This document shows, in pieces, positions 1-64,000 of a stretch of 64,000 nucleotides of DNA. Made by a program: the position numbers and the translations under genes. Source of the stretch: Pandoraea oxalativorans (GTDB lineage: Bacteria > Pseudomonadota > Gammaproteobacteria > Burkholderiales > Burkholderiaceae). The notes below the pieces were generated by a model that ran no database searches, had not been told where the DNA came from, and was given only the letters and a program-made list of their open reading frames with translations. Location of the stretch: assembly GCF_000972785.3 (NCBI RefSeq), contig NZ_CP011253.3, positions 1,240,001 to 1,304,000 on the forward strand, written 5' to 3'. Positions within the stretch are counted from its first letter, which is position 1, and every line of letters starts with the position of its first letter.

Positions 1-2
1 CG

Positions 3-182
3 CTTGCGATCGGTGCGGGGTCGGTGTTCTTTTGCCACGTCAACGACGCGGGCTTCTGGATGGTGCGCGAGTATTTCGGCCTCAAGCTCAAGGAGACGCT
101 GTGGGTGTGGTCGGTGTTACAGACCATCGTGTCTCTGGTCGGGCTGGCAATGACGTTGCTGCTCTGGCAGTTCCTTGCGTGA
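3..182 (+). CDS. GntP-family gluconate:H+ symporter, C-terminal end (5' truncated by window)
   Basis: Only the last 59 residues are in the window. They read as a membrane-protein terminus with the GntP-family signature GSVFFCHVNDAGFWMV, then a Lys-Glu-Thr loop and a final hydrophobic helix ending LLWQFLA. In this family the segment forms the last transmembrane helices of an inner-membrane proton symporter for gluconate or related sugar acids. The exact substrate cannot be told from this fragment. Confidence 0.85.
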   Translation, partial: LAIGAGSVFFCHVNDAGFWMVREYFGLKLKETLWVWSVLQTIVSLVGLAMTLLLWQFLA

Positions 183-218
183 AAGCTCTGAACCTCATAT
201 AACTTGCGAAGTTGCTTG

Positions 219-239
219 CCCGCCGTCGATGACGGCGGG
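219..239. terminator. GC-rich hairpin after the permease gene
   Basis: A perfect 9-bp stem (CCCGCCGTC / GACGGCGGG) with a 3-nt loop lies 37 bases after the permease stop. There is no T-tract, so it may be only a partial terminator or an mRNA-stabilising hairpin. Confidence 0.5.
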
Positions 240-357
240 ACGCTTGCCTTGGGTATGAGGTGCGTCGCAGGGTCGAGCTGCCGATACCTTTCACGTGACG
301 TAGCAAGGTACAATCTCGGCCATTCCGTTCGTCCTCCTTTTCTCATTGGAGCATGCA

Positions 358-1566
358 TTGGCAAAGGCGAAATCCCCTCGTTTGCAACTCAGCCAATTCG
401 GCCCTATTCAGTCGGCAGACGTCTCCTTTGGCGATTTGACCGTCATCGTCGGTCCTCAGGCGACCGGCAAGAGTATTTTTCTCCAGACGCTCAAGCTGCT
501 GATCGATCGCGATCAGATTCACGACATGTTCAAGCATCACAGCATGTCGTTTGATGGCGATGAGGACGCCTTTCTCGACGCTTTCTATGGTCGTGGGATC
601 GCGGGTGGCTGGTCCGAACGATCCGCCATTTCGTTCGATGGGAAGGCTTGGAATCTGAGAGATTTGGCGCGTCCGAGCAAAGGTAAGACCCGCTATGAGC
701 GCTTGTTCTACATTCCGGCCCAACGCGTGATGAGCCTGCCGAACGGCGTATCGCAGAACTTCGGTACCTTCAATTTCGGCGATCCGTATGTGCTTCGATC
801 CTTCAGTGACGCTGTGCACGATCTGATCCAGAACGACTTCGCGACAATGCGCGAGTTGTTCCCTGCGCCGAACCGCTTGAACGAATCGCTTCGCGAGCCC
901 ATCGCGGAGCAGTTGTTTGGCAGAACGAGCCTCGTTGTCGACAACAGTGAGTTCACCAAGCGCCTGGCACTTCAGGTGCCGGGGCAGGAGAAGCCGCTTG
1001 GGTTTCTTTCATGGTCGGCGGGGCAACGAGAATTCACGCCGATGTTGATGGGCTTGTATTGGCTGTGTACGTCCAAGACTAAACGAAAGTCGGGCAAGAC
1101 GGTGACGCAGACGATCGATTGGGTCGTCATCGAAGAGCCGGAGATGGGGCTGCACCCGAAGGGCATTCAAGCCGTACTGTTGCTGGTACTGGAGCTGCTG
1201 CGTCGCAACTATCGGGTCGTTCTGTCGACCCACACACCGGTTGTTCTGGAAATGGTGTGGGCGCTGCAAGAGCTCAAGAAAAATCAGGCAAGCGAAGCAA
1301 GCGTTCGAAAGCTGTTTGACTTGAGGTCTGTTCCGTACACGAAGGAACTTGCGACCAGTACTCTGGAAAAGGACTTCAAGGTCTACTACTTCGACCGGAA
1401 TTCGTCTGCGCGCGATATTTCGAATCTGGACCCGATGGCGGATGCCATCGAGGAGTCGGAGTGGGGCGGTGTGGTGGGTTTTGCGTCGAAGGCAAATGCG
1501 GCGGTTACAAATGCGGTTCACGCTGCACCCACCAAACAGACTCGCAAGAAGCGCGAGAATCAATGA
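358..1566 (+). CDS. AAA/ABC-type ATPase of a two-gene cassette
   Basis: A protein of about 400 residues with an SMC/OLD-like ABC ATPase layout. The Walker A motif GPQATGKS is near the N-terminus, preceded by the usual 'FGPIQSADVSFGDLTVIVG' strand. A signature-like SAGQRE sits mid-protein, Walker B is VVIEEPEMGLHP at about residues 256-265, and an H-loop reads STHTPVV. Long insertions between these motifs are typical of AAA_15/AAA_21 ATPases found in defence systems. The start is uncertain: TTG at 346 is also open, but TTG at 358 has GGAG six bases upstream, so I chose it. The next gene follows after 21 bp, implying an operon. The tail is rich in Lys/Arg. I infer an ATPase sensor or motor that works with its partner; the biological function is not established. 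Confidence 0.75.
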   Translation: MAKAKSPRLQLSQFGPIQSADVSFGDLTVIVGPQATGKSIFLQTLKLLIDRDQIHDMFKHHSMSFDGDEDAFLDAFYGRGIAGGWSERSAISFDGKAWNLRDLARPSKGKTRYERLFYIPAQRVMSLPNGVSQNFGTFNFGDPYVLRSFSDAVHDLIQNDFATMRELFPAPNRLNESLREPIAEQLFGRTSLVVDNSEFTKRLALQVPGQEKPLGFLSWSAGQREFTPMLMGLYWLCTSKTKRKSGKTVTQTIDWVVIEEPEMGLHPKGIQAVLLLVLELLRRNYRVVLSTHTPVVLEMVWALQELKKNQASEASVRKLFDLRSVPYTKELATSTLEKDFKVYYFDRNSSARDISNLDPMADAIEESEWGGVVGFASKANAAVTNAVHAAPTKQTRKKRENQ

Positions 1567-1587
1567 CACGCGACGCCGACTGATTCG

Positions 1588-2106
1588 ATGGCCAAGACAA
1601 AGAAAGCTGCTGAAAAGGTATCCGAAGCAACCGCCTTTTCCAAAGCGGCGAATGATGCTGACGTGACGCATCATCCAGGGAAGAATGCGCTGGAAGGCAA
1701 ATATCGGGACCTGGTGAGTTTGCATCCTCAGTGCAAACACACAGGGAGCGTGGACCTCGATGGTCACTTTCGCGAAGCTGAGCCAAACTCGCCGAGATGG
1801 GACTATGGTTTAGGGATCGCTACAGGCGGTCAAGAGTATGTTTTCTGGCTTGAGCCGCACCCCGCTTCCAGTACTGGCGAAGTTGCCAGCATGGTGCGCA
1901 AGGCGAAGTGGTTGCAAGCTAAGCTGGCCGAGCCGCCTTTCCGCAGGCTGAAAGAGATGACAAGAATGACGGCCGTTGGCGGGTATAAGCCGCTTCAATG
2001 GGTTTTCACCGGCGATTTGCGAGTGTTGCCGGGCAGCAAGGAAGCAAGGGCGTTGGCCCAAGCTGGGATCGACTTCCCCGCGAGACATACCAAATTGCCG
2101 CGCTGA
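1588..2106 (+). CDS. Hypothetical partner of the ATPase (possible nuclease-like effector)
   Basis: A 172-residue protein with no family I recognise. It has a charged, low-complexity N-terminus (Lys/Ala-rich, about 30 residues) and then a compact domain. Conserved-looking features are SPRWDYGLGIATGGQ, followed by VFWLEPHPAS and a Lys-Trp-Leu helix. The spacing of the acidic residues (Asp, then Glu-x-His on a strand, then Lys) is loosely reminiscent of restriction-endonuclease-like folds, but this is only suggestive. It lies 21 bp after the ATPase gene, so the pair is almost certainly co-transcribed. An insertion sequence begins 63 bp after its stop. Confidence 0.6.
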   Translation: MAKTKKAAEKVSEATAFSKAANDADVTHHPGKNALEGKYRDLVSLHPQCKHTGSVDLDGHFREAEPNSPRWDYGLGIATGGQEYVFWLEPHPASSTGEVASMVRKAKWLQAKLAEPPFRRLKEMTRMTAVGGYKPLQWVFTGDLRVLPGSKEARALAQAGIDFPARHTKLPR

Positions 2107-2161
2107 CGCGGTTGCTCTACGCGCAGCTTGATCAATGCGGTTTTCAGCTCCACCTGACGGC

Positions 2162-2191
2162 ATAAAAAAGGTTCATTGAGCATTACCGGGG
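2162..2191. repeat. Left end of ISL3 element: target duplication plus inverted repeat
   Basis: The 8-bp target duplication ATAAAAAA (2162-2169) abuts the 22-bp terminal inverted repeat starting GGTTCATTGAGCATTA. It matches the right end at 17 of 22 positions. Confidence 0.85.
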
Positions 2192-3476
2192 AAGGCGGCG
2201 CGGATTTTGAGGAAGAAGTATTCCTGGTCTCGGTAGCCGTAGGCGCGCCGCTTAATGACCTTGATAGTGTTGTTAATGCCCTCAACGATGCTGGTGTTTA
2301 GACGATGTCGGCATCTGGCCAGGATGCCATGCAGATAGCCTTTCAGACGCTGAGCGAAGGTGTTCAAGGGGGCTATTCCGCTTTGCTCGGCCTGCTCGCA
2401 CCAGTGGTGCCAGGCTTGTTTTGCCCAGGCAGGTCTTCGGTAGAACCAGAGCCGCTTGAGTTCGTCCCTCAGGACATAGACCGTCAGCAGCGGCTGGTTG
2501 GCTTGCAGCAATTCGTCGAGCCGGACGGCCTGCTGCCGGTCTAGCTTGTCGCGGTTGCGCAATAACAGCCAGCGGCTCGATTTGATGACCCGGCGCGCGG
2601 GACGGTCCTGGCGCAGTTGGTTGGCCTGATCCACGCGCACCCGATCAATGACCTCTCGTCCGTACTTGGCCACGACATGGAACAAGTCATAGACGATCTC
2701 CGCCCGTGGGCAGTGGGCCTGGATTTCTAACTCGTAGGCCGTAGTCATGTCGATGGCTACGGCCTTGATGCGTTGGGCGACCCCACGCGGCAATTGCTCG
2801 AAGAACGCCCGAGCCGTCTCGCGTGAGCGTCCTGGGCCGATCCACAGCACCTGCCTGCTGATCGGATCGACGACTACCGTCGCGTACCGATGCCCTTTAT
2901 GCAGGGCGAACTCGTCCATCGCTAAATACTCGATCCTGGACCAATCCGGTTCGCGCACTGACGCTCGGAGCCGGGCCTTGTCCAGCGTCTTGACGGTATG
3001 CCAACCCAGCTCGAAGAACCTCGCCACCGCCTGCACGTTGCTCGATTGCAGCAATTGGCTGCAGGCCGCCGCAAGCCGATCCGTCACCCGCTGGTAGCGA
3101 CCCAGCCAAGTAAGCCGCTCCAGGCGCGGGCCACCGCATTGCTCACACAACAAGCGCCGGCGTGGAACATGAAGAACAACCCGGTACTCAAATAACGGCA
3201 GATCTCGCACCCGGCGCACCGTGGTCTCATGGACCTGGCGACATCGTGCGCCGCACTGCTCGCACAGCATCACCTTGGCGGTTGGCTTCAAATAGATCGA
3301 CAGCGTGCGCCCTGTGCCCTCGGGCCACTCCACGCGTTCGACGGCATAGCCCTGCCAGCCTCCCAGCGACTCCAGCAGCTTGCGATCCAGCATCTCCACG
3401 CACTCCTGATGGCAAATTCCTGCCATCAAGAGTACGAAAACTTGTCAAATCCCTCCACGCTATTGCGCGATGAACC
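2170..3476 (-). mobile_element. Complete ISL3-family insertion sequence (1,307 bp)
   Basis: The element carries one full-length transposase and imperfect 22-bp terminal inverted repeats (outer tip GGTTCAT on both ends). It is flanked by identical 8-bp direct repeats ATAAAAAA, the duplication size known for ISL3. Everything needed for mobility looks intact, so insertion was probably recent. It landed at the left foot of the hairpin terminator at 3480-3514. Confidence 0.92.
2173..3393 (-). CDS. ISL3-family transposase
   Basis: The 406-residue protein has the ISL3 architecture. An N-terminal zinc-binding region has two Cys-x2-Cys pairs (CEQCGARC and CEQCGGPR). A helix-turn-helix segment follows, and then the DDE catalytic domain with LAMDEFALHKGHRY, AIDMTTAYELEI and the C-terminal SIVEGINNTIK glutamate region. 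I chose ATG at 3393 (MLDRKLLESL) because GGAG motifs lie just upstream. In-frame codons continue to 3429, where a small hairpin (GATGGCA...TGCCATC, about 3409-3428) could dampen read-in transcription. The stop codon overlaps the left inverted repeat. Confidence 0.93.
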   Translation of the reverse strand: MLDRKLLESLGGWQGYAVERVEWPEGTGRTLSIYLKPTAKVMLCEQCGARCRQVHETTVRRVRDLPLFEYRVVLHVPRRRLLCEQCGGPRLERLTWLGRYQRVTDRLAAACSQLLQSSNVQAVARFFELGWHTVKTLDKARLRASVREPDWSRIEYLAMDEFALHKGHRYATVVVDPISRQVLWIGPGRSRETARAFFEQLPRGVAQRIKAVAIDMTTAYELEIQAHCPRAEIVYDLFHVVAKYGREVIDRVRVDQANQLRQDRPARRVIKSSRWLLLRNRDKLDRQQAVRLDELLQANQPLLTVYVLRDELKRLWFYRRPAWAKQAWHHWCEQAEQSGIAPLNTFAQRLKGYLHGILARCRHRLNTSIVEGINNTIKVIKRRAYGYRDQEYFFLKIRAAFPGNAQ

Positions 3477-3484
3477 ATAAAAAA
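3455..3484. repeat. Right end of ISL3 element: inverted repeat plus target duplication
   Basis: Right inverted repeat at 3455-3476 (ending GCGCGATGAACC), followed directly by the second ATAAAAAA copy at 3477-3484. Confidence 0.85.
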
Positions 3485-3514
3485 GCGCGCTGACCTTTCG
3501 GTCGCGCGCTTTTT
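3480..3514. terminator. Bidirectional rho-independent terminator
   Basis: A-tract, then GCGCGC and GACC pairing with GGTC and GCGCGC around a TTTC loop, then a T-tract. It is symmetric, so it can serve the leftward Hsp70 gene ending at 3541 and rightward transcription from the ATPase cassette. The IS target duplication overlaps its left A-tract. Confidence 0.85.
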
Positions 3515-3540
3515 CATTGCGGGGCGAGTGAGACGAGCGA

Positions 3541-4794
3541 TCAGGAAAACACGCGCTTTGCGTGAATGCCCAGACCCAGCGCCACGCTGGCGAGGCGGTC
3601 GCCGAAGACCGGCGTCGCTTTCGGGAAGGCGGCGCACATCGCTCCGGACAGACAACGCAGGCCCGTCGAGCCGCCGGTGAAGTACAGCGCGTCGACATCC
3701 TCGGCGCGCAGCCCGGCGAGCGACGCCGTATGCACGGCACCCGCCGTGATGCTGGCGATTTCGTCACTCACGGCTTCCACCAGACCGGCCTCCGAGAAGG
3801 CCACGCCCAGATCGCGCTCGATGACCGACAGATCGATGCGCGTTCCGCCGCCAGCGGACACGTCGATCTTGGCCTCTTCCGCAAGACCGACCAGCGCGTG
3901 CCCGAGGCGTTGCTCGACCGTGCGCATGAGACGACGGTGATGCGCCGCGTCGGCATACAGATGCGCCGTGAGCGCCAGTTCGCCTACGCGCTTGGGTGTG
4001 TAGACGGTGTTGATCAGGTGCCACGTGGCCAGATCGAAGTAAATCCGATTGGGGACTTCCTTGCCGTCCGGGCCGAGGGCCTTGTAACCGAGTTCGCGCA
4101 GGATAGTCGCCAGCTCGATGCGGCGGTCGAAGTCCGTACCGGCAATGTGCACGCCGTGGTGCGCGAGCACGTCGTCCTTGCGATCCAGATGACGGGCGCG
4201 ATCCGGGCCGACACGTACGAGCGAGAAGTCGGACGTACCGCCGCCGATGTCCACGACCAGCACTTGCTGTTCTTCCGTCAGGCGCGATTCGTAATCGAAT
4301 GCGGCGGCGATCGGTTCGAACTGGAAATGCACGTTCTGGAAGCCGACGTCGCGCGCGCTTTGTTCGAGCGAGCGCTGGGCGGCGGCGTCGGCTTTCGGAT
4401 CGTCGTCGACGAAGAACACCGGACGCCCCATCACGACCTGACGCAGATCGCCGCCGTCCGCCTTCACCGCATGGGTGCGCAGATGACGCAGGAACGTTGC
4501 GATGATGTCGATGTAGCGCATCGCCGAGCCGTTACCGAGGTCGGTGGTGCTTTCGATGAGGGAGGAGCCGAGCAGGCTTTTGAGCGAGCGCATGAGGCGC
4601 CCGTCGTAGCCATCGACGTAATCGGCGACGGCCTGACGCCCGAACGAGGCGCGGCCGCCTTCGTCGGCGTTGAAGAACACGGCGGTGGGCAGCGTGCCGT
4701 AGCCGGCCTCAAGTTCGACCAGACGCATGGCGCTGCCGCCTTTCACGGCGACGGCAGAATTCGAAGTGCCGAAATCGATGGCGCAGAAACTCAT
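3541..4794 (-). CDS. Hsp70-family (YegD-like) ATPase
   Basis: A 417-residue protein with the actin/Hsp70 ATPase fold. It has phosphate-1 motif DFGTSNSAVAV at the N-terminus, phosphate-2 motif VDIGGGTSDFSLV in the middle and adenosine motif FTGGSTGLRCL near the C-terminus. It is far shorter than DnaK (about 640 residues) and lacks the substrate-binding domain, as is normal for the YegD group. ATG at 4794 was chosen because MSFCAIDFG is the family N-terminus; the open frame extends further upstream without homology. It is probably a cytoplasmic chaperone-like ATPase with an unknown client. The gene is monocistronic, ending at the terminator. Confidence 0.9.
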   Translation of the reverse strand: MSFCAIDFGTSNSAVAVKGGSAMRLVELEAGYGTLPTAVFFNADEGGRASFGRQAVADYVDGYDGRLMRSLKSLLGSSLIESTTDLGNGSAMRYIDIIATFLRHLRTHAVKADGGDLRQVVMGRPVFFVDDDPKADAAAQRSLEQSARDVGFQNVHFQFEPIAAAFDYESRLTEEQQVLVVDIGGGTSDFSLVRVGPDRARHLDRKDDVLAHHGVHIAGTDFDRRIELATILRELGYKALGPDGKEVPNRIYFDLATWHLINTVYTPKRVGELALTAHLYADAAHHRRLMRTVEQRLGHALVGLAEEAKIDVSAGGGTRIDLSVIERDLGVAFSEAGLVEAVSDEIASITAGAVHTASLAGLRAEDVDALYFTGGSTGLRCLSGAMCAAFPKATPVFGDRLASVALGLGIHAKRVFS

Positions 4795-4906
4795 GGCGTT
4801 TGCGGCCCGCGCGGGCGAGCCGTAAAAGGTCGGCAGTGTAGCACGGCCGGACGGTCGACCGGATGAACTCGCCTGCACGGCCCGGGAAGTGGGGTTCGCA
4901 GTGATC

Positions 4907-6283
4907 TCATTTGACCGCCGGTTGTGCTGACGGCAACGTGCGAAGACTGCTCACGACCGCCGCCACCGCCGCGAACGCGGCCGCCACGTATAGCGACGCC
5001 CGCGTGCCGTAGCCTTGCGGCGCAACGCTGAATACGAGTGCCACGAGCGCCGCGCCGGTCGTCTGTCCGGTCAGCCGCGCGGTGCCCAGCATGCCGCTCG
5101 CGCCGCCGCTGCGATGGCTCGGCGCGGACATCAGCATCGCGTAATTATTGGGCGACTGGAACAGCCCGAAGCCGAAACCGCACAGCGCCATGCGCCAGAC
5201 GATGTGGAACGTGCCCGGCTGATCGGGCAGCAAGCCGAGCGCGAGCAGACCCAGCGCGAACGCCGCCAGCCCGATTGCACCGAGCAGACCCGGCTTGTAG
5301 TGCTCCAGCAAGCGTCCCGCCATCGGGGCGACGACCACGATGGTGAGCGGCCACGCCGTCATCAGCAGGCCGGTTTGCACGTGATCGAAGCCGAGCGTGT
5401 CCTGAAGGAAGAACGGCAGCGAGACGAACGCGAGCATCTGCGCGCAGAACGACGCCATCGATGTGCAGATCGACAACCCGAAAATCGGAATGCGCAACAG
5501 ATCGACGGGCAGCAACGGTACAGGCTGATTGCGTTGGCGGCGTACGAAGACCGTCCCGATGACGACGGCCGCCGCGATCTCGACGGCGACGAGCCAGCGC
5601 GCCTGACCGTGGCCGAACGAATCGATGCCGGAGATCAGTAGCCCGAACGTCAGCGCGCTCAACAGCGCGCCCGTCCAGTCGAATGGATGCGACGAGCGTG
5701 TGCTGTCCGGCAGCGAGCGCACGGCGATGGCAAACGCAACGATACCCAGCGGCACGTTGATCGCAAAGAGCCACGGCCAGTGCGCGATGGACAGCACGCC
5801 TGCGGCAATCGTCGGCCCGGCGGCGGAGGAGACAGCCACGATCAGCGAGTTGAGGGCGACACCGCGTCCGAGCCAGCGCGACGGGTAGATCGTCTTCACG
5901 AGCGCCGTGTTTACGCTCATGATCCCGGCCGCCCCGAAGCCCTGCGCCACGCGTGCGAGCGTCAGGGTGACGAGCGAGTCGGACAGCGCGCAGGCGAGCG
6001 AGGCGACGGTGAAGAGGGCGAGACCGACCGTGTAGACGCGCCGGTAGCTCACGATTTCGCCGAGTGCGGCGAGCGGCAGCAACGAAATGGTGATGGCGAG
6101 CTGATACGCGTTGACGATCCAGATCGAGGTGGCGGGGCTGGCGTTCAGATCGCGTGCGATGGTCGGCAGTGCGACGTTGGCGATGGCGCTGTCGAGCACA
6201 GACAACGCGATAGCGAGCATGACGGTCGCGACGGCCCAGAGCCGTGCAGGCATGGGCATGCCGTCGGAAAGTGTATTGGACAT
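4907..6283 (-). CDS. MFS transporter, DHA2 (EmrB/QacA) family
   Basis: 458 residues, almost entirely hydrophobic, with the 14-helix drug:H+ antiporter-2 pattern. Motif D1-like LDSAIANVALPTIARDL lies in helix 1. Motif A follows helix 2 in a variant form (LGEIVSYRRVY, where the usual Asp-Arg is replaced), and a motif-C-like glycine-rich stretch is in helix 5. It is an inner-membrane exporter, probably of hydrophobic drugs or solvents. Start at 6283 gives MSNTLSDGMPMPARLW, which precedes the first helix directly; no strong ribosome-binding site is visible. A large inverted repeat 180 bp upstream may be its operator. Confidence 0.9.
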   Translation of the reverse strand: MSNTLSDGMPMPARLWAVATVMLAIALSVLDSAIANVALPTIARDLNASPATSIWIVNAYQLAITISLLPLAALGEIVSYRRVYTVGLALFTVASLACALSDSLVTLTLARVAQGFGAAGIMSVNTALVKTIYPSRWLGRGVALNSLIVAVSSAAGPTIAAGVLSIAHWPWLFAINVPLGIVAFAIAVRSLPDSTRSSHPFDWTGALLSALTFGLLISGIDSFGHGQARWLVAVEIAAAVVIGTVFVRRQRNQPVPLLPVDLLRIPIFGLSICTSMASFCAQMLAFVSLPFFLQDTLGFDHVQTGLLMTAWPLTIVVVAPMAGRLLEHYKPGLLGAIGLAAFALGLLALGLLPDQPGTFHIVWRMALCGFGFGLFQSPNNYAMLMSAPSHRSGGASGMLGTARLTGQTTGAALVALVFSVAPQGYGTRASLYVAAAFAAVAAVVSSLRTLPSAQPAVK

Positions 6284-6459
6284 GAGAGCAGCAGGAGCAT
6301 CGGTCGCCTGTCCGCCGTCCGTCGCGCGGGGTTGCCGCAACCGCAGAGGGTGATGGACGAGGGGGGCGAAGCGGAAAGTGTCATGCTGCCTGAAATCCCG
6401 GGCGGACGGCGGAACGTCGCGCAAAGCCTTGCGGGCAAAGGCGATTATGTCAGCGTCAT

Positions 6460-6501
6460 GTGTTTTATTGTATGAAACTTATATTTCGTCAGATAAAACA
6501 C
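6460..6501. promoter_or_regulatory. Inverted repeat upstream of the MFS gene (candidate operator)
   Basis: GTGTTTTAT at 6460-6468 and its exact complement ATAAAACAC at 6493-6501 are separated by 24 bp of AT-rich DNA. This is unusual in this GC-rich sequence and lies between the P450 stop and the MFS start. I infer a repressor site for the exporter. Confidence 0.5.
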
Positions 6502-6542
6502 AATCGAAGGGCCGCCGTCAGTCGTCTCAAAAAACGTCACGC

Positions 6543-7748
6543 CTACGCGGAAAACCGAGCGATGCGGATATTGCCAAGCGGGTGATACGTGGCGCCGCTC
6601 GCCAGCGACGAAAGGTCTTCGCCAGTTTGGCGTATCGCGTGAACACCGACGGCGGCAATCGTGCTGGCGGGGGAGCGTCCCGGGCAGGCGTGCGCGCCGG
6701 TTCCGAAGGTCCATGCCATGCCATCCGGCGTTGCGCTCGGCGGCGCAGACGCCAGCACGGCAAGAATGGCGTCGCCCGGTGCTAGGGCCTGTTCGCAGAT
6801 GACAGCGGGCGCGTGCAGAAAGCGTCGTGTGTTCTGTACCGGCGGATCGAAACGGATGACGTCGCTGACGGTCTTGATGGCGACGCCGAGGTCTGTCGGA
6901 TCCGCCGACGCGGAGATGCCGTTCGTACCTCGTGCAAGCCGTCGGACGCTGTTAGCGACGAGACCGGCGCAAGCGTCGTGGGTTTGCGTGAAGAGGCCGA
7001 CGACGTTCGCCGTAAGGGCGGCGAAGTCGATACTGTCGTTGCCTGCTGCGCGCCGGGCGACCTCTTGCAGCCAGGTGTCCGAGGCGGCGTCGTTGTCGAG
7101 CCAGCGAGCGGCGCGCAGACGCAGCGCCGCAGCGGCTCGGTGTCCATGCGCCAGCACGTCGGCGCGCGGCGACGGCTTACCGGCTTCCGCCATCGCCGCG
7201 ACCAATGCCCGGACATCTTCATGGACTTCGGTCCATTGCGAGGCGGGCACGCCCAGCAATGCTGCGAGACCGTAAATGGGCTGACGAAAGACGAAGTCGT
7301 CGAGGCGGGCGGCGGGCGCATCTCCGCGCGCGAGGTAGGCGTCGGCGCAGGCGGCCTGACTGGCGTCGTGCAGACGAACGAGCGTGTCCCGGTCGGCGTG
7401 CAGCGTCGCAAGCTGCGCGTTGAGCCAGGGCTTCATCGCCGAATGAGCGGGCCCGTCGTTCATGCGAACGAGCGCCCCGAACCACTCACCCGCAGGGCCG
7501 TCCGCCAACGCGGCAGGCACCACTGCTCCCGCCGGACGTACCCCGCAAGCAGGATGCCCCAATACCTCCGTCAACGCTTCCGGTCCGGCAGCGACCCACA
7601 GGCCGAGCGATGCGTCGAAGCCAAAGGGGCGCCGCGTGGCCAGCGACGTGTAGTACGGATAAGGATCGGGGTGGGTGACGGCTTCCGTCGCATTCGCGGG
7701 AGAGCGGTTGTGCGGCTGCGTGGGCGATGCAAGGGGGGCAAATGACAT
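6543..7748 (-). CDS. Cytochrome P450 (atypical K-helix)
   Basis: 401 residues. The heme-binding loop FGTGAHACPG (Cys about residue 355) is clear, as is the C-terminal strand region. The I-helix segment reads VVGLFTQTHDACAG, a divergent form of the usual A-G-x-D/E-T. The K-helix ExxR motif appears as DVIRFDPPVQNTRR, with Asp in place of the near-invariant Glu; the following PPVQ..R is typical of bacterial soluble P450s. It is a soluble monooxygenase with unknown substrate, and no ferredoxin or reductase gene is adjacent. It is divergent from the ArsR-type gene, which probably controls it. Confidence 0.88.
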   Translation of the reverse strand: MSFAPLASPTQPHNRSPANATEAVTHPDPYPYYTSLATRRPFGFDASLGLWVAAGPEALTEVLGHPACGVRPAGAVVPAALADGPAGEWFGALVRMNDGPAHSAMKPWLNAQLATLHADRDTLVRLHDASQAACADAYLARGDAPAARLDDFVFRQPIYGLAALLGVPASQWTEVHEDVRALVAAMAEAGKPSPRADVLAHGHRAAAALRLRAARWLDNDAASDTWLQEVARRAAGNDSIDFAALTANVVGLFTQTHDACAGLVANSVRRLARGTNGISASADPTDLGVAIKTVSDVIRFDPPVQNTRRFLHAPAVICEQALAPGDAILAVLASAPPSATPDGMAWTFGTGAHACPGRSPASTIAAVGVHAIRQTGEDLSSLASGATYHPLGNIRIARFSA

Positions 7749-7761
7749 GGCGAAGCGCCTC

Positions 7762-7816
7762 TGAAACGTGTCTCGACGGTGTCAAGGATGCGCCATGAGG
7801 CGTCTGCCACGTTTCA
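7762..7816. promoter_or_regulatory. Inverted repeat in the P450/ArsR divergent region
   Basis: TGAAACGTG (7762-7770) and its exact complement CACGTTTCA (7808-7816) lie 37 bp apart between the two divergent start codons. This is a candidate binding site for the adjacent regulator, possibly through DNA looping. A TATACT element at 7851-7856 may be the -10 box of the rightward gene. Confidence 0.5.
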
Positions 7817-7885
7817 TCCTGTCCTGAACTGTTGAACGCACCGTCGGACCTATACTGCGGACATATTCTTCAATGGAGTCCGGAC

Positions 7886-8587
7886 ATGGACACCGCACGC
7901 GATGCCGCACCGGGCGTCAGTTCCCTCGCCGCCCTCCTTGCCGACGCCGGCCGCATGACCATGCTTTGGGCGTTGATGGATGGCTCTGCCCGTCCTGCGG
8001 GCGAATTGGCATTGGTGGCCGGGTTATCGCCTTCCAGCGCCAGCGGCCATCTCGCCCGCCTCGTCGACGGTGGTGTTCTTGCGCAGGAGGCGCGGGGACG
8101 GCATCGGTATTTTCGGATCGCGACGCCGGAAACGGCGGCGGCCATCGAGGCGCTTGCCAGTGCTGTCCTCGCTACGCGGGAGCTTCGGCCGCGTCCGGTG
8201 CCGGTTAGCCGTGGAACACCCATCCCCCTTCGTCACGCGCGCACCTGTTACGACCATCTCGCCGGCGAGATCGCCGTCGCCCTGTTCGCGCGGATGCACG
8301 ACCGTCGATGGATTCGTATCGATGGCAGCGACGTGGCACTCACCGATGCAGGCACCGAGGGACTGTCCGCGCTCGGCGTCGATCTCACTCAGGCGCATGC
8401 GCGACGTCGTCGCTTCGCTTGCACCTGCCCGGACTGGAGCGAGCGCAAGCCGCATCTCGGCGGCGCTTTGGGGGCTGCGCTGCTCACCACTTGTCTCGCG
8501 GCCAAATGGCTCGAACCGACGCGCGAGGCGCGGGCGCTACGCGTCACGCCATTGGGGGAGCGCAAGCTTTCGGCCATCGCCGTCTGA
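7886..8587 (+). CDS. ArsR/winged-helix transcriptional regulator
   Basis: 233 residues. The N-terminal winged helix (about residues 10-85) shows the ArsR pattern: AALLADAGRMTMLWALMDG, then GLSPSSASGHLARLVDGGVL and the wing ARGRHRYFRIA. The C-terminal part is a longer effector-binding half with a Cys-x-Cys (FACTCPDWSERKPHLGG) and ends VTPLGERKL. This matches the roughly 220-residue YczG/CmtR-like group rather than short ArsR metal sensors. Start at 7886 has GGAG seven bases upstream. It is probably the repressor of the divergent P450. Confidence 0.85.
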   Translation: MDTARDAAPGVSSLAALLADAGRMTMLWALMDGSARPAGELALVAGLSPSSASGHLARLVDGGVLAQEARGRHRYFRIATPETAAAIEALASAVLATRELRPRPVPVSRGTPIPLRHARTCYDHLAGEIAVALFARMHDRRWIRIDGSDVALTDAGTEGLSALGVDLTQAHARRRRFACTCPDWSERKPHLGGALGAALLTTCLAAKWLEPTREARALRVTPLGERKLSAIAV

Positions 8588-8621
8588 CCGCTCGGCCGAC
8601 AATCCCCTGATTTCTGTCGCC

Positions 8622-8663
8622 AAAAAGAAACACCCCGCCAAATTGCGCGGGGTGTTTCTTTTT
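8622..8663. terminator. Strong bidirectional terminator
   Basis: A perfect 17-bp stem (AAAAAGAAACACCCCGC and its complement) with an 8-nt loop ends in T-tracts on both strands. It separates the rightward regulator gene from the leftward DUF4148 gene. Confidence 0.92.
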
Positions 8664-8745
8664 CAACCGAGCTAATCGCCGGGCATCTTCGCGGATTCAA
8701 TCGAGAGGCTTCCGACGCCTAGCTCAGTGTGATCGCAACGACCGA

Positions 8746-9048
8746 TCAATTCCCTCGATAAGTCGAGTTCATCAGAGCGGTCGAGCCTTGCACGTGAGCA
8801 CCTACCGGGGTGCCGTAGGTCTTGAGTACCGGGTACTGGCTATCGGTCTGTGTCAGAGAACCTTGTGCGTCGATCAGTGCTTGCTTCACCTCAGCGCGCG
8901 GCACAGCGAGTTGTTCGCTGTACACGCTCGATTGCCAGAAGAAGTTTTCGTTCGGATAACCGTTGCCGCCGGTGCCTGCAAACGCTGCCGGGGCAGCGGC
9001 CACAGCGAGGGTTGCGGCGATCATCAGATGAGAAAGAGTGCGGGTCAT
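8746..9048 (-). CDS. DUF4148 small exported protein
   Basis: A 100-residue protein with a cleavable signal peptide (MTRTLSHLMIAATLAVAAAP, cleavage likely after AFA). A short mature domain contains SEQLAVPRAEVKQALIDAQ, typical of the DUF4148 family that is expanded in Burkholderiales. ATG at 9048 is supported by AGGAG eight bases upstream. Function is unknown; it is predicted to be periplasmic. Confidence 0.87.
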   Translation of the reverse strand: MTRTLSHLMIAATLAVAAAPAAFAGTGGNGYPNENFFWQSSVYSEQLAVPRAEVKQALIDAQGSLTQTDSQYPVLKTYGTPVGAHVQGSTALMNSTYRGN

Positions 9049-9308
9049 GATTGTTCTCCTGTCATTGCTTTTTTTTCGGGTGGTCGGCCAGCTCGCTTTC
9101 GAGTCCGGCACCGCCTACGCCTCTAAGGTAGGACGACCACGTCGCAGGAGTAACCGCATGCGGCGCAACAATGAATTGCGAAGAATGAATCGCCTCGAAA
9201 CCCTCGTCGGATAAGGGTTTCAAGACACCCGATATGCATCTGGGATGTCGAGCGAAGACTCTAATGAAGATGTTAATTAAAAGGAGTGCGACAGGATGTC
9301 GCAAGGCG

Positions 9309-10304
9309 TCAGAACTTGTACCCGACGCCCGCGAGGAAGATATCGCTGTCGCGGTCGTAGCCCGTGATGACCCGGTTCCACGAGAGACGTCCGACCCAGT
9401 GATCGGCGAACCGGTAGGCGGCGCTCATCGTCAGCAACCCGGCGACGACGTTCTGCGCACCGTCCGCCGCACGGTTCTCTCTGTACTTATTCCATGTGAC
9501 ATAAGGTCCGAAGCCCAGACCGAGGCTGAAGCGGTCGTCGAAGAAGTCGTCCTTGATCCACACCTGCGCCGCCGCGCCCTGACGGTTGCCGATATCGCTG
9601 TGTCCTTCGTTGATGAGCGACACCGTGCCGTCGAACCACGGCCCGAAGCCGTGGCGGTATTCGACCGCCTCCGCTGCCGCATTCTGCGAATCGAGGCTGT
9701 TCACCACAGACACCCCCGCCAGCACAGACAGCACATCGCCCGTCGGCAATCCCGGCGTGGAACCGCCCGCCAGCGGGCCGGGTGACGACGGCTTCTCCAA
9801 CTGATAGCCGACGCCGAGCAAATACGTGACGGAATTCACACTCGACGGCGATTGCACGTAGTTGGCACGCGCCTGCACGTACCAGCGGCTTTCGAAGTAC
9901 CACGTCGCGGCGACGGAGAACATCGCCCCCCAGCCGTGATCGTCTTCGTAGCGGCGTGCGCGACTGCCCTGAACGGTGTCGTAATAGTGGTAGGGGCCGA
10001 CGCCGACCGCGATATCGAATCGCCGGTCGAAGAGCGGCTGGTGCGCCCAGACCTGCATCGCGAAGCCGTCGCGATGATGATCCGGCACGTGGCCTTCGTT
10101 CAGCCACGTGAAGCTGGTCGCGAAATGCTCGCTCAGCGCCTGACGATAATCGAAGCCCCACGCATAGGTGTGCGCGTTATCGTCGTTACGCGCATTCATG
10201 CCGCCCGCGAACACGGTGGCTTCCTGTGCCTGCGCAAACGCCGAGGCACCGCAAAGCACGCCGGCTACCGCCACGTGCTGCCATTTCAGAGAGATCTTCG
10301 TCAT
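9309..10304 (-). CDS. Outer-membrane beta-barrel protein with internal duplication
   Basis: 331 residues with a signal peptide ending ASAFAQAQ. Two homologous halves follow. The first contains WLNEGHVPDHHRDG, AHQPLFDRRFDIAVGVGPY and a TWYF strand. The second contains SLINEGHSDIGNRQG, IKDDFFDDRFSLGLGFGPY and an AAYRF strand. The protein ends GVGYKF, with the terminal Phe expected for BAM-dependent outer-membrane insertion. The repeated 'NEGH...D' and 'FDRRF..G.GPY' motifs resemble PagL/acyloxyacyl-hydrolase-like barrels, but I cannot assign an activity. It was probably produced by tandem duplication and fusion. Confidence 0.75.
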   Translation of the reverse strand: MTKISLKWQHVAVAGVLCGASAFAQAQEATVFAGGMNARNDDNAHTYAWGFDYRQALSEHFATSFTWLNEGHVPDHHRDGFAMQVWAHQPLFDRRFDIAVGVGPYHYYDTVQGSRARRYEDDHGWGAMFSVAATWYFESRWYVQARANYVQSPSSVNSVTYLLGVGYQLEKPSSPGPLAGGSTPGLPTGDVLSVLAGVSVVNSLDSQNAAAEAVEYRHGFGPWFDGTVSLINEGHSDIGNRQGAAAQVWIKDDFFDDRFSLGLGFGPYVTWNKYRENRAADGAQNVVAGLLTMSAAYRFADHWVGRLSWNRVITGYDRDSDIFLAGVGYKF

Positions 10305-10566
10305 TGGATTCGCCGCAAAGCGGGCGCCGACATGCGCGGAATCGATGCGGCATGCTGTGCCCGTGACAGAAAATCCTAGCAATCGAGACGGGTGTTCCGG
10401 GGCTTTGAGTGGGGAAAGTAAGGCAAAAACCGTGTTACGGCGTGTTACGCCGCGCGTTGTGGAAACGCTGGCGAGCGCACAATTTCCGCTGACTTGTGAG
10501 GCTGTGCGACAGACGGCATTACCCTGCATGCCGCCTGTTCAAACGGATGACGTCAAAGACGACGTA

Positions 10567-11427
10567 TCAGGCCCGTTCCGCCGCCGCGAGGAAAGCGGGT
10601 GCGTCTGCCAGTAATACGGCGAGATCGGCAGCGCCCGACTTCACGACGCGAGCCGTGCGCTCGCGTGTGATGGAATCGGTGCCGACGAGCGCCCGCGGAC
10701 CGGCCACGCTCAGCGCTGCCAACGGCCGACCGTGAGCGTCGAGCACAGCGGCGGCGCAGGCGTCGATACCCGCTTCGAAGCCGTCCTGACTCCATGCGCA
10801 ACCCGCCTCGCGGTCGCGGGACAACTGTGCATCTAACGCCGCGTAGGTCCGCGCGCTTTGCGCAGTCGCGGCCGCCAACGGCTCAGGTCCGAGCAAGGCC
10901 CGACGGCGCTCGGTGCTCAGATGGGCCAGTAACGACCGGCCCGGCGCCGTCAGATGCGCCGTGACGCGACTGCCTGCGCGGATGTTGCTCACCAGCGGCA
11001 GGGCAGGTGTTTCGCACAAGAGGTAGCGCACCTGCGCGCCGTCGAGCACCGTAAGATAGCTCGACAACCCGGTCTCGCTCGTCACGCGCGTGAGTACGCG
11101 TCGTGCCGTGGCGAGATGGTCTTCACCTGCGAGGGCGCTGGCCGCGAGCGTCAGAAACCCGAGACCGAGCCGATGTCCGCCGTGCGGCAGCGGCTCCAGC
11201 ACACCCTCGTATTGCAGCGTTTCCACCAGACGCATGACCGTCACTCGGTTCACGCCGATGCGACGTCCGACGTCGCTGAGGTTCGCCGTCGAGCCGCCGT
11301 CCGCCACGTAGCGCAGCAGCTTGAGCGCGCGCATGACCGGCGTCACGAGACCCGTTTGCGCAGGGTCTTGTGCCTCCGTCTCAGAGGTGCCTGCGGCTGG
11401 CGCGTTGGCGGACGTTGCTTTCGTCAT
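10567..11427 (-). CDS. IclR-family transcriptional regulator
   Basis: 286 residues. An N-terminal winged HTH (about residues 30-90: VMRALKLLRYVADG, LSDVGRRIGVNRVTVMRLVETL) is followed by the IclR effector domain (VRYLLCETPALPLVSNIRAGSRVTAHLTAPGRSLLA, then GCAWSQDGFEAGIDACAAAVLD). ATG at 11427 begins the natural N-terminal tail. It lies immediately downstream of, and co-oriented with, the flavin monooxygenase gene and is likely its regulator. The GTTCAAATATGAAC palindrome upstream of that gene is a plausible target. Confidence 0.9.
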   Translation of the reverse strand: MTKATSANAPAAGTSETEAQDPAQTGLVTPVMRALKLLRYVADGGSTANLSDVGRRIGVNRVTVMRLVETLQYEGVLEPLPHGGHRLGLGFLTLAASALAGEDHLATARRVLTRVTSETGLSSYLTVLDGAQVRYLLCETPALPLVSNIRAGSRVTAHLTAPGRSLLAHLSTERRRALLGPEPLAAATAQSARTYAALDAQLSRDREAGCAWSQDGFEAGIDACAAAVLDAHGRPLAALSVAGPRALVGTDSITRERTARVVKSGAADLAVLLADAPAFLAAAERA

Positions 11428-11482
11428 ACGTTCGAATCCCTTCGTCAAAATCGGACAGCGATGCTCGGAAGTCCTGACGGAC

Positions 11483-12640
11483 TCAGGCGGCGAGCGGCAC
11501 TTGCCAGGCGTCGTATTCGTAGACCCAGTCGGCGTTGCCGCCTTCCTTGAGCCACTGATTACCGCGCGAACCGATCTGCACGCGCGCGGTGCGCTCGCGA
11601 CGCGCGGCTTCGTATCGTGCCAGTGCATTCGCCAGCGTCGCCGCGTCGGCGTTCGTACCGGCATCCGCGAGGTGGCGAGACAGTACCACAGCGTCTTCGA
11701 TGGCCATGCCTGCGCCCTGCGCCATGAACGGCATCATCGGATGGCTCGCATCGCCCAGCAGCGACACGCGATCGCGCGACCATTGCGGCAGCGGATCGCG
11801 CACGTAGAGCGCCGACTTGAGCACGCTGTCGCATGCGTCGAGCAGGGCGCGCGCTTCGCTGTGATAGTCGGCATACATGGCGCGCAGTTCGTGCACGTCG
11901 CCCGGCGCGGTCCACGATTCGAGCGTCCAGCTGTCCTGCGGTGTGGTGGCGAACACGAAGATGTCGCGTCCGAGGTTAAGCGGGAACGTCACGATCTGGC
12001 TCGACGGGTTCGGTCCCCACCACTTGGTGAACGCACCGAGATTCGGCACGCCGCTCAACTTCTCTGCGGGGACGACGGCACGGTACGCCACCACGCCGGT
12101 GAACTCCGGCGACTCCTGGCCGAACAGGCCGCGGCGCACGACCGAGTGGATGCCGTCGGCACCGATGAGCACGTCGACGTCGTCATGCGTGCCGTCGGCG
12201 AACGTCAGGCGAATGCTGCCGGTCTGTCCCGCATCGGGCGCTTCGAACGACACGAGCTTCTTGCCCAGCGCAATGGCGTGTGCAGGGACGGCTTGCTCCA
12301 GCGCCTGCAACAGATCGGCGCGATGCATCGTGAGCTGGGGCGCACCGTACTTCGTCTGCGCGGTCTGCGCCATCTCCAGACTCGACGTCGTTTCACCCGA
12401 GTCCCACATGCGGCTGATGCGATGGCTCGGCTGCGCGGCCGTCTTGCGAAGTTCGTCACCAACGCCCAGTCCGTCCAGTGCACGCACCGCATTCGGCGTC
12501 AGGTTGATGTCCGCACCGACGCGCGCGAACTGCGACGCCTGCTCATATACGCGCACACGAAAACCTGCACGGAGCAATCCGATGGCGGCGGCCAGACCGC
12601 CGATGCCGGCACCGTTGATGCCGATGAGGGGGGGTTGCAT
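11483..12640 (-). CDS. FAD-dependent aromatic hydroxylase (6-hydroxynicotinate 3-monooxygenase / salicylate hydroxylase-like)
   Basis: 385 residues, class A flavin monooxygenase. The FAD-binding Rossmann motif is INGAGIGGLAAAIGLLRAG, followed by an Arg-bearing MHRADLLQAL segment, the DG motif VLIGADGIHSVVR, and GD motif VSLLGDASHPMMPFMAQGAGMAIEDA. The C-terminal WVYEYDAW and overall layout are close to NicC, which hydroxylates and decarboxylates 6-hydroxynicotinate, and to salicylate 1-hydroxylases. The substrate is therefore likely a hydroxylated (hetero)aromatic acid. ATG at 12640 has AAGGA eight bases upstream and is preferred over the ATG at 12649. The gene is transcribed away from the porin and transporter genes. 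Confidence 0.85.
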   Translation of the reverse strand: MQPPLIGINGAGIGGLAAAIGLLRAGFRVRVYEQASQFARVGADINLTPNAVRALDGLGVGDELRKTAAQPSHRISRMWDSGETTSSLEMAQTAQTKYGAPQLTMHRADLLQALEQAVPAHAIALGKKLVSFEAPDAGQTGSIRLTFADGTHDDVDVLIGADGIHSVVRRGLFGQESPEFTGVVAYRAVVPAEKLSGVPNLGAFTKWWGPNPSSQIVTFPLNLGRDIFVFATTPQDSWTLESWTAPGDVHELRAMYADYHSEARALLDACDSVLKSALYVRDPLPQWSRDRVSLLGDASHPMMPFMAQGAGMAIEDAVVLSRHLADAGTNADAATLANALARYEAARRERTARVQIGSRGNQWLKEGGNADWVYEYDAWQVPLAA

Positions 12641-12688
12641 GGGGCACATCCTTTAACGAGCGTATCGATGAATCGGAAAAAATAAAAC

Positions 12689-12721
12689 GTTCAAATATGA
12701 ACATGATGTTCAAATATTATT
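12689..12721. promoter_or_regulatory. Palindromic IclR-type operator with direct repeat
   Basis: The perfect palindrome GTTCAAATATGAAC (12689-12702) is followed by a second GTTCAAATATT copy at 12708-12718, 19 bp further on. It lies 49 bp upstream of the flavin monooxygenase start in an AT-rich patch. Its form fits IclR-family sites; assignment to the adjacent regulator is inferred. Confidence 0.6.
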
Positions 12722-12967
12722 GTTTGATTCGGTCGGCCGCAAGTCTTCCTCGGGTAAATCCCGAGTCAGGGCATTGATGTCGAGCGCCATCGGAACGGGA
12801 CTTCCGGCAACGCCGACGGGACGTTTGGTGTCAAAGCAGTTGCCTGTGCCAACGGACATTTCCTACTCAACACACGCGCGTTATCACGCCAATTTGCTGT
12901 CATCAATTCGTGCATCTCCGCTGCGAGCGACAAGAGTCTCCTGGCCTAAGCTTCGCTCAGTTGGTTT

Positions 12968-13000
12968 CATAAGTAATCCAACGTTTTACAGGTGGAACGT
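12968..13000 (+). promoter_or_regulatory. Shared motif upstream of porin (co-regulation element, copy 1)
   Basis: CATAAGTAA, 4 bp, then ACGTT-N10-AACGT. The same motif with identical spacing recurs at 14391-14423 upstream of the ABC transporter genes. It lies 100 bp upstream of the porin start. The remainder of 12722-13099 shows no gene. Confidence 0.6.
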
Positions 13001-13099
13001 CGCAAAACGGGCGTATCGGTTGCGGGCTGGCCGTGCCTGGCTGCGCTTTTGGCGGACGTATCCATCGTTCTTGAATCATCGAACGACAGGAGTTCAAAG

Positions 13100-14209
13100 A
13101 TGAAGCGGTTTCCGATGGGGCGGATCCTGGGCATGACGACGGTCGCGGCGGCAACGCTGCTGGCGCTCGGCGTGCCGGTCGCAGCACACGCACAGAGCAA
13201 CGTCACGCTGTACGGCAGCATGGATGCCGGGGTGGCGTTCGTGAACAACCAGGGCGGCAGTGCTAACTGGATTGCACAGCAGGGCGGCTCGCAGCCGGAC
13301 CGCTGGGGTCTGCGTGGCGTGGAAGATCTGGGCGGCGGCAATCGCGCCATCTTCCTGCTGGAAAACGGCTTCTCGACCCTCACGGGCAACACGATCAAGG
13401 CGGGATCGATGTTCAACCGCCAGTCGTGGGTCGGTTTGCAGTCGGACAAGATGGGCACGCTCACCATCGGCCACATGACCACGTTCAACTTCGACTGGCT
13501 GGGCCCGTTCAGCACGGCCTATCTGGGCATGAACTGGTACATGTTCCACCCGGGCAACCTCGACGAACTCGCCAACACGTCCGTCGTGCAGGTCGATAAC
13601 TCGGTGCGCTACGTCACGCCGGATTACATGGGCTTCAAGGCCGGTGCGATGCTCTCGTTCGGCAACAACACGAACTTCGCGAACGGTCGCAAGTGGAGCG
13701 TGGCCGCGAACTACACGAACGGCGGCTTCAAGGCCTCGGCCGTCTACTCGAACGAGAACAACCGCACGCCGAACGTTGCGGCGCTCGGCGGGGCCACGTT
13801 CCAGGGCCAGCCGGTGGCGACCTATGCGGCATCGAACGTCGAGAACATGGGTGCGGGCGTGTCCTATGGCTTCGGGCCGTGGCTGCTGCACGCGCTCTAT
13901 ACGCGCGTGAAGCTTCAGTCCCCCGGCTACAACGACACCTATCAATCGTTCGACGCCGGTGTGAACTTCGCGACGAGCGTGCCGAACACGATCACGTTCG
14001 GCGCGGCCACGACCAATATGTCCGGCAAGCGCTGGACACAGGTCAGCCTTGGTGACGTCTACGCGTTCTCCAAGCGCACGCAGGTCTACGTGAGCGGTGC
14101 GTACCAGCACGCAAGTGGCAACGGCGCGGTGACGGCGATCAATACGATCAGCCCGTCGTCGACGTCGAACCAGCTCGTGATCATGTCGAGCGTGCACCAC
14201 TCGTTCTGA
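13100..14209 (+). CDS. Gram-negative porin (OmpC-like, Burkholderia type)
   Basis: 369 residues. The signal peptide ends VAAHAQS, and the mature start SNVTLYGSMDAGVAF is the hallmark of Burkholderiales trimeric porins. Alternating beta-strands follow (WGLRGVEDLGGGNRAIFLLENGF, RQSWVGLQS, LFSTAYLGM-like loop 3), ending MSSVHHSF with terminal Phe. AGGAG lies eight bases before the start. It forms a diffusion channel in the outer membrane. Because it shares an operator-like motif with the following transporter operon, it probably supplies uptake of that pathway's substrate. Confidence 0.93.
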   Translation: MKRFPMGRILGMTTVAAATLLALGVPVAAHAQSNVTLYGSMDAGVAFVNNQGGSANWIAQQGGSQPDRWGLRGVEDLGGGNRAIFLLENGFSTLTGNTIKAGSMFNRQSWVGLQSDKMGTLTIGHMTTFNFDWLGPFSTAYLGMNWYMFHPGNLDELANTSVVQVDNSVRYVTPDYMGFKAGAMLSFGNNTNFANGRKWSVAANYTNGGFKASAVYSNENNRTPNVAALGGATFQGQPVATYAASNVENMGAGVSYGFGPWLLHALYTRVKLQSPGYNDTYQSFDAGVNFATSVPNTITFGAATTNMSGKRWTQVSLGDVYAFSKRTQVYVSGAYQHASGNGAVTAINTISPSSTSNQLVIMSSVHHSF

Positions 14210-14255
14210 CGCTCTCGCGCGCTTTTACCTTTTTCACCCAGTGGTCTCTCTTGAT

Positions 14256-14290
14256 GCGCCGGCCGGCTTTTGCCCGTCGGCGCTTTTTTT
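14256..14290 (+). terminator. Terminator after the porin gene
   Basis: GC-rich stem (GCGCCG...CGGCGC) around a TTTT-containing loop, followed by seven T residues, 47 bp after the porin stop. Confidence 0.8.
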
Positions 14291-14358
14291 GCCCAAAACA
14301 TCGCGCGCCTCCCCCGGAAAGCCCATGAATTCGGGTTTCCCCTAGTCAAAAAACAATT

Positions 14359-14385
14359 TTGACTGCGGCCATCACTCCCTATAAT
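14359..14385 (+). promoter_or_regulatory. Sigma-70-like promoter of the catabolic/transport operon
   Basis: TTGACT (14359-14364) and a perfect TATAAT (14380-14385), separated by 15 bp, lie about 140 bp upstream of the ATPase gene. The palindromic motif at 14391-14423 covers the expected start of transcription, a typical repressor position. Confidence 0.65.
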
Positions 14386-14390
14386 TGATC

Positions 14391-14423
14391 CATAAGTAAA
14401 TCAACGTTTCGTATATGAAACGT
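14391..14423 (+). promoter_or_regulatory. Shared motif upstream of ABC transporter operon (copy 2)
   Basis: CATAAGTAA, 4 bp, then ACGTT-N10-AACGT. The core GTTTCGTATATGAAAC is a near-perfect 16-bp palindrome of IclR type. The likely regulator is the IclR protein encoded within this operon at 18695. Confidence 0.65.
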
Positions 14424-14521
14424 GACGCGAAAGAGAAAGACGGGCTGGCAAGCCGTGCACGCGAACAGTCGCCGCAGGCTGCCCGAGGCAAGTTGAACAT
14501 CCAGAAACACGGTGGTTTCCC

Positions 14522-15390
14522 ATGCTCAGGTCGATTCAATTGAAGGACGCAAACGTAGCCGAGGCGTATGCCGACGCGCGCCACGCGCAGCCAGCAGCGG
14601 CACCGTTGCCGTTCGCTATCGAATATCGCGGCGTCACGCGTCGTTTCAAAAATCGCCAGGGCAAGGGCGAGATGACCGCTGTCTCCGATGTCTCCATCGG
14701 TATCAAGGCCGGTGAGTTCGTCTCGCTGATCGGCCCGAGCGGCTGCGGCAAGAGCACGCTGCTCAACATGGGCGCCGGTCTGTACGCCCCCAGCGAAGGG
14801 CAGGTGACGCTGGCAGGCAAGCCGGTGCGCGGCCCGTCGCAGCAAGTCGCGTTCATGCTGCAAAAGGATCTGCTCATGCCGTGGCGCTCGATTCAGAAGA
14901 ACGTCGAACTCGGCATGCAGATTCGTGGCCGCAGCAAGGCCGAGCGCGCCGAAGTCGCGAAGGCGCTGCTCGCGCGCTGCCACCTCAAGGGCTTCGAGAA
15001 CCACTACCCGCACCAGCTCTCGGGCGGCATGCGTCAACGCGCGGCACTGCCCGCACGCTGGCGGTCGAGCCGGACGTGTTGCTCATGGACGAACCGTTCT
15101 CGGCGCTCGATGCGCAAACCAAGATGGTGCTCCAGCAAGACCTCGCGCAGATGCTCGCCAGCGAAGGCAAGACGGCGCTAATGATCACCCACGATCTCGC
15201 GGAAGCCATTGCGCTGTCGGACCGTGTGTTCGTGATGAGCGAGCGTCCCGGCACGATCATCGAAGAGATCACCGTCGATCTGCCGCACCGCGACAACCCC
15301 ATCGAGCGCCGCAAGCAAGCGGGCATGAACGAGTACGTCGCGCATCTGATGGAACTGCTCAAGGTCGGTCGCGACGACCACCTCGGTTGA
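14522..15390 (+). pseudogene. ABC transporter ATP-binding protein (SsuB/TauB-like), frameshifted
   Basis: The frame opens at 14522 and encodes Walker A GPSGCGKST, the Q-loop region FMLQKDLLMPWRS and signature LSGGMRQRAAL. It then goes out of frame at about 15049. Translation resumes in the next frame with ARTLAVEPDVLLMDEPFSALDAQ (Walker B and D-loop) and the H-loop MITHDLAEAIALSD, to a stop at 15390. Inserting a single G after 15049 restores a complete protein of about 289 residues, so this is a one-base deletion between signature and Walker B. As written, the product lacks Walker B and would be inactive. A sequencing error cannot be excluded, since the flanking genes look healthy. Its role would be energising uptake with the permease at 15465. 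Confidence 0.88.
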
Positions 15391-15391
15391 G

Positions 15392-15421
15392 CCGCATCGA
15401 TCCGCATCGATCCGCATCGAT
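15392..15421 (+). repeat. Triple 10-bp tandem repeat
   Basis: CCGCATCGAT occurs three times head to tail immediately after the ATPase stop codon and before the permease gene. Copy number could vary by slippage; no function is evident. Confidence 0.8.
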
Positions 15422-15464
15422 GAGAAATGGTTCGCCCCTCGCACAAGACACTGGAATCTCCGCT

Positions 15465-16247
15465 ATGAAATCCCTTTCCAAAACGCAACTGACTGCCGGT
15501 AGCTTCGTGCTGCTGCTGCTCTTCGCGGCCGTGTGGCAATGGGGCCCGACGGCGTTCGGCGTGCCCGAATTCGTGTTGCCCAAGCTGTCGTCGACCCTGG
15601 TCGAAGGCGTGCGCATGTTCCAGGTGGAAAACCTGTGGCTGCACATCGGCGTGACGGCGCTCGAAGTGATCGCCGGTTTCGTGATCGGCTCGGCATTGGG
15701 CGTGCTGATCGGCGTGATCCTCGGCTTGTCGCCGTCGACCGAAGCCATGCTCTCGCCGTACATCCTCGCGTTGCAGATCGCGCCGAAGGTCGCCTTCGCG
15801 CCGCTGTTCGTGATGTGGATGGGCTACACGATCTATCCGAAGATTCTGGTCGCGGTGCTGATCGTCTTCTTCCCCGTGATGATCAACGTGCTGGGCGCAG
15901 TGCGCTCGGTCGATCCCGACATGGTCAATCTGGTGCGCGCGCTGTGCGGCCGCCGCTGGCAGATCTTCTGCTTCGTGGAATTCCCGTCGGCCATGCAGGC
16001 GTTGTTCGCAGGCCTGCGCATCGCGTCGACGCTGGCCGTGATCGGCGTGACCGTTGGCGAACTGGTCGGCGGTGACCGTGGCCTCGGTTATCTGCTGGTG
16101 TACGGCGAAGGGCAGGGCAATACCGCGATGGTGTTCGTCGCGATTGCCGGGCTGACCGTCATCGGTATCGCAGCCTACGCGGCGGTGGTTTGGCTGGAGC
16201 GTCGCGCACTGCATTACGTGCCTCGTGCGGCCATGAACATCGCCTGA
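15465..16247 (+). CDS. ABC transporter permease (SsuC/TauC-like)
   Basis: 260 residues with about six transmembrane helices. The BPD_transp_1 EAA-like cytoplasmic loop reads VRALCGRRWQIFCFVEFPSAMQALFAGLRIA. The family is the nitrate/sulfonate/taurine type inner-membrane permease, which also serves pyrimidine precursors and aromatic acids. ATG at 15465 starts the first hydrophobic segment; an upstream ATG at 15420 has no ribosome-binding site. It works with the ATPase upstream and with the binding proteins encoded at 24495 and probably 33006. Confidence 0.9.
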   Translation: MKSLSKTQLTAGSFVLLLLFAAVWQWGPTAFGVPEFVLPKLSSTLVEGVRMFQVENLWLHIGVTALEVIAGFVIGSALGVLIGVILGLSPSTEAMLSPYILALQIAPKVAFAPLFVMWMGYTIYPKILVAVLIVFFPVMINVLGAVRSVDPDMVNLVRALCGRRWQIFCFVEFPSAMQALFAGLRIASTLAVIGVTVGELVGGDRGLGYLLVYGEGQGNTAMVFVAIAGLTVIGIAAYAAVVWLERRALHYVPRAAMNIA

Positions 16248-16274
16248 GCGCCGGACTTCACAAGGACTCGAATC

Positions 16275-17075
16275 GTGAACGAACTGTCGACCCCCCCGGT
16301 GATGCCGCTCGACATCGACGCACTGCCGCCGCTCGATGGCAAGAAACTGCTGATCACCGGCGGTGCGCGCGGCCTCGGCGAAGGCTTCGTCCGTGCAGCT
16401 GTAGCGCGTGGCGCACAAGTGACGATTGCCGACATCGCCGCCCAAGCCGGTGAAGCGCTGGCCGCCGAATTGCAAGACGCCGGATACGCAGTGTCGTTCG
16501 TGCGCGTCGACCTGTCGGACCCCGCATCGGTGGACGCGGCTGCGCAAGCGGCGGGCCAGCAAATGGGCGGTATCGACGGGCTCGTCAACAACGGTGCGAT
16601 CACCAATTCGGGCGGCAAGATGGCCACCGAGCTGAGCATCGAGACGTGGGACGCCGTGATGAACGTCAATGTGCGCGGCACGTGGCTCATGACGATGGCC
16701 GCACTGCCGTTCCTGCGTGCCTCGGGGCAGGGCCGCGTCGTGAATGTCGCGTCCGACACGGCGCTGTGGGGCGCGCCGCGCCTGCTTGCCTACACCGCCA
16801 GCAAGGGCGCGGTCATGTCGATGACGCGTTCGCTCGCACGCGAACTCGGCCCGGACGGCATCACCGTCAACGCCATCGCGCCGGGGCTCGTCGAAGTCGA
16901 AGCCACGGCGTATGTCCCGGCGGCGCGTCATCGTCACTATCTGGAGGGACGTGCGTTGCCACGCGCGCAAGTGCCGGACGACGTCGTCGGCCCGGTGCTA
17001 TTCCTGCTCTCAGACGCTTCCCGATTCGTGACCGGACAGGTTCTGCCGGTCAACGGCGGCTTCGTCATGCCCTGA
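16275..17075 (+). CDS. Short-chain dehydrogenase/reductase (SDR)
   Basis: 266 residues. The NAD(P) motif TGGARGLGEG, the NNG motif (LVNNGA), catalytic Ser in NVASDTA, and Y-x3-K in YTASKGA are all present, and the C-terminal GQVLPVNGGF is typical of classical FabG-type SDRs. An Asp after beta-2 (TIADIA) favours NAD. GTG start. It follows the permease by 27 bp within the operon and probably oxidises a secondary alcohol or cis-diol intermediate. The substrate is unknown. Confidence 0.88.
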   Translation: MNELSTPPVMPLDIDALPPLDGKKLLITGGARGLGEGFVRAAVARGAQVTIADIAAQAGEALAAELQDAGYAVSFVRVDLSDPASVDAAAQAAGQQMGGIDGLVNNGAITNSGGKMATELSIETWDAVMNVNVRGTWLMTMAALPFLRASGQGRVVNVASDTALWGAPRLLAYTASKGAVMSMTRSLARELGPDGITVNAIAPGLVEVEATAYVPAARHRHYLEGRALPRAQVPDDVVGPVLFLLSDASRFVTGQVLPVNGGFVMP

Positions 17076-17115
17076 CGAGCCACTCTCATTCGCAACGCCT
17101 TTCAGGAGTTAGATC

Positions 17116-17673
17116 ATGGCGCAAGCCGACGCTAAAAACACCGCGACGCCGCAGGCCGTCGAGAGCTGGACGCAGACCGAAGGTCAGGCATTCGGTGACT
17201 GGCTGGAGACCCGCGTCGCCCGTTTCTCGACGCGCAAATACGACTGGGATGCCCTCAAGTTCCAGGCCGACTACGACCCGAAGTACCGTCGCGCGCAGAT
17301 GCGCTACGTCGGCACGGGCGGCACCGGTGTGGCCAAGGACGTCAACACCGTGCCCGCCGGTCACTTCACGTTCTCCACGATGGTGATTCCGGCCGGCAAC
17401 ATCGGCCCGAGCCATATCCACATGGATGTCGAGGAAATCTTCTTCGTCATGCGCGGAAAGATGAAGGTGATCTGCGAGCGTGACGGTGAAACGTGGGAAG
17501 CCATTCTCGGCGAGCGCGATCTGATTTCGGTGCCGCCGGGTGTGTACCGCACGGAAATCAACATTGGCGACGAAGACGCGCTGATGTGCGTGATGCTCGG
17601 CTCGCAAAAGCCGGTCACGCCGACGTATCCGCCCGATTCGCCGCTTGCGAAGATCAAGCGCGAAATGAAGTAA
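17116..17673 (+). CDS. Cupin-domain protein
   Basis: 185 residues with one cupin barrel in the second half. Motif 1 is GPSHIHMDVEEIFFVMRGKMKV, with His-x-His and Glu as metal ligands, and motif 2 lies around LISVPPGVYRTEIN. The second-motif His is replaced, so metal binding may be incomplete. Such proteins are dioxygenases, isomerases or sensors in catabolic operons. A GGAG ribosome-binding site precedes the ATG, and the gene sits 40 bp after the SDR gene. Confidence 0.8.
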   Translation: MAQADAKNTATPQAVESWTQTEGQAFGDWLETRVARFSTRKYDWDALKFQADYDPKYRRAQMRYVGTGGTGVAKDVNTVPAGHFTFSTMVIPAGNIGPSHIHMDVEEIFFVMRGKMKVICERDGETWEAILGERDLISVPPGVYRTEINIGDEDALMCVMLGSQKPVTPTYPPDSPLAKIKREMK

Positions 17674-17784
17674 GTCCGCAAGGAAAAGCCCGGTGTCCGT
17701 GTGTCGAATGCGCGCACGGCATCGGCAGAAATTCACGCAGTCGGAAGTCTGCATCAAATTCGCAAACGTTAGACGAAAGCCGCC

Positions 17785-18693
17785 ATGCAAGCCGAAGCCC
17801 ATCAACACGAAGCGCCAGAAGACGATGTCGTTGCGTCCTTGCGCGCACGGCTGGACGCGTTTGCGTACAGCACCGTCGCCACCCGTGCGGGCACCGTCGG
17901 CTATCGCTGCGCGGGCGCAGAGCGCGACGCGGGCGTGCCGGTCGTGATGCTGCACGGCATTGGCTCGGGCGCGGCGTCCTGGCTGGCGCAGTTCGAGGCC
18001 ACGGGGCTCGATGCAACGCTGTATGCCTGGGATGCACCTGGCTATGGCGCGACGTCTAATGTCGCCGTCGCCGAACCGCATCCCGAGGCCTATGCCGACG
18101 CCCTCGAAGCGTGGCTCGACGCCCTGGGTCTGGATCGTGTGGCGCTGGTGGGCCATTCGCTGGGCGCGATCGTGGCGACGAAGTTTGCAAGCCGCGCCCC
18201 GCACCGCGTGCGCGGCCTCTTTCTCTGCTCGCCCGCCAACGGCTACGGCCGCGCGGATGCCGAGGTGCGCCTGTCCAAGCGCGACAGCCGTCTGGCGATG
18301 CTCGACAAGCTCGGCCCCGCAGGCATGGCGCGTGAGCGTAGCGACAACCTCGTCGCCCCCGACGCCGCCGATCTGCCGCGTGCGTGGGTGAAATGGAACA
18401 TGTCGCGGGTGCTGCCCGTCGGCTACCGGCAGGCGACGCACCTGCTCTCGAATGGCGACGTCGCTGGCGAACTCGCACAGTACGTGAGCGCCAAGGCCGG
18501 TCCCGTTGCGGTGGCCGTAGGTGCGCAGGACGGCATCACGTCGCCTGCCGCGTGCGAGGTCATTGCGAACGTCGCGGGCGCGCCGCTGCAAATCATCGAC
18601 GGCGCGGGTCACGCGTCGTACATCGAAACGCCGGACGTTCTGAATGCTGCGCTCGCCGCGTGGCTCGAACGTGTCGCGGCAGGGGAGCGCTGA
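17785..18693 (+). CDS. Alpha/beta-hydrolase
   Basis: 302 residues. The oxyanion motif is MLHGIGSGAASWL, the nucleophile elbow is GHSLGA (Ser about residue 119), and the catalytic His lies in GAGHASYIETPD near the C-terminus. The family includes C-C bond hydrolases of meta-cleavage pathways (MhpC/BphD type) and esterases. Given the extradiol dioxygenase encoded at 28715 in the same operon, cleavage of a ring-fission product is a reasonable inference, but ester or amide hydrolysis is equally possible. Confidence 0.85.
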   Translation: MQAEAHQHEAPEDDVVASLRARLDAFAYSTVATRAGTVGYRCAGAERDAGVPVVMLHGIGSGAASWLAQFEATGLDATLYAWDAPGYGATSNVAVAEPHPEAYADALEAWLDALGLDRVALVGHSLGAIVATKFASRAPHRVRGLFLCSPANGYGRADAEVRLSKRDSRLAMLDKLGPAGMARERSDNLVAPDAADLPRAWVKWNMSRVLPVGYRQATHLLSNGDVAGELAQYVSAKAGPVAVAVGAQDGITSPAACEVIANVAGAPLQIIDGAGHASYIETPDVLNAALAAWLERVAAGER

Positions 18694-18694
18694 A

Positions 18695-19630
18695 ATGGCA
18701 CCGACCGCACGGAACGCACCGAAGCGCGAAGCGCTCATCGAAGACGACACCATGCAGGACGATCAAAACGCTTCGCTCAACGGCGACACCGTGGTCGAGG
18801 GCGCTGCCGAGTCCCGCTATCTCGTGCCGGGACTTGAGCGCGGGTTGCGCATCCTCACGCAGTTCTCGCCGCGCGAACCGGTGTTCAGTGCACCGGGACT
18901 GTCGCAACGGCTGGGCATTCCGCGCACGACGGTCTTCCGTCTGTTGCAGACGCTCGAAGCGATGGGCTTTCTTGAGCGCGCAGGAAGCGAAAAGAACTTC
19001 CGTCTGGGCGTGGCCGTGCTGCGTCTGGGTTTCGAATACCTCAGTTCGCTGGAACTGACCGACCTCGGCATTCCGATCATCGAGCGCTTGCGCGACGCCA
19101 CCCAACTGACGTCGCACATCGTGATTCGCGACGGCCGGGACATCGTGTTCGTGGCGAAGGCGCAAAGCGTGGCGGGCGTCTTCAATTCGATCAAGGTCAA
19201 CGTCGGCACGCGTCTGCCTGCGCACGCCACGGTGCACGGTCACGTGTTGATGGGCGATCTGACGCTCACCGAACTGCGCGCGCTGTATCCCGAGAAGACG
19301 CTGGAGAAATTCACGCCGCAGACGCCCGAATCGCTCACCGAACTGTTCGAGCGCGTGCGCGAAGACGCCGAGCGCGGCTATGCGGTGTCGGCCTCGTCGT
19401 TCGAGCGCGGCATCAGCGTGGTGAGCGCACCGGTGCGCAACGACGTGGGCCGCATCTGCGCCGCCATTACGGTGACGATTCCGCGCGCCAATATCGACGC
19501 ATCGATGCTCGACGCGGGCCTGATCGGTCAGGTGCGCGAAGCGGCCGATGCGCTCTCGCACCGTCTGAACTACCGCCCCGGCACCGACGGCAAGTCCACC
19601 CCCTACATGAAGTCACTGGGACTCAAATGA
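18695..19630 (+). CDS. IclR-family transcriptional regulator
   Basis: 311 residues. Winged HTH (GLERGLRILTQFS, LSQRLGIPRTTVFRLLQTLEAMGFL) and IclR effector domain (SHIVIRDGRDIVFVAKAQS, GTRLPAHATVHGHVLMG, ERGYAVSASSFERGISVVSAPV). It starts one base after the hydrolase stop and overlaps the next gene's ATG, so it is embedded in the operon and probably autoregulates it. ATG at 18752 is an alternative start. The palindrome at 14391-14423 is its best candidate operator. Confidence 0.9.
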   Translation: MAPTARNAPKREALIEDDTMQDDQNASLNGDTVVEGAAESRYLVPGLERGLRILTQFSPREPVFSAPGLSQRLGIPRTTVFRLLQTLEAMGFLERAGSEKNFRLGVAVLRLGFEYLSSLELTDLGIPIIERLRDATQLTSHIVIRDGRDIVFVAKAQSVAGVFNSIKVNVGTRLPAHATVHGHVLMGDLTLTELRALYPEKTLEKFTPQTPESLTELFERVREDAERGYAVSASSFERGISVVSAPVRNDVGRICAAITVTIPRANIDASMLDAGLIGQVREAADALSHRLNYRPGTDGKSTPYMKSLGLK

Positions 19631-20442
19631 TCAAGATCGACCTTTCCTCGCGCGCAGCGCTGGTCACGGGCGGCACGTCCGGCATCGGGCTGGCGAGCGC
19701 CGAGCGCCTGCTCGATGCCGGGGCCGCCGTCGCCATTTGCGGGCGCAACCCGGAGCGGCTGGCGCAAGCCGAAGCGCATCTGCGTGAGCGTCGTCCGCAG
19801 GCCCGCCTTATCGCTGCGCAGTGCAACGTCCTCGACGAGGGCGACGTCGCGGCACTCACTGAGCGCATTCGCGGCGAATTCGGTCGTCTCGACATGCTCG
19901 TGAACAACGCGGGCCAGGGCCGTGTGTCGACGTTTGCCGACACGACCGACGACGCCTGGCGCGAAGAACTCGAACTGAAGTACTTCAGCGTGATTCGTAC
20001 CACGCGCGCCTGCCTGCCGATGCTGCGCGACGCTGCACGCGAGACGGGCGACGCCGCCATCGTCTGCGTGAACTCGCTGCTCGCGCTGCAACCGGAGCCG
20101 CACATGGTCGCGACGTCGTCGGCGCGTGCGGGCGTGCAGAACCTCGTGCGGTCGATGGCGGGCGAATTCGCGCCCGACGGCGTACGCGTCAATTCGATTC
20201 TGATCGGACTGGTCGAGTCGGGACAGTGGCGTCGGCGCTACGCCGCCGCGCAGGAAGCGGGCGATAGCAAGACGTGGCCGGAGTGGACCGGCGAACTCGC
20301 GCGCAAGAAGCAAATCCAGTTGCAACGTCTGGGCAAGCCTGAAGAGGCGGCCGCAGCGATCTTTTTCCTGGCTAGCCCGCAGTCGTCCTATACGACGGGC
20401 AGCCACATCGATGTTTCCGGAGGCTTGGCAAGACATGTCTAA
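19627..20442 (+). CDS. Short-chain dehydrogenase/reductase (SDR)
   Basis: 271 residues. TGGTSGIGLASAE nucleotide motif, NNAGQG, a serine in CVNSLLA and C-terminal [14 protein letters not shown]. The usual catalytic Y-x3-K is not evident: the stretch after the serine reads MVATSSARAGVQN, with Ser/Arg where Tyr/Lys are expected. It may therefore be a divergent SDR with altered chemistry. ATG overlaps the IclR stop by 4 bp (ATGA), and the end overlaps the TPP enzyme start by 8 bp, so translation is coupled. Confidence 0.82.
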   Translation: MIKIDLSSRAALVTGGTSGIGLASAERLLDAGAAVAICGRNPERLAQAEAHLRERRPQARLIAAQCNVLDEGDVAALTERIRGEFGRLDMLVNNAGQGRVSTFADTTDDAWREELELKYFSVIRTTRACLPMLRDAARETGDAAIVCVNSLLALQPEPHMVATSSARAGVQNLVRSMAGEFAPDGVRVNSILIGLVESGQWRRRYAAAQEAGDSKTWPEWTGELARKKQIQLQRLGKPEEAAAAIFFLASPQSSYTTGSHIDVSGGLARHV

Positions 20443-22087
20443 CAAAACCACCGTCGGCGAAGTCATCGCGGCGTTTCTCGAACAGTGCGGCGTGCAGACC
20501 GCATTTGGCGTGATCTCGATTCACAACATGCCCATCCTCGACGCCATCGCGCGTCGCGAAAAGATCCGTTACGTCGGCGCACGCGGCGAAGCTGGTGCGC
20601 TGAACATGGCCGATGGCCTGTCGCGTGTGTCCGGCGGACTGGGTGTGGCGTTCACCAGCACGGGCACGGCCGCCGGTAACGCGGCCGGTGCGATGGTCGA
20701 AGCCCTCACGGCTGGCACGCCGGTGTTGCATATCACCGGCCAGATCGAAACCGAATTCCTCGACCGCGATCTCGCGTACATCCACGAAGCCCCGGATCAG
20801 TTGAGCATGCTCAACTCGATCTCGAAGGCCGCCTATCGCGTGCGCTGCGTCGATACGGCGCTCGCGACGGTGCGCGAAGCGGTGCGCGCTGCGCTGAGCG
20901 CGCCGACCGGACCGGTGAGCGTCGAGATCCCCATCGACATTCAGGCGGCTGAAATCGAATGGCCGACCGACCTGTCCGCCCCGCACATCCCCGTGCCGAC
21001 GCACGACGACGCGCGCGTCGCTGCGCTGGCCGATAAGCTCGCATCGGTGCATCGTCCGCTGCTGTGGCTGGGCGGCGGCGCGCGCGGTGCGGAAGCTGCC
21101 GTGAAGCGTCTGGTCGATATGGGCTTCGGCGTGGTGACGAGCGTGCAGGGTCGCGGCATCGTGCCGGAAGACCACGCCGCGACGCTGGGCGCATTCAACA
21201 TTCACCCGACGGTCGAGAAGTTCTACAAGACGTGTGACGCGGTGCTCGTCGTCGGTTCGCGTCTGCGTGGCAACGAAACGCTCAAGTACAAGCTGGCGCT
21301 GCCGCGTCCGCTGTATCGCATCGATGCCGACGGACTGGCCGACAACCGTGGCTATCGCAACGACCTGTTCATTCAGGGCGACGCCGCCAGCGTGCTCAAT
21401 GCGCTGGCTGACCGTCTGCAAGGCCGTCTGTCGGTCGACCCGGCGTTCCATGCCGACCTCGCTGCCGCGCGCGACGCCGCCGTGAAGCAGGTCGCCGAAG
21501 GCCTCGGCCCATATCGTCAACTCGTGGCAGCGCTGCAAGGCGCGCTCGGTCGCGACTTCAACTGGGTGCGCGACGTCACGATCTCGAACAGCACGTGGGG
21601 CAACCGTCTGCTGAAGATCTTCTCGCCGCGGGCCGGTGTGCACGCGCTCGGTGGCGGCATCGGTCAGGGCATGCAGATGGGCATTGGCGCCGCGCTCGCG
21701 GGCAATGCGAAGAAGACGGTCGCGCTGTGCGGCGACGGCGGCCTGATGGTGAACGTGGGCGAACTCGCGACCGCCGTTCAGGAAAAGGCCCCTGTCGTGA
21801 TTCTGCTGATGAACGATCAGTGCTACGGCGTGATCCGCAATATTCAGGATGCGCAGTACGGCGGCCGTCGTCACTACGTGCAACTGCATCAGCCGGACTT
21901 CGCCGCGTTCTGCGCGAGCCTGCAACTCAAGCACGAGCGCATTACGTCCATCGATCAGGCGGAAGGGGCCGTGGCCCGCGCCGTCGCTTACGACGGTCCG
22001 GTGCTGCTCGAAGTCGACATGCTGTCGGTCGGCAACTTTGCGTCGCATTTCGCCGGTCCGCCGGTCCGGGAGCCTGCGAATGCATGA
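20435..22087 (+). CDS. Thiamine-diphosphate-dependent enzyme (acetolactate synthase/decarboxylase family)
   Basis: 550 residues with three ThDP domains. The N-terminal domain has the catalytic Glu in [17 protein letters not shown] and [14 protein letters not shown] central FAD/NAD-like domain follows, and the C-terminal ThDP-binding motif starts [16 protein letters not shown] and ends with LLMNDQCYG. The family includes 2-oxoacid decarboxylases (benzoylformate, phosphonopyruvate, sulfopyruvate) and carboligases. An aldehyde dehydrogenase two genes on suggests decarboxylation to an aldehyde that is then oxidised. ATG at 20435 has GGAGG about 11 bases upstream and overlaps the SDR gene. Confidence 0.87.
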
Positions 22088-22898
22088 ATTGAATCATCGT
22101 CCGGTTGACGTGGCGCTCATCGGTTTCGGCGCGATCGGCTCGAAAGTGTACGAAGCGTGCGCGAGCGACCCGTATCTGCGCGTGGGCCATGTGATCGTGC
22201 CCGAAGACGCCGCCGAGCGCGTACGCGGCAGCGTGCGTGCGGGCACCGAAGTGGTGTCGTCGGCGCAGGCGCTCTCGAGCCGTCCGGACTTCGTTCTGGA
22301 ATGCGCCGGACACAGCGCCCTGTCGGGCCACGTCGTACCGCTGCTCAAGTCGGGCGTGGACTGTGCGGTGGCCTCGATTGGCGCGCTCTCGGATACCGAC
22401 CTGCTGGCCGCGCTCGAACAGGCCGCGAAGGAGGGGGCGTCGACCGTCACGTTGCTCTCAGGCGCGATTGGCGGTATCGACGCCATCGCCGCCGCCCGTG
22501 AAGGCGGACTGGACGAGGTGCTGTACACGGGCCGCAAGCCGCCGACGGGCTGGCAGGGCACGCCCGCCGAGCAGGTCTGCGATCTCGCCACGCTCACCAC
22601 GGCGACCGTGATCTTCGAGGGCAGCGCCCGGGATGCGGCGCGTCTGTACCCGAAGAACGCCAATGTCGCGGCGACTGTGGCCATTGCCGGGTTGGGGCTC
22701 GATGCGACGCGTGTGCGTCTGATCGCCGACCCGACCAGCACCCGCAACGTGCATCACATCGTGGCGCGCGGTGCGTTCGGCGAAATGTCGCTGGAAATGT
22801 GCGGCAAGCCGTTGCCGGACAACCCCAAGACGTCGGCGCTTACCGCGTACTCGGCCATTCGCGCGCTGCGCAATCGCGTCGCGAACTGTGTGATCTAG
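22080..22898 (+). CDS. Aspartate-dehydrogenase-like NAD(P) oxidoreductase
   Basis: 272 residues. An N-terminal Rossmann motif [16 protein letters not shown] is followed by ECAGHSAL and a C-terminal domain with [20 protein letters not shown] and [14 protein letters not shown]. This is the DUF108/NadX L-aspartate dehydrogenase fold. Family members interconvert an amino acid and its imino acid, so an amine-bearing intermediate is likely. It starts inside the end of the TPP gene (overlap 8 bp). The symbol nadX is not used because the context is catabolic rather than NAD synthesis. Confidence 0.82.
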
Positions 22899-22911
22899 CA
22901 GGAACAGACTC

Positions 22912-24408
22912 ATGAGCCATCAAGATTTGCTGCAAGGGTTTTCGAGCGACATTCTGGTCGGCGGCGAATGGCGTGCCGGCACCGGTAAGCGCTATCAAAG
23001 CCTGTATCCGGCGGACGAAAGCGTGAACGCGGAGATCGCCGCTGCGGGTGCGGACGATGCCGTCGAAGCGGTCGAAGCCGCAGACGCCGCATGGCGTCGC
23101 GCGGACTGGGCGGGCCTGAAGCCGCATCAGCGTGCGGCCGTGCTCCATCGTGTAGCCGATGGCATCACGCAACGCGCCGAAGCACTCGCGCATCTGCAAC
23201 GACGCGACAACGGCAAGCCGATCAGCGAGACGCGTGCGCTTGTCGCGAGTGCTGCGGGCACGTTCCGCTACTTTGCCTCGTGCCTGGAGACGCTGGAAGA
23301 GACGCTCACGCCGTCGCGTGGCGACTATCTGACCATGAGCGTGCACGAGCCGTTGGGGGTGGTGGCGGCCATCACGCCGTGGAATTCGCCGATTGCCTCT
23401 GACGCCCAGAAGCTCGCCCCGGCGCTCGCCGCAGGCAATGCCGTAGTGCTCAAACCGGCGGAAGTCACGCCGCTCGCATCGCTCGAACTCGGCCGCATCT
23501 GCGAAGCCGCCGGTGTGCCGCGCGGCGTGCTGTCGGTGCTGCCGGGCAAGGGCTCGGTCATCGGCGACATTCTCGTGCGTCATCCGAAGGTCAGGAAGGT
23601 GGCGTTCACCGGCGGCACGGAAGTCGGTCGCGGCATCGCGCGTCTCGCCGCAGAGAAGCTGATGCCGGTGTCGCTCGAACTCGGAGGCAAGTCGCCGACC
23701 ATCGTGTTCGAAGACGCGGACATCGATCACGCCGTGGCCGGTGTGCTCTATGGCATCTTCAGCTCGTCGGGCGAGTCGTGCATCGCAGGCTCGCGCCTGT
23801 TCGTCCACAAGGCGATCTTCGACACGTTCGTCGAGCGTCTGGTCGCCGGTGCGAAGCAATTGCGCGTGGGCGATCCGCTGCGCGAGGACACGCAGATGGG
23901 GCCGCTCGTGACGTCGTCGCATCGGGACTCCATCGAGCGCTATGTCGCTATCGGGCTGGAAGAGGGCGGTCGACTGTTGTGCGGCGGCGAGCGTCCGGCG
24001 GGCGACGGCCGCGAGAACGGCTACTTCTATCAGCCGACGATCATCGCGGGCCTGACCAATCAGGCGCGCATGGTGCAGGAAGAGATCTTCGGGCCGGTGC
24101 TGGCGGTGCTGCCGTTCGAGAACGAAGCCGATCTGCTGGCCGAGGCCAACGACAGCGTCTACGGGCTGGCGGCCGGTATCTGGACGCGCGACTTCAAGCG
24201 TGCCTGGCGCGTGGGCCGAGCGCTGGAGACGGGCACCGTCTGGATCAATACCTACAAGCAGTTCTCCATCTCGACGCCGTTCGGTGGCTGGAAAGAGAGC
24301 GGCATGGGGCGCGAGAAGGGCCGTCTGGGACTGCTGGAGTACACGAATCAGAAGAGCCTCTACTGGGGCCTGAACGAAAACCCGCTCGCCTGGGCGGGCC
24401 GGGTCTGA
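22912..24408 (+). CDS. NAD(P)-dependent aldehyde dehydrogenase
   Basis: 498 residues, full-length ALDH superfamily. Motifs are PWNSPIASDAQKLAPALAAGN, KPAEVTPLASLELG, FTGGTEVGR, general-base Glu in LELGGKSP (about residue 256) and nucleophile Cys in SGESCIAGSR (about residue 290). A C-terminal PFGGWKESGMGRE is also present. It resembles hydroxymuconic-semialdehyde and betaine-aldehyde-type enzymes. In this operon it could oxidise either the aldehyde from the TPP enzyme or a ring-cleavage semialdehyde. It is spaced 13 bp after the preceding gene. Confidence 0.92.
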   Translation: MSHQDLLQGFSSDILVGGEWRAGTGKRYQSLYPADESVNAEIAAAGADDAVEAVEAADAAWRRADWAGLKPHQRAAVLHRVADGITQRAEALAHLQRRDNGKPISETRALVASAAGTFRYFASCLETLEETLTPSRGDYLTMSVHEPLGVVAAITPWNSPIASDAQKLAPALAAGNAVVLKPAEVTPLASLELGRICEAAGVPRGVLSVLPGKGSVIGDILVRHPKVRKVAFTGGTEVGRGIARLAAEKLMPVSLELGGKSPTIVFEDADIDHAVAGVLYGIFSSSGESCIAGSRLFVHKAIFDTFVERLVAGAKQLRVGDPLREDTQMGPLVTSSHRDSIERYVAIGLEEGGRLLCGGERPAGDGRENGYFYQPTIIAGLTNQARMVQEEIFGPVLAVLPFENEADLLAEANDSVYGLAAGIWTRDFKRAWRVGRALETGTVWINTYKQFSISTPFGGWKESGMGREKGRLGLLEYTNQKSLYWGLNENPLAWAGRV

Positions 24409-24494
24409 CGTTGGCGGCAGAAGTGGGCAATGACAGTGGCAAGCCGCGATGCACGGGGCATCGCGGATATCCGAAACTTGAGCGAGGCAAAGAT

Positions 24495-25508
24495 ATGTTG
24501 TCGATTTTCCGTGCATCGTTGGCGCGTCGCGCCTTTCTGACGGCGGGTCTGTGTGCCGTGGCGGGACTCAGCGGCGTGGCCGCACCGGTGATGGCGCAGC
24601 AGCCTGCAACGCAGCAGATCACCTATCTGCTCCCGGCCCCGGCGAATCTGCCGGCCTTCGCGCCGCTGATGCTGGCCGAGAAGAAGGGCTACTACGCGGC
24701 AGAAGGTCTGTCGGTGCGCTGGCTGACCGTTCAGGGCGGCGCCGACGTGGGCAAGCAGCTCGCCTCCGGTAACGGCGATCTGGGCGGCGGTCTGGGCGAC
24801 ACGCCGATCGTGCTGCGTCCGAACGGCGTTCCCATCAAGGGCGTGGCGCTGCTCGGCGGACGCACGCTGCACCAGCTGGTCGTGCGTGATGACGCCAACA
24901 TCAAGTCGCCCGCCGATCTGAAGGGCAAGACGATCACCGTACTGGCCTATCAGGACACCGGCTTCTACGCGACGCTCGGTCTGCTCGCCTCGGCCGGCCT
25001 CACGCGCAACGACGCACGCATTCAGGGCGCAGGCCCGGCGGGCGTCTGGCAACAGGTGGCGACGGGCAAGGCGGAAGTGATGGTCGGCACGCCCGAGTGG
25101 GCGCAGAACATCGAAGACGCTGGCGTGAAGATCACGATGACGTCGACCGACAAGTACTTCCCTGGCATGGCACAGGCGATCCTGGCCTCGGACAAGACCA
25201 TCGCCGAGAAGCCGGAGATGATCCGCAAGTTCGTGCGCGCGACGGTCAAGTCGGTCGCAGAAATCATGCGCGACCCGGCGGGCGCTGCGAAGGAATACTG
25301 CGCCGCCGTGCCGGCATACAAGGGCAAGGAAGCCGAGATCGAGAAGATCCTCACGTACTACGCCCGCAATGTGTATCCGGGCCAGCAACGTCTGGGCGCG
25401 TTCGATCCGGCGCGTGTGACGAAGTTGCAGGACTTCTACGCACAAGAGAAGGTCATTCGTGAGAAGTCCAAGCCGGAAGACCTGTTCACCAACCAGTTCG
25501 TGCAGTAA
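24495..25508 (+). CDS. ABC transporter substrate-binding protein (NMT1/SsuA-like)
   Basis: 337 residues. The signal region SLARRAFLTAGLCAVAGLSG contains a twin-arginine-like motif, with cleavage near VMAQQ. The periplasmic binding domain (about residues 40-310) carries the NMT1 hallmarks KKGYYAAEGLSVRW and GNGDLGGGLGDTP. It is the periplasmic receptor for the permease and ATPase encoded at the start of the operon, although it lies about 8 kb downstream of them. It is clearly paralogous to the protein at 33006. Confidence 0.9.
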   Translation: MLSIFRASLARRAFLTAGLCAVAGLSGVAAPVMAQQPATQQITYLLPAPANLPAFAPLMLAEKKGYYAAEGLSVRWLTVQGGADVGKQLASGNGDLGGGLGDTPIVLRPNGVPIKGVALLGGRTLHQLVVRDDANIKSPADLKGKTITVLAYQDTGFYATLGLLASAGLTRNDARIQGAGPAGVWQQVATGKAEVMVGTPEWAQNIEDAGVKITMTSTDKYFPGMAQAILASDKTIAEKPEMIRKFVRATVKSVAEIMRDPAGAAKEYCAAVPAYKGKEAEIEKILTYYARNVYPGQQRLGAFDPARVTKLQDFYAQEKVIREKSKPEDLFTNQFVQ

Positions 25509-25527
25509 GCGAGAGGGCGACAGAGCA

Positions 25528-25872
25528 ATGAGCGAAACCGCACCGGGCGCCGCCCAATCCGAGACCATGATGCTGACGGTGTTCCTGCGTCACGATCAGT
25601 CGAACAATCTCGACGATTTTCAGGAGCGCTTGAAGGCCGCCGAATGGTGGGAGCGATTCCCGCCCGCCGGGGTCAGGGTGGTGTCGTGGACAGTGGCGAT
25701 GGGCTCCGGCCAGATCGTCACGCTGGCGCTGCCACCGCATTTGCTGCCGGTTGTGAACGTGGAACTGGAGCGCTCGGCCTGGGGCGTGTTTCGCACCGAA
25801 TGCTATCCGACGTACGACTTTGTACCCGTGCACGCGCGTATTCGCGAGCGGGTGCGCAATGGAGGGAAGTGA
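25528..25872 (+). CDS. Small protein of unknown function preceding the Rieske oxygenase
   Basis: 114 residues, not assigned to a family I know. The core (TVFLRHDQSNNLDDFQERL, VVSWTVAMGSGQIVTLALP, VFRTECYPTYDF) reads like a small ferredoxin-like alpha/beta fold, similar in feel to dimeric alpha-beta barrel proteins. No Cys-rich or catalytic motif is visible. Its stop codon overlaps the next gene's start by one base, so the pair is translationally coupled. It may be a subunit or accessory factor of the oxygenase. Confidence 0.7.
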   Translation: MSETAPGAAQSETMMLTVFLRHDQSNNLDDFQERLKAAEWWERFPPAGVRVVSWTVAMGSGQIVTLALPPHLLPVVNVELERSAWGVFRTECYPTYDFVPVHARIRERVRNGGK

Positions 25873-26090
25873 TGGACCGTTATCTGGAACCGCATCAAGC
25901 GCGTCGTCATGAGCCGACGCAATACGAAAGCCTCTTGGGCGACGCCATCGAGCGCGCCTACGCATCGGGCACGCACGATCTGGCGGGCCTCGTGGCCTAC
26001 CTGAATCGCACCGGCCCCGGCCCGCAGGAAGGCGATGTGTGGACGGAAGACGTCTACAAAGCGCAGATCGCACGACTGGCCGAAGAGTAA
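25872..26090 (+). CDS. Small recombinase-like helix-turn-helix protein
   Basis: 72 residues, MDRYLEPHQARRHEPTQYES onward, predominantly helical and charged, ending KAQIARLAEE. The pattern of a short HTH with L-x-G-x2-A-Y-L-N and a DVWTEDVYKAQI second helix matches small 'recombinase-like HTH' proteins annotated beside Rieske oxygenases; this assignment is from memory of neighbourhoods. It sits between the preceding small gene (TGATG overlap) and the oxygenase gene (53 bp). Confidence 0.65.
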   Translation: MDRYLEPHQARRHEPTQYESLLGDAIERAYASGTHDLAGLVAYLNRTGPGPQEGDVWTEDVYKAQIARLAEE

Positions 26091-26143
26091 AACATCATAT
26101 AGCGCGATGGCCGCTCGGGCGGCGCTCGCGATGGAGGTCCCCC

Positions 26144-27175
26144 ATGACTACGCAACAACCCATCCTCACCGCCGACGCCGTGCTTGAGCGCGGCCTGAAG
26201 AACCTCTGGTACCCGATTTGTCCGTCGCACATGGTCGGCCGCGAGCCGGTCTCGCTGCGACGTCTGGGCAAGAAGCTCGTGTTCTGGCGCGATCAGGACA
26301 ACAAGGTGCATGCCCTCGACGATCATTGTCCGCATCGTGGCGCGCCGCTCTCCAAGGGCATCGTGATGGGCGACCGCATTGCCTGCGGCTATCACGGCGT
26401 GCAGGTGCGCTGCGACGGCACGGTCATGCGTGTGCCGGGCAGCCCGGGCTGCAAGCTCGAAGGCTCGCGTCCGACGCAGGCGTATCACATCGTTGAGCGA
26501 AACGACGCGATCTGGTTGTACAACGCGACCGAAAACATCGAGACGCCGCCGCCGCTCGTGCTGCCGGAAGAACTCGACGCCGATGGCGCATTTTCGTCGT
26601 TCCTCTGCTACACGGAATGGAAGGGCGATTACCGCTATGTGCTCGATAACGTCATGGATCCGATGCACGGCACGTATCTGCACAAGCAGTCGCACTCGAT
26701 GGCCGAGGGCGACAACACGGCGGCGTTCCGCATTCGCGACACCGACCGTGGCTTCGTGTTCGAGAAGGAAGGCCAGCGCGATGTGAACTTCGACTGGACC
26801 GAATGGGCCGACACGGGCACGCACTGGATGCGTCTGGAAATTCCGTACCCGAAGACGGGCGGCCCCGGCGGCAACTTCGTGATCGTGGGCAGCTATACGC
26901 CGATCTCGCCGACGCTGGCCGCCGTATTCCACTGGCGCTGCCGCAAGCTCGACGGATGGCAGCGCGATACGTGGCGTTTCCTGTATCGCAATCGTCTGGA
27001 AGCGCGTCACTGGAACGTGCTGGAGCAGGACCGCGTGATGCTCGAAGACATGGAGCCGGACGCCAACCAGAACGAACATCTGTATCAGCACGATATGGGC
27101 ATCGTGCGCCTGCGCCGCCATCTGAAGAATCTGGCGAAGGCGGAACTCGAGCGCATGCAACCGGGCAAGGCGTAA
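26144..27175 (+). CDS. Rieske non-heme iron oxygenase, alpha subunit (VanA/phthalate-dioxygenase-like)
   Basis: 343 residues. The Rieske [2Fe-2S] ligands are C-P-H-R-G and C-G-Y-H (about residues 62-84). The mononuclear iron site lies in DNVMDPMHGTYLHKQSH, giving the 2-His-1-carboxylate set. Its length fits single-component-type O-demethylases or hydroxylases. Ribosome-binding site GGAGG lies seven bases before ATG. Electrons probably come from the reductase encoded at 27704. It catalyses ring hydroxylation or O/N-demethylation of an aromatic acid; the substrate is unknown. Confidence 0.9.
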   Translation: MTTQQPILTADAVLERGLKNLWYPICPSHMVGREPVSLRRLGKKLVFWRDQDNKVHALDDHCPHRGAPLSKGIVMGDRIACGYHGVQVRCDGTVMRVPGSPGCKLEGSRPTQAYHIVERNDAIWLYNATENIETPPPLVLPEELDADGAFSSFLCYTEWKGDYRYVLDNVMDPMHGTYLHKQSHSMAEGDNTAAFRIRDTDRGFVFEKEGQRDVNFDWTEWADTGTHWMRLEIPYPKTGGPGGNFVIVGSYTPISPTLAAVFHWRCRKLDGWQRDTWRFLYRNRLEARHWNVLEQDRVMLEDMEPDANQNEHLYQHDMGIVRLRRHLKNLAKAELERMQPGKA

Positions 27176-27190
27176 GCCGTCGGCAACCTA

Positions 27191-27658
27191 ATGGACGCGA
27201 CCATGCAAAACCCTTCCGCCATCAAAGCCGAACGCATTCGTGCGCAAGCCGTGCCCGATCTCGCGACGGCCACATGGAGCAATGGCATCCGATTCGGTAA
27301 CGAAATCCTGATGTCGGGGATGACTGCGCATCCCGCTACGCGCGACGCCGAGAAGCCGCTGACGACTTACGAGCAGACGATGGTGGTGCTCGGCAAAATC
27401 CGCGCGCTGGTCGAGGCTGGCGGTGGCCGTCTTGCCAACGTCTACAAGCTTGTCGTGTACGTGACCGATATCGCCGACAAGGATGATGTCGGCCGCGCAC
27501 GCCGCGAGTTTTTCGCGGACGTCGCGGCAAACGGCGGCGCTTATCCGTGTTCGACGCTCGTGGCGGTCAGCGGTCTGGTCTTTCCGGAACTGCGTGTGGA
27601 GATCGAGGCGTTTGCACGTCTCGACATCGATTTGTCTGTCGCGGCCATCGCAAGTTAA
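27191..27658 (+). CDS. RidA/YjgF-family protein (possible imine/enamine hydrolase)
   Basis: 155 residues with the Rid fold (SNGIRFGNEILMSGMTAH, VYKLVVYVTDI, VEIEAFARLD). At the position of the catalytic Arg of E. coli RidA (R105, within PARS) this protein has YPCS, so that Arg is missing, while the Glu of VEIEA is kept. Rid homologues in aromatic-amine pathways act as 2-aminomuconate deaminases, a role compatible with the neighbouring dehydrogenases and dioxygenase. ATG at 27191 or 27203 are both possible. Confidence 0.85.
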   Translation: MDATMQNPSAIKAERIRAQAVPDLATATWSNGIRFGNEILMSGMTAHPATRDAEKPLTTYEQTMVVLGKIRALVEAGGGRLANVYKLVVYVTDIADKDDVGRARREFFADVAANGGAYPCSTLVAVSGLVFPELRVEIEAFARLDIDLSVAAIAS

Positions 27659-27703
27659 GCCGGGCGGACGTCAAGTCAATCAGCAACATCAGAGAGCGGC
27701 GTT

Positions 27704-28669
27704 ATGAGCAAGTCAACCCTGTCGGCAATGGTGCGCACGCTTCGTTATGAGGCGGCGGGCATCATGAGCATCGAACTCGTGCCTGCGGCGGGCAGCAGCA
27801 CACCGTTCCCGGCGTTCACGCCCGGCGCGCACATCGATCTGCACCTGCCGAGCGGACTGGTGCGCAGCTACTCGCTGGTCAATACGCCGGACGACGAAAA
27901 CCGCTACGTGCTGGGCATTCTGGCCGACCCCAAGAGTCGTGGCGGCTCGCGTTTCATACACGAGAACTTCCGTGTCGGCATGACGCTCGACATCTCGGCC
28001 CCGCGCAATCACTTCGCACTGGACGAGACCGCAGCGCATTCGGTGCTGGTCGCAGGCGGCATCGGCGTGACGCCGATTCTCTGCATGTATCGTCGTCTGC
28101 GTTCGCTGGGTCGCAGCGTCAAGCTGATGTACTGCGCGCGCACCGCACCGCAAGCGGCGTTCGTCGAAGAACTGAATGGGCTGGGTGGCGACGTCACCTA
28201 TCACTTCGACGATCAGCACGACGGCAAGCCCGCGTCGCTCGCAGCATTTCTGGCCAATCAGCCCGCGGGTACGCACGCTTATTGCTGCGGCCCGGGTGTG
28301 ATGCTCGACGCCTTCGAAGTCGCGTGTGCCGATGCGGGCATTGCGAACGTTCACACCGAGCGCTTCGCGGCCGCGCCGGACGCGCCGCCGCCCGCGACGT
28401 CGGAGGGCTACGTCGTCACGCTGGCGAAGTCGGGCAAGGAGATTGCCGTGCCTGCGGGCGCGACCTTGCTCGATACCTTGCTCGCCGCAGGTATCGACGC
28501 AGAGCACAGCTGCATGGAAGGCGTTTGCGGGGCATGCGAGACGCGCGTGCTCGAAGGTTGCCCCGATCACCGCGACTCCGTGCTGAGCGCGTCGGAGCGC
28601 GCCGGGAACAAGGTCATGATGATCTGCGTGTCCGGTTGCAAGGGCGAGCGTCTGACGCTCGATCTCTGA
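27704..28669 (+). CDS. Ferredoxin-NAD(P) reductase of the oxygenase (phthalate dioxygenase reductase / VanB-like)
   Basis: 321 residues in three domains. They are a flavin-binding barrel (GAHIDLHLPSGLVRSYSLVN), an NAD(P) domain (VAGGIGVTPILCMYRRL) and a C-terminal plant-type [2Fe-2S] ferredoxin with cysteines in SCMEGVCGACETRV and MICVSGC. This FMN-NAD-ferredoxin order is that of class IA reductases. It transfers electrons to the Rieske oxygenase encoded at 26144 and probably also to the orphan oxygenase at 31570, which has no reductase of its own. Confidence 0.92.
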   Translation: MSKSTLSAMVRTLRYEAAGIMSIELVPAAGSSTPFPAFTPGAHIDLHLPSGLVRSYSLVNTPDDENRYVLGILADPKSRGGSRFIHENFRVGMTLDISAPRNHFALDETAAHSVLVAGGIGVTPILCMYRRLRSLGRSVKLMYCARTAPQAAFVEELNGLGGDVTYHFDDQHDGKPASLAAFLANQPAGTHAYCCGPGVMLDAFEVACADAGIANVHTERFAAAPDAPPPATSEGYVVTLAKSGKEIAVPAGATLLDTLLAAGIDAEHSCMEGVCGACETRVLEGCPDHRDSVLSASERAGNKVMMICVSGCKGERLTLDL

Positions 28670-28714
28670 GCGCCTCTTCATTTATTCGAGACTTCCGATT
28701 TTCCCGAGACTGCC

Positions 28715-29686
28715 ATGACGATTCTGGGCATCGAACAAATCACTTACGGGGTCACCGACCTCGACACCTGCCGCCGGTTTCTGGCCGACTGGGGCCTGAC
28801 GGAGATCGCCGCCGATGCCAATGGCGTGCGCTTCGAAACGCTCAACGGTGGCCGCGTGCTCGCCGTGCGTCACGACGATCCGTCGCTGCCGCCCGCCATG
28901 GAAGACGGGCCGACGCTGCGCGAAGTGACGTGGGGGGTGACCCGCGCAGACGAAGTGGCGGCTATCGCCGAGCGTCTCGCCGATCAGCCGGGCTATTTCT
29001 TCGAGGACGGTGCAGCGGGTTGCATCGACCCGAACGGTCTGGCCGTGCGCGTCGAAGTGAGCGCCAAGCGTGCGCTGGACGTGCAGGGCGCGCCGACGAA
29101 TCCGTGGGGACTCCCCGCGCAGCGCGTGAATACGCCGAGTCCGGTGTACGAACGTGCGCAGCCGATCGAGGTCGGCCACGTGGTCTTCTTCACGAATGCG
29201 CTCGCCGCCACGCAGAAGTTCTACGAGGACAAGCTCGGTTTCGAGCTGTCGGACCGGTATCCGGATCGCGGCGCGTTCATGCGTTGCGCGCCGCACGGTG
29301 GCCACCACGACCTGTTCCTGCTGGCGCTGCCTAACGGCAAGTGCGGCCTGAATCACGTGGCGTTCACGGTGCGTGACATCCACGAGGTATTCGGCGGAGG
29401 CATGCATATCGACCGGTGCGGTTGGGAAACGCAGTTGGGGCCGGGCCGTCACCCGATTTCATCGGCGTATTTCTGGTACTTCAAGAATCCGTGCGGTGCG
29501 CTTATCGAGTATTACGCCGACGAGGACATCCTCACACCGGAATGGCAGCCGCGCGACTTCGAGCCGGGACCGACGGTGTTCGCGGAGTGGGCCGTGGACG
29601 GCGGGCTGGACGGCAATACACGCCGTCAGAAGAAAGGCGGTGAAGCGCCGACCGGCAAGTTCATGACCGATACGGCCAAGCGCTGA
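28715..29686 (+). CDS. Type I extradiol (VOC) dioxygenase
   Basis: 323 residues, two VOC domains. The metal ligands of type I extradiol enzymes are visible in the C-terminal domain: His in VGHVVFF (about 154), His in LNHVAFTV (about 213) and Glu in LIEYYAD (about 264). The motif around WETQLGPGRHPISSAYFWYF matches the catechol 2,3-dioxygenase active-site region. It presumably opens the dihydroxylated ring made by the oxygenase and dehydrogenase. It is the last gene of the operon; a terminator follows. Confidence 0.88.
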   Translation: MTILGIEQITYGVTDLDTCRRFLADWGLTEIAADANGVRFETLNGGRVLAVRHDDPSLPPAMEDGPTLREVTWGVTRADEVAAIAERLADQPGYFFEDGAAGCIDPNGLAVRVEVSAKRALDVQGAPTNPWGLPAQRVNTPSPVYERAQPIEVGHVVFFTNALAATQKFYEDKLGFELSDRYPDRGAFMRCAPHGGHHDLFLLALPNGKCGLNHVAFTVRDIHEVFGGGMHIDRCGWETQLGPGRHPISSAYFWYFKNPCGALIEYYADEDILTPEWQPRDFEPGPTVFAEWAVDGGLDGNTRRQKKGGEAPTGKFMTDTAKR

Positions 29687-29742
29687 GTACTGGCACAGCG
29701 TTGTAGCAGCGCGTCGAATCCGGGGGGAAACGACGCGGCACG

Positions 29743-29773
29743 AGGGGGCATGCGCAACGCATCGCCCCCTTTT
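29743..29773. terminator. Terminator at the end of the catabolic operon
   Basis: Stem AGGGGGCATGCG / CGCAT..CCCCCT with a CAA loop, followed by TTTT. It lies between the rightward dioxygenase gene and the leftward glutathione peroxidase gene. Confidence 0.8.
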
Positions 29774-29794
29774 GCGTTTTCAGGCGATGCGGCG

Positions 29795-30340
29795 TTACTT
29801 CGCGAGTTCGGCGTCGATGGCGGCGACCAGACGCGGGTCGTCGGCCTTGACGTCCGGCGAGAAGCGGGCCACGACCTGACCGTTGCGGCCGATCAGGAAC
29901 TTCTCGAAGTTCCACAGCACGTCGGCGGGGTTGTCGCGCTCGACACCGAAGCCCTTCAGACGCTCGCGGAACGGACCTTCGCCGGTGGCTTCCGGTTTGG
30001 CGTCGACCAGTGCGCTGTACAGCGGGTGGCGGTCGTCGCCCAGCACCGAGATCTTCGCGAACAGCGGGAACGTGACGTTGTATTGCGTGGTGCAGAAGTC
30101 GAGGATCTCGGCATCGGTGCCCGGTTCCTGTCCCTTGAAGTTATTGGCGGGGAACGCCAGTACTTCCAGACCTGCGGCGCGCTTGTCTTCGTACAGACGC
30201 TCCAGTCCTTCATATTGCGGCGTCAGACCGCACTTCGATGCGACGTTCACAACGAGACGCACCTTGCCTGCGTAATCGCCCAGCGAGGCGGCGGCGCCGT
30301 CGTTGCGATTGACGGCGATGGTTTCAATATTCGTGCTCAT
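29795..30340 (-). CDS. Glutathione peroxidase family (thiol peroxidase)
   Basis: 181 residues. Catalytic Cys in NVASKCGLTPQYEGLE (no selenocysteine), glutamine and asparagine environment in FPANNFKGQEPGT, and the Trp/Asn motif WNFEKFLIGRNG. It is a full-length cytoplasmic Cys-GPx that reduces hydroperoxides using thioredoxin or glutathione. ATG at 30340 with AGGAAA upstream. It is probably independent of the catabolic genes but could protect against oxygenase uncoupling. Confidence 0.92.
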   Translation of the reverse strand: MSTNIETIAVNRNDGAAASLGDYAGKVRLVVNVASKCGLTPQYEGLERLYEDKRAAGLEVLAFPANNFKGQEPGTDAEILDFCTTQYNVTFPLFAKISVLGDDRHPLYSALVDAKPEATGEGPFRERLKGFGVERDNPADVLWNFEKFLIGRNGQVVARFSPDVKADDPRLVAAIDAELAK

Positions 30341-30449
30341 GAAAATTTCCTGTCCTTTGAGTGGTGCACATGCGGCCCGTGAATGGCTGTCGGGGCAATT
30401 CGCCGAGTGTAGCGTAAGGCCGGTCGGCGCGCTGAGTGTCGGCTGGACG

Positions 30450-31406
30450 TCAATGAATCTGGTTATCGAGCAGGTCTCGTGTGCGTTGACCGAACGCGCG
30501 CGGAGTATCGCCCGCCCAGCGCTTGAACGCGCGTGAGAAGGCTTTCTCGGAGACGTAGCCGACCTTGTCGGCAACCTCGGCCACGCGCAGCGTGCGCGTG
30601 GCGAGCGCCTCGGCTGCGAGGTGCATACGCACGCCGGTCAGGTGCGCCATAGGGGCCGTGCCGACAAGGGCAGTAAAGCGCGCAACGAAGCGTGAGCGCG
30701 ACATCCCGGCCAGTTCGGCCAGCTTGCGCACATCCCAGTGCAGCGACGGCTCACGGTGAATGGCCAGCACCGCGCGGCCGACCTGCTTGTCCAGCAGCCC
30801 CTTGAGCCAGTGGGCACCCACGCGTTCATTCTGCAAGACATGCGCGCGCACCATCTGCACGCACAGCACGTCGGACAGGCGTGCCGCCGCGATCATCCAG
30901 CCCGGTTTGCACGCCATCGACTCTTCGATGAAGTTCTGTAGCGTCGCTTTCAACCATGGGGCGACGGCCGGGTCGTCGTGCCGGATATGAATGACGGGCG
31001 GAAGGATGGCGAAGATCGGATGCCGGTGCGCGGAGGCGAATCCGACGATGGCCGTGTGCAACTCGCAGGCGGGACCTTCGGCACCCACGATCATTGCCAG
31101 CGGCGTATCGGAGCGTGGCGTGATGCCACGCTCGGCAAGCAGATCGTTGAACGGCACGGCGGGGACGTCCGGCGTACTCGACATGCGATGCGCGCTGCCA
31201 TGCGGCAGCAACACGACGTCGCCCTCGCGAACCAGCACCGGGCTTTCTCCGTCGACGTGCAGCCAGCACGACGCTCCCCTGCAGATCCGGAAGGGGATGC
31301 CCTGCACAGGTTCCTTATCGAACGCCCAGGGTGCATGCAATGTGAAATGGCCGGTCACGACGGCGGTGGCGTGCAAATCTGCCAGAACTTCGCTCAGTTG
31401 ATCCAT
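30450..31406 (-). CDS. AraC-family transcriptional regulator (cupin_6 type)
   Basis: 318 residues. An N-terminal cupin-like effector domain (GASCWLHVDGESPVLVREGDVVLLPHGSAH) is followed by two C-terminal HTH motifs (LHWDVRKLAELAGMSRSRFVARF and LRVAEVADKVGYVSEKAFSRAFKRWAGDTPRAF). ATG at 31406 begins MDQLSEVLADLHATAVV, the family N-terminus. It is divergent from the second Rieske oxygenase gene with 163 bp between them and is very likely its activator. Confidence 0.92.
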   Translation of the reverse strand: MDQLSEVLADLHATAVVTGHFTLHAPWAFDKEPVQGIPFRICRGASCWLHVDGESPVLVREGDVVLLPHGSAHRMSSTPDVPAVPFNDLLAERGITPRSDTPLAMIVGAEGPACELHTAIVGFASAHRHPIFAILPPVIHIRHDDPAVAPWLKATLQNFIEESMACKPGWMIAAARLSDVLCVQMVRAHVLQNERVGAHWLKGLLDKQVGRAVLAIHREPSLHWDVRKLAELAGMSRSRFVARFTALVGTAPMAHLTGVRMHLAAEALATRTLRVAEVADKVGYVSEKAFSRAFKRWAGDTPRAFGQRTRDLLDNQIH

Positions 31407-31569
31407 GACGTCTCGTTTGTTTTTGTGGGGCGGCCATGCGTGTCGGTACTGAATCGACAGGAATTCGTACGGTTGAGACGAACGGCAACTCAATTGGATT
31501 TTGCGGTAGTTCCTTGCGCGCGTCTTGCGATCAAAAATCGTTGCATCTCCCGCCACTTGCGACTCGATC

Positions 31570-32874
31570 ATGCTTAGTCCAGAAAAGAACAAACTTCTCA
31601 CCGAAGTCGGCCCCGGTACCGCGATGGGCGACTATCTGCGCCGTTACTGGCATCCGGTCGCCGGTGTCTCGGAATTCGACGACAAGGCCGTGCGCCCGAT
31701 TCGCCTGTTCGGCGAAGACCTGGTCCTCTACAAGGACTTGTCCGGCCACTACGGACTGGTGCAGCGACGCTGCCCGCACCGCAACGCCGATCTGGCCTTC
31801 GGCATCGTGGAGCAATGCGGCTTGCGCTGCGCGTACCACGGCTGGGAGTTCGGACGTGACGGCGCGTGCACGCATCAACCCTTTGAAGAAATCGTCGATC
31901 CGCAGGCCCGTCTGCGTCAGAAGACGCGAATCACCGCTTACGAAGTGCGCGCGAAGGCCGGACTGTTGTGGGCCTACATGGGGCCGCTCCCCGCCCCGCA
32001 GTTGCCCGATTGGGAGCCGTTCAGCTACGAGCACGGTTTTGCTCAGGTGGTCATGGCCGAGATTCCCTGCAACTGGTTCCAGTGCCAGGAGAACTCCATC
32101 GACCCGGTGCATTTCGAGTGGACGCATAACAACTGGACGGCGCGTCAGCAAGACGCCGGGGCCGCCTATGTGCCCACGCATTTGAAAGCGGCGTACGAAG
32201 AGTTCGAGCATGGCTTCGTCTACAAGCGTTTGCGCGCGGCGGAGACCGAGGAGAACGTGATGTGGACGGTCGGACGTGTCACGTTGTGGCCGAACGCGTT
32301 CTATCTCGGACACCACTTCGAGTGGCGCGTGCCCATTGACGACGAAAACACGCTGTCGGTGTTCTGGGTCTTCAACCGTGTACCGAAGGAGCAGGAGCCG
32401 TATGTCCAGTCCCGTATCCCGACGTGGTACGGCCCGTTATACGACGAGAACGGTGACTGGATTACGTCGCACGTCGCGAATCAGGACTTTGCCGCGTGGG
32501 TCGGACAAGGCCGCATTACGGACCGCTCGAAAGAGACACTGGGGGCGAGCGATCGCGGCATCGTGATGATGCGCCGGAAGTTCTTCGAAGAACTCGAAGC
32601 CGTCGCCGGTGGCGCCGTCCCGAAGGGACTGATTACCGATCCTGCCAGGAACGAACGTGTGTTCCTGCCCTCGGCCTGCCGAGAGGAAATGCTCACAGGC
32701 TTGACGCGTGAGGCGCTCGCCGCGCATCCGCTACTCGGCCCTTACCTGCATGACTTCTTCGGACAGGCAGGGCAGCCCGACGAGGTTCGCGAAGCGTATG
32801 AGCAAGCCGTCGGCCAGAAGATGCGCGGAGCGAAGTTCTTTACGGTCCACGGGGCCGGTGAACCCGAGGCGTAG
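31570..32874 (+). CDS. Rieske non-heme iron oxygenase, second copy (phthalate 4,5-dioxygenase-like)
   Basis: 434 residues, longer than the first oxygenase. Rieske ligands RRCPHRNADL and RCAYHGWEFG (about residues 68-90), and iron-site region NWFQCQENSIDPVHFEWTH. The size and the 'SPEKNKLLTEVGPGTAMGDYLRRYWHPV' N-terminus fit the phthalate 4,5-dioxygenase / LigXa-like aromatic O-demethylase and ring-hydroxylating group. No reductase is adjacent, so it probably uses the one encoded at 27704. It is followed 131 bp later by a binding-protein gene. Confidence 0.9.
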   Translation: MLSPEKNKLLTEVGPGTAMGDYLRRYWHPVAGVSEFDDKAVRPIRLFGEDLVLYKDLSGHYGLVQRRCPHRNADLAFGIVEQCGLRCAYHGWEFGRDGACTHQPFEEIVDPQARLRQKTRITAYEVRAKAGLLWAYMGPLPAPQLPDWEPFSYEHGFAQVVMAEIPCNWFQCQENSIDPVHFEWTHNNWTARQQDAGAAYVPTHLKAAYEEFEHGFVYKRLRAAETEENVMWTVGRVTLWPNAFYLGHHFEWRVPIDDENTLSVFWVFNRVPKEQEPYVQSRIPTWYGPLYDENGDWITSHVANQDFAAWVGQGRITDRSKETLGASDRGIVMMRRKFFEELEAVAGGAVPKGLITDPARNERVFLPSACREEMLTGLTREALAAHPLLGPYLHDFFGQAGQPDEVREAYEQAVGQKMRGAKFFTVHGAGEPEA

Positions 32875-33005
32875 TCGGCGCCTCGCACAGGCGTAGTAGC
32901 GGCGAAGCAGACGCGCGCGGCATGCACGGTGCGCGCCGACAGAGCTGCGAACGATGTGACTGATGTGGTGCATCCGAAACAAGACTTCAATAACGTGAGG
33001 ACAAA

Positions 33006-34031
33006 GTGAACCTGAAACGGAACGTTTGGACGGCCTGGGGCTTTCGGGCACTGCGCAACATATTGGCGGCGGGGATCGTTGCGGGGACGGTGTGTTCGGC
33101 TCAGGCGCAGGCCGGTGCGCCGGAGAAAGAGGTGACATTCTTGCTGGCCGCACCGCCGGGCGAGCTGGCCTTTGCGCCGTTCATGCTTGCGCAGAGCAAG
33201 GGATATTACGCGCAGGAGGGGTTGAAGATCCGCTGGATTGCGGTGCACGGCGGTGCGGCGGTTGGCAAACAACTGGCAGCAGGCAATGGCGACTTGGGCG
33301 ATGCGCTCGGGGACACGCCCATCCTGTTGCGCAACAACGGCGTGAACGTCAAGGCGGTTGCCTTGCTTGGCGGTCACCCGCTCCATCAGTTCATCACGCG
33401 CGCCGACCGCAATATCGCGCAGGCCAGCGATCTCAAGGGCAAGACGCTGTCCGTCATGTCGTATGAGGATACGTCGTATTACGTCACGCTCGGCATTCTC
33501 GCGGCGGGAAAGTTGACGAAGAGCGATGTGACGATTTACGCCGGGGGGCCGAACGGTGTCTGGCAGGACGTTGCCAACGGCAGATCCGACGGGCTTGTCG
33601 GAACGCCCGAGTGGGGGGCTCGCGTCGAGGCGGCGGGTGTCAAGGTGCATTATCGGCCGACGGATCAACTGACGCCGGGGATGGGACAGGCGATCATCGC
33701 ATCGGACAAGAAGATCGCGTCGGATCCGAAGACGATTGCCAAGTTCGTCAGAGCGACGATGAAGGCGATGACGGAGATCGAAGCCGATCCGGTGGCCGCC
33801 TCCAAAGCGTATGTGGCGGCTGTACCGTCGTATGCGGATAAGCTCGATTTCGTGACGAAGGTGCTGACTTACTACGCCAAGTATGTGTTCCCCAGTCGAT
33901 TGCGTCCGGGCGAGTTCGATCTGGCAATCGTATCCCACGTTCACAACTCGTACGTCGATAAAAAGGTAGTGCGCGCCGCACAGCCGATAGAGTCGCTTTA
34001 TACGAATCAGTTTATTCCAGGGAAAATGTAA
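33006..34031 (+). CDS. ABC transporter substrate-binding protein (NMT1/SsuA-like), orphan paralogue
   Basis: 341 residues with a signal peptide ending CSAQAQA. It is collinear with the protein encoded at 24495 through the whole length: KGYYAQEGLKIRW, GNGDLGDALGDTP, KTLSVMSYEDTSYYVTLG, VGTPEWGARVEAAGVK, and the terminal SLYTNQF. GTG start with GAGG five bases upstream. There is no permease or ATPase beside it, so it probably delivers a related compound to the transporter at 14.5-16.2 kb. Confidence 0.9.
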   Translation: MNLKRNVWTAWGFRALRNILAAGIVAGTVCSAQAQAGAPEKEVTFLLAAPPGELAFAPFMLAQSKGYYAQEGLKIRWIAVHGGAAVGKQLAAGNGDLGDALGDTPILLRNNGVNVKAVALLGGHPLHQFITRADRNIAQASDLKGKTLSVMSYEDTSYYVTLGILAAGKLTKSDVTIYAGGPNGVWQDVANGRSDGLVGTPEWGARVEAAGVKVHYRPTDQLTPGMGQAIIASDKKIASDPKTIAKFVRATMKAMTEIEADPVAASKAYVAAVPSYADKLDFVTKVLTYYAKYVFPSRLRPGEFDLAIVSHVHNSYVDKKVVRAAQPIESLYTNQFIPGKM

Positions 34032-34179
34032 GCTACATGTACGTTGAATCGGCGTGCGAAGCTAATGCATGGAATGATGGCGGCATCACATTGGCGGTCG
34101 CAGTCATTGACATGGCGGCGACCGCCGTGGAAGTATCGTGCAGTGCCCACGGCTTCCCGAACTTCCCGAACGTCATCCG

Positions 34180-36399
34180 ATGTCCTCCGCTTCTTCCTCC
34201 GCGTCGCCCAACGGTGCGTCGTCGTCGCCCGATGCCGCCGGGACGCTCACTTTTGCGCAGGCGATTGCGCTGGCGAATTCGCATTGGCAAGCCGGACAGG
34301 CGGCACAGGCCGAAACGCTGTGCCGACGTGTACTGGATGCCGCTCCCGAACACCCCGACGCGCACTATCTGTTGGGCCTGATGGCGCATGCCTACGGCAA
34401 GCGCGACATGGCGATCGAGCATCTGCAAGCCACTTGTCGGGCACCCGGTGTGCATGCGGCATGCTGGTCCGATCTCGCGGAGATGTATCGCCAGGCGGGG
34501 CGTCTGACGGACGCCGTGGCGGCGGGGCGTCGCGCCGTCGAAATCGATCCCGCGTTCGCGCCCGGATGGAACAACCTGGGCATCGCATTGCAGGAATCCG
34601 GTCAGCTCGAACAGAGCATGGCGTGTTTGACGCGCGTGGGGGACCTTCAGCCGGGGTCGGCGGATGCGCAGAACAACCTGGGGAATACCGCGCGACTGCT
34701 GGGGCATTTCGACGTGTCCGAAGCGCATTATCGGCGCGCGTTGGAACGTGATCCCCAGCGTGCCGATACGCATAGCAATCTGGCGTCGCTGTTGAGCTTG
34801 CAGAAACGGTTCGACGAGGCAGCGGAACTGGCGTGCCGGGCCATTGAAATATCTCCCAATTTTGTCGACGCCTATCGGAATCTGGCCGATATCGAACTCT
34901 CGCGCGGCAATGTCGCGGCGGCGTTGCAAGTCGTTGAGGTGATGTCGGCATTCGCCGCGCAGCACCCATCGACGTTGACGGCACGCGCCGGCGTGCTGCG
35001 TCTGGTCGGACGCCTCGACGAAGCGCTCGTCAGTGCGCGAGCCGCCGCCGGGTTGCTGCCTCAAAGCACCAACGTGCAGGCGGCGCTGGCGGCGGTCGAA
35101 GCGGATATCGCGAGACGTGATGCCTGCGAGGCACCCGACGCGCAGGCGTCGCAGATCTCGCAGGTATCGCAGATGTCGCAAGCGGGTACGTCGCACGATC
35201 GCGCATCCGTTCATCAAGCGGCTTCAGAGCGCATCGCGGCGCAGGATTTCGAAGGCGCGGAGGCGTTGCTGCGCGATGTCGTGGCGGCAGGCGCTGCGCC
35301 CATGTCGATGTGGCGTCTGCTCGCGATGGCCTTGCGCGCGCAAGGTAAAGCCGAGGCTGGTCGTGACGTGCTGGCGATGCTCGCGCGTCAGGTCCCCGGC
35401 GACTTGTCCAACCGATTCGATCTGGCCGAATCGCTGCTTCTGCTGGGCGATTTCGAGCGAGGCTGGCAAGAGTACCGCTATCGCTACAGCCTCGAACACA
35501 CGCAGTCGATTGAGCGCAAAGTCCAGCGTCCGCGTTGGAACGGCCAGCCGATTCCGGGACAGACGTTGCTTATCCACGACGAGCAGGGATACGGCGATAC
35601 GTTCCAGTTCATGCGCATGGCGCGGTGGGCACGCGAGCGCAGTCAGGCGCGAGTGATCTTCGAAGTGAATCCCGAAACGTTGTCGATTGCCCGCCGGATG
35701 TGGGGCGAGGCGGACATCGTCGGACGCGGCACGCTGCCGGTCACCTTCGACCAGCATTGCGAACTGATGAGCCTGCCGATGGCGATGGGTCTCAAACTCA
35801 CCGATTTGCCGGGCGATGTCGGTTATCTCAGTGCGGATCCCGAGCGCATCGCCCACTGGCGTGCCCGCCTGACTGACGTTCCCCGGCCGTGGGTCGCGAC
35901 AGTCTGGGCCGGACGCCCGGAGCATGTGAACGACAGCAATCGGTCCGTATCGCTCGATCAGTTGGCGCCGCTCGGGGCCAGTGGCGCAACGTTCCTCTCG
36001 ATCCAGAAGGGACCGGCGTCGTCGCAGGCGCAAACGCCGCCGGAAGGTATGAAGATGGTGTCGTTGAGCGACGAGATCCGCGACTTCGAGGACACCGCAG
36101 CGATTCTGCATCTCGCCGATTTGCTGATTTCGGTCGATTCGTCCCCGGTGCATCTGGCCGGCGGGATGGGGCGGCCGGTCTGGGTGCTGCTGCCGTTTGT
36201 CCCCGACTGGCGCTGGTTGCTCGGTCGCGACGATTCGCCCTGGTATCCGGGGATGCGATTGTTCCGTCAGCAGACACGCTCACAATGGTCGCCCGTCATC
36301 GACCGGATGGCCGTGGCCCTGAAGCAGTTTGTTGCCGCGTGGCGGCACCAGAGGCACGAGAGGCACGAAAGACATGATGGCGCACAACCCGAAGCGTAA
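34180..36399 (+). CDS. TPR protein with C-terminal glycosyltransferase-like domain
   Basis: 739 residues. A Ser-rich start is followed by about eight tetratricopeptide repeats in residues 25-300 (PDAHYLLGLMAHAYGKRDMA, AFAPGWNNLGIALQESGQLE, ADTHSNLASLLSLQKRFDEA). A linker with a QISQVSQMSQ repeat leads to a second TPR set, then a GT9/OGT-like domain with IHDEQGYGDTFQFMRMARW and DLLISVDSSPVHLAGGMGRPVW. The architecture occurs in proteins that modify surface polysaccharide or proteins. A GTG at 34138 is also open. The C-terminal tail has an Arg-His-Glu repeat and overlaps the next gene by 26 bp. Confidence 0.85.
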   Translation: MSSASSSASPNGASSSPDAAGTLTFAQAIALANSHWQAGQAAQAETLCRRVLDAAPEHPDAHYLLGLMAHAYGKRDMAIEHLQATCRAPGVHAACWSDLAEMYRQAGRLTDAVAAGRRAVEIDPAFAPGWNNLGIALQESGQLEQSMACLTRVGDLQPGSADAQNNLGNTARLLGHFDVSEAHYRRALERDPQRADTHSNLASLLSLQKRFDEAAELACRAIEISPNFVDAYRNLADIELSRGNVAAALQVVEVMSAFAAQHPSTLTARAGVLRLVGRLDEALVSARAAAGLLPQSTNVQAALAAVEADIARRDACEAPDAQASQISQVSQMSQAGTSHDRASVHQAASERIAAQDFEGAEALLRDVVAAGAAPMSMWRLLAMALRAQGKAEAGRDVLAMLARQVPGDLSNRFDLAESLLLLGDFERGWQEYRYRYSLEHTQSIERKVQRPRWNGQPIPGQTLLIHDEQGYGDTFQFMRMARWARERSQARVIFEVNPETLSIARRMWGEADIVGRGTLPVTFDQHCELMSLPMAMGLKLTDLPGDVGYLSADPERIAHWRARLTDVPRPWVATVWAGRPEHVNDSNRSVSLDQLAPLGASGATFLSIQKGPASSQAQTPPEGMKMVSLSDEIRDFEDTAAILHLADLLISVDSSPVHLAGGMGRPVWVLLPFVPDWRWLLGRDDSPWYPGMRLFRQQTRSQWSPVIDRMAVALKQFVAAWRHQRHERHERHDGAQPEA

Positions 36400-37261
36400 C
36401 CGCTCGGCGCGCCTCTCCCGCTGGGCGCGCCGGGTTATGGTGCCGGGCATCTGCGGTATCGCCTTGCTGAGCGCCGGCTGCGCAAGTCTCGATCGCAACG
36501 CCCATGCCGACGCGATGGCGTCTGCGGCGGGACTCAAGCGAGAGGTTGTCGCCGGTGGCGATTTTCACCTGACTGTGTTTTCGCGTATCACACGTGCGGA
36601 CAAGCCGTTACGGATCTACATCGAGGGCGACGGCCTGGCGTGGGTGTCCCGCTCGGAGCCGTCGCTCGACCCGACGCCTGTGGCGGCCACCGGGTTAGCG
36701 CTGGCGGCGGCGGACGCGTCCGCCAACGTCGCGTATCTGGCGCGGCCTTGCCAGTTCACGCCGATGCAGGAAGAGCCGCGTTGTGGCGTCACTTACTGGA
36801 CGGGCAAGCGATTCGCACCTGAAGTGATCGATGCGATGGATGCGGCTGTCGGTCGGTTAGCCGCACGCGTCCCCCGACAGCCGCTGGAGTTGGTCGGCTA
36901 CTCCGGTGGTGGGGCCATTGCTGTGCTGATCGCGGCACGTCGGCGCGACGTGATGTCATTGCGCACGGTCGCGGGCAATCTGGATGTCGAATACGTCAAT
37001 CGACTGCACCGCGTATCGAGCATGCCCGCGTCGCGCAATCCCATGGAAATTGCCCGGCAGGTCGCCGACATCGCGCAGATTCATTTCAGCAGTGCTCAGG
37101 ACACGGTCGTGCCCCCGGAAGTGGCGGCGCGCTTTGCCACGGCGGTGGGTGGGACGTGTGTTTCGACATCCGTTGTGACGGGGCTGGCTCATGATGGCGA
37201 ATGGGCTTCGCGCTGGGCGGCGTTACTCGGACAGACGCCGGTCTGTACCGCATCGCGTTAG
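36374..37261 (+). CDS. Lipoprotein with alpha/beta-hydrolase fold
   Basis: 295 residues. A lipobox (IALLSAGC, lipidated Cys about residue 36) follows a basic N-terminus. The mature domain has an oxyanion segment IYIEGDGLAW, a nucleophile elbow GYSGGG and a late His in GLAHDGEW. This suggests an envelope-anchored serine esterase or lipase-like enzyme of unknown substrate. It starts inside the end of the TPR gene, so the two are co-translated. Confidence 0.8.
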   Translation: MMAHNPKRNRSARLSRWARRVMVPGICGIALLSAGCASLDRNAHADAMASAAGLKREVVAGGDFHLTVFSRITRADKPLRIYIEGDGLAWVSRSEPSLDPTPVAATGLALAAADASANVAYLARPCQFTPMQEEPRCGVTYWTGKRFAPEVIDAMDAAVGRLAARVPRQPLELVGYSGGGAIAVLIAARRRDVMSLRTVAGNLDVEYVNRLHRVSSMPASRNPMEIARQVADIAQIHFSSAQDTVVPPEVAARFATAVGGTCVSTSVVTGLAHDGEWASRWAALLGQTPVCTASR

Positions 37262-37339
37262 GTTCACGTTAGGTTCGCGATGGCGCGGCGTCCGAGCGGA
37301 GCACGTCGGTCCTACGCTGCCACGCCGATTCGCATGCCA

Positions 37340-38203
37340 TTACGTTTCGCGAACCAGTGCGGTAATCGCGTCGAGCAGCGTGACGTCTCCGCGCATGACA
37401 TGCTGACCATTGTCGCGAAACTTGAAAGTGCCGTCGTTGAACCCGTCGAGCATCTGGATGCGCGGCAGCGGGTTGCGCATGCCTTGCGCCCGGAACAGCG
37501 GGTCCCAACCCGCGCGCGGTACGGCCTCGGCGCGCACGTCTCGCACGAGGGCGCGTGCCAACGCAGCGGCGATGTCGTCCGGTGAGTAACGCTCCGGGCC
37601 TTCGATTTCCCAGATACGTTCGCCGTCGAAATCTTCCTGCATCGCACGCGCGGCGAAATGGCCGGCGTCGTTCGTCGACACCATCGGAACGGCGCGGTCC
37701 ACCGGCGCGAGATAACTGGGAAGCTCGCCACGCTCCCGGGCGGGCGCGATGTCCCACGCGAAGTTCTCCATCAACCATGCAGGCCGCAGGAAGGTCACGG
37801 GTGAGCGGACGTCACGCACCGCCTCTTCGAACAGACGCAGCGCGGTAATCAGGCTGGGCGTCTCGCAATCTGCGCCGATGCTCGACAGGCACACGACGCG
37901 CCCGGGGTTCGTGGCGTCGAGTGCTTTGACGATGGCGTCGATCAGGTGCCGCGCGTGGGAGAAGTCGGGTTCCGGGTCGGCGTTCGGCGGGAGCATGACG
38001 AAGACGACCTCGCTGCCGCGAAAGGCGTTGGTCAGCGCATCGGCGTCGCCGTTCTCGGCAACGGCAATCTCGCCGCCAAGTGTGGCCCATCGGCTCGACT
38101 TGACGGGGTCCTGAACGATGGCCCGCAGTGGCAGCCCGGCCGTGAGCAGATCGTGTCCGATCACGCCGCCAACGCGACCCGTGATACCCATTACGGTGTA
38201 CAT
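37340..38203 (-). CDS. NmrA-like NAD(P)-binding protein
   Basis: 287 residues. N-terminal Rossmann motif YTVMGITGRVGGVIGHDLL, then the atypical-SDR pattern AVAENGDADALTNAFRGSEVVFVMLPP and CLSSIGADCETPS. The family includes NmrA regulators and NAD(P)H:quinone reductase-like QOR2 proteins. ATG at 38203 has AGGAG five bases upstream and is preferred over the in-frame GTG at 38209. Monocistronic and of unknown role. Confidence 0.85.
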   Translation of the reverse strand: MYTVMGITGRVGGVIGHDLLTAGLPLRAIVQDPVKSSRWATLGGEIAVAENGDADALTNAFRGSEVVFVMLPPNADPEPDFSHARHLIDAIVKALDATNPGRVVCLSSIGADCETPSLITALRLFEEAVRDVRSPVTFLRPAWLMENFAWDIAPARERGELPSYLAPVDRAVPMVSTNDAGHFAARAMQEDFDGERIWEIEGPERYSPDDIAAALARALVRDVRAEAVPRAGWDPLFRAQGMRNPLPRIQMLDGFNDGTFKFRDNGQHVMRGDVTLLDAITALVRET

Positions 38204-38260
38204 AGTCACTCCTCACGCGCAGTAACGTTGCCGTAAAAGTAACACGGTATCGCGGTCGTC

Positions 38261-39604
38261 TCACAAATGCATCAGGTCGGCGGATGGCTGCGTCGCTGCG
38301 GACGGGCCGCGCCGTGCATTGAGCAGTGCCGCGCCGGCGTCAGCCAGACGCACGGCCTCTCTCGCGCGCTCGCACATGTCGCGCTCATAGGCGGTGATGG
38401 CTTGCCAGAGCGGCACATGGCCATCGGCGACCGTGCGCAGATGCCGGGTCAGTTGCGCGGCGTCGCGCAACGCCGTGTTTGCGCCAAGCCCCCCGGCGGG
38501 GCTCATCGCGTGGACCGCATCGCCCAGCCCGACCACACCGTCGATTTGCCAGGGCAGCGGGCTGGCGGTGCTGCGCACGGGCGACACGCGGACCGTTTCG
38601 GGCACCGCGTGCGAGAACAGCGAGCCTAGATGCGGGTGCCACGACTGGGCCATCGATTCGATGCGCGCGAGCGGCATAGTGTCCGGCATTTCCGCACAGG
38701 TGTATGCAGGGCCGAGCAGCGTTCGCGACGGACCGATGAACGCCCAGTACAGGTAATCGGAGACCGGGGTGAGCGGCATTTCGCCGGGCGTGCGCACTGT
38801 CGACGGCGTCGGCGGTACGGTATCGCCACGCTGCGCGCGACGAAACAGCATCGCCTCGACGATGACGGCGAACCCGTCGGCAAACACGACGGTGCTGCCT
38901 TCCATCGTGGTGGCCTCGCCGTGGGCGTCCATCAGCACGAGCAGGGCGGTCGACAGCGGCGTGAGGCCGTAGATGCAGACGTCGCCCGTCTCGCGAGGGG
39001 CCATGCCCGGCAACACATATTCGCGAACGCGGGACTGAGTGCCGTCTGCCGCAATCACGAGTCCCGGCAAACTGTGCGTGCCGTCGTCGAAATGGGCGAC
39101 GCGGCGGCCGTCGGCAATCGTGGTCGTGCGCGAGAACGATTTGCCGAAATGCACGCGATCGAGAATGCCGTCGAGCAGAATTTCACGAAGCGTCTGGCGA
39201 TGGACGCTGACGTCGCCCGGGATGTCGGGCGCATGCGGCGTCGGGCGCGCGGCGCCGGTCGTCGTGCGCTGGCGATGGTCGGTGACGGCCGAATCGGTAT
39301 GTGCGTCGTGCCAGCTGGGCGGCAAGACGACCTTGGCGTCTTCGAGTTGCGGAGTGACGAATCGCCCACCGGTCCGCGCGACGGCCGCGCGCTCGCGAAC
39401 GCGGTCGATGCCGCCGTCGGGCAGGCATTCGGTCAGGGCGTCGAGTCCGTTGGCGTCGATGCGCAGGCGATAGCCCTGGAAGCGGGCGTCGGGCGCGGGG
39501 TCCCGCTCGTAGACATCGAACGAAATTCCCGCGCGGCGCAGGCCCTGCGCCAGGCACAGGCCGCCCAGACCCGCGCCGATGATGTTGACGTGCAAGACAG
39601 ACAT
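38261..39604 (-). CDS. FAD-dependent monooxygenase (UbiH/TetX-like)
   Basis: About 447 residues. FAD motif VNIIGAGLGGLCLAQGLRRAG, Arg-bearing VHRQTLREIL segment, DG motif VIAADGTQSRVREYV and GD motif VVGLGDAVHAMSPAGGLGANTALRDA. It is a class A flavoprotein hydroxylase probably acting on a polyketide, drug or aromatic compound. Start is uncertain: ATG at 39604 sits next to the FAD motif, ATG at 39652 adds 16 residues. Divergent from the AraC gene. Confidence 0.85.
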   Translation of the reverse strand: MSVLHVNIIGAGLGGLCLAQGLRRAGISFDVYERDPAPDARFQGYRLRIDANGLDALTECLPDGGIDRVRERAAVARTGGRFVTPQLEDAKVVLPPSWHDAHTDSAVTDHRQRTTTGAARPTPHAPDIPGDVSVHRQTLREILLDGILDRVHFGKSFSRTTTIADGRRVAHFDDGTHSLPGLVIAADGTQSRVREYVLPGMAPRETGDVCIYGLTPLSTALLVLMDAHGEATTMEGSTVVFADGFAVIVEAMLFRRAQRGDTVPPTPSTVRTPGEMPLTPVSDYLYWAFIGPSRTLLGPAYTCAEMPDTMPLARIESMAQSWHPHLGSLFSHAVPETVRVSPVRSTASPLPWQIDGVVGLGDAVHAMSPAGGLGANTALRDAAQLTRHLRTVADGHVPLWQAITAYERDMCERAREAVRLADAGAALLNARRGPSAATQPSADLMHL

Positions 39605-39720
39605 GATTTCGATGGGCCGTCCCGAGGCGGCCGGCAGTGGCACTTCGCTCATTGTCTGTGCGCTGCGCCGTGACCTGATAACATCGTTTGGTCATTAAAC
39701 AATGCAAATCGGACAAACGT

Positions 39721-40617
39721 ATGGGCAGCCATTATTCCGACCTATCTCGCGCGAGGCCCGAAGAGGGACTGCTGCGGCTCGACGACTCGCCGTTCGCCCG
39801 CTACAAGCCGAACGACCGGCCCGACGGCCCGCCGGTATGGGCCTTCGGCGGGAGCGATCATGATCCAAGTCTGTTCAGGATCGGCACGCGGGAGCTGGAC
39901 TGGCATTCGCATGTCCGGGGCCAATTGTTCTGCATTCACTCGGGACTCGTTCAGGCGCATACGCCTTTCGGCGCGTGGGTGTTGCCGCCCTACCGTGCGG
40001 GATGGATTCCACCCGGCCTGACGCACCGTGTGTCGTTATCCGGTGTGGTGAGCGGGTGGATCGTGCTGGTCGCGCCGTCGGCCGCCACGGCGTTGCCGTC
40101 CACCCCCTGTGTCGTGGGCGTGTCGGAGTTGCTGGCGGCCCTTGTCAAACGGGCGGCGTCGTGGGCGACACGCGAGGTGCTGACGGAGGAGGAAACGCGC
40201 CTGGCGCAGGTGCTGGTCGACGAGATCGCGCGGGCGCCCGCCGAACCGCTCGGGCTGCCGATGCCGACCGACGCACGCGTGGTGCGCGTGGCGCGTGCCG
40301 TGCTCGACGATCTTGGCGGACAGGCCTCGCTGGAGGCGCTGGCGCAGCATGCCGGGATGTCGTCGCGCACGGCGCGGCGCTTGTTTGTGGCCGAGACGGG
40401 GATGGGATTCACGCAGTGGCGGCAACAGGCGCGTCTGGTGAGTGCGCTGGAGCGGCTGGCAAACGGCGAGCCGGTCGGCACGATTGCCGACTCGCTCGGG
40501 TACTCGACCCCCAGCAATTTCATCGCCATGTTCCGCCGTGCCTTCGGTGAATCGCCGGGCCGCTATTTCCGTCAGGTGGGGCCGCGTGTACAGGCGGGTG
40601 ACGAGGAGGGGGCATGA
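39721..40617 (+). CDS. AraC-family transcriptional regulator
   Basis: 298 residues. N-terminal cupin domain ([45 protein letters not shown] pattern) followed by a double HTH ([38 protein letters not shown], and [32 protein letters not shown]). This cupin-first layout is that of NimR/YdeO-like repressors. It is divergent from the monooxygenase (116 bp) and overlaps the next gene by 4 bp, so it probably controls both. An ATTAAAC/GTTTGGT half-palindrome at about 39686-39702 may be its operator. Confidence 0.92.
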
Positions 40618-41759
40618 GCCCGCAAGAGGTGGCGTCGCCGCCTTGGTCATCTTCTCCCTCGCCGTCCTCGTCGCCCTCGTCGCCCTCAGCAAGGCGCGTC
40701 GATACGCTTGTGATCGGTGGCGGACAATCCGCGCTGGCGACGGCGTACTTCCTGCGCCGATGGCAGGTGAACTATCAGGTGCTCGACGATCAGCCGGCTG
40801 CGGGCGGCGCATGGCAACGCGCGTGGGCGTCGTTGCAACTTTTTTCGCCCGCGCAATGGTCGTCGCTGCCAGGGCGGCCCATGCGCGGTGGCGAGACGCA
40901 TTACCCGTCGAGAGATGAGGTGGTGACGTATTTGCGTGAGTACGAAGCGCGTTATGAAGTGCCGGTGTTGCGTCCCGTGAGCGTGACGAACGTTGTTGCA
41001 CAGGCAGACGGGTTGCACGTGAGTACCGATCGCGGCGACTGGCTGGCCCGCACGGTCGTCAGCGCGACGGGGTCGTGGCGTTCGCCGTACGTGCCGTCCT
41101 ATCCGGGGCAGGAGGCGTTCGGCGGACTTCAGATGCATTCGGCGCAATACGCCGACGCACAGGGGCTGCACGGGCGGCGTGTGCTGGTCGTCGGTGGTGG
41201 CAATTCAGGGGCGCAGATCTATGCCGAAGTGTCGCGGGTGAGCGAGGCGACCTGGGTCACGCTGAGTCCGCCGTCTTACTTGCCGGACGACGTCGACGGG
41301 CGCGTGCTGTTCGAACGTGCAACGGCACGCTGGCAGGCCTCGCAGCACGGCATGCCCGACCCGTATCCCGACAGCGGGCTGGGACACATCGTCATGGTCC
41401 CGTCGGTGTGTGAGGCGCGCTCGCGTGGGGTGCTGCACACAGTGCGTCCATTCGCGCGATTCGTCGGGGACGGTGTCGTCTGGGAAGACGGGACGCATAC
41501 GCCGGTCGATGTCGTCATCTGGTGCACCGGATTCCGGCCTTCGCTGGGGCATCTGCGCGGTCTGGGCATCGCGCAGACCGATGGGCGGATTCGCGTCGCT
41601 GGAACGAGGAGCGTCGATGAACCCAGACTGTGGCTCGTTGGCTACGGCGAGTGGACGGGGTATGCGTCGGCGACCCTGATCGGCGTGATGCGAAGCGCGC
41701 GGGCGACGGCCCAAGAGATCGTCACCCACCTCGCTGCGCCTGCGTCCGCGACTACGTAG
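40614..41759 (+). CDS. Flavin-containing monooxygenase-like NAD(P)-binding oxidoreductase (ArsO/CzcO-like)
   Basis: 381 residues. FAD motif [20 protein letters not shown], then a Trp-rich [21 protein letters not shown], a second nucleotide-binding motif [17 protein letters not shown], and a late ATG-type motif [14 protein letters not shown]. The layout is that of class B-like monooxygenases found with arsenic or metal genes. A Ser/Pro-rich repeat occupies residues 10-27. A strong GGAGG ribosome-binding site and an ATGA overlap couple it to the AraC gene. Confidence 0.87.
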
Positions 41760-41922
41760 AACCGAAAGCACAGCGCTGCGGGATAGAGTGGTTCTCATGC
41801 AGTGACGGACGCGAGCGTAGCGGAGCCGGACGATCGCAAAAAAGCCGCATTTTTTCGCACGAAAGCGCCGTCACTGCACATCGTTTATCCAACGCGTCGA
41901 CGCCTGCGAGGTGAGGGCGACG

Positions 41923-42357
41923 ATGCGACAGAAGGTGCAGATGAAGATGGGAACACTCCGGAAAATTGATTCACGTATTACACGGTTCAAAGCAGGGCAC
42001 GCGGATGCCCGGCACAAGCACGACGAGATGCGGTTGCATGAAAGAATCGCGTCGGTCGAGGCAATGCTTCCGACCTTGGCGACCAAGGAAGATCTCGCGA
42101 GGGAGATCGGCACGGTTCGTGCCGAGATACACCGCGAAGCTGGCGGCCTCAGAATCGAGATGCATCAGAAGTTCGGCAAAGTGCGCAGCGAAATAGCAGG
42201 CGAGATCGCGTCGGTAAGATCGGATGTGCATGCGCTGGGTATCGGGTTACATCGCGAACTACATGCGCTCACTTGGCGGCTGGTCGGCACGATCGTGACG
42301 GTCGGCACGGCGCTCGTCGCCGCGACGCACTTTCTCTCGAAGATCAACCCGCCGTAA
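41923..42357 (+). CDS. Coiled-coil, single-TM small protein
   Basis: 144 residues. The central part (about residues 20-105) is a charged helical coiled coil with repeated E-I-x2-V-R/E-x-H patterns. It is followed by one C-terminal membrane helix (LVGTIVTVGTALVAATHFL). The arrangement resembles DUF1640/XhlA-like phage or stress proteins, but the family is uncertain. AGGG lies upstream of ATG 41923; an in-frame GTG at 41911 is possible. Confidence 0.65.
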   Translation: MRQKVQMKMGTLRKIDSRITRFKAGHADARHKHDEMRLHERIASVEAMLPTLATKEDLAREIGTVRAEIHREAGGLRIEMHQKFGKVRSEIAGEIASVRSDVHALGIGLHRELHALTWRLVGTIVTVGTALVAATHFLSKINPP

Positions 42358-42486
42358 TCGCCAGGATTGCCACGTCGTGGCGACGCCGACGTGGCGCGCA
42401 CCCAAAGGGCGGGATCGCCGACACGGTTTGCTAGCCACGCGCTGGGGCTGCTGCTCGTGCAACCTTTTCAGATCGTCTGCCGACAC

Positions 42487-42516
42487 GGACGGCCCGCCAC
42501 AAACGGCGGGTCGTCC
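42487..42516. terminator. Hairpin between convergent genes
   Basis: A 12-bp stem (GGACGGCCCGCC with its complement, one G-T pair) and a 6-nt loop lie between a rightward stop at 42357 and a leftward stop at 42524. No T-tract follows, so termination is only probable. Confidence 0.55.
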
Positions 42517-42523
42517 GCCGCGA

Positions 42524-42844
42524 CTAGCCCATGAGTTTGGGCCGCTCGCCGGGGCCTGGCGAATGAAGTACGCGGCACGGACTGACGAACTTGTCGCACG
42601 CCACTGCGGCTTGCGCGAACGTTTCGAAATAGATCGCGTGATCGTCGTCGGTGACGTGCGCTTTTTCAATTTCCGAAGCCGTTTCGTTCCACGCCAATCC
42701 CAGATATTTCCCGTGCTCATAAAACCAAACTACGTAACCTTGTCGGGCTAGCGATTTCGGCACGGTCAGTGTTTTGCAGCGCTTGCGATTCTTCTTAACG
42801 ACGTCGCTGCGCTTCTCGGTCTTCGCGTCCTTAGAAGCGTTCAT
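42524..42844 (-). CDS. Hypothetical protein
   Basis: 106 residues, family not recognised. A Lys/Arg-rich N-terminus (KKNRKRCKTLTVPKSLARQ) is followed by GYVVWFYEHGKYLGLAWNETASEIEKAHVTDDDHAIYFETF. The basic start could bind nucleic acid. Start at 42844 has GGGAGA upstream. It marks the left part of the accessory region. Confidence 0.55.
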   Translation of the reverse strand: MNASKDAKTEKRSDVVKKNRKRCKTLTVPKSLARQGYVVWFYEHGKYLGLAWNETASEIEKAHVTDDDHAIYFETFAQAAVACDKFVSPCRVLHSPGPGERPKLMG

Positions 42845-43429
42845 GAAGGTCTCCCATAAATGTACGGTTAGGGTGTTTTCATGATCGCAGGCGTGAAGTG
42901 ACGTGAGTTTCAGCATCGTCCGAATCGTTCCACCTGATCGCTGTCACGCGTAACGCTTCAGCGCTTTTCCCAATTGAATACGAAAACCCTGTGAGCGCGT
43001 CGATCCATGTGCTACGCGGTGTTCCGCGCGTCACGAGACATTTGACCCGGACTGTGCGGCATTCGACGCGAGGTCTCCGCGCTATCAACCGATTCGGAAA
43101 TTACGTGGTGTCGAGGCGACGGCTACTCGATTGCCCAGCCGTAGCGAACGGACCCGATGAGGTTGTCACGTGGGATATGCAATGAGCGAACCATAGAATC
43201 GGCATTCCTCGTTGTGCGTATAGCCTAAGGACATAAAACATCGTTCAGCGGGGCTCTTCTCGAAATGCCGATGCCGTTGCAATGACGGCGGGGACACATG
43301 GCGATCTCGCCGCAAGGCGAAGCTCGGAGAGAAATAGGGTCATCGAACAGGTTGAGACCAGATATCTCCGAGTTCAAAAAAGTCGTCGCATCATGAAAAT
43401 TCTGTCTTTTCCCCCACGTATTTCCGTGG
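42845..43429. other. 585-bp stretch without a supported gene
   Basis: No open frame here looks coding. Base composition is less GC-rich than the neighbourhood. It may hold the promoters of the divergent flanking genes. A short frame from ATG 43393 (MKILSFPPRISVDDVVLPSL) runs into the next gene in another frame and could be its displaced N-terminus. Confidence 0.4.
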
Positions 43430-44191
43430 ATGACGTTGTATTGCCGAGCTTGCGCCGTGATGGTAAACACGCAGGACATGGCGAATGTTGCTGCGGTGTT
43501 TCGCAGCGGTGGCATGCAGGTCGAGGCGAAGGACGGGACACACAGGCAAGTCCTGCCTGCCTTGATTGCGGACTATGTTCGATGCTCGAACGACATCGGC
43601 GGCAGTTACGAGGAGTCGGAGGCGCAGTTAAGGAAAAACGCGTTTGGCGGAAAGACGGGCGTCGACGGAGGTATTTTCGGCAGTCTTTACCGGCATGCGA
43701 ACCTCGTCGTGGCGACACATCACGCCGACTTGAACCCGGCAGGGAATTCAGGCGAAGGGCAAAAATGGATTGGTACGCTAAACAAGCTGAATCTGGTGCT
43801 GCCTTCAGCGCGACGCGCAACCTTGGGAATGGCAAGCGGGCTGATGCGTGCGCGTCCGATGGCGGGCCAATTGCCATCTCACGCGCTCGGACCTTCTCCC
43901 CGTGAAATGGATGCGACGTTGCAATCGGCGATGACGCCGGAAACGCGTCGCGCACTCACAAATGCCATGCCGGTCATCGATGGGGTGAGGCGGGACTTCT
44001 ATGCGAAAGCGCCGGACGTCCGCAAAGCGAAGGACGTCACCGTCGACGCAACGCACGTTCTGTTGGCTCGCGACATTCACGGCAGGATGAAGCGGTACTA
44101 CCACATGACCCAGGACCGGCATGCGCTGGAGAAGATTGTCGTGGTCGACGAGATGTCGGGGGCGGTGAATGTAGCGCGGGAACAGGACTGA
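43430..44191 (+). CDS. Hypothetical accessory protein (unrecognised)
   Basis: Up to 253 residues, with no family I can name. A globular middle (QVLPALIADYVRCSNDIGGSYEESE, GIFGSLYRHANLVVATHHADLN) precedes a C-terminal part with VTVDATHVLLARDIHGRMKRYYHMTQDRHALEKIVVVDE. ATG at 43460 (MVNTQDMANVAAV) is an equally good start, since neither has a clear ribosome-binding site. There is no signal peptide or membrane helix. Its location beside a T6SS PAAR operon makes a secreted effector possible, but nothing in the sequence proves that. Confidence 0.5.
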   Translation: MTLYCRACAVMVNTQDMANVAAVFRSGGMQVEAKDGTHRQVLPALIADYVRCSNDIGGSYEESEAQLRKNAFGGKTGVDGGIFGSLYRHANLVVATHHADLNPAGNSGEGQKWIGTLNKLNLVLPSARRATLGMASGLMRARPMAGQLPSHALGPSPREMDATLQSAMTPETRRALTNAMPVIDGVRRDFYAKAPDVRKAKDVTVDATHVLLARDIHGRMKRYYHMTQDRHALEKIVVVDEMSGAVNVAREQD

Positions 44192-44470
44192 GCCGTCAGA
44201 CGGGCTGAATGACTGCGGGAGCGGTTGACGGCGCTATTCGGGCTATGCGAGACGCTCATGCTGAGTTTCTCAAATGCGGGCCACAAGTGGATCTAAGTGA
44301 CTGATTCGGGGCTAGTGGCCGTCGCCCCAGCGCACGAAAAGCAGCAACTGATGCTGTGAAGTACGCGCTGGGGTAGGTATGACTGGAGTGAGTAACTGCG
44401 CAACCGTTGTCGTATCCCTTTCTACCCCTATCCAGCTTTGATGGGCGTTGGTTTCCGTTCGCGCTCGCCT

Positions 44471-45052
44471 CTATCGTGCAATCGCATCCAGGAAGGAGTC
44501 GCACATGGAGCCATGCACGGGGGCCGCAGCCATCACTCTTAGGTGGCGACAGTCAAGCGCCGAAACATCGTCGAAGACAAGGCGATTCTGCCCGTCGAAC
44601 ACGCCGTCAACAGACGAGCCGTCGGAAAAATACGCCCGGCATCGCAGGCCAGCAACCGAGAACCCGTCGCGCGACTTGAACACAAGACGCCCGCGTTGGG
44701 TGGGAGCGGCCGGCGGTTGTCTGCGACCGCTTGCGTCGTATCCTTGCTCCGTCAACTGCTCAACCGATAAGTCTAGGAACGTGTCTCGGCGAGACGCCAG
44801 CATTCTTGGCGGTGGTTCGCATTTGCAAACGCACAAGTCTCCCTCCAAGGCTTGCTGCTGACCTTTCTCGTTTGTCATGCTCAGCGTTGGCCCGGCCCCA
44901 ACAATTGCCCCTGTCGACTTGCATGCAGGGCAATAGACTCTTGCACCGTGAAATGCCACGGGGATGCCGTCACACGTAAACGTCGGGTCTCCTTCTAGAA
45001 CAGTGCCACCGTTCGTAGATTGGTCCCCTTTGAGTAAGAAATTACGGCGCAT
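44471..45052 (-). CDS. PAAR-domain protein (T6SS spike tip)
   Basis: 193 residues. The N-terminal PAAR domain (about 1-85: LLKGDQSTNGGTVLEGDPTF, then VYCPACKSTGAIVGAG) has repeated Gly-rich turns and paired Cys/His that form the cone. The C-terminal extension (GRLVFKSRDGFSVAGLRCRA, FSDGSSVDGVFDGQ) looks like the transthyretin-like fold often appended to VgrG or PAAR proteins. It would sharpen the type VI secretion spike and carry an effector. It starts within the preceding gene (11-bp overlap, GGAG upstream). No T6SS core genes are in the window. Confidence 0.82.
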   Translation of the reverse strand: MRRNFLLKGDQSTNGGTVLEGDPTFTCDGIPVAFHGARVYCPACKSTGAIVGAGPTLSMTNEKGQQQALEGDLCVCKCEPPPRMLASRRDTFLDLSVEQLTEQGYDASGRRQPPAAPTQRGRLVFKSRDGFSVAGLRCRAYFSDGSSVDGVFDGQNRLVFDDVSALDCRHLRVMAAAPVHGSMCDSFLDAIAR

Positions 45053-45443
45053 TCATAGCTCCAGTTTGGCTCGAGCTACGTTCCTCGGCAACGGCCTTGG
45101 CCACGTCCTTCCAAATGGATGCAAACCACAGTCGGCAAGCGAAATCGCCAATCAGGCAACGCATATGGAAGAACGGGCTCAAAGCACGACGCTGGATTCG
45201 CGCTGTCACATCTTCGATTACCCCATCCGAATCAAACTCGGTCCATACCAATGGTGCAGGGGAGAGCGTTTGAGCTCCAAGAACGGGCGCCACCTCGTAA
45301 AAGAATGCTCGTCGGATGTCCTCATCGGTCATTGGCTGGCAATGCCGTACCAACTGAAACGCTACCCTTCGGACATCCACCACGTTGTCAACGAAAAGGT
45401 CTGAAAGCGTAATCCAGCAGTTTCTGCGTGCCGAGTCGGTCAT
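45042..45443 (-). CDS. Small protein between effector and PAAR genes (DUF7079-like, putative adaptor or immunity)
   Basis: 133 residues. Hydrophilic, with CWITLSDLFVDNVVDVRRVAFQL and a central DEDIRRAFFYEVAPVLG. The family is recalled as DUF7079, seen near PAAR genes, with moderate certainty. ATG at 45443 has GGAG eight bases upstream. Removing the adjacent insertion sequence makes this ATG overlap the stop (ATGA) of the upstream effector-like gene, so the two were originally coupled. Confidence 0.65.
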   Translation of the reverse strand: MTDSARRNCWITLSDLFVDNVVDVRRVAFQLVRHCQPMTDEDIRRAFFYEVAPVLGAQTLSPAPLVWTEFDSDGVIEDVTARIQRRALSPFFHMRCLIGDFACRLWFASIWKDVAKAVAEERSSSQTGAMNAP

Positions 45444-45457
45444 TTGATTCTCCAACC

Positions 45458-45494
45458 TTGAAAATGGAGCTATTGTCGAATCTGGTGTACGGGG
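45458..45494. repeat. IS256-family left end: 9-bp duplication plus inverted repeat
   Basis: Target duplication TTGAAAATG (45458-45466), then a 28-bp terminal repeat (45467-45494) with core AATCTGGTGTACGGGG. It matches the right end at 24 of 28 positions. Confidence 0.88.
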
Positions 45495-46897
45495 TGCTTT
45501 GGGAAATATGAGAAGGCGGTGGCGGTTTAGCTGAGAATGTTGCTTGTCGAAGGCACACCGAGCAAAGCCGGCGCGAGCCGGCCCCGACCACCATGAAGAA
45601 GATTACGAAAGAAACGAACGGCAGTAAAGCACAAACGAAGAGCGCGCTCGATGAACTGATCCAGCAAGGCGCGCGGCAGATCATCGAGCAGGCAGTCGAA
45701 GCGGAACTGGCGAGCATGCTTGAACAGTACAGCAACGTGAGGTCGATCGACGGTCGGCGTGCCGTGGTGCGCAACGGCTACCTACCAGAGCGCGAAGTCG
45801 TCACGGCCATCGGTCCGGTGCCGGTTCGGGTACCGAAGGTGCGTGATCGCTCGGGTTCGGGCATCCGCTTCAATTCGGCGGTCGTGCCGCCGTACGTTCG
45901 CAAATCCGCACGCGTGTCGGCCGCACTACCGTGGCTGTACCTGCGAGGCATCTCGACGGGCGACATGAGCGAAGCCATGGGCATCATGCTGGGCGGCCAG
46001 GTCAGCGGCCTGTCGCCAAATGTGGTGAGTCGTCTGAAGGCGCAATGGGCCGATGAGCATGCTCAGTGGAATCAGCGTGAGTTGTCGTTGGCGCGCTGGG
46101 TGTACTGGTGGGCTGACGGCATTCACACCGGCGTGCGCAGCGACGATTCCGACGGCCAGTGCCTGTTGGTGATCATTGGTGTCAAACCGGACGGAACGAA
46201 AGAGCGTGTGGCGATCAGTGACGGGTATCGGGAATCGAAGGCGTCGTGGGCCGAACTGCTGCTCGATCTGAAAAAGCGCGGTCTGCAGTCAGGGCCGCTG
46301 CTGGCTTGCGGAGATGGTGCGATGGGATTCTGGGCAGCGATGGAAGAAGTGTTCCCGCAGACCGAGCATCAGCGCTGCTGGTTCCACAAGATGGGCAACG
46401 TGCTCAACGCGCTGCCGAAATCGCAGCAGGCCCGCGCCAAAAAGGCGATGCAGGACATTTGGATGGCCGCCACGCGTGCCGAAGCGCTGGTTGCCTTCGA
46501 TCACTTCGTTGATACCCACTCGGCAAAGTATCCGAAGGTGGTCGAAAAGCTGACGCAAGATCGCGACGAGCTGCTGGCATTTTACGATTTCCCGGCCGAA
46601 CACTGGCAGCATCTGCGCACGACGAATCCGATTGAATCGACCTTCGCGACGGTGCGTCACCGCACCAAGCGCACGCGCAACTGCGTCTCGCGCGCGACGT
46701 TCCTCGGCCTGGCATTCAAGCTGATCGAGTCGGCCGAAGACTCGTGGCGGCGCATCCGCGCCCCCGAAAAGATCGCGACGATGCTTGACGGGATGACGTT
46801 CAAGGATGGAGAGCCGGTGACCGACAGCACACCGGCTCAGCAGCCCCTGGCCGCCTAATCTTGCTCACGCCCCGTACACCAGATTTGACTTTAACTC
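45467..46897 (+). mobile_element. Complete IS256-family insertion sequence (1,431 bp)
   Basis: One intact transposase gene lies between 28-bp inverted repeats, with an exact 9-bp target duplication on both sides. It is inserted within the final codons of the effector-like gene encoded on the opposite strand. Confidence 0.92.
45593..46858 (+). CDS. IS256-family (mutator-type) transposase
   Basis: 421 residues. It has the characteristic ARQIIEQAVEAELASMLEQY start and RNGYLPEREVVTAIGPVPVRVPKVRDRSG. The catalytic core has WADGIHTGVRSDD (Asp), LACGDGAMGFWAAMEEVFPQTEHQRCWFHKMGNVL (Asp, then C-x2-H), and RTTNPIESTFATVRHRTKRT (Glu). Full length and apparently functional. Confidence 0.95.
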   Translation: MKKITKETNGSKAQTKSALDELIQQGARQIIEQAVEAELASMLEQYSNVRSIDGRRAVVRNGYLPEREVVTAIGPVPVRVPKVRDRSGSGIRFNSAVVPPYVRKSARVSAALPWLYLRGISTGDMSEAMGIMLGGQVSGLSPNVVSRLKAQWADEHAQWNQRELSLARWVYWWADGIHTGVRSDDSDGQCLLVIIGVKPDGTKERVAISDGYRESKASWAELLLDLKKRGLQSGPLLACGDGAMGFWAAMEEVFPQTEHQRCWFHKMGNVLNALPKSQQARAKKAMQDIWMAATRAEALVAFDHFVDTHSAKYPKVVEKLTQDRDELLAFYDFPAEHWQHLRTTNPIESTFATVRHRTKRTRNCVSRATFLGLAFKLIESAEDSWRRIRAPEKIATMLDGMTFKDGEPVTDSTPAQQPLAA

Positions 46898-47585
46898 TTG
46901 AAAATGCCGCAATTCTTCTTGGTAAAGGTCGTTGACCTTCTTCGCGACTGTTCCGCCCGCCATTCCTCCCACGAGAATCAAAACGAACGCACAAATCGGA
47001 GCCCCTGGGCCGCAAACGGGGGACACGAGCGCACTACCCGCAACGCCCCCCATCAATGACCCTCCCAAAATTGAGCCTTGACGGTTAATTTCCTGAACTT
47101 TGTCTTTGGCATTGAAAACTTCCGTCAATACCAAGATTGTGGTCAGCGCGGTAAAGACTTTTCCTGCTGCGGCCAGACGCACCAAACGCCCGAAATCCGC
47201 AACGAACTCGGAGGGGTCAAAGCGGGAGGAGGGCAGTACCTGATATTCAATATCCTGACTGCTTGACCACCAGGCACTAATTGCAGCGTCCACAGGCGTC
47301 AGGTACGCGTCGATGCACTTACCAAATGGTGCGGTTGAGCACCGCACTACGATTCGGTCCTGACATTCTTCCGTCGGCGTGTTGCTGACTGTGAGATAGA
47401 GCTCCGGGTCTTGCGAGAGGAAGCGTTTAGTATCTTTGACATCGAGAGCTTGTTGGCTTTCCATTGGACGCCGCCGGCAGGAATAAACCTTCAATTTTTT
47501 TATTGCCCCTCCTCAAGGTCAATGAGATAAATCCCATTTCTTGTTGAGCCTGCTCCCAAACGTCGTCTGCTGGCTTTCGAAACAT
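46865..47585 (-). pseudogene. T6SS-operon effector-like gene: frameshifted at an A7 run and truncated by IS256
   Basis: The frame from ATG 47585 (MFRKPADDVWEQAQQEMGFI) runs to an A7 tract (minus strand, 47495-47501). There it departs from the main frame, which continues KVYSCRRRPMESQQALDVKDTKRFL to 46865. Removing one A fuses both into one open frame of about 239 residues. The C-terminal half has a hydrophobic glycine-zipper-like stretch (GGSLMGGVAGSALVSP, CAFVLILVGGMAGGTVA), as in membrane-inserting or spike-associated effectors. The last ten residues (ELKSNLVYGA) come from the insertion sequence; the original end read GWRIK. Function unknown. Confidence 0.7.
46870..46906. repeat. IS256-family right end: inverted repeat plus 9-bp duplication
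   Basis: Inverted repeat 46870-46897 (ending GACTTTAACTC), followed directly by the second TTGAAAATG at 46898-46906. Confidence 0.88.
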
Positions 47586-48020
47586 CGAAATGCCGAACCA
47601 AGGAACCTTGTTTTCGCAGCTACCTAGTAGCTGCGGTGGGGGAGAAACATGGTGGGCGAAGGTTTGTCGGCAACCAGGCGGGACGGCAGTCAATGCTGCG
47701 ACGGTGCTGTGTTTTAAGTCGCGCCATGGCGACCTGCGTGCCCCGATTCTCTCTTGCGAGGGGAAGTGCGAGCCTTAAGTGCAGCTCACCCTGGCTGTCG
47801 CGCCGCAGGCAAAATCCACGACTCCGACTATCTCGTGCAGTGGCGGAGTGCTTTGGTGAGCGAGATGCCGCGCAACTGTTCGGGCGTTGTTGCGCGGGGC
47901 TATTGATTAATAAAAAAAACACTTCAGATAAACAACCTTGACTGCATTCCGGCGGAGGGCCGCATCGTCGAAAACCGGTCTCAATTCACTGGGATTTTTG
48001 CCTGTGCCCGAAAGCGAGGC
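47586..48020. other. Intergenic stretch, possible origin flank
   Basis: No supported gene. The region about 47903-47930 is AT-rich with an A8 run, next to the iterons at 48021, the arrangement expected of an unwinding element in an iteron-type origin. The promoter of the leftward effector-like gene must also lie here. Confidence 0.4.
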
Positions 48021-48058
48021 GTTACCAATTTGACGTGCGGCCGTTACCAATTTGACGT
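48021..48058. repeat. Two 22-bp-spaced iterons (GTTACCAATTTGACGT)
   Basis: Identical 16-bp copies at 48021-48036 and 48043-48058, exactly 22 bp apart (two helical turns), as in iteron-type plasmid origins. The repC stop codon lies inside the second copy. Confidence 0.75.
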
Positions 48059-48901
48059 ACTGACCGGTGCAGTTTGCGGGCGGTCGGCTACGGAGCGGAG
48101 GGGGCCGCTGATGCGAAATTTTCCAGTCGATGTCTCGGTTACAGACCAGCCGATGCGTCGAAGTTCTCCGAGGGAATCGCGCACCGCCTTCCTGCGCTTT
48201 CGTAGTGCCGTGCCGGTTTGGGCATCCGGGTACGCATACAAAATGAGCGTGTCCAGTGTTGCGTGGCGCGCAGTGCCTTGGTTTATCCAGTGAAGGCGGT
48301 TGTGGAGCAGGAGCGCAACCTCCTTCTTCAGCAGACGCACCTCACTCATGTTGATTCGCAAATACCCTCGCCTTGCGAGGACGGCCGCTGAGAGTAGCGG
48401 ACTTAGCGACATGACGAGCTCGCCAGTGTGTTGGTCCAACACGTAACTGCCGACCAGATGACACGAGCACTGCTGGTTCTCGCGTTTCAGAACAACAGAG
48501 ACATTTGAAAGGCGTTGGAGTGAGGCTCGAATCTTTTGGTAAGCACTTCCTCCTTGGTCGAACCCTGACGAACGGGCCAGTGCCGCAAGGTTGAAGCGAG
48601 CACCTAGCACTCGCTCGGTCATTTGGGTGCCCGCTAGCATCAGCGACGACTTATGGGTCCGGCCATCACGAAGAAGAGGGCGAACGCTCGCCAGTTCAGA
48701 CGGGACAATCGAAACTACGCCCTGCAAGACTCGTAGGTCGACAGCGTCGAGGGGCTCAAAGCCGATGCACCTGACTGACACCTCGCCAAGCTGATGTAAG
48801 ACGTCGAGCTTGGTGGCGTTGTCGCTCACCGGGTGCCAGGCTGCGGAATAGCCCGGGAATGTGCACAATCGCATGCGCGAGCTTCGCGTACGTCGGAGCA
48901 T
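48044..48901 (-). CDS. repC: IncQ-type replication initiator RepC
   Basis: 285 residues. It closely follows RSF1010 RepC in order of motifs: FEPLDAVDLRVLQGVVSIV, the SAYQKIRASLQRLSNVSVV winged-helix segment, LVMSLSPLLSAAV, YLRINMSEVRLLKKEVALLLHNRLHWINQG, and the end RKRRKAVRDSLGELRRIGWSVTETSTGKFRI. RepC binds iterons to open IncQ origins. Here RepA helicase and RepB primase genes are absent, so any replication would depend on host or distant genes. It starts 6 bp after the AlpA-like gene, with the iterons immediately after its stop. This is an integrated plasmid-like or satellite replication module. Confidence 0.85.
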   Translation of the reverse strand: MLRRTRSSRMRLCTFPGYSAAWHPVSDNATKLDVLHQLGEVSVRCIGFEPLDAVDLRVLQGVVSIVPSELASVRPLLRDGRTHKSSLMLAGTQMTERVLGARFNLAALARSSGFDQGGSAYQKIRASLQRLSNVSVVLKRENQQCSCHLVGSYVLDQHTGELVMSLSPLLSAAVLARRGYLRINMSEVRLLKKEVALLLHNRLHWINQGTARHATLDTLILYAYPDAQTGTALRKRRKAVRDSLGELRRIGWSVTETSTGKFRISGPLRSVADRPQTAPVSTSNW

Positions 48902-48907
48902 GCTTGC

Positions 48908-49102
48908 TCATGCGGCATCTCCGCTGGCGAGGAATGCGAGCAGGCGGTCGATATCGCTACGGCGCCAGGCAGCGATGCGGGGGCCGAGTTTCACTTGGGC
49001 TGGGAAGCGGCCAGACTTGATGCCTTCGTACCATGTCGCACGCGAAACGGGGATGATGGCGAGTACTTCGGGCAGTCGCAGCAGCGAGTCTGCAGTGTTC
49101 AT
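48908..49102 (-). CDS. AlpA-family helix-turn-helix regulator
   Basis: 64 residues. A MerR-like HTH with the AlpA pattern LLRLPEVLAIIPVSRATWYEGIKSGRFPAQVKLGPRIAAWRRSDI. AlpA proteins activate excision or replication genes of prophages, satellites and integrative elements. ATG at 49102; a GTG precedes it. Directly upstream of repC and probably its co-transcribed controller. Confidence 0.85.
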   Translation of the reverse strand: MNTADSLLRLPEVLAIIPVSRATWYEGIKSGRFPAQVKLGPRIAAWRRSDIDRLLAFLASGDAA

Positions 49103-49274
49103 CACGCATTTCCATTTCCCCGAGGGAGCAAATCCGGAAATGTGTCCTCAATGTCTCAATATGCCTCGTTCGACGAAGTGGGTGGCTCCATCGAGGTCCG
49201 GTGACGTACTTTTACGTCTGATGTCGCATAGCGAGATTGGAGGGGGATGATTGGGTGAATTGCGATGACATTTA

Positions 49275-49300
49275 TCTATCGATTGAGATAATTCGATAGA
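49275..49300. promoter_or_regulatory. 8-bp perfect inverted repeat upstream of alpA
   Basis: TCTATCGA, a 10-nt AT-rich spacer, then TCGATAGA. Candidate operator or promoter-region hairpin for the AlpA-repC unit. No gene occupies 49103-49477. Confidence 0.5.
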
Positions 49301-49373
49301 GATTCGGCTTGAGCTTTTCACTCGCGTCGAAAATGCCAACTATCCTCTCATCGATTTCAATCCCCGGCGATTC

Positions 49374-49393
49374 TGTGTACGGTTCTGTACACA
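49374..49393. promoter_or_regulatory. Palindrome TGTGTAC-N6-GTACACA
   Basis: A perfect 7-bp inverted repeat with a 6-bp spacer lies between the tRNA-Leu 3' end and the AlpA-like gene. Possible regulator-binding or recombination-associated site. Confidence 0.45.
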
Positions 49394-49477
49394 GTAAAAA
49401 TCTCGCGAGCTAATAGTCTTGAGCCGGAAATTACTTCGTGCTCCAGAACTACTTGAAAATGCTGAGGGAATTTTTTG

Positions 49478-49562
49478 TGGTGCCCAGGGCCGGAATCGAA
49501 CCGGCACGCCTTGCGGCGGGGGATTTTGAGTCCCCTGCGTCTACCAATTTCACCACCTGGGC
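49478..49562 (-). tRNA. tRNA-Leu (CAA)
   Basis: 85 nt on the minus strand including encoded CCA. Acceptor stem GCCCAGG pairs with CCTGGGC, the anticodon loop is CTCAAAA within a GGGGA/TCCCC stem, there is a long variable arm, and the T arm has GGTTCGATTCC. Its 3' end points into the accessory region, as at tRNA-borne integration sites. Confidence 0.95.
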
Positions 49563-49743
49563 GGGTGTGCGGGCACCGAGCGGTGTCGCAGTGTGAGTCG
49601 TTCGATAAACCTGATGGCTCACCGGACGAAGGCGAGATTATGACCGAAATTTTCTCCCGCCACAACCCCGCTTCGGAAGCTTTGTGTCCGGCGGTGCCTG
49701 ACCTCAGGCTCGGCACCGCCGCCAATCGTGCCGTTGTCCGATA

Positions 49744-50913
49744 TCAGTCGGAGACGTAGACGAACTTGCCGCTCTTGATCTGTCCCATCACCCCGGCGCG
49801 CTGATCCAGACCGACGTGGTCCTGCGGGCTCAGATTCATGATGCCGTTGGGGATCGCGAGGTTATGCGTCGACTCAAGTGCGTCGCGCAATGCCACACGG
49901 AATGCGGGCGTACCCGGCGCCGCAACCTTGGCGGCGCGCGGCACGGCGTCGTTGAGCAGATCCCATACGCCGTAAGCGTCCGCCGCGAACTGGGTCACGG
50001 TGTCCGCGCCGTACTTCGCTTCGTACTTCTTCGTGAACGCGAGCGCTGCCTTGCGGGCGGGATGTCCGTCCGGCAGCGTCTTGGCGACGACGCCTGGTTG
50101 CGTCGGGAACAGAGTGCCCTCGACGTCCTTACCGCCGACACGCACGAAGTCGTACGTCGCAATGCCGTGCGTCTGATAAATCTTGCCGGTGTAACCGCGC
50201 TCCTGGAGCGTGCGCTGCGGTAGTGCAGCCGGTGTGCCCGAACCCGCCACCAGAATGGCGTCCGGCTTCGCCGACATCAGCTTCAGCGCCTGCCCGGTCA
50301 CGCTCGTGTCGGTCCGGTTAAAGCGTTCCTGCGCCACGATCTGCAACTTGCGCAGTGCGGCGAATTTCGAGAATTCCTTGAGCCAGCTATCGCCATAGGC
50401 GTCCGCAAAGCCGATGAACCCAACCGTCTTCACGCCGTGGTTGGCCATGTAACGCGTCATCACGTCTGCCATGGCCGAATCGTTGGCGGCCATCTTGAAG
50501 GCCCAGCGGCGCTTGGCGTCCTGCGGCTCTACCGCCACCGCCGAACCGATCAGCGTGATCATCGGCGTCTCCGCTTCGGAGATCGGGTCGAGCATGGCCA
50601 GCGCGCTCGGCGTGATGTTCGGGCCGACGATCACGTCCACCTTATTCTCGCTGATGAGCTTGCGCGCGTTTTTCACCGCTGTGCCGGGATCGGAGGCGTC
50701 GTCCAGAAAGATGTAATGCACCTTCTGACCGCCAATCTGGTCGGGCCAAAGCTGCATGGCGTTCTTGCTGGCAATACCGATAGCGGCGGCCGGCCCCGTC
50801 GAGGACAGGTCGATGCCAACGGTCAGGTCGGCACGGGCCGCCGTCACCACGCCGGACAACGTCAGAGCAAGCAAAACACCCGACAGGCGGATGCCGCGAA
50901 GAAGTGAGCGCAT
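49744..50913 (-). CDS. ABC-type branched-chain amino-acid-like substrate-binding protein
   Basis: 389 residues. Signal peptide (RGIRLSGVLLALTLSGVVTAARA), then the LivJ/Peripla_BP_6 fold: TVGIDLSSTGPAAAIGIASKNAMQL, DDASDPGTAVKNARKLISENKVDVIVGP, MITLIGSAVAVE. AAGGAAAA lies before ATG 50913. It is a periplasmic receptor; no permease or ATPase genes are adjacent, so it is an orphan here. The ligand may be an amino acid, amide or aromatic acid. Confidence 0.9.
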   Translation of the reverse strand: MRSLLRGIRLSGVLLALTLSGVVTAARADLTVGIDLSSTGPAAAIGIASKNAMQLWPDQIGGQKVHYIFLDDASDPGTAVKNARKLISENKVDVIVGPNITPSALAMLDPISEAETPMITLIGSAVAVEPQDAKRRWAFKMAANDSAMADVMTRYMANHGVKTVGFIGFADAYGDSWLKEFSKFAALRKLQIVAQERFNRTDTSVTGQALKLMSAKPDAILVAGSGTPAALPQRTLQERGYTGKIYQTHGIATYDFVRVGGKDVEGTLFPTQPGVVAKTLPDGHPARKAALAFTKKYEAKYGADTVTQFAADAYGVWDLLNDAVPRAAKVAAPGTPAFRVALRDALESTHNLAIPNGIMNLSPQDHVGLDQRAGVMGQIKSGKFVYVSD

Positions 50914-50964
50914 GAGTTTTCCTTTTGGTCGAATCGCGTAAGCATACCGCACCGTCCGCGTCAT

Positions 50965-51241
50965 ACCAGCAAGGAAAAATACTCCCCGATTCGTGTCGTG
51001 AGCGACTCGTCGCCGTGCCTCAGTCGTTCCTCGAACCCAGTCAATCGTTCAACCACCGGCGGCTATCGGGGATTTAAAAATTAATTTTGACTAAAGCTTG
51101 TTAATTGTTTTAGTGTTTTATTGAAAATAGATTTGGTTGAGTAATTAATTGGTAATTAAAATTACTTCGCTGAGTATTTTTGAGGTTTGTGGAAATTAAT
51201 TATTGCTTAATTTCATTCCGTTTCCGGAGAGCGAACAGCCA
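50965..51241. promoter_or_regulatory. AT-rich leader of the outer-membrane-protein operon
   Basis: From about 51070 to 51220 the DNA is overwhelmingly A+T with repeated TTAATT/AATTA runs, in strong contrast to the flanking GC-rich DNA. No gene is present. Such tracts bind H-NS-like proteins and form strong promoters or UP elements. It precedes a three-gene outer-membrane operon. Confidence 0.6.
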
Positions 51242-52573
51242 ATGCCGAGACTGTCGTGGGAGAGGAGGCGCAGGACGATGCCCGGCGAATGCTCACCGCA
51301 GGCACAGCGTGCGCTGACGAGCGCAACGCATCTTCCGATGAGCGGCTACGCGACGTGTGACGCGCTTCTACGAAGCCTGCCAGCCGTAATAGTGCTGTGT
51401 GCCGCCATTGCAACGACTTCGGTGAGAGCGCAGACAGCGGATGGCACAGCCGCACCCAGTCAGGCCAATCAGGCGGTTACCCCCGAGAAACCCGACACAT
51501 CCACTGGACCGGCTAAGGAAAAGGTGTCCTGGCATTCAAAGGACGACGGTGATTTCGACGCCAGCGATTTCTTGCTGAATCATCGTGGCGCTTTACCCGT
51601 TCCGACGATCATCACGGAGCCGGCCATCGGTTACGGCGGCGGTGTCGCACTGATGTTCTTTTCCGAGTCGATGGCCGACGCCGCGCGAAACGCCAAAGAA
51701 ACCGGGGTGATGACGCCACCGAATATCACCGCCGTCGGCGGCATGTACACGGAGAACGGGACATGGGGCGCGGGCCTCATGCACTTTCACACGTGGGGGG
51801 GCGACGCCATCCGTTACCTCGGCGGCCTCGCCAAAGTGAATATGAAGACGGACTACTACGGTCTGTCGAACTCGCCGCGCACCTATCAGCTCAACGGCTG
51901 GCTGCTCGTGCAACAGGTGCTGTTTCGCATCGGACATTCGCATTGGTATGTCGGGCCGCGTTACACCTACTTCGATTCGAACACGCACTTTACGGGGCAG
52001 ATAGCTCAGGAAGTCGGTTTGCCCGATGCGCAGCGTCGTATCGGCAAGGTCGGTCTGGTGATCGACTACGACTCGCGCGACAACATGTTCTTCCCAAATC
52101 GCGGCAGCTATCTGGAACTGGAGCTTCAGGCCGCGCGCCCGTGGGCTGGCAGCTCGCAATCGTTCGAGACGTACAACGGACGCGGTTACACATGGCTGCC
52201 GCTCGCACGCGACTGGGTGCTCGGCTTGCGCCTCGACGGCCGTTTCTCGGCGGGCGATACGCCGTTCTACGCGCAGCCCTATGTGAAGCTGCGCGGCGTG
52301 CAGCAAGGGCGATATCAGGACCAGAACGCGGCGATGGTCGAAGCCGAAGTTCGTTGGAACGTCACGCCGCGCTGGTCGGTGTTGGGATTTGGCGGTGCGG
52401 GACGTGCGTGGGGCAAGTGGAAGTCCTTCTCCGAGTCCGATGCCGTCGTGAGCGTGGGCGCAGGGTTCCGCTACCTCGTCGCCGCCAAGCTGGGTCTGGC
52501 CGTCGGCATCGACGTCGCCCACAGCAAAGGGGAGAACGCCTTCTACATTCAGGTCGGCACCGCGTGGCATTGA
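51242..52573 (+). CDS. BamA/TamA-like surface-antigen barrel protein
   Basis: About 443 residues. A long N-terminal extension with a signal segment (LPAVIVLCAAIATTSVRAQ) precedes the mature protein. After a linker come barrel strands with the Omp85 hallmark VIDYDSRDNMFFPNRGSYLELEL. It ends SKGENAFYIQVGTAWH. It lacks POTRA domains, so it is a stand-alone barrel. ATG at 51242 has GGAG about 11 bases upstream; ATG at 51338 would start just before the signal peptide. First gene of an outer-membrane trio. Confidence 0.8.
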   Translation: MPRLSWERRRRTMPGECSPQAQRALTSATHLPMSGYATCDALLRSLPAVIVLCAAIATTSVRAQTADGTAAPSQANQAVTPEKPDTSTGPAKEKVSWHSKDDGDFDASDFLLNHRGALPVPTIITEPAIGYGGGVALMFFSESMADAARNAKETGVMTPPNITAVGGMYTENGTWGAGLMHFHTWGGDAIRYLGGLAKVNMKTDYYGLSNSPRTYQLNGWLLVQQVLFRIGHSHWYVGPRYTYFDSNTHFTGQIAQEVGLPDAQRRIGKVGLVIDYDSRDNMFFPNRGSYLELELQAARPWAGSSQSFETYNGRGYTWLPLARDWVLGLRLDGRFSAGDTPFYAQPYVKLRGVQQGRYQDQNAAMVEAEVRWNVTPRWSVLGFGGAGRAWGKWKSFSESDAVVSVGAGFRYLVAAKLGLAVGIDVAHSKGENAFYIQVGTAWH

Positions 52574-52618
52574 CGACGGATCATCCATACAACCGGCTTT
52601 CGAGAGCAGGGCAAACTC

Positions 52619-53791
52619 ATGGGAACGTGGCGTAGCGCGAGGCATTGGTGGGTCGTGGCAGGCGCGTTCGCTTGCCTTGTCGGCGTGACGCGCGATGCCG
52701 CCGCCTGGGGTGCAGGGGCCACGGGGGCGACGATGGTTGCGCCAACGTACGACGCCGGTGGCGACGTGACGGCGCGGCGCGGATGGTATCGCGGCGTGAT
52801 CGGGCCGACGGCCACGCCCTCGGGCGAGGGTACATCGCCATCGTCGGGTGTCGCAGGCACGCCCGAGGACAGGGCGGCCACAAACGCCTCGGCATCGTCG
52901 AGTGGCGCCGCCTCGCCGGACGCCACGCCGTCGTCAGCGACCGCACCGAAACATTGGGACCGTGCGCTGCCGTTTTTTGCGCAGCGCGTCGTCGATCGGG
53001 GATACGACCTGCCGAATCCGTACGACGTCGGTTACTCGTATTTCAACGGCGCGCAGCGGTATCAGCTCAGCAACCTGATGGTCGGCGCGAATGGCAACGG
53101 CCTGCGCTCGGCCGACTTCGTGCAGTTCGATCAATCGCGCATTCGCAGCGAGTCGAATCAGTTTCAACTCGGCGCGTGGTTGTTCCCGTTCATGAACGTG
53201 TACGGCATCGTCGGCAATGTGCGTGGCGGTGGCGACATCAATATCGGCTTCTCGTCGCTTACCGCGCTTGAACAGTTTTTCGGACTGAACATCGGATGTG
53301 CGGGACGGCGTCCGCCACCGAACTGCGCGAACCCGATCAAGCTGCCGACGGCGCACGCCGACTACAGCGGCCACACGTACGGCGGCGGATTCACGCTGGT
53401 CGGCACCTATGGCGATCTGTTTTTCTCGCTGCCAGTGACGTACACGGTCTCGGACATCTCCATGTCCGACTCGCTCATCCATTCATGGAATATCTCGCCG
53501 CGCATCGGCTGGAACCTCCATCTCGGATCGGCAGGCATTCTCACCCCCTACGTCGGCGCAACATGGTTTCGCACGCGCGCCGTGATCACCGGTCATTTCG
53601 ACGTGCCGATCGAAGCCGCCGGCGGTCAGACGCAGCGACTCGACTATCAGATCGATCAGTCGGTCACGGGCAGCTGGAGCGGGGTGGCAGGGCTGAGCTG
53701 GGCCGCGAGCAAGCGCTTCGGTCTGCTCGCGGAGTTCGGCTACGGCTACAACCGTAACGACGTCATCCTCACGGCCTTCCTGAGATTCTGA
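52619..53791 (+). CDS. Outer-membrane protein of unknown function
   Basis: 390 residues. Signal peptide (ending GVTRDAAA), a low-complexity Ser/Thr/Ala linker (about residues 60-110), then beta-strands (QLGAWLFPFMNVYGIVGNVRGG, SWNISPRIGWNLHLG, LTPYVGATWFRTRAVITG) and terminal LTAFLRF. The aromatic C-terminal residue fits BAM insertion. Two cysteines (CAGRRPPPNC) may form a loop disulfide. Its stop overlaps the next start (TGATG). Confidence 0.75.
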   Translation: MGTWRSARHWWVVAGAFACLVGVTRDAAAWGAGATGATMVAPTYDAGGDVTARRGWYRGVIGPTATPSGEGTSPSSGVAGTPEDRAATNASASSSGAASPDATPSSATAPKHWDRALPFFAQRVVDRGYDLPNPYDVGYSYFNGAQRYQLSNLMVGANGNGLRSADFVQFDQSRIRSESNQFQLGAWLFPFMNVYGIVGNVRGGGDINIGFSSLTALEQFFGLNIGCAGRRPPPNCANPIKLPTAHADYSGHTYGGGFTLVGTYGDLFFSLPVTYTVSDISMSDSLIHSWNISPRIGWNLHLGSAGILTPYVGATWFRTRAVITGHFDVPIEAAGGQTQRLDYQIDQSVTGSWSGVAGLSWAASKRFGLLAEFGYGYNRNDVILTAFLRF

Positions 53792-55020
53792 TGCGCGCCC
53801 CGACAGTGAGCGTGAGACGACGACCGGCGCTGAGCGCCGTCCTGATAGGGTGTGTGCTGGTCACGGCCGCGCACAGTAGCATCGCGTTCGCCCAGACGCC
53901 GCCGACGACGACGCCGACGACGACGACGCCGACGACCGCAGAAACGTCGCCTGCCGAACAAGGCTGGCTAGATCGCCTGCTCGCGAAGCTCGGGGCGGCA
54001 GATAAGGTGGATGTCAGTCACGGGATGGACTGGGGTGTCATGCCGGGGCCGTTCTACAACCCGGAGATGGGTTTCGGCATCGGCGCAGCGGCGGTCGGTC
54101 TATATAAGACGCGCGACGCGTTGCCGACCACTCAACTCTCCACGCTGACACTCCACGGCTTCGGCACCACGACCGGTGCGTTCGGCATCGGCGTCGACAA
54201 CACGACGTTCTTCACCGACGACAGCTTTCGCTTCGTCATCACGGGCGCGGTGGTGAACATGCCCACGCAGTATTGGGGCATCGGCTACGACCGCGCGAGT
54301 AACGACGACAACCGCGAGAAGTACACGAAACGCAGCGCCTTCGTGCGTCCGACATTTCTGTGGCGGCTGTGGCCGAGTGCCTACGGCGGTTTCGGTGTCG
54401 ATGCCCACTTCGATTCCGCTGTGAATCGCGACAAGGGCGACGCGAGTGCTTTCGTCACGGACCCCGTCGGGCCGTACGTGCGCAGCATCGGTCTGAGCGC
54501 CAACTTTTCCTACGACACGCGCGACTTCATCCCCAACCCTTACAAGGGGCAGGCGCTATCGCTCACGACCACAGTCTACCGGCGCGCCTTCGGGAGCAGC
54601 ACATCGTTCGAATCGCTCGAATGGGCCTATGACCACTACACGAAGTTTCGCCAGCGCGATGTGCTGGCGTTCGATGTCTATGGGAAGTTCAGTTGGGGCG
54701 ATGTGCCGTGGAGCATGATGCCGACGTTTGGCGACGGCAAGCACATGCGCGGCTACTTTCTGGGGCAGTACCGCGACAGGAACATGCTCACGGCACAGGT
54801 CGAGTACCGGATGCATCTTGTCGGGCGGCACGGCGTGGTCGCGTGGGTCGGGGCGGGGGCGATTGCCGAGCGGCCGGGCGATCTGGCCTCGGCGCACTGG
54901 CTGCCCAATGGCGGGGTCGGCTATCGCTTCGAATTCAAGCCGCGCGTGAACGTGCGCTTCGACGTGGGCTTCGGCCGCCAGACGCGCGGCGTCTACTTTC
55001 AGATCAACGAAGCCTTCTGA
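53791..55020 (+). CDS. BamA/TamA-like outer-membrane barrel protein
   Basis: 409 residues. Signal peptide ending SIAFAQ, then a Thr/Pro-rich linker encoded by a triplet repeat. Omp85-like strands include LSANFSYDTRDFIPNPYKGQ, VLAFDVYGKFSWGDVPW and MLTAQVEYRMHLVGRHGVVAWVGAG, ending GVYFQINEAF. It is related in type to the first gene of the operon but without a POTRA region. Translationally coupled to the middle gene. Confidence 0.8.
   Translation: MRAPTVSVRRRPALSAVLIGCVLVTAAHSSIAFAQTPPTTTPTTTTPTTAETSPAEQGWLDRLLAKLGAADKVDVSHGMDWGVMPGPFYNPEMGFGIGAAAVGLYKTRDALPTTQLSTLTLHGFGTTTGAFGIGVDNTTFFTDDSFRFVITGAVVNMPTQYWGIGYDRASNDDNREKYTKRSAFVRPTFLWRLWPSAYGGFGVDAHFDSAVNRDKGDASAFVTDPVGPYVRSIGLSANFSYDTRDFIPNPYKGQALSLTTTVYRRAFGSSTSFESLEWAYDHYTKFRQRDVLAFDVYGKFSWGDVPWSMMPTFGDGKHMRGYFLGQYRDRNMLTAQVEYRMHLVGRHGVVAWVGAGAIAERPGDLASAHWLPNGGVGYRFEFKPRVNVRFDVGFGRQTRGVYFQINEAF
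53896..53937 (+). repeat. Imperfect CGA/CCGACG triplet repeat in the coding region
   Basis: Runs of GACGAC and GCCGAC triplets encode the Thr-Pro linker just after the signal peptide. In-frame length changes by slippage would alter the linker without breaking the frame. Confidence 0.65.
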
Positions 55021-55024
55021 TCCC

Positions 55025-55966
55025 TCAAAGCTCGTAGCTTTCGTGCTCGCCGCGCAGGGCTTGCTCGACCAGCTTGCGGGTCAGGATCGGTGAAAGTAGC
55101 TCAACCATCGTGAAAACATATCCGCGCAGATAAGCGCCTTGCTTGAGGGCGACGCGCGTCACGTTCGTCCCGAACAGGTGCCCCACCTGAATCGCCCGGA
55201 GATTGCGGTCGCGCTCCGGGTCGAACGCCACACCCGCCAGAATCCCCACGCCGAGTCCCAGTTCGACGTACGTCTTGATGACGTCGGCGTCGATGGCTTC
55301 GAGCACGATGTCGGGCTGCATGTGCCGCAGCGCAAACGCCTGGTCGATCTTGGCGCGTCCGGCAAATTGGGGGTCATAAGTAATCAGCGAGTACTTCGCC
55401 AGATCCTCGATGCCCACCGACGGCAGTTGCAACAGCGGGTGATCGGGCGGCACGACGGCCACGTGCTGCCATTGATAGCACGGCAGCGACACCAGATCCT
55501 TATAGCCTGCGATGGCTTCCGTCGCGATCGCCAGATCGGCCTGATCGTGCAGCACCATCTCGGCGATCTGCGTCGGGCTGCCTTGCAGAATCGACAGACG
55601 CACCTTCGGATAGCGCTTCTTGAACTCGGCCACGGCGTGGGGCAGCGAGTAGCGCGCCTGCGTGTGGGTGGTGGCAATGGTCAGGCTGCCCTGATCCTGG
55701 GCGGCGTAGTCCTTGCCGATCCGCTTGAGGCTTTCCACCTCCATCAGGATCCGTTCGACGGACTCGAAGATGATCCGACCGGGCTCGCTCAGGTTGCGGA
55801 TACGCTTCCCATGACGGGCAAAGATGTCCACGCCAAGCTCTTCTTCAAGCTCGATGATGGCTTTGGAGACGCCCGGCTGGGAGGTAAATAGCGCTTTGGC
55901 GGCTTCCGTCAGGTTGAAATTCTGGCGGACGGCTTCGCGCACGAAACGGAACTGGTGCAGGTTCAT
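55025..55966 (-). CDS. cysB: CysB-type LysR transcriptional regulator
   Basis: 313 residues. HTH MNLHQFRFVREAVRQNFNLTEAAKALFTSQPGVSKAIIELEEELGV, then the effector domain with TIATTHTQARYSLPHAV and GSPTQIAEMVLHDQADLAIATEA, where CysB binds N-acetylserine or sulfate. It is divergent from the sulfate assimilation genes and ends only 5 bp from the preceding convergent gene. ATG at 55966 is the family start. It activates cys genes during sulfur limitation. Confidence 0.9.
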   Translation of the reverse strand: MNLHQFRFVREAVRQNFNLTEAAKALFTSQPGVSKAIIELEEELGVDIFARHGKRIRNLSEPGRIIFESVERILMEVESLKRIGKDYAAQDQGSLTIATTHTQARYSLPHAVAEFKKRYPKVRLSILQGSPTQIAEMVLHDQADLAIATEAIAGYKDLVSLPCYQWQHVAVVPPDHPLLQLPSVGIEDLAKYSLITYDPQFAGRAKIDQAFALRHMQPDIVLEAIDADVIKTYVELGLGVGILAGVAFDPERDRNLRAIQVGHLFGTNVTRVALKQGAYLRGYVFTMVELLSPILTRKLVEQALRGEHESYEL

Positions 55967-56099
55967 TTGTATAACTTTAGAAAATATACAAACAATTTTT
56001 AATTCGTTTGAAGTATATAGCCTTTTCATTACAGTGGGTGCCACTGTTTCGATAACGTTATTCCTTACAGGCATTTAGGACCCACCAGGAACGTCATTC
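55967..56099. promoter_or_regulatory. cysB / TauE divergent control region
   Basis: AT-rich 133 bp with ATATACAAAC, TTCGTTTGAAGTATATA and TTATTCCTTACAGG segments. This is the expected site of CysB binding and of both promoters; individual sites are not resolved. Confidence 0.55.
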
Positions 56100-56876
56100 A
56101 TGTCGCTGTGGCTCGAACCCCTTTCCGGATTTGGCGTCGGCCTGCTGGTCGGCCTGACCGGTGTAGGCGGCGGTTCGCTGATGACGCCGTTGCTGACGTT
56201 GCTCCTGGGTTACGCGGCCCCCGTCGCCGTGGGCACGGACCTCGCGTTTGCCGCCATCACCAAGAGTTTCGGGACGGTGGCGCATCGGTCGCACGGGCAT
56301 GTGCAGTGGCACATCGTGCGCAGGCTCACGCTGGGCGCGCTACCGGCGGCGCTGGTCACCATCCTGTTCCTCAAGCGCCTTGGCGGTATCGATGAGTCGA
56401 CGCTGCACGTCATCAAACTGACGATTGCTGCCTCCGTACTGCTGACGGTGCTCTCGCTGCTGTTCCGCGCCAGATTGCTGGCCGCGTTGCGCGCGCATCC
56501 CAATTGGCAACTGACGGGCCGTGCGCAAGCGATTGCCACTGTCGTGGTGGGCGCGCTCATCGGCGCGCTCGTGACGATTTCCTCGATTGGCGCCGGCGCG
56601 GTGGGCGCGACGCTGATCCTGATGCTGTACCCGCAGTTGAAACCGGCCGAAGTCGCCGGCACGGATATCGCCTACGCGGTGCCGCTCACGGCCATCGCGG
56701 CGCTGGGCCATATCTGGCTCGAGACGGTGCACTGGGCACTGCTCGGCAGTCTGTTGATCGGCTCCCTGCCCGGGATCTGGCTCGGCGCGAAGCTGACCCG
56801 TCATCTGCCCGAGCGCATCGTGCGCGGGGCGCTGGCGGCGACGCTCACGCTCGCGGCAGTGAAGCTGGTCGGCTGA
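56100..56876 (+). CDS. TauE/SafE-family membrane protein (putative sulfite exporter)
   Basis: 258 residues with about seven to eight membrane helices. Family repeats are GLTGVGGGSLMTPLLTLLLG near the N-terminus and ISSIGAGAVGATLILMLYP in the second half. First gene of the sulfur cluster, with AGGAA before ATG. It may export surplus sulfite or transport sulfate or another sulfur compound. Confidence 0.9.
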   Translation: MSLWLEPLSGFGVGLLVGLTGVGGGSLMTPLLTLLLGYAAPVAVGTDLAFAAITKSFGTVAHRSHGHVQWHIVRRLTLGALPAALVTILFLKRLGGIDESTLHVIKLTIAASVLLTVLSLLFRARLLAALRAHPNWQLTGRAQAIATVVVGALIGALVTISSIGAGAVGATLILMLYPQLKPAEVAGTDIAYAVPLTAIAALGHIWLETVHWALLGSLLIGSLPGIWLGAKLTRHLPERIVRGALAATLTLAAVKLVG

Positions 56877-56905
56877 CACCCCACACAAAACAAGGAGTTC
56901 GCGAT

Positions 56906-57709
56906 ATGCGAAACGAATCCCGCTGGGAACCCGCCCCGGCTGCAGCATCGTCGAGCACGGCGTCGACCGTGGCCGATGCCGGGTATCAGGACACGGCGCT
57001 GCTCGACGAAATGGAAGCCGTGCTGGCCGAGCGCCTCGCCCGCATCGCAAGCGCGCATCGCAACGTGAAATTCGCGAGCAGCCTTGCGGCCGAAGACATG
57101 CTCATCACGCACGTGATTCTGCGCCAGCAACTGCCGATCACCGTTTTCACGCTCAATACCGGACGTCTGCACGACGAGACCGTCGGCATGCTCGACAAGA
57201 TCAAGGCGCGTTACGGCTATGACGTTGCGCAGTACGCGCCGCAAGCCGACGCGGTCGAAAAGTACGTCGCCGATCACGGTGCGAACGCCTTCTACGAAAG
57301 CGTGGACCTGCGCAAAGCCTGCTGCCAGATCCGCAAGGTCGAACCGCTGGGCCGTGCGCTCGCCGACGCCGACGCATGGCTCACCGGTCAGCGTCGCGAG
57401 CAGTCGGTGACGCGTGGCGAACTGGCTTTCGCTGAACAGGACGACGCGCGCGGCATCGCCAAGTACAACCCGCTGTTCGACTGGACGGAAGCGCAGGTGT
57501 GGGCCTACCTCACCGCGCGCGACGTGCCGGTCAACCCGCTGCACGCACGCGGCTACCCGAGCATCGGTTGCGAGCCGTGTACGCGCGCCATCCGCCCGGG
57601 TGAAGACAGCCGGGCAGGGCGCTGGTGGTGGGAGTCGCGCGACAGCAAGGAATGCGGGCTGCACGCGGGCAACCTGAGCAAGATCCCGGTGTCGGTGCAG
57701 TCGAACTGA
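56906..57709 (+). CDS. cysH: Phosphoadenylyl/adenylyl-sulfate reductase
   Basis: 267 residues. PAPS/APS-reductase fold with SSLAAEDMLITHVI and TLNTGRLHDETVGM. The iron-sulfur cysteine pairs are KACCQIRK (about 138) and GCEPCTRA (about 222), and the catalytic Cys is in ECGLH. The presence of the 4Fe-4S pairs indicates use of adenylyl sulfate (APS). AAGGAG before ATG. It produces sulfite in cytoplasmic assimilation. Confidence 0.93.
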   Translation: MRNESRWEPAPAAASSSTASTVADAGYQDTALLDEMEAVLAERLARIASAHRNVKFASSLAAEDMLITHVILRQQLPITVFTLNTGRLHDETVGMLDKIKARYGYDVAQYAPQADAVEKYVADHGANAFYESVDLRKACCQIRKVEPLGRALADADAWLTGQRREQSVTRGELAFAEQDDARGIAKYNPLFDWTEAQVWAYLTARDVPVNPLHARGYPSIGCEPCTRAIRPGEDSRAGRWWWESRDSKECGLHAGNLSKIPVSVQSN

Positions 57710-57839
57710 TCGACAGGGCCATCGGGCAACAAGATTTAAGACGGTGTGACGCGCTCAGGTCAAAACGCCTACGGGCGCCGCGGCACACCGGAACAGACCG
57801 AATCTCGGAAAACTCGGAATCGTCAAGGAAGGGAACACT

Positions 57840-58787
57840 ATGGGTGCGATGCACGAAGTCGCGCAGGCCAATGGCTCGCGAATGGATCATCTGGACTGGC
57901 TCGAAGCCGAATCGATGTACATCCTGCGTGAGGTCGTGGCGGAGTGCCGCAAGCCCGCGCTGCTGTTCTCGGGCGGCAAGGATTCGGTCGTGGTGCTGCA
58001 CCTCGCTCTCAAGGCCTTCGGCCTCGGCCCGGGGCGCAAGACGCAACTGCCGTTCCCGCTCGTGCACATCGATACCGGTCATAACTATCCGGAAGTGATC
58101 GAATTCCGTGATCGCCACGCCAAGGCGCTCGGCGCTGAGCTGGTCGTCGGGCATGTGGAAGATTCGATTGCGCGTGGCACGGTGCGTCTGCGTCGCGAAA
58201 CGGATTCGCGCAACGCCGCACAGGCGGTCACGCTGCTCGAGACCATCGACGAGTACGGTTACGACGCCATGATCGGCGGCGCACGCCGCGACGAAGAGAA
58301 GGCCCGTGCGAAGGAGCGCATCTTCTCGTTCCGCGACGAGTTCGGTCAGTGGGACCCGAAGGCCCAGCGCCCGGAACTGTGGCATCTGTTCAATGCCCGT
58401 CTGCACAAGGGCGAGCATCTGCGCGTGTTCCCGATCTCGAACTGGACGGAACTGGACGTGTGGCAATACATCGCCCGCGAAAACCTCGATCTGCCGTCGA
58501 TCTACTACGCGCACGAGCGCGAGATCGTGCGCCGCAACGGCCTGCTCGTCCCGGTCACGCCGCTCACGCCGAAGCAGGATGGCGAGTCGAGCGAACTGGC
58601 GTCGGTGCGTTTCCGTACGGTTGGCGACATCAGCTGCACGTGCCCGGTGGCGAGCGTCGCGTCGAGCCCGGTGGAGATCATCGCCGAGACGGCCGTGACC
58701 GACATTACCGAGCGTGGCGCCACGCGCATGGACGATCAGGCGTCGGAAGCGGCCATGGAGCAGCGCAAGAAGCAGGGTTATTTCTAA
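57840..58787 (+). CDS. cysD: Sulfate adenylyltransferase subunit 2
   Basis: 315 residues. ATP-PPase motif LLFSGGKDSVVVLHLALKAF (about residue 41), then HIDTGHNYPEVIEFRD and IGGARRDEEKARAKERIFSFRD, ending AAMEQRKKQGYF. With CysN it activates sulfate to APS. Preceded by AAGGAAGGG. Confidence 0.96.
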   Translation: MGAMHEVAQANGSRMDHLDWLEAESMYILREVVAECRKPALLFSGGKDSVVVLHLALKAFGLGPGRKTQLPFPLVHIDTGHNYPEVIEFRDRHAKALGAELVVGHVEDSIARGTVRLRRETDSRNAAQAVTLLETIDEYGYDAMIGGARRDEEKARAKERIFSFRDEFGQWDPKAQRPELWHLFNARLHKGEHLRVFPISNWTELDVWQYIARENLDLPSIYYAHEREIVRRNGLLVPVTPLTPKQDGESSELASVRFRTVGDISCTCPVASVASSPVEIIAETAVTDITERGATRMDDQASEAAMEQRKKQGYF

Positions 58788-58908
58788 GGCGCGCGCATTC
58801 GTTTTCGCGACAGACCTTATCAGACCTTATCGAAAGAACACCGGCCCGCCCGAGCGACCCACGACCTACGCTGTCGCTCAGGGGCCACGCAATCGAGTTG
58901 AAGAGATC

Positions 58909-60210
58909 ATGAGCCTCACCCCGCATCAGGAAGACCTCGGCGTGCTGCGTTTCATCACCGCTGGCAGCGTCGACGACGGCAAGAGCACGCTGATCGGCCG
59001 CCTGCTCTACGACAGCAAATCGGTGCTGACCGACCAGCTGTCCGCGCTCGCACGCGCCAAGCACAAGCGCACCGCCGGCGAAGACATCGATTTTTCGCTG
59101 CTGACCGACGGCCTCGAAGCCGAACGTGAGCAGGGCATCACCATCGATGTCGCCTATCGCTATTTCACGACCGCGCGCCGCAAGTTCATCATCGCCGACA
59201 CGCCGGGCCACGAGCAGTACACCCGCAATATGGTCACGGGTGCATCGACCGCGCACGCCGCCATCATTCTGGTCGACGCCACGCGTGTGAGCGAAGTCGA
59301 GGGCAAGACCGAATTGCTCGCGCAAACCAAGCGTCACAGCGCCATCGTGAAGCTGCTGGGCTTGCAGCACGTGATCGTCGCCATCAACAAGATGGACCTG
59401 ATCGACTACAGCGAGACGGCGTTCAACGCAATTCGTGCGGCTTATCTGGAACTCGCACAGCGTCTGGGATTGCAGGACGTACGCTTCGTGCCGGTCTCCG
59501 CGCTCAAGGGCGACAACATCGTCTACGCGAGCGATCGTATGCCGTGGTATCAGGACGAGCCGCTGCTCGACGTGCTCGAATCGCTGCCGGTCGCGCAAAC
59601 GGGGGGCGAACTGCGCTTCCCGGTGCAACTGGTAGCGCGTCAGGATGGTTCGCATGCGGACGACTTCCGTGGCTATATGGGCCGTGTGGAATCGGGCTCG
59701 GTGCGTCTGGGGCAGACGCTGCGCGTATTGCCCGCAGGCCGTAGCGCGACGGTCGCCGAGATCGTCGGCCCGCGCGGGCTGCTCGAAGAAGCGTTTGCCG
59801 GTCAGTGCGTCACCATTCGTCTGACGGAAGATGTGGACGTGTCGCGCGGCGATACCTTCGTGAGCGCCGATTCGGTGCTGGAACCGTCGCGCAAGCTGGC
59901 GGCCGACGTCTGCTGGTTCGACGAAGACGCACTCGCCCCGCAGCGCAAATATTTGCTCAAGCAGGCGACCAGCACGGTATATGTGAAGGTCGGCAGCGTG
60001 GACACGGTGCTCGACGTGAGTACGCTCTTGCACGGCACGGACAAGACGACGCTTGCCATGAACGACATCGGCCGCGTTCAACTCAGCTTGCAAAAGCCGG
60101 TCGCCGCCGACACGTACGACACCAACCCGGCCACGGGCGCGTTCGTGCTGATCGACGAAGCGACGCATCACACTGTGGCGGCAGGCATGATTCGCGCACT
60201 GGCGGCCTGA
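58909..60210 (+). CDS. cysN: Sulfate adenylyltransferase subunit 1 (GTPase)
   Basis: 433 residues. GTPase motifs: P-loop GSVDDGKST, DTPGHEQYTRNM and NKMDLIDY, followed by EF-Tu-like barrels. There is no CysC kinase extension, consistent with an APS-type pathway. ATG 58909 begins MSLTPHQEDLGVLRFITAG. GTP hydrolysis drives the CysD reaction. Confidence 0.95.
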   Translation: MSLTPHQEDLGVLRFITAGSVDDGKSTLIGRLLYDSKSVLTDQLSALARAKHKRTAGEDIDFSLLTDGLEAEREQGITIDVAYRYFTTARRKFIIADTPGHEQYTRNMVTGASTAHAAIILVDATRVSEVEGKTELLAQTKRHSAIVKLLGLQHVIVAINKMDLIDYSETAFNAIRAAYLELAQRLGLQDVRFVPVSALKGDNIVYASDRMPWYQDEPLLDVLESLPVAQTGGELRFPVQLVARQDGSHADDFRGYMGRVESGSVRLGQTLRVLPAGRSATVAEIVGPRGLLEEAFAGQCVTIRLTEDVDVSRGDTFVSADSVLEPSRKLAADVCWFDEDALAPQRKYLLKQATSTVYVKVGSVDTVLDVSTLLHGTDKTTLAMNDIGRVQLSLQKPVAADTYDTNPATGAFVLIDEATHHTVAAGMIRALAA

Positions 60211-60313
60211 CAGCCTGACGCGCAGCGCCTCGACGACACACTCTTTCTCGCATTGCAGGCACATGGCGCGCGCAGACCGCGCCGGTGCAGGCCCACTGAA
60301 CGACGGCAGCATC

Positions 60314-61120
60314 ATGACGACGACGCAATCCCAATCCGCCCCGCACCCAGGCAAGGTGTATCTGGTGGGTGCCGGTCCCGGCGCTGCGGACCTGATCACC
60401 GTGCGCGGCGCGCGTCTGCTGGCACAGGCCGACGTGGTACTTCACGACGCGCTGGTCGAGCCTGACATGCTCGCCCTGTGCCCGCAGGCGAAGCTTGTCG
60501 CGGTGGGCAAGCGCTGCGGCAAACTCTCCAGCGCCCAGCAATTCATCAACAAGCAGTTGATCGATCACGCACGTACGCATGGGGTGGTTGTTCGCCTGAA
60601 GGGCGGCGACCCGATGCTGTTCGGTCGCGCGGACGAAGAACTGCGCGCGCTCGAAGCGGCGGGTATCGAAGTGGAAGTGGTACCGGGTATCACGGCGGCG
60701 CTGGCGAGTGCCGCGACGCTCGGCCGCTCGCTCACGTTGCGCGGCGTCTCGCGCAGCGTAGCATTCGTCACGCAAAGCCGTGCGCCCGATTCGGCGGAGA
60801 TCGCGACACAGGCATCGGCCGATTCGCTCGTGTATTACATGGGCCGCGACGCCGCTCAACGCATTGCCGCAGAGCTGATCGCGGCAGGTAAAGCGGCCAC
60901 CACGCCGGTGGCCATCGTCGAAGCCGCAACCACGGTGCGCGAGCGCCGGGTGTTACTCCGTCTCGACGAATTGGCGCAGGGCCTCGCTGCGGCGTGGTTT
61001 GACGCTTCCCAACCTAGTGTGCTGCTCGTCGGCGAGGTGTTTGCCGACGCTAACGCAGAATCTCTCTACGAAGTGGTTCGTCGGTCACCGTCGGCGGCTG
61101 CTTCACGCGAAGCCGCCTGA
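60314..61120 (+). CDS. cobA: Uroporphyrinogen-III C-methyltransferase (siroheme/cobalamin)
   Basis: 268 residues. SAM-dependent methyltransferase with VYLVGAGPGAADLITVRG, VVRLKGGDPMLFGRADEE, VVPGITAALASAATLG and MGRDAAQRIAAELI. It makes precorrin-2, the siroheme precursor needed by sulfite reductase. Start at 60314 is nearest to the family N-terminus; ATG at 60263 adds 17 residues. It is a single-domain CobA, not the trifunctional CysG. Confidence 0.93.
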   Translation: MTTTQSQSAPHPGKVYLVGAGPGAADLITVRGARLLAQADVVLHDALVEPDMLALCPQAKLVAVGKRCGKLSSAQQFINKQLIDHARTHGVVVRLKGGDPMLFGRADEELRALEAAGIEVEVVPGITAALASAATLGRSLTLRGVSRSVAFVTQSRAPDSAEIATQASADSLVYYMGRDAAQRIAAELIAAGKAATTPVAIVEAATTVRERRVLLRLDELAQGLAAAWFDASQPSVLLVGEVFADANAESLYEVVRRSPSAAASREAA

Positions 61121-61150
61121 GTCCGCGCGAGCACCGACCGGCTGTTGTCG

Positions 61151-64000
61151 CTAGATCCTGAACGCCTCGCGCACCGGGACATAGTTATCGATGTCGCGGA
61201 ATAACGGCATGTCGCCCAACGTCCGGGCGTCGATCTCCGCAACGTCTATCGAATAGTCGCCCGCCTCATTGAGCCGGATCCCGTATTCCGACACCACATC
61301 CTGCAGATGGGTGTTCACCAGATTCGTCAATTCCTCACGGTCTGAGTGGGTCACGATTCCCACGGCCGGGTCCATAAATACGTATTCGGAATTGCCGGTG
61401 GACGACAGTCGTCGACCAAGCAAAAGCGTGCGGCTTCCCGCCGTAATCTCGAACAGACGCGTCGTGTCCTGCGCCCCATCGAGCAGCGTCTCGATGCGGG
61501 ACCCGGCGACGAGATCGGGCGGTCGGGGAAGGTAGGGAATGTCGCCGATGCCCAGTACGGCGAGATCCTGAGCAAAGACTTCGGAGGCCGACGGAGACAG
61601 TTGCGCATACGCATTGAATTGATTTGCGACGGATTCGGCACGGCCGTAATACGCCGCGACGGCGGATGCGCGTAGCAAGCCGGTGCGCAGATGGCTGAGA
61701 TAGTGGCGAAAGCGCTGTGTGATCGGCATATAGAGGGCGCCGACCTCCCTTGCCTGTGCGGGCAGTCGGGCCACGGAGATCGTCGCCGCGGCATCGACGG
61801 CGTTCTGCAGTTCGTTGATCCGACCGGCGAGTGTGCCCAACGCTTCCGGGGTTCGTATCGTACGGTCGACGAATTGCAGCTTGAGCAGACGGAGCTCGGA
61901 AACGGTAGCATCAACGGGGCTTGTGCGCAGCGATGCGGTATCGGAATACGCACGTATCGCGTTCTCGAACACCGGGTCGTGTCTATTGCGCCAGGCATCG
62001 TAACGTTCCAAAAAATTCTGATCGATGCGCCACGCGACGGTTGGCTCCTCCAGCACCGGCTGGAGCAAATCGGCCGACGTCGCCACGTGCCACCGTCCGT
62101 CGGATCCCAGTCGCATGAACGGGGCGTCCGAAGCGGTGGCAGCCGTACCGCCGGGGGGAACCAGACGAAAGTGCCCGACCGTGTTGTCGAACTCGACATA
62201 AGCGCGCGTCGACGAATCGATCGCGGCGTACAGGCGTCCGTCGGTGCGATGCAAACCCAGAATGAGTTCCTCACCGATGACGGGCGGTTGCGACACGAAG
62301 TAATTGAATCGGGGGGAGCCGGTGATGAAGGCGAGTGCGGGAAATCGCGAAGCCACGGCAACCTGCGCCAGGACCGCCGAGGCCAAGGATTGCCACGCCT
62401 GCCGGTGCAGCTTCTTATCTCCGGTCAGAAGTGCCACGCCTTCGCCTACGAAACCGACGCTGAAGTCGACCATGGAAATGGCGGTGCCGACAGGTTGGGC
62501 GGCGGGAAACGCCCACGATGCAAAGCCAACCGCCAGATCCAGTTTCGACAGATAGTCCATGGCCTTGAGAAACGCCCGGCGACGCGGGATCTGCTCTTTT
62601 GCCCACGAACCGTGCGGCGATTGCGCTTCGTATGCCGAAGTGAGCAGTGTGAAGGTGTCGGGCTCGCTCGGCACGGGTTGTCCCATCGCATCGAGCTTTG
62701 CATCGACAAGCCATTCGTCGTCGAGCGATGGTGGACTAAAGCCGCTCGCAAGCTGACGGCGAGCGTCGTCGTCCGCGGTTTGCTGTTGAAACCAGTCTTC
62801 AAGTTTCGCCCGGCTTTCAAAACCGTGAACTTCCGGCCCGTCAGGATATGCGGCAATCAGAAGCACCGATGGCCGATCTTCAGCCCAGACAGCCATCAGT
62901 GTGGAATTGCGCCCCTTCACGCGCAGCCATTCGCGTTTTACTTTCGGTGAGATCATTTCGTGAGACAGCTGCGTCTCGTAGAAGCGATTCAGGTCGATCG
63001 GGCCCGCGATGCGCGCCGCCAGATGCCGCGCTTCGACCGAAAGTTCGCCGCTCGCGCGTTGAAGCCAGACCTGCGCAATGAACTCGCTCTTGAGCACCTG
63101 ACGAACCGTGTTACGCGATGTCGACCAAAAGTGGTCGAGCGCGTCGTAAATGCGCTTTTCCGGTGGGCCCTCGGCCAGTTTGCCGACGATGGCGGCAGCA
63201 TCGGGAAATGGGCTGTCGGATGCCCAGTCCTGCGTCTCGGGGCGCAGCGTTCCCTCAGGAGAGCGTCTGAGCAGCGGGCCTGTCGCGACGGCGTCGGGCA
63301 CCCGTAGTTTGTAGAGTGTGGCCGCCGTGACGGAAATCGGGGCGGCGGAGCCCTCTATGCGCACGTACAACGTGTGCGGGTCGGTGTTGCTCAGACCGGC
63401 GCGATCCAGCACGTTTTTTGCAAAGTCCTGTGCCATACGATGGATGTCCGGCATCGCTGTCGACAATTGCGCGCGACGCGTCTGGATGCGGCTGATGCTG
63501 CCGATCTGCGCCAGTGAGATCACGGCACTGTGCCGCGATGCCGGAAGGCCCGCGTCGACTCGCTCGCGTCGCGCCGTTTCGAGTGCGTCTTCCACGACTG
63601 ACGTGGCGGAGCCACTCAACCAGTTTGTGTATTGCCTGATCCTATGGCCGGTTGCGACAGCCATGGCTTTGAGCGGGGCTTCGGCGCGCATGACGTCAAG
63701 CGTGGCGTGGTTTGCCATCCGCATGGGATCGGCGTGCGCGACGGGGCTTAATGCGACAGGCGGGGCATTGGCGAGTCCTGTACCAATGACGGATTGTGGC
63801 AACCGTTCGAGAAGCACGTCTTTTAGACCGCCGACATTTTTTTCGATGGCTTCCGCCATCTTCTCCGGGGATGAAAAAGCACGCCACGCCTGGGCGTCGC
63901 CCATGAGATAGAGCAGCGTCAATCCGCCGTGCGCACGCTCGAGAACAACGAAAGTCCCGGCGGGGACGAATGTCTGTTTACGGCTGCCCTGGGTGAGTTT
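61151..64000 (-). CDS. Large dermonecrotic-toxin-like (DUF6543-type) protein, 5' truncated by window
   Basis: At least 949 residues. The frame is open through the right edge, so the N-terminus is missing. The visible part starts KLTQGSRKQTFVPAGTFVVL and contains long helical regions, a hydrophobic segment (LAVGFASWAFPAAQPVGTAI, MVDFSVGFVGEGVALL) and the motif PRFNYFVSQPPVIGEELILG. It ends VPVREAFRI. The pattern matches the very large DUF6543 dermonecrotic-toxin-like proteins of Pseudomonas and Burkholderiales, which are probably delivered to eukaryotic cells. The assignment rests on general resemblance, and catalytic residues were not identified. It is convergent with the sulfur operon. Confidence 0.7.
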   Translation of the reverse strand, partial: KLTQGSRKQTFVPAGTFVVLERAHGGLTLLYLMGDAQAWRAFSSPEKMAEAIEKNVGGLKDVLLERLPQSVIGTGLANAPPVALSPVAHADPMRMANHATLDVMRAEAPLKAMAVATGHRIRQYTNWLSGSATSVVEDALETARRERVDAGLPASRHSAVISLAQIGSISRIQTRRAQLSTAMPDIHRMAQDFAKNVLDRAGLSNTDPHTLYVRIEGSAAPISVTAATLYKLRVPDAVATGPLLRRSPEGTLRPETQDWASDSPFPDAAAIVGKLAEGPPEKRIYDALDHFWSTSRNTVRQVLKSEFIAQVWLQRASGELSVEARHLAARIAGPIDLNRFYETQLSHEMISPKVKREWLRVKGRNSTLMAVWAEDRPSVLLIAAYPDGPEVHGFESRAKLEDWFQQQTADDDARRQLASGFSPPSLDDEWLVDAKLDAMGQPVPSEPDTFTLLTSAYEAQSPHGSWAKEQIPRRRAFLKAMDYLSKLDLAVGFASWAFPAAQPVGTAISMVDFSVGFVGEGVALLTGDKKLHRQAWQSLASAVLAQVAVASRFPALAFITGSPRFNYFVSQPPVIGEELILGLHRTDGRLYAAIDSSTRAYVEFDNTVGHFRLVPPGGTAATASDAPFMRLGSDGRWHVATSADLLQPVLEEPTVAWRIDQNFLERYDAWRNRHDPVFENAIRAYSDTASLRTSPVDATVSELRLLKLQFVDRTIRTPEALGTLAGRINELQNAVDAAATISVARLPAQAREVGALYMPITQRFRHYLSHLRTGLLRASAVAAYYGRAESVANQFNAYAQLSPSASEVFAQDLAVLGIGDIPYLPRPPDLVAGSRIETLLDGAQDTTRLFEITAGSRTLLLGRRLSSTGNSEYVFMDPAVGIVTHSDREELTNLVNTHLQDVVSEYGIRLNEAGDYSIDVAEIDARTLGDMPLFRDIDNYVPVREAFRI

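Follow-up and report, generated by a model that had tools for sequence, protein, structure and literature searches.

A conserved gene unit of Pandoraea oxalativorans as a candidate pathway for the breakdown of kynurenate and xanthurenate

The 64,000-nucleotide stretch of the Pandoraea oxalativorans genome analysed here (the window) contains a conserved catabolic gene unit of ~19 kb at positions 10567-29686. That these genes form one pathway unit, probably co-regulated, is well supported. We infer that the unit is a single regulon devoted to degrading quinoline-2-carboxylates, with kynurenate and xanthurenate the likeliest, an assignment to which we give about an even chance. A first-pass annotation had treated 10567-34031 as one catabolic cluster for a probably nitrogen-containing aromatic acid, and all gene types that it named are present where it placed them, as judged by Pfam and NCBIfam. 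The NicC-like hydroxylase, porin and ABC transporter do belong to one coherent cluster, a second Rieske oxygenase and a second binding protein being separate, and a nitrogen-containing aromatic acid is probably the substrate by our own inference as well. The synteny comparison that it had proposed found 10567-29686 conserved and 29750-34031 variable. The features of the unit are as follows, with the basis of each assignment in brackets.

10567..11427, minus strand: IclR-type regulator IclRa, paired with the flavin hydroxylase (Pfam IclR_C)
11483..12649, minus strand: FAD aromatic hydroxylase (FMO) of the NicC/salicylate-hydroxylase group; proposed xanthurenate 7-hydroxylase, an alternative entry (Pfam, NCBIfam, solved relatives)
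12983..12998, no strand: operator-like palindrome between hydroxylase and porin, with 2 mismatches in the window (motif scan)
13100..14209, plus strand: porin (Porin_4), uptake (Pfam)
14406..14421, no strand: operator palindrome GTTTCGTATATGAAAC before the main operon (motif scan)
14522..15390, plus strand: ABC transporter ATPase, SsuABC-type (Pfam, ORFs)
15465..16247, plus strand: ABC transporter permease, SsuC/TauC type (Pfam, NCBIfam)
16275..17075, plus strand: short-chain dehydrogenase SDR1; proposed dihydrodiol dehydrogenase (Pfam, NCBIfam)
17116..17673, plus strand: cupin (Pfam, alignments, predicted model)
17785..18693, plus strand: alpha/beta hydrolase (Pfam)
18695..19630, plus strand: IclR-type regulator IclRb, within the operon; proposed binder of the palindrome (Pfam, NCBIfam)
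19627..20442, plus strand: SDR2, NF005468, 430 bits (cut-off 266); proposed reductase of the ring-cleavage product (Pfam, NCBIfam)
20435..22087, plus strand: TPP enzyme, NF005470, 931 bits (cut-off 495); proposed 2-oxo-acid decarboxylase (Pfam, NCBIfam)
22080..22898, plus strand: aspartate-dehydrogenase-like (AspDH-like) enzyme (Pfam, NCBIfam)
22912..24408, plus strand: aldehyde dehydrogenase (ALDH); proposed oxidation of the formylethyl side chain (Pfam, NCBIfam)
24495..25508, plus strand: ABC transporter binding protein, NMT1/SsuA type (Pfam, NCBIfam)
25528..25872, plus strand: 114-aa protein with no Pfam match (Pfam scan, predicted model)
25872..26090, plus strand: HTH_62 protein, a frequent companion of RO1 (Pfam)
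26144..27175, plus strand: Rieske oxygenase RO1, VanA_C type; proposed kynurenate 7,8-dioxygenase (Pfam)
27191..27658, plus strand: RidA-like protein, auxiliary (Pfam)
27704..28669, plus strand: FNR-type reductase with C-terminal 2Fe-2S (Pfam, NCBIfam)
28715..29686, plus strand: type I extradiol dioxygenase; proposed 7,8-dihydroxykynurenate 8,8a-dioxygenase (Pfam, NCBIfam, residues)

The gene order from porin to RO1 is identical in all 12 Pandoraea regions fetched, from 15 Pandoraea loci, so the grouping is not a matter of chance. The IclRa-FMO pair and RidA are found in 11 of these regions, L278 having neither. We defined as core the 11 genes for RO1, its HTH_62 companion, the two SDRs, cupin, hydrolase, IclR, TPP enzyme, AspDH-like enzyme, ALDH and extradiol dioxygenase. 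At least 10 of the 11 lie on a single strand in 59 of 60 long non-Pandoraea loci, and the core, at times short of a single gene (the hydrolase was not found in L117 and L120, nor AspDH in L121), reappears in Burkholderia, Paraburkholderia, Acinetobacter, Klebsiella, Novosphingobium, Paracoccus and Streptomyces. The Nitratireductor and Pseudosulfitobacter loci likewise hold the majority of core genes. Judged from sequence, the core is thus a widespread operon found across phyla, around which transporters and electron carriers are swapped between lineages; the emphasis of the first-pass annotation on an exact gene set was misleading. The same linkage is seen in plasmid records: all 26 plasmid records with RO1 relatives (E <= 1e-40) are among the 30 with the cupin.

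The regulatory signals follow the same distribution. The palindrome at 14406..14421 has an equivalent at the corresponding place in all 12 Pandoraea regions, 10 with no mismatch, one with 1 mismatch and L279 with the form GTTCC-N6-GGAAC, and the palindrome between hydroxylase and porin has one, with 1 mismatch, in the same 12. The GTTTC form precedes both operon and porin in these regions and precedes the operon in Klebsiella; GTTCC-N6-GGAAC (at most 1 mismatch) lies 40-60 bp upstream of the ferredoxin gene in all 55 testable loci (of 63), and Burkholderia L248 and L249 carry two copies around operon and porin. IclRb, whose nearest model is PcaR/PcaU/PobR at a score below the model cut-off, would act through this palindrome, and IclRa on the hydroxylase. 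The IclRa-FMO pair also occurs in L192 and L281, and a 41% IclRa relative adjoins FMO in Vibrio L135. Promoter and terminator scans gave no excess over shuffles. Of four off-cluster operator-like sites inspected, the one in L247 falls within a gene, probably as a chance match.

The case for kynurenate is built on ring cleavage and what follows it. The 2-His-1-Glu metal site of the extradiol enzyme (H155, H214, E265) is intact in 21 of 21 sequences; with its Glyoxalase domain, and with matches to the HpaD and catechol 2,3-dioxygenase models that fall below cut-off, the predicted product qualifies as a member of the type I extradiol family. The cluster shares this enzyme type, an alpha/beta hydrolase and an ALDH with canonical meta-cleavage pathways of the catechol/biphenyl/HpaD type. 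It differs from them in possessing a TPP enzyme, an AspDH-like enzyme and a cupin, whereas the hydratase and aldolase of the usual meta pathway were not detected among the cluster proteins scanned with Pfam and NCBIfam. Both the TPP enzyme, whose nearest solved relatives are acetolactate synthases and not decarboxylases, and the ALDH belong to the core. In the classical aerobic kynurenate ('quinoline') pathway of pseudomonads (EC 1.14.99.2, 1.3.1.18 and 1.13.11.10), hydroxylation to a dihydrodiol is followed by dehydrogenation, extradiol cleavage, side-chain reduction, decarboxylation and aldehyde oxidation. Each of these steps has a plausible enzyme type in the cluster, the pathway being known from enzymology and the cluster from genes alone, with its substrate deduced. 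It is this match in order, of an extradiol enzyme accompanied by a TPP enzyme, an ALDH and an amino-acid-dehydrogenase type in place of hydratase and aldolase, that points to kynurenate. To our knowledge the enzymes of the kynurenate pathway are orphans with no assigned genes.

In the proposed route, the porin and SsuABC-type transporter would import the acid, RO1 with its reductase would convert kynurenate to the 7,8-dihydrodiol, and SDR1 would oxidize this to 7,8-dihydroxykynurenate, the compound that the NicC-like hydroxylase would form from xanthurenate and at which both entries would meet. The extradiol enzyme would then cleave the carbocycle beside the ring junction, SDR2 would reduce the side-chain double bond, the TPP enzyme would remove CO2 from the 2-oxo acid and ALDH would oxidize the aldehyde to 5-(2-carboxyethyl)-4,6-dihydroxypicolinate. 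What remains, opening of the pyridine ring and handling of the imine/enamine nitrogen, might fall to hydrolase, cupin and AspDH-like enzyme with assistance from RidA, in an order that the scheme does not fix. Ser125, Asp249 and His276 of the hydrolase are conserved, and one His of the AspDH-like enzyme aligns with a His of the solved enzyme 2dc1. No core protein is better conserved outside Pandoraea than the cupin (77-89% identity; H100, H102 and E106 kept), whose predicted model (pLDDT 69) indicates a cupin barrel and nothing finer, with MncA, oxalate oxidase, ketoisomerases and quercetinase nearest at a TM-score of at most 0.46 by query length. RidA had been taken as an argument for the substrate; it is dispensable, being undetected in L278 and L046 and found in one of 65 non-Pandoraea loci (L049).

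The alternative that fares best is a genuine pathway for another bicyclic or nitrogen-containing aromatic acid, such as another hydroxyquinoline carboxylate or an indole or benzopyrone carboxylate, with entries still meeting at a catechol and the TPP enzyme and ALDH still shortening a 2-oxo-acid side chain. We regard this as a real possibility, of perhaps one chance in three. The same linkage and logic would apply, the sequence itself naming no substrate, and tryptophan 2,3-dioxygenase does not adjoin the cluster in any of 26 genomes (drafts, in which adjacency at contig ends is possible). A match to that enzyme is present in 20 of the 26 (19 above cut-off), always apart from the cluster: ~2.8 Mb distant in the window's genome and on a different contig in the others. 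No kynurenine genes were found among the subset of cluster neighbours scanned. A genomic link to kynurenine/tryptophan catabolism was therefore not found; such a link would be supporting and not defining, since the use of outside kynurenate does not need it. Against another acid stand the step order and the nitrogen-handling dehydrogenase, which closely fit the classical kynurenate route, and we know of no other described route with this order.

RO1 might instead be an O- or N-demethylase of the VanA/DdmC kind that prepares a methoxylated or N-methylated aromatic acid for ring cleavage. Its VanA_C domain and its closest solved relative, dicamba O-demethylase DdmC (E 2.4e-18), fit this idea, as does Novosphingobium L136, where RO1 is present and SDR1 was not found in the region; indeed, the RO1 group also includes demethylases, and dihydrodiol formation is a proposal only. 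We nevertheless consider demethylation improbable. Among the cluster proteins scanned there was no formaldehyde- or methyl-handling gene, and SDR1 directly follows RO1 in several lineages, adjoining it in Paraburkholderia-type, Acinetobacter, Klebsiella, Paracoccus, Nitratireductor and Pseudosulfitobacter loci, though not in Pandoraea. Both the window cluster and 63 of 65 non-Pandoraea loci encode an SDR that would suit a diol dehydrogenase. The reductase at 27704-28669 is the probable electron donor of RO1 in the Pandoraea version, ferredoxin and ferredoxin reductase taking its place in the Paraburkholderia form.

Ring hydroxylation is also favoured over demethylation by two Vibrio plasmid records that hold cupin and FMO and have no RO1 relative, which makes the NicC-like hydroxylase look like an alternative entry to the pathway. 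The one examined encodes FMO, cupin, hydrolase, extradiol enzyme, SDR2, TPP enzyme, AspDH and ALDH, with no separate SDR1 found. Its hydroxylase and TPP genes are each spread over two frames, and identity of its extradiol enzyme is no more than 34-35%; this cluster may therefore be non-working or functionally different. FMO relatives of at least 56% identity lie close to the cluster in six of six plasmid records, and relatives of 66-72% also occur off-cluster, on other contigs (G255, G158) or at an unlinked place in the genome of L049. Related (63-87% identity) molybdenum hydroxylases of the xanthine-dehydrogenase family adjoin the cluster in L117, L118, L120 and L285 and hint at an N-heterocyclic substrate. 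Their closest solved relative is 4-hydroxybenzoyl-CoA reductase, and the matching models are of the same family, with the top score, below cut-off, for that reductase; the case for a quinaldate oxidase is weak. A neighbour in L119 that had seemed to be another such enzyme is unrelated (22-32% over pieces).

The first-pass annotation had listed nicotinate and picolinate among candidate substrates, but a nicotinate- or pyridine-type pathway with the NicC-like hydroxylase as its first step is very unlikely. The hydroxylase is of the family found in nicotinate (nic) degradation and its closest solved relative is 6-hydroxynicotinate 3-monooxygenase (NicC, 5eow; E 8.7e-77), but its top NCBIfam match is 3-hydroxybenzoate 6-monooxygenase, at 247 bits far below the cut-off of 459. 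Moreover, it is dispensable, being absent beside the L278 cluster and not found beside the cluster in 65 non-Pandoraea loci (flanks of at most 10 kb), whereas the type I extradiol enzyme belongs to the core; and neither nicotinate dehydrogenase, 2,5-dihydroxypyridine dioxygenase, a downstream amidase/isomerase nor any other nic enzyme was seen among the cluster proteins scanned. Unrelated operons side by side by chance are scarcely credible for a core retained across phyla with a palindrome common to Pandoraea, Burkholderia, Paraburkholderia and Klebsiella, chance adjacency holding for 29750-34031. This stretch, with the second Rieske oxygenase RO2 (31570-32874), AraC and a second binding protein, SBP2, is by sequence comparison a separate, variable segment: of the 15 other Pandoraea loci, 2 have AraC and RO2, and RO2 is in none of 65 non-Pandoraea loci, which rules the three out as members of the unit.

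For the kynurenate reading we tentatively propose, at slightly less than an even chance, that the core is the missing kynurenate-pathway gene set with modular entries: kynurenate would come in by way of Rieske oxygenase and SDR, xanthurenate through the NicC-like hydroxylase and, in some lineages, quinaldate or a similar precursor through a molybdenum hydroxylase. Spread, in part on plasmids, among soil bacteria and opportunistic pathogens, it would let them consume host-made tryptophan signals. If so, genes would be assigned to the orphan enzymes, and one would have to ask whether Acinetobacter baumannii, Klebsiella, Burkholderia and Pandoraea, in which the cluster occurs, remove kynurenate and xanthurenate, which are host signals. 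Whatever the substrate, a widespread extradiol pathway in which a TPP enzyme and ALDH would replace the usual hydratase and aldolase is worth study, the more so as it swaps entry oxygenase, electron carriers and transporters; linkage of the extradiol, TPP and ALDH genes with exchangeable entry genes is what the sequences display. According to PMC11354673, certain pseudomonads turn kynurenic acid into glutamate, alanine and organic acids, and the pathway was worked on with Pseudomonas extracts in about 1961 (Horibata et al., cited therein). The literature searched, which left out most subscription papers and is weak evidence of absence, yielded no kynurenate-breakdown gene cluster. Paraburkholderia xenovorans LB400, a safe laboratory strain, carries the present cluster on chromosome 2 (NC_007952, L070). 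Its 2-aminophenol pathway resembles ours in its nitrogen aromatic and host group, but differs in enzymes and in location, amnRJBACDFEHG being reported on chromosome 1 (PMC3790839).

Several smaller features had escaped the first-pass annotation: the two IclR regulators, the HTH_62 protein, the 114-aa protein and a split ABC ATPase. The 114-aa protein has a weak match to a ferredoxin-like model, and a fold search with its predicted model (pLDDT 69) gave no match at E <= 0.001. Porin relatives (53-56%) adjoin the operon in L137 and operator plus operon in L248 and L249. The ATPase frame is broken near 15045 in the window strain, leaving ORFs 14522-15181 and 14881-15390; the 12 Pandoraea relatives all encode the protein in one ORF, 279-289 aa long.

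The catabolic gene cluster in the window is a real and widely conserved unit that is probably co-regulated, but it is smaller than the supercluster at 10567-34031 proposed in the first-pass annotation: gene order and occurrence counts across Pandoraea confine it to 10567-29686 and exclude 29750-34031. Gene calling and Pfam/NCBIfam scans confirmed the enzymes that this annotation lists; the genes are arranged as follows.

10567-11427 (-), IclR regulator (IclRa)
11483-12649 (-), FAD (NicC-like) hydroxylase
porin
14522-15390, ABC ATPase, frame broken
permease
SDR1
cupin
alpha/beta hydrolase
18695-19630 (+), second IclR regulator (IclRb)
SDR2
TPP enzyme
AspDH-like enzyme
ALDH
binding protein
25528-25872, 114-aa protein
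25872-26090, HTH_62 ("recombinase-like HTH") protein
26144-27175, Rieske oxygenase (RO1)
RidA-like protein
reductase
28715-29686, type I extradiol dioxygenase (EDO), end of the unit
downstream (-), GPx
downstream (-), AraC regulator
downstream, 31570-32874, second Rieske oxygenase (RO2)
downstream, second binding protein

The window (G000:C1:1240001-1304000) lies in a 6.5 Mb Pandoraea assembly, and the closest named relatives of its EDO are those of P. aquatica (98% identity) and P. commovens (97%). An EDO search gave 286 relatives, of which the best 80 loci were retained, 15 of them from Pandoraea. Among these best 80 of 286 loci, RO1, HTH_62, IclRb, SDR2, TPP, AspDH, ALDH and EDO are present in 15/15 Pandoraea loci, as are the reductase, the 114-aa gene and the binding protein; RidA and GPx are each found in 14/15, and RO2 and AraC in 2/15. 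Since the 10-kb flanks were too short for the upstream genes, 12 of the 15 Pandoraea loci were extended upstream. All 12 extended regions share one gene order between porin and RO1, the reductase follows RO1 in all 10 stretches long enough to include that position, and IclRa-hydroxylase and RidA occur in 11 of 12, L278 being the region without them. The ABC ATPase, split in the window into two frames with a break near 15045, is a single ORF of 279-289 aa in 12/12 Pandoraea relatives; the break is either a real loss or a sequencing error.

Beyond Pandoraea, we compared an 11-gene core (RO1, HTH_62, SDR1, SDR2, cupin, hydrolase, IclRb, TPP enzyme, AspDH-like enzyme, ALDH and EDO). At least 10 of these genes lie on one strand (identity >=25%) in 59 of the 60 sufficiently long non-Pandoraea loci among the best 80 of 286, the sole exception, L049, having 8. 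An EDO relative at E <= 1e-30 is present in 25 of 399 genomes drawn at order level, a count that includes the window's own, and 20 of the matched places were examined. The 13 with EDO identity of at least 48% (L113-L125), several of them short contigs, each have at least three further core genes; the seven with identity of 45% or less (L126-L132) lack the cluster, though weak relatives of AspDH and TPP occur in L126. The cupin occurs in 9 of 398 genomes of a phylum draw, again counting the window's own. Most of the core is also present in named records of Acinetobacter baumannii, Klebsiella aerogenes, Novosphingobium, Caballeronia, Paracoccus, Nitratireductor, Pseudosulfitobacter and Streptomyces. 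The laboratory strain Paraburkholderia xenovorans LB400 carries the cluster on NC_007952, at about 3.154-3.175 Mb. In some loci one core gene could not be detected, for example SDR1 in Novosphingobium L136, IclRb in Streptomyces L185, the hydrolase in L117 and L120, and AspDH in L121.

The electron carriers and transporters are exchanged between forms of the cluster. In place of the Pandoraea FNR-type reductase and ABC transporter, the Paraburkholderia form has a Rieske ferredoxin (62/65 non-Pandoraea loci among the best 80 of 286), a ferredoxin reductase (62/65) and an MFS transporter (60/65). Further forms have TctC-type or ABC parts, or a flavodoxin-domain protein adjoining an FAD oxidoreductase. 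The window's RO1 is 66-75% identical to the RO1 of family f49 loci versus 50-55% to that of the Paraburkholderia type. In many lineages the HTH_62 gene immediately precedes that of the Rieske oxygenase, and in Nitratireductor and Pseudosulfitobacter the two are a few genes apart. The HTH_62 protein may serve the oxygenase as an accessory instead of binding DNA. Upstream of it in Pandoraea-type clusters, the 114-aa protein has no Pfam match; its predicted model is weakly ferredoxin-like, and a fold search with that model gave no significant match.

Co-regulation is suggested by a palindrome, GTTTC-N6-GAAAC, at 14406 (0 mismatches). At <=3 mismatches three matches are listed in the window, the 14406 palindrome being counted twice, versus 0.2 expected; 2 of 100 shuffles reached three. 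In all 12 Pandoraea regions it recurs between hydroxylase and porin (1 mismatch) and between porin and ATPase, where 10 copies are perfect, one has one mismatch and L279 has the GTTCC form. In the Paraburkholderia type, GTTCC-N6-GGAAC (<=1 mismatch) lies 40-60 bp upstream of the ferredoxin in 55/55 testable loci (63 tried, 8 excluded for having no ferredoxin match or <120 bp upstream); the same 55 stretches contain two additional, off-register matches. The Klebsiella copy (position 7191 of L134) is likewise directly upstream of the ferredoxin, and Burkholderia L248 and L249 each have two copies, around operon and porin; in a strict scan the GTTTC form was not found in many other loci. We infer that IclRb is the palindrome-binding protein.

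Across 15 genomes, 33 places match when one mismatch is allowed, 21 at the cluster (15/15 genomes) and 12 elsewhere; of four off-cluster places inspected, three are upstream of a chemoreceptor gene and one is inside a gene. In three Paraburkholderia genomes (L244, L245, L246) a palindrome-like site lies shortly upstream of a TarH-type chemoreceptor gene (85-86% identical), and such sites may reflect chemotaxis to the substrate. In the window's genome one-mismatch sites are near chance, since six places with up to one mismatch were found versus four for a reversed control. The sole other perfect palindrome there (G000:C1:4406627, L219 site 5628) is upstream of a branched-chain-type ABC transporter operon; the identical sequence occurs in 11 of 12 further Pandoraea genomes, the neighbouring genes having been read in the window's genome only.

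Catalytic-type residues are kept throughout: H155, H214 and E265 of the extradiol enzyme (21/21 diverse sequences), S125, D249 and H276 of the hydrolase (19/19) and H100, H102, E106 and E107 of the cupin (21/21). Neither a hydratase nor an aldolase of the kind typical for lower meta-cleavage routes was seen among the cluster proteins scanned. The AspDH-like enzyme has solved AspDH relatives. In the kynurenate route, classically studied in "Pseudomonas" ATCC 11299b (later P. acidovorans), extradiol cleavage of 7,8-dihydroxykynurenate yields a ring-retaining product with a 2-oxo-acid side chain; successive reduction, decarboxylation and oxidation turn it into 5-(2-carboxyethyl)-4,6-dihydroxypicolinate. 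We infer the enzyme-to-step assignments from this chemistry: the TPP enzyme and ALDH would suit a product keeping its aromatic ring and a 2-oxo-acid side chain, although the closest solved relatives of the TPP enzyme are acetolactate synthases, and the AspDH-like enzyme could plausibly act on an imino- or enamino-dicarboxylate, similar to iminoaspartate, that the remaining ring might give.

Kynurenate/xanthurenate is the best-supported substrate class, with about an even chance of being correct; the main rival is another bicyclic or nitrogen aromatic acid. The kynurenate/xanthurenate assignment is weakened by the finding that tryptophan 2,3-dioxygenase adjoins the cluster in 0 of 26 genomes, 20 of which have a match (19 above the cut-off). 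PMC11354673 states no more than that certain pseudomonads form glutamate, alanine and organic acids from kynurenic acid.

With kynurenate/xanthurenate as substrate, RO1 and SDR1 would convert kynurenate, and the flavin hydroxylase xanthurenate, to 7,8-dihydroxykynurenate; that both entries supply the same diol is the simplest reading. Of the 30 cupin records in the plasmid collection, 26 also contain an RO1 relative (E <= 1e-40), and no RO1 relative falls outside these 30. The four without one comprise two plasmids of Vibrio nigripulchritudo and two records matching just 21% of the cupin. The hydroxylase is encoded on both Vibrio plasmids (56-60% identity). In the one read (L135; Vibrio was examined at the level of plasmid records only), it is in two frames and adjoins an IclRa relative, the TPP gene is likewise in two pieces and the extradiol enzyme has 34-35% identity. 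Hydroxylase relatives (E <= 1e-70) occur in 11 plasmid records: the six with at least 56% identity are no more than about 20 kb from the cupin, and the five from Rhizobium/Sinorhizobium (46-47%) lie outside the cupin record set. Cluster-linked copies are also found in L116, L154, L158 and L159, and the L192 copy is about 10 kb beyond the cluster. Against linkage, copies of 66-72% lie on contigs apart from the cluster's in genomes G255 and G158, and at a place not tied to the cluster in L049's genome.

Related molybdenum-hydroxylase large subunits (63-87% identical) adjoin the cluster in L117, L118, L120 and L285, four of 285 loci compared, many of them short or repeats of one place. This enzyme class is typical of N-heterocycle hydroxylation. 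The closest solved relative is 4-hydroxybenzoyl-CoA reductase, so a third entry to the pathway is only hinted at. On the Caballeronia NK8 plasmid (L285, 11305-20536) a second partial module, with ferredoxin, HTH_62, Rieske, TPP and extradiol genes and the molybdenum hydroxylase, lies downstream of the complete cluster.

Elsewhere in the window, the AraC regulator, Rieske oxygenase and NMT1 binding protein at 30450-34031 have no adjoining reductase, and the closest solved relative of RO2 is 7fhr, a "putative phthalate 4,5-dioxygenase". Between 42000 and 52000, GC falls to 0.57-0.59, confident genes are few and a tRNA-Leu lies at 49478, a possible genomic island. The window start, also lower in GC, carries at 382-3393 an AAA ATPase (AAA_21, "putative AbiEii toxin" family match) and an ISL3-family transposase.
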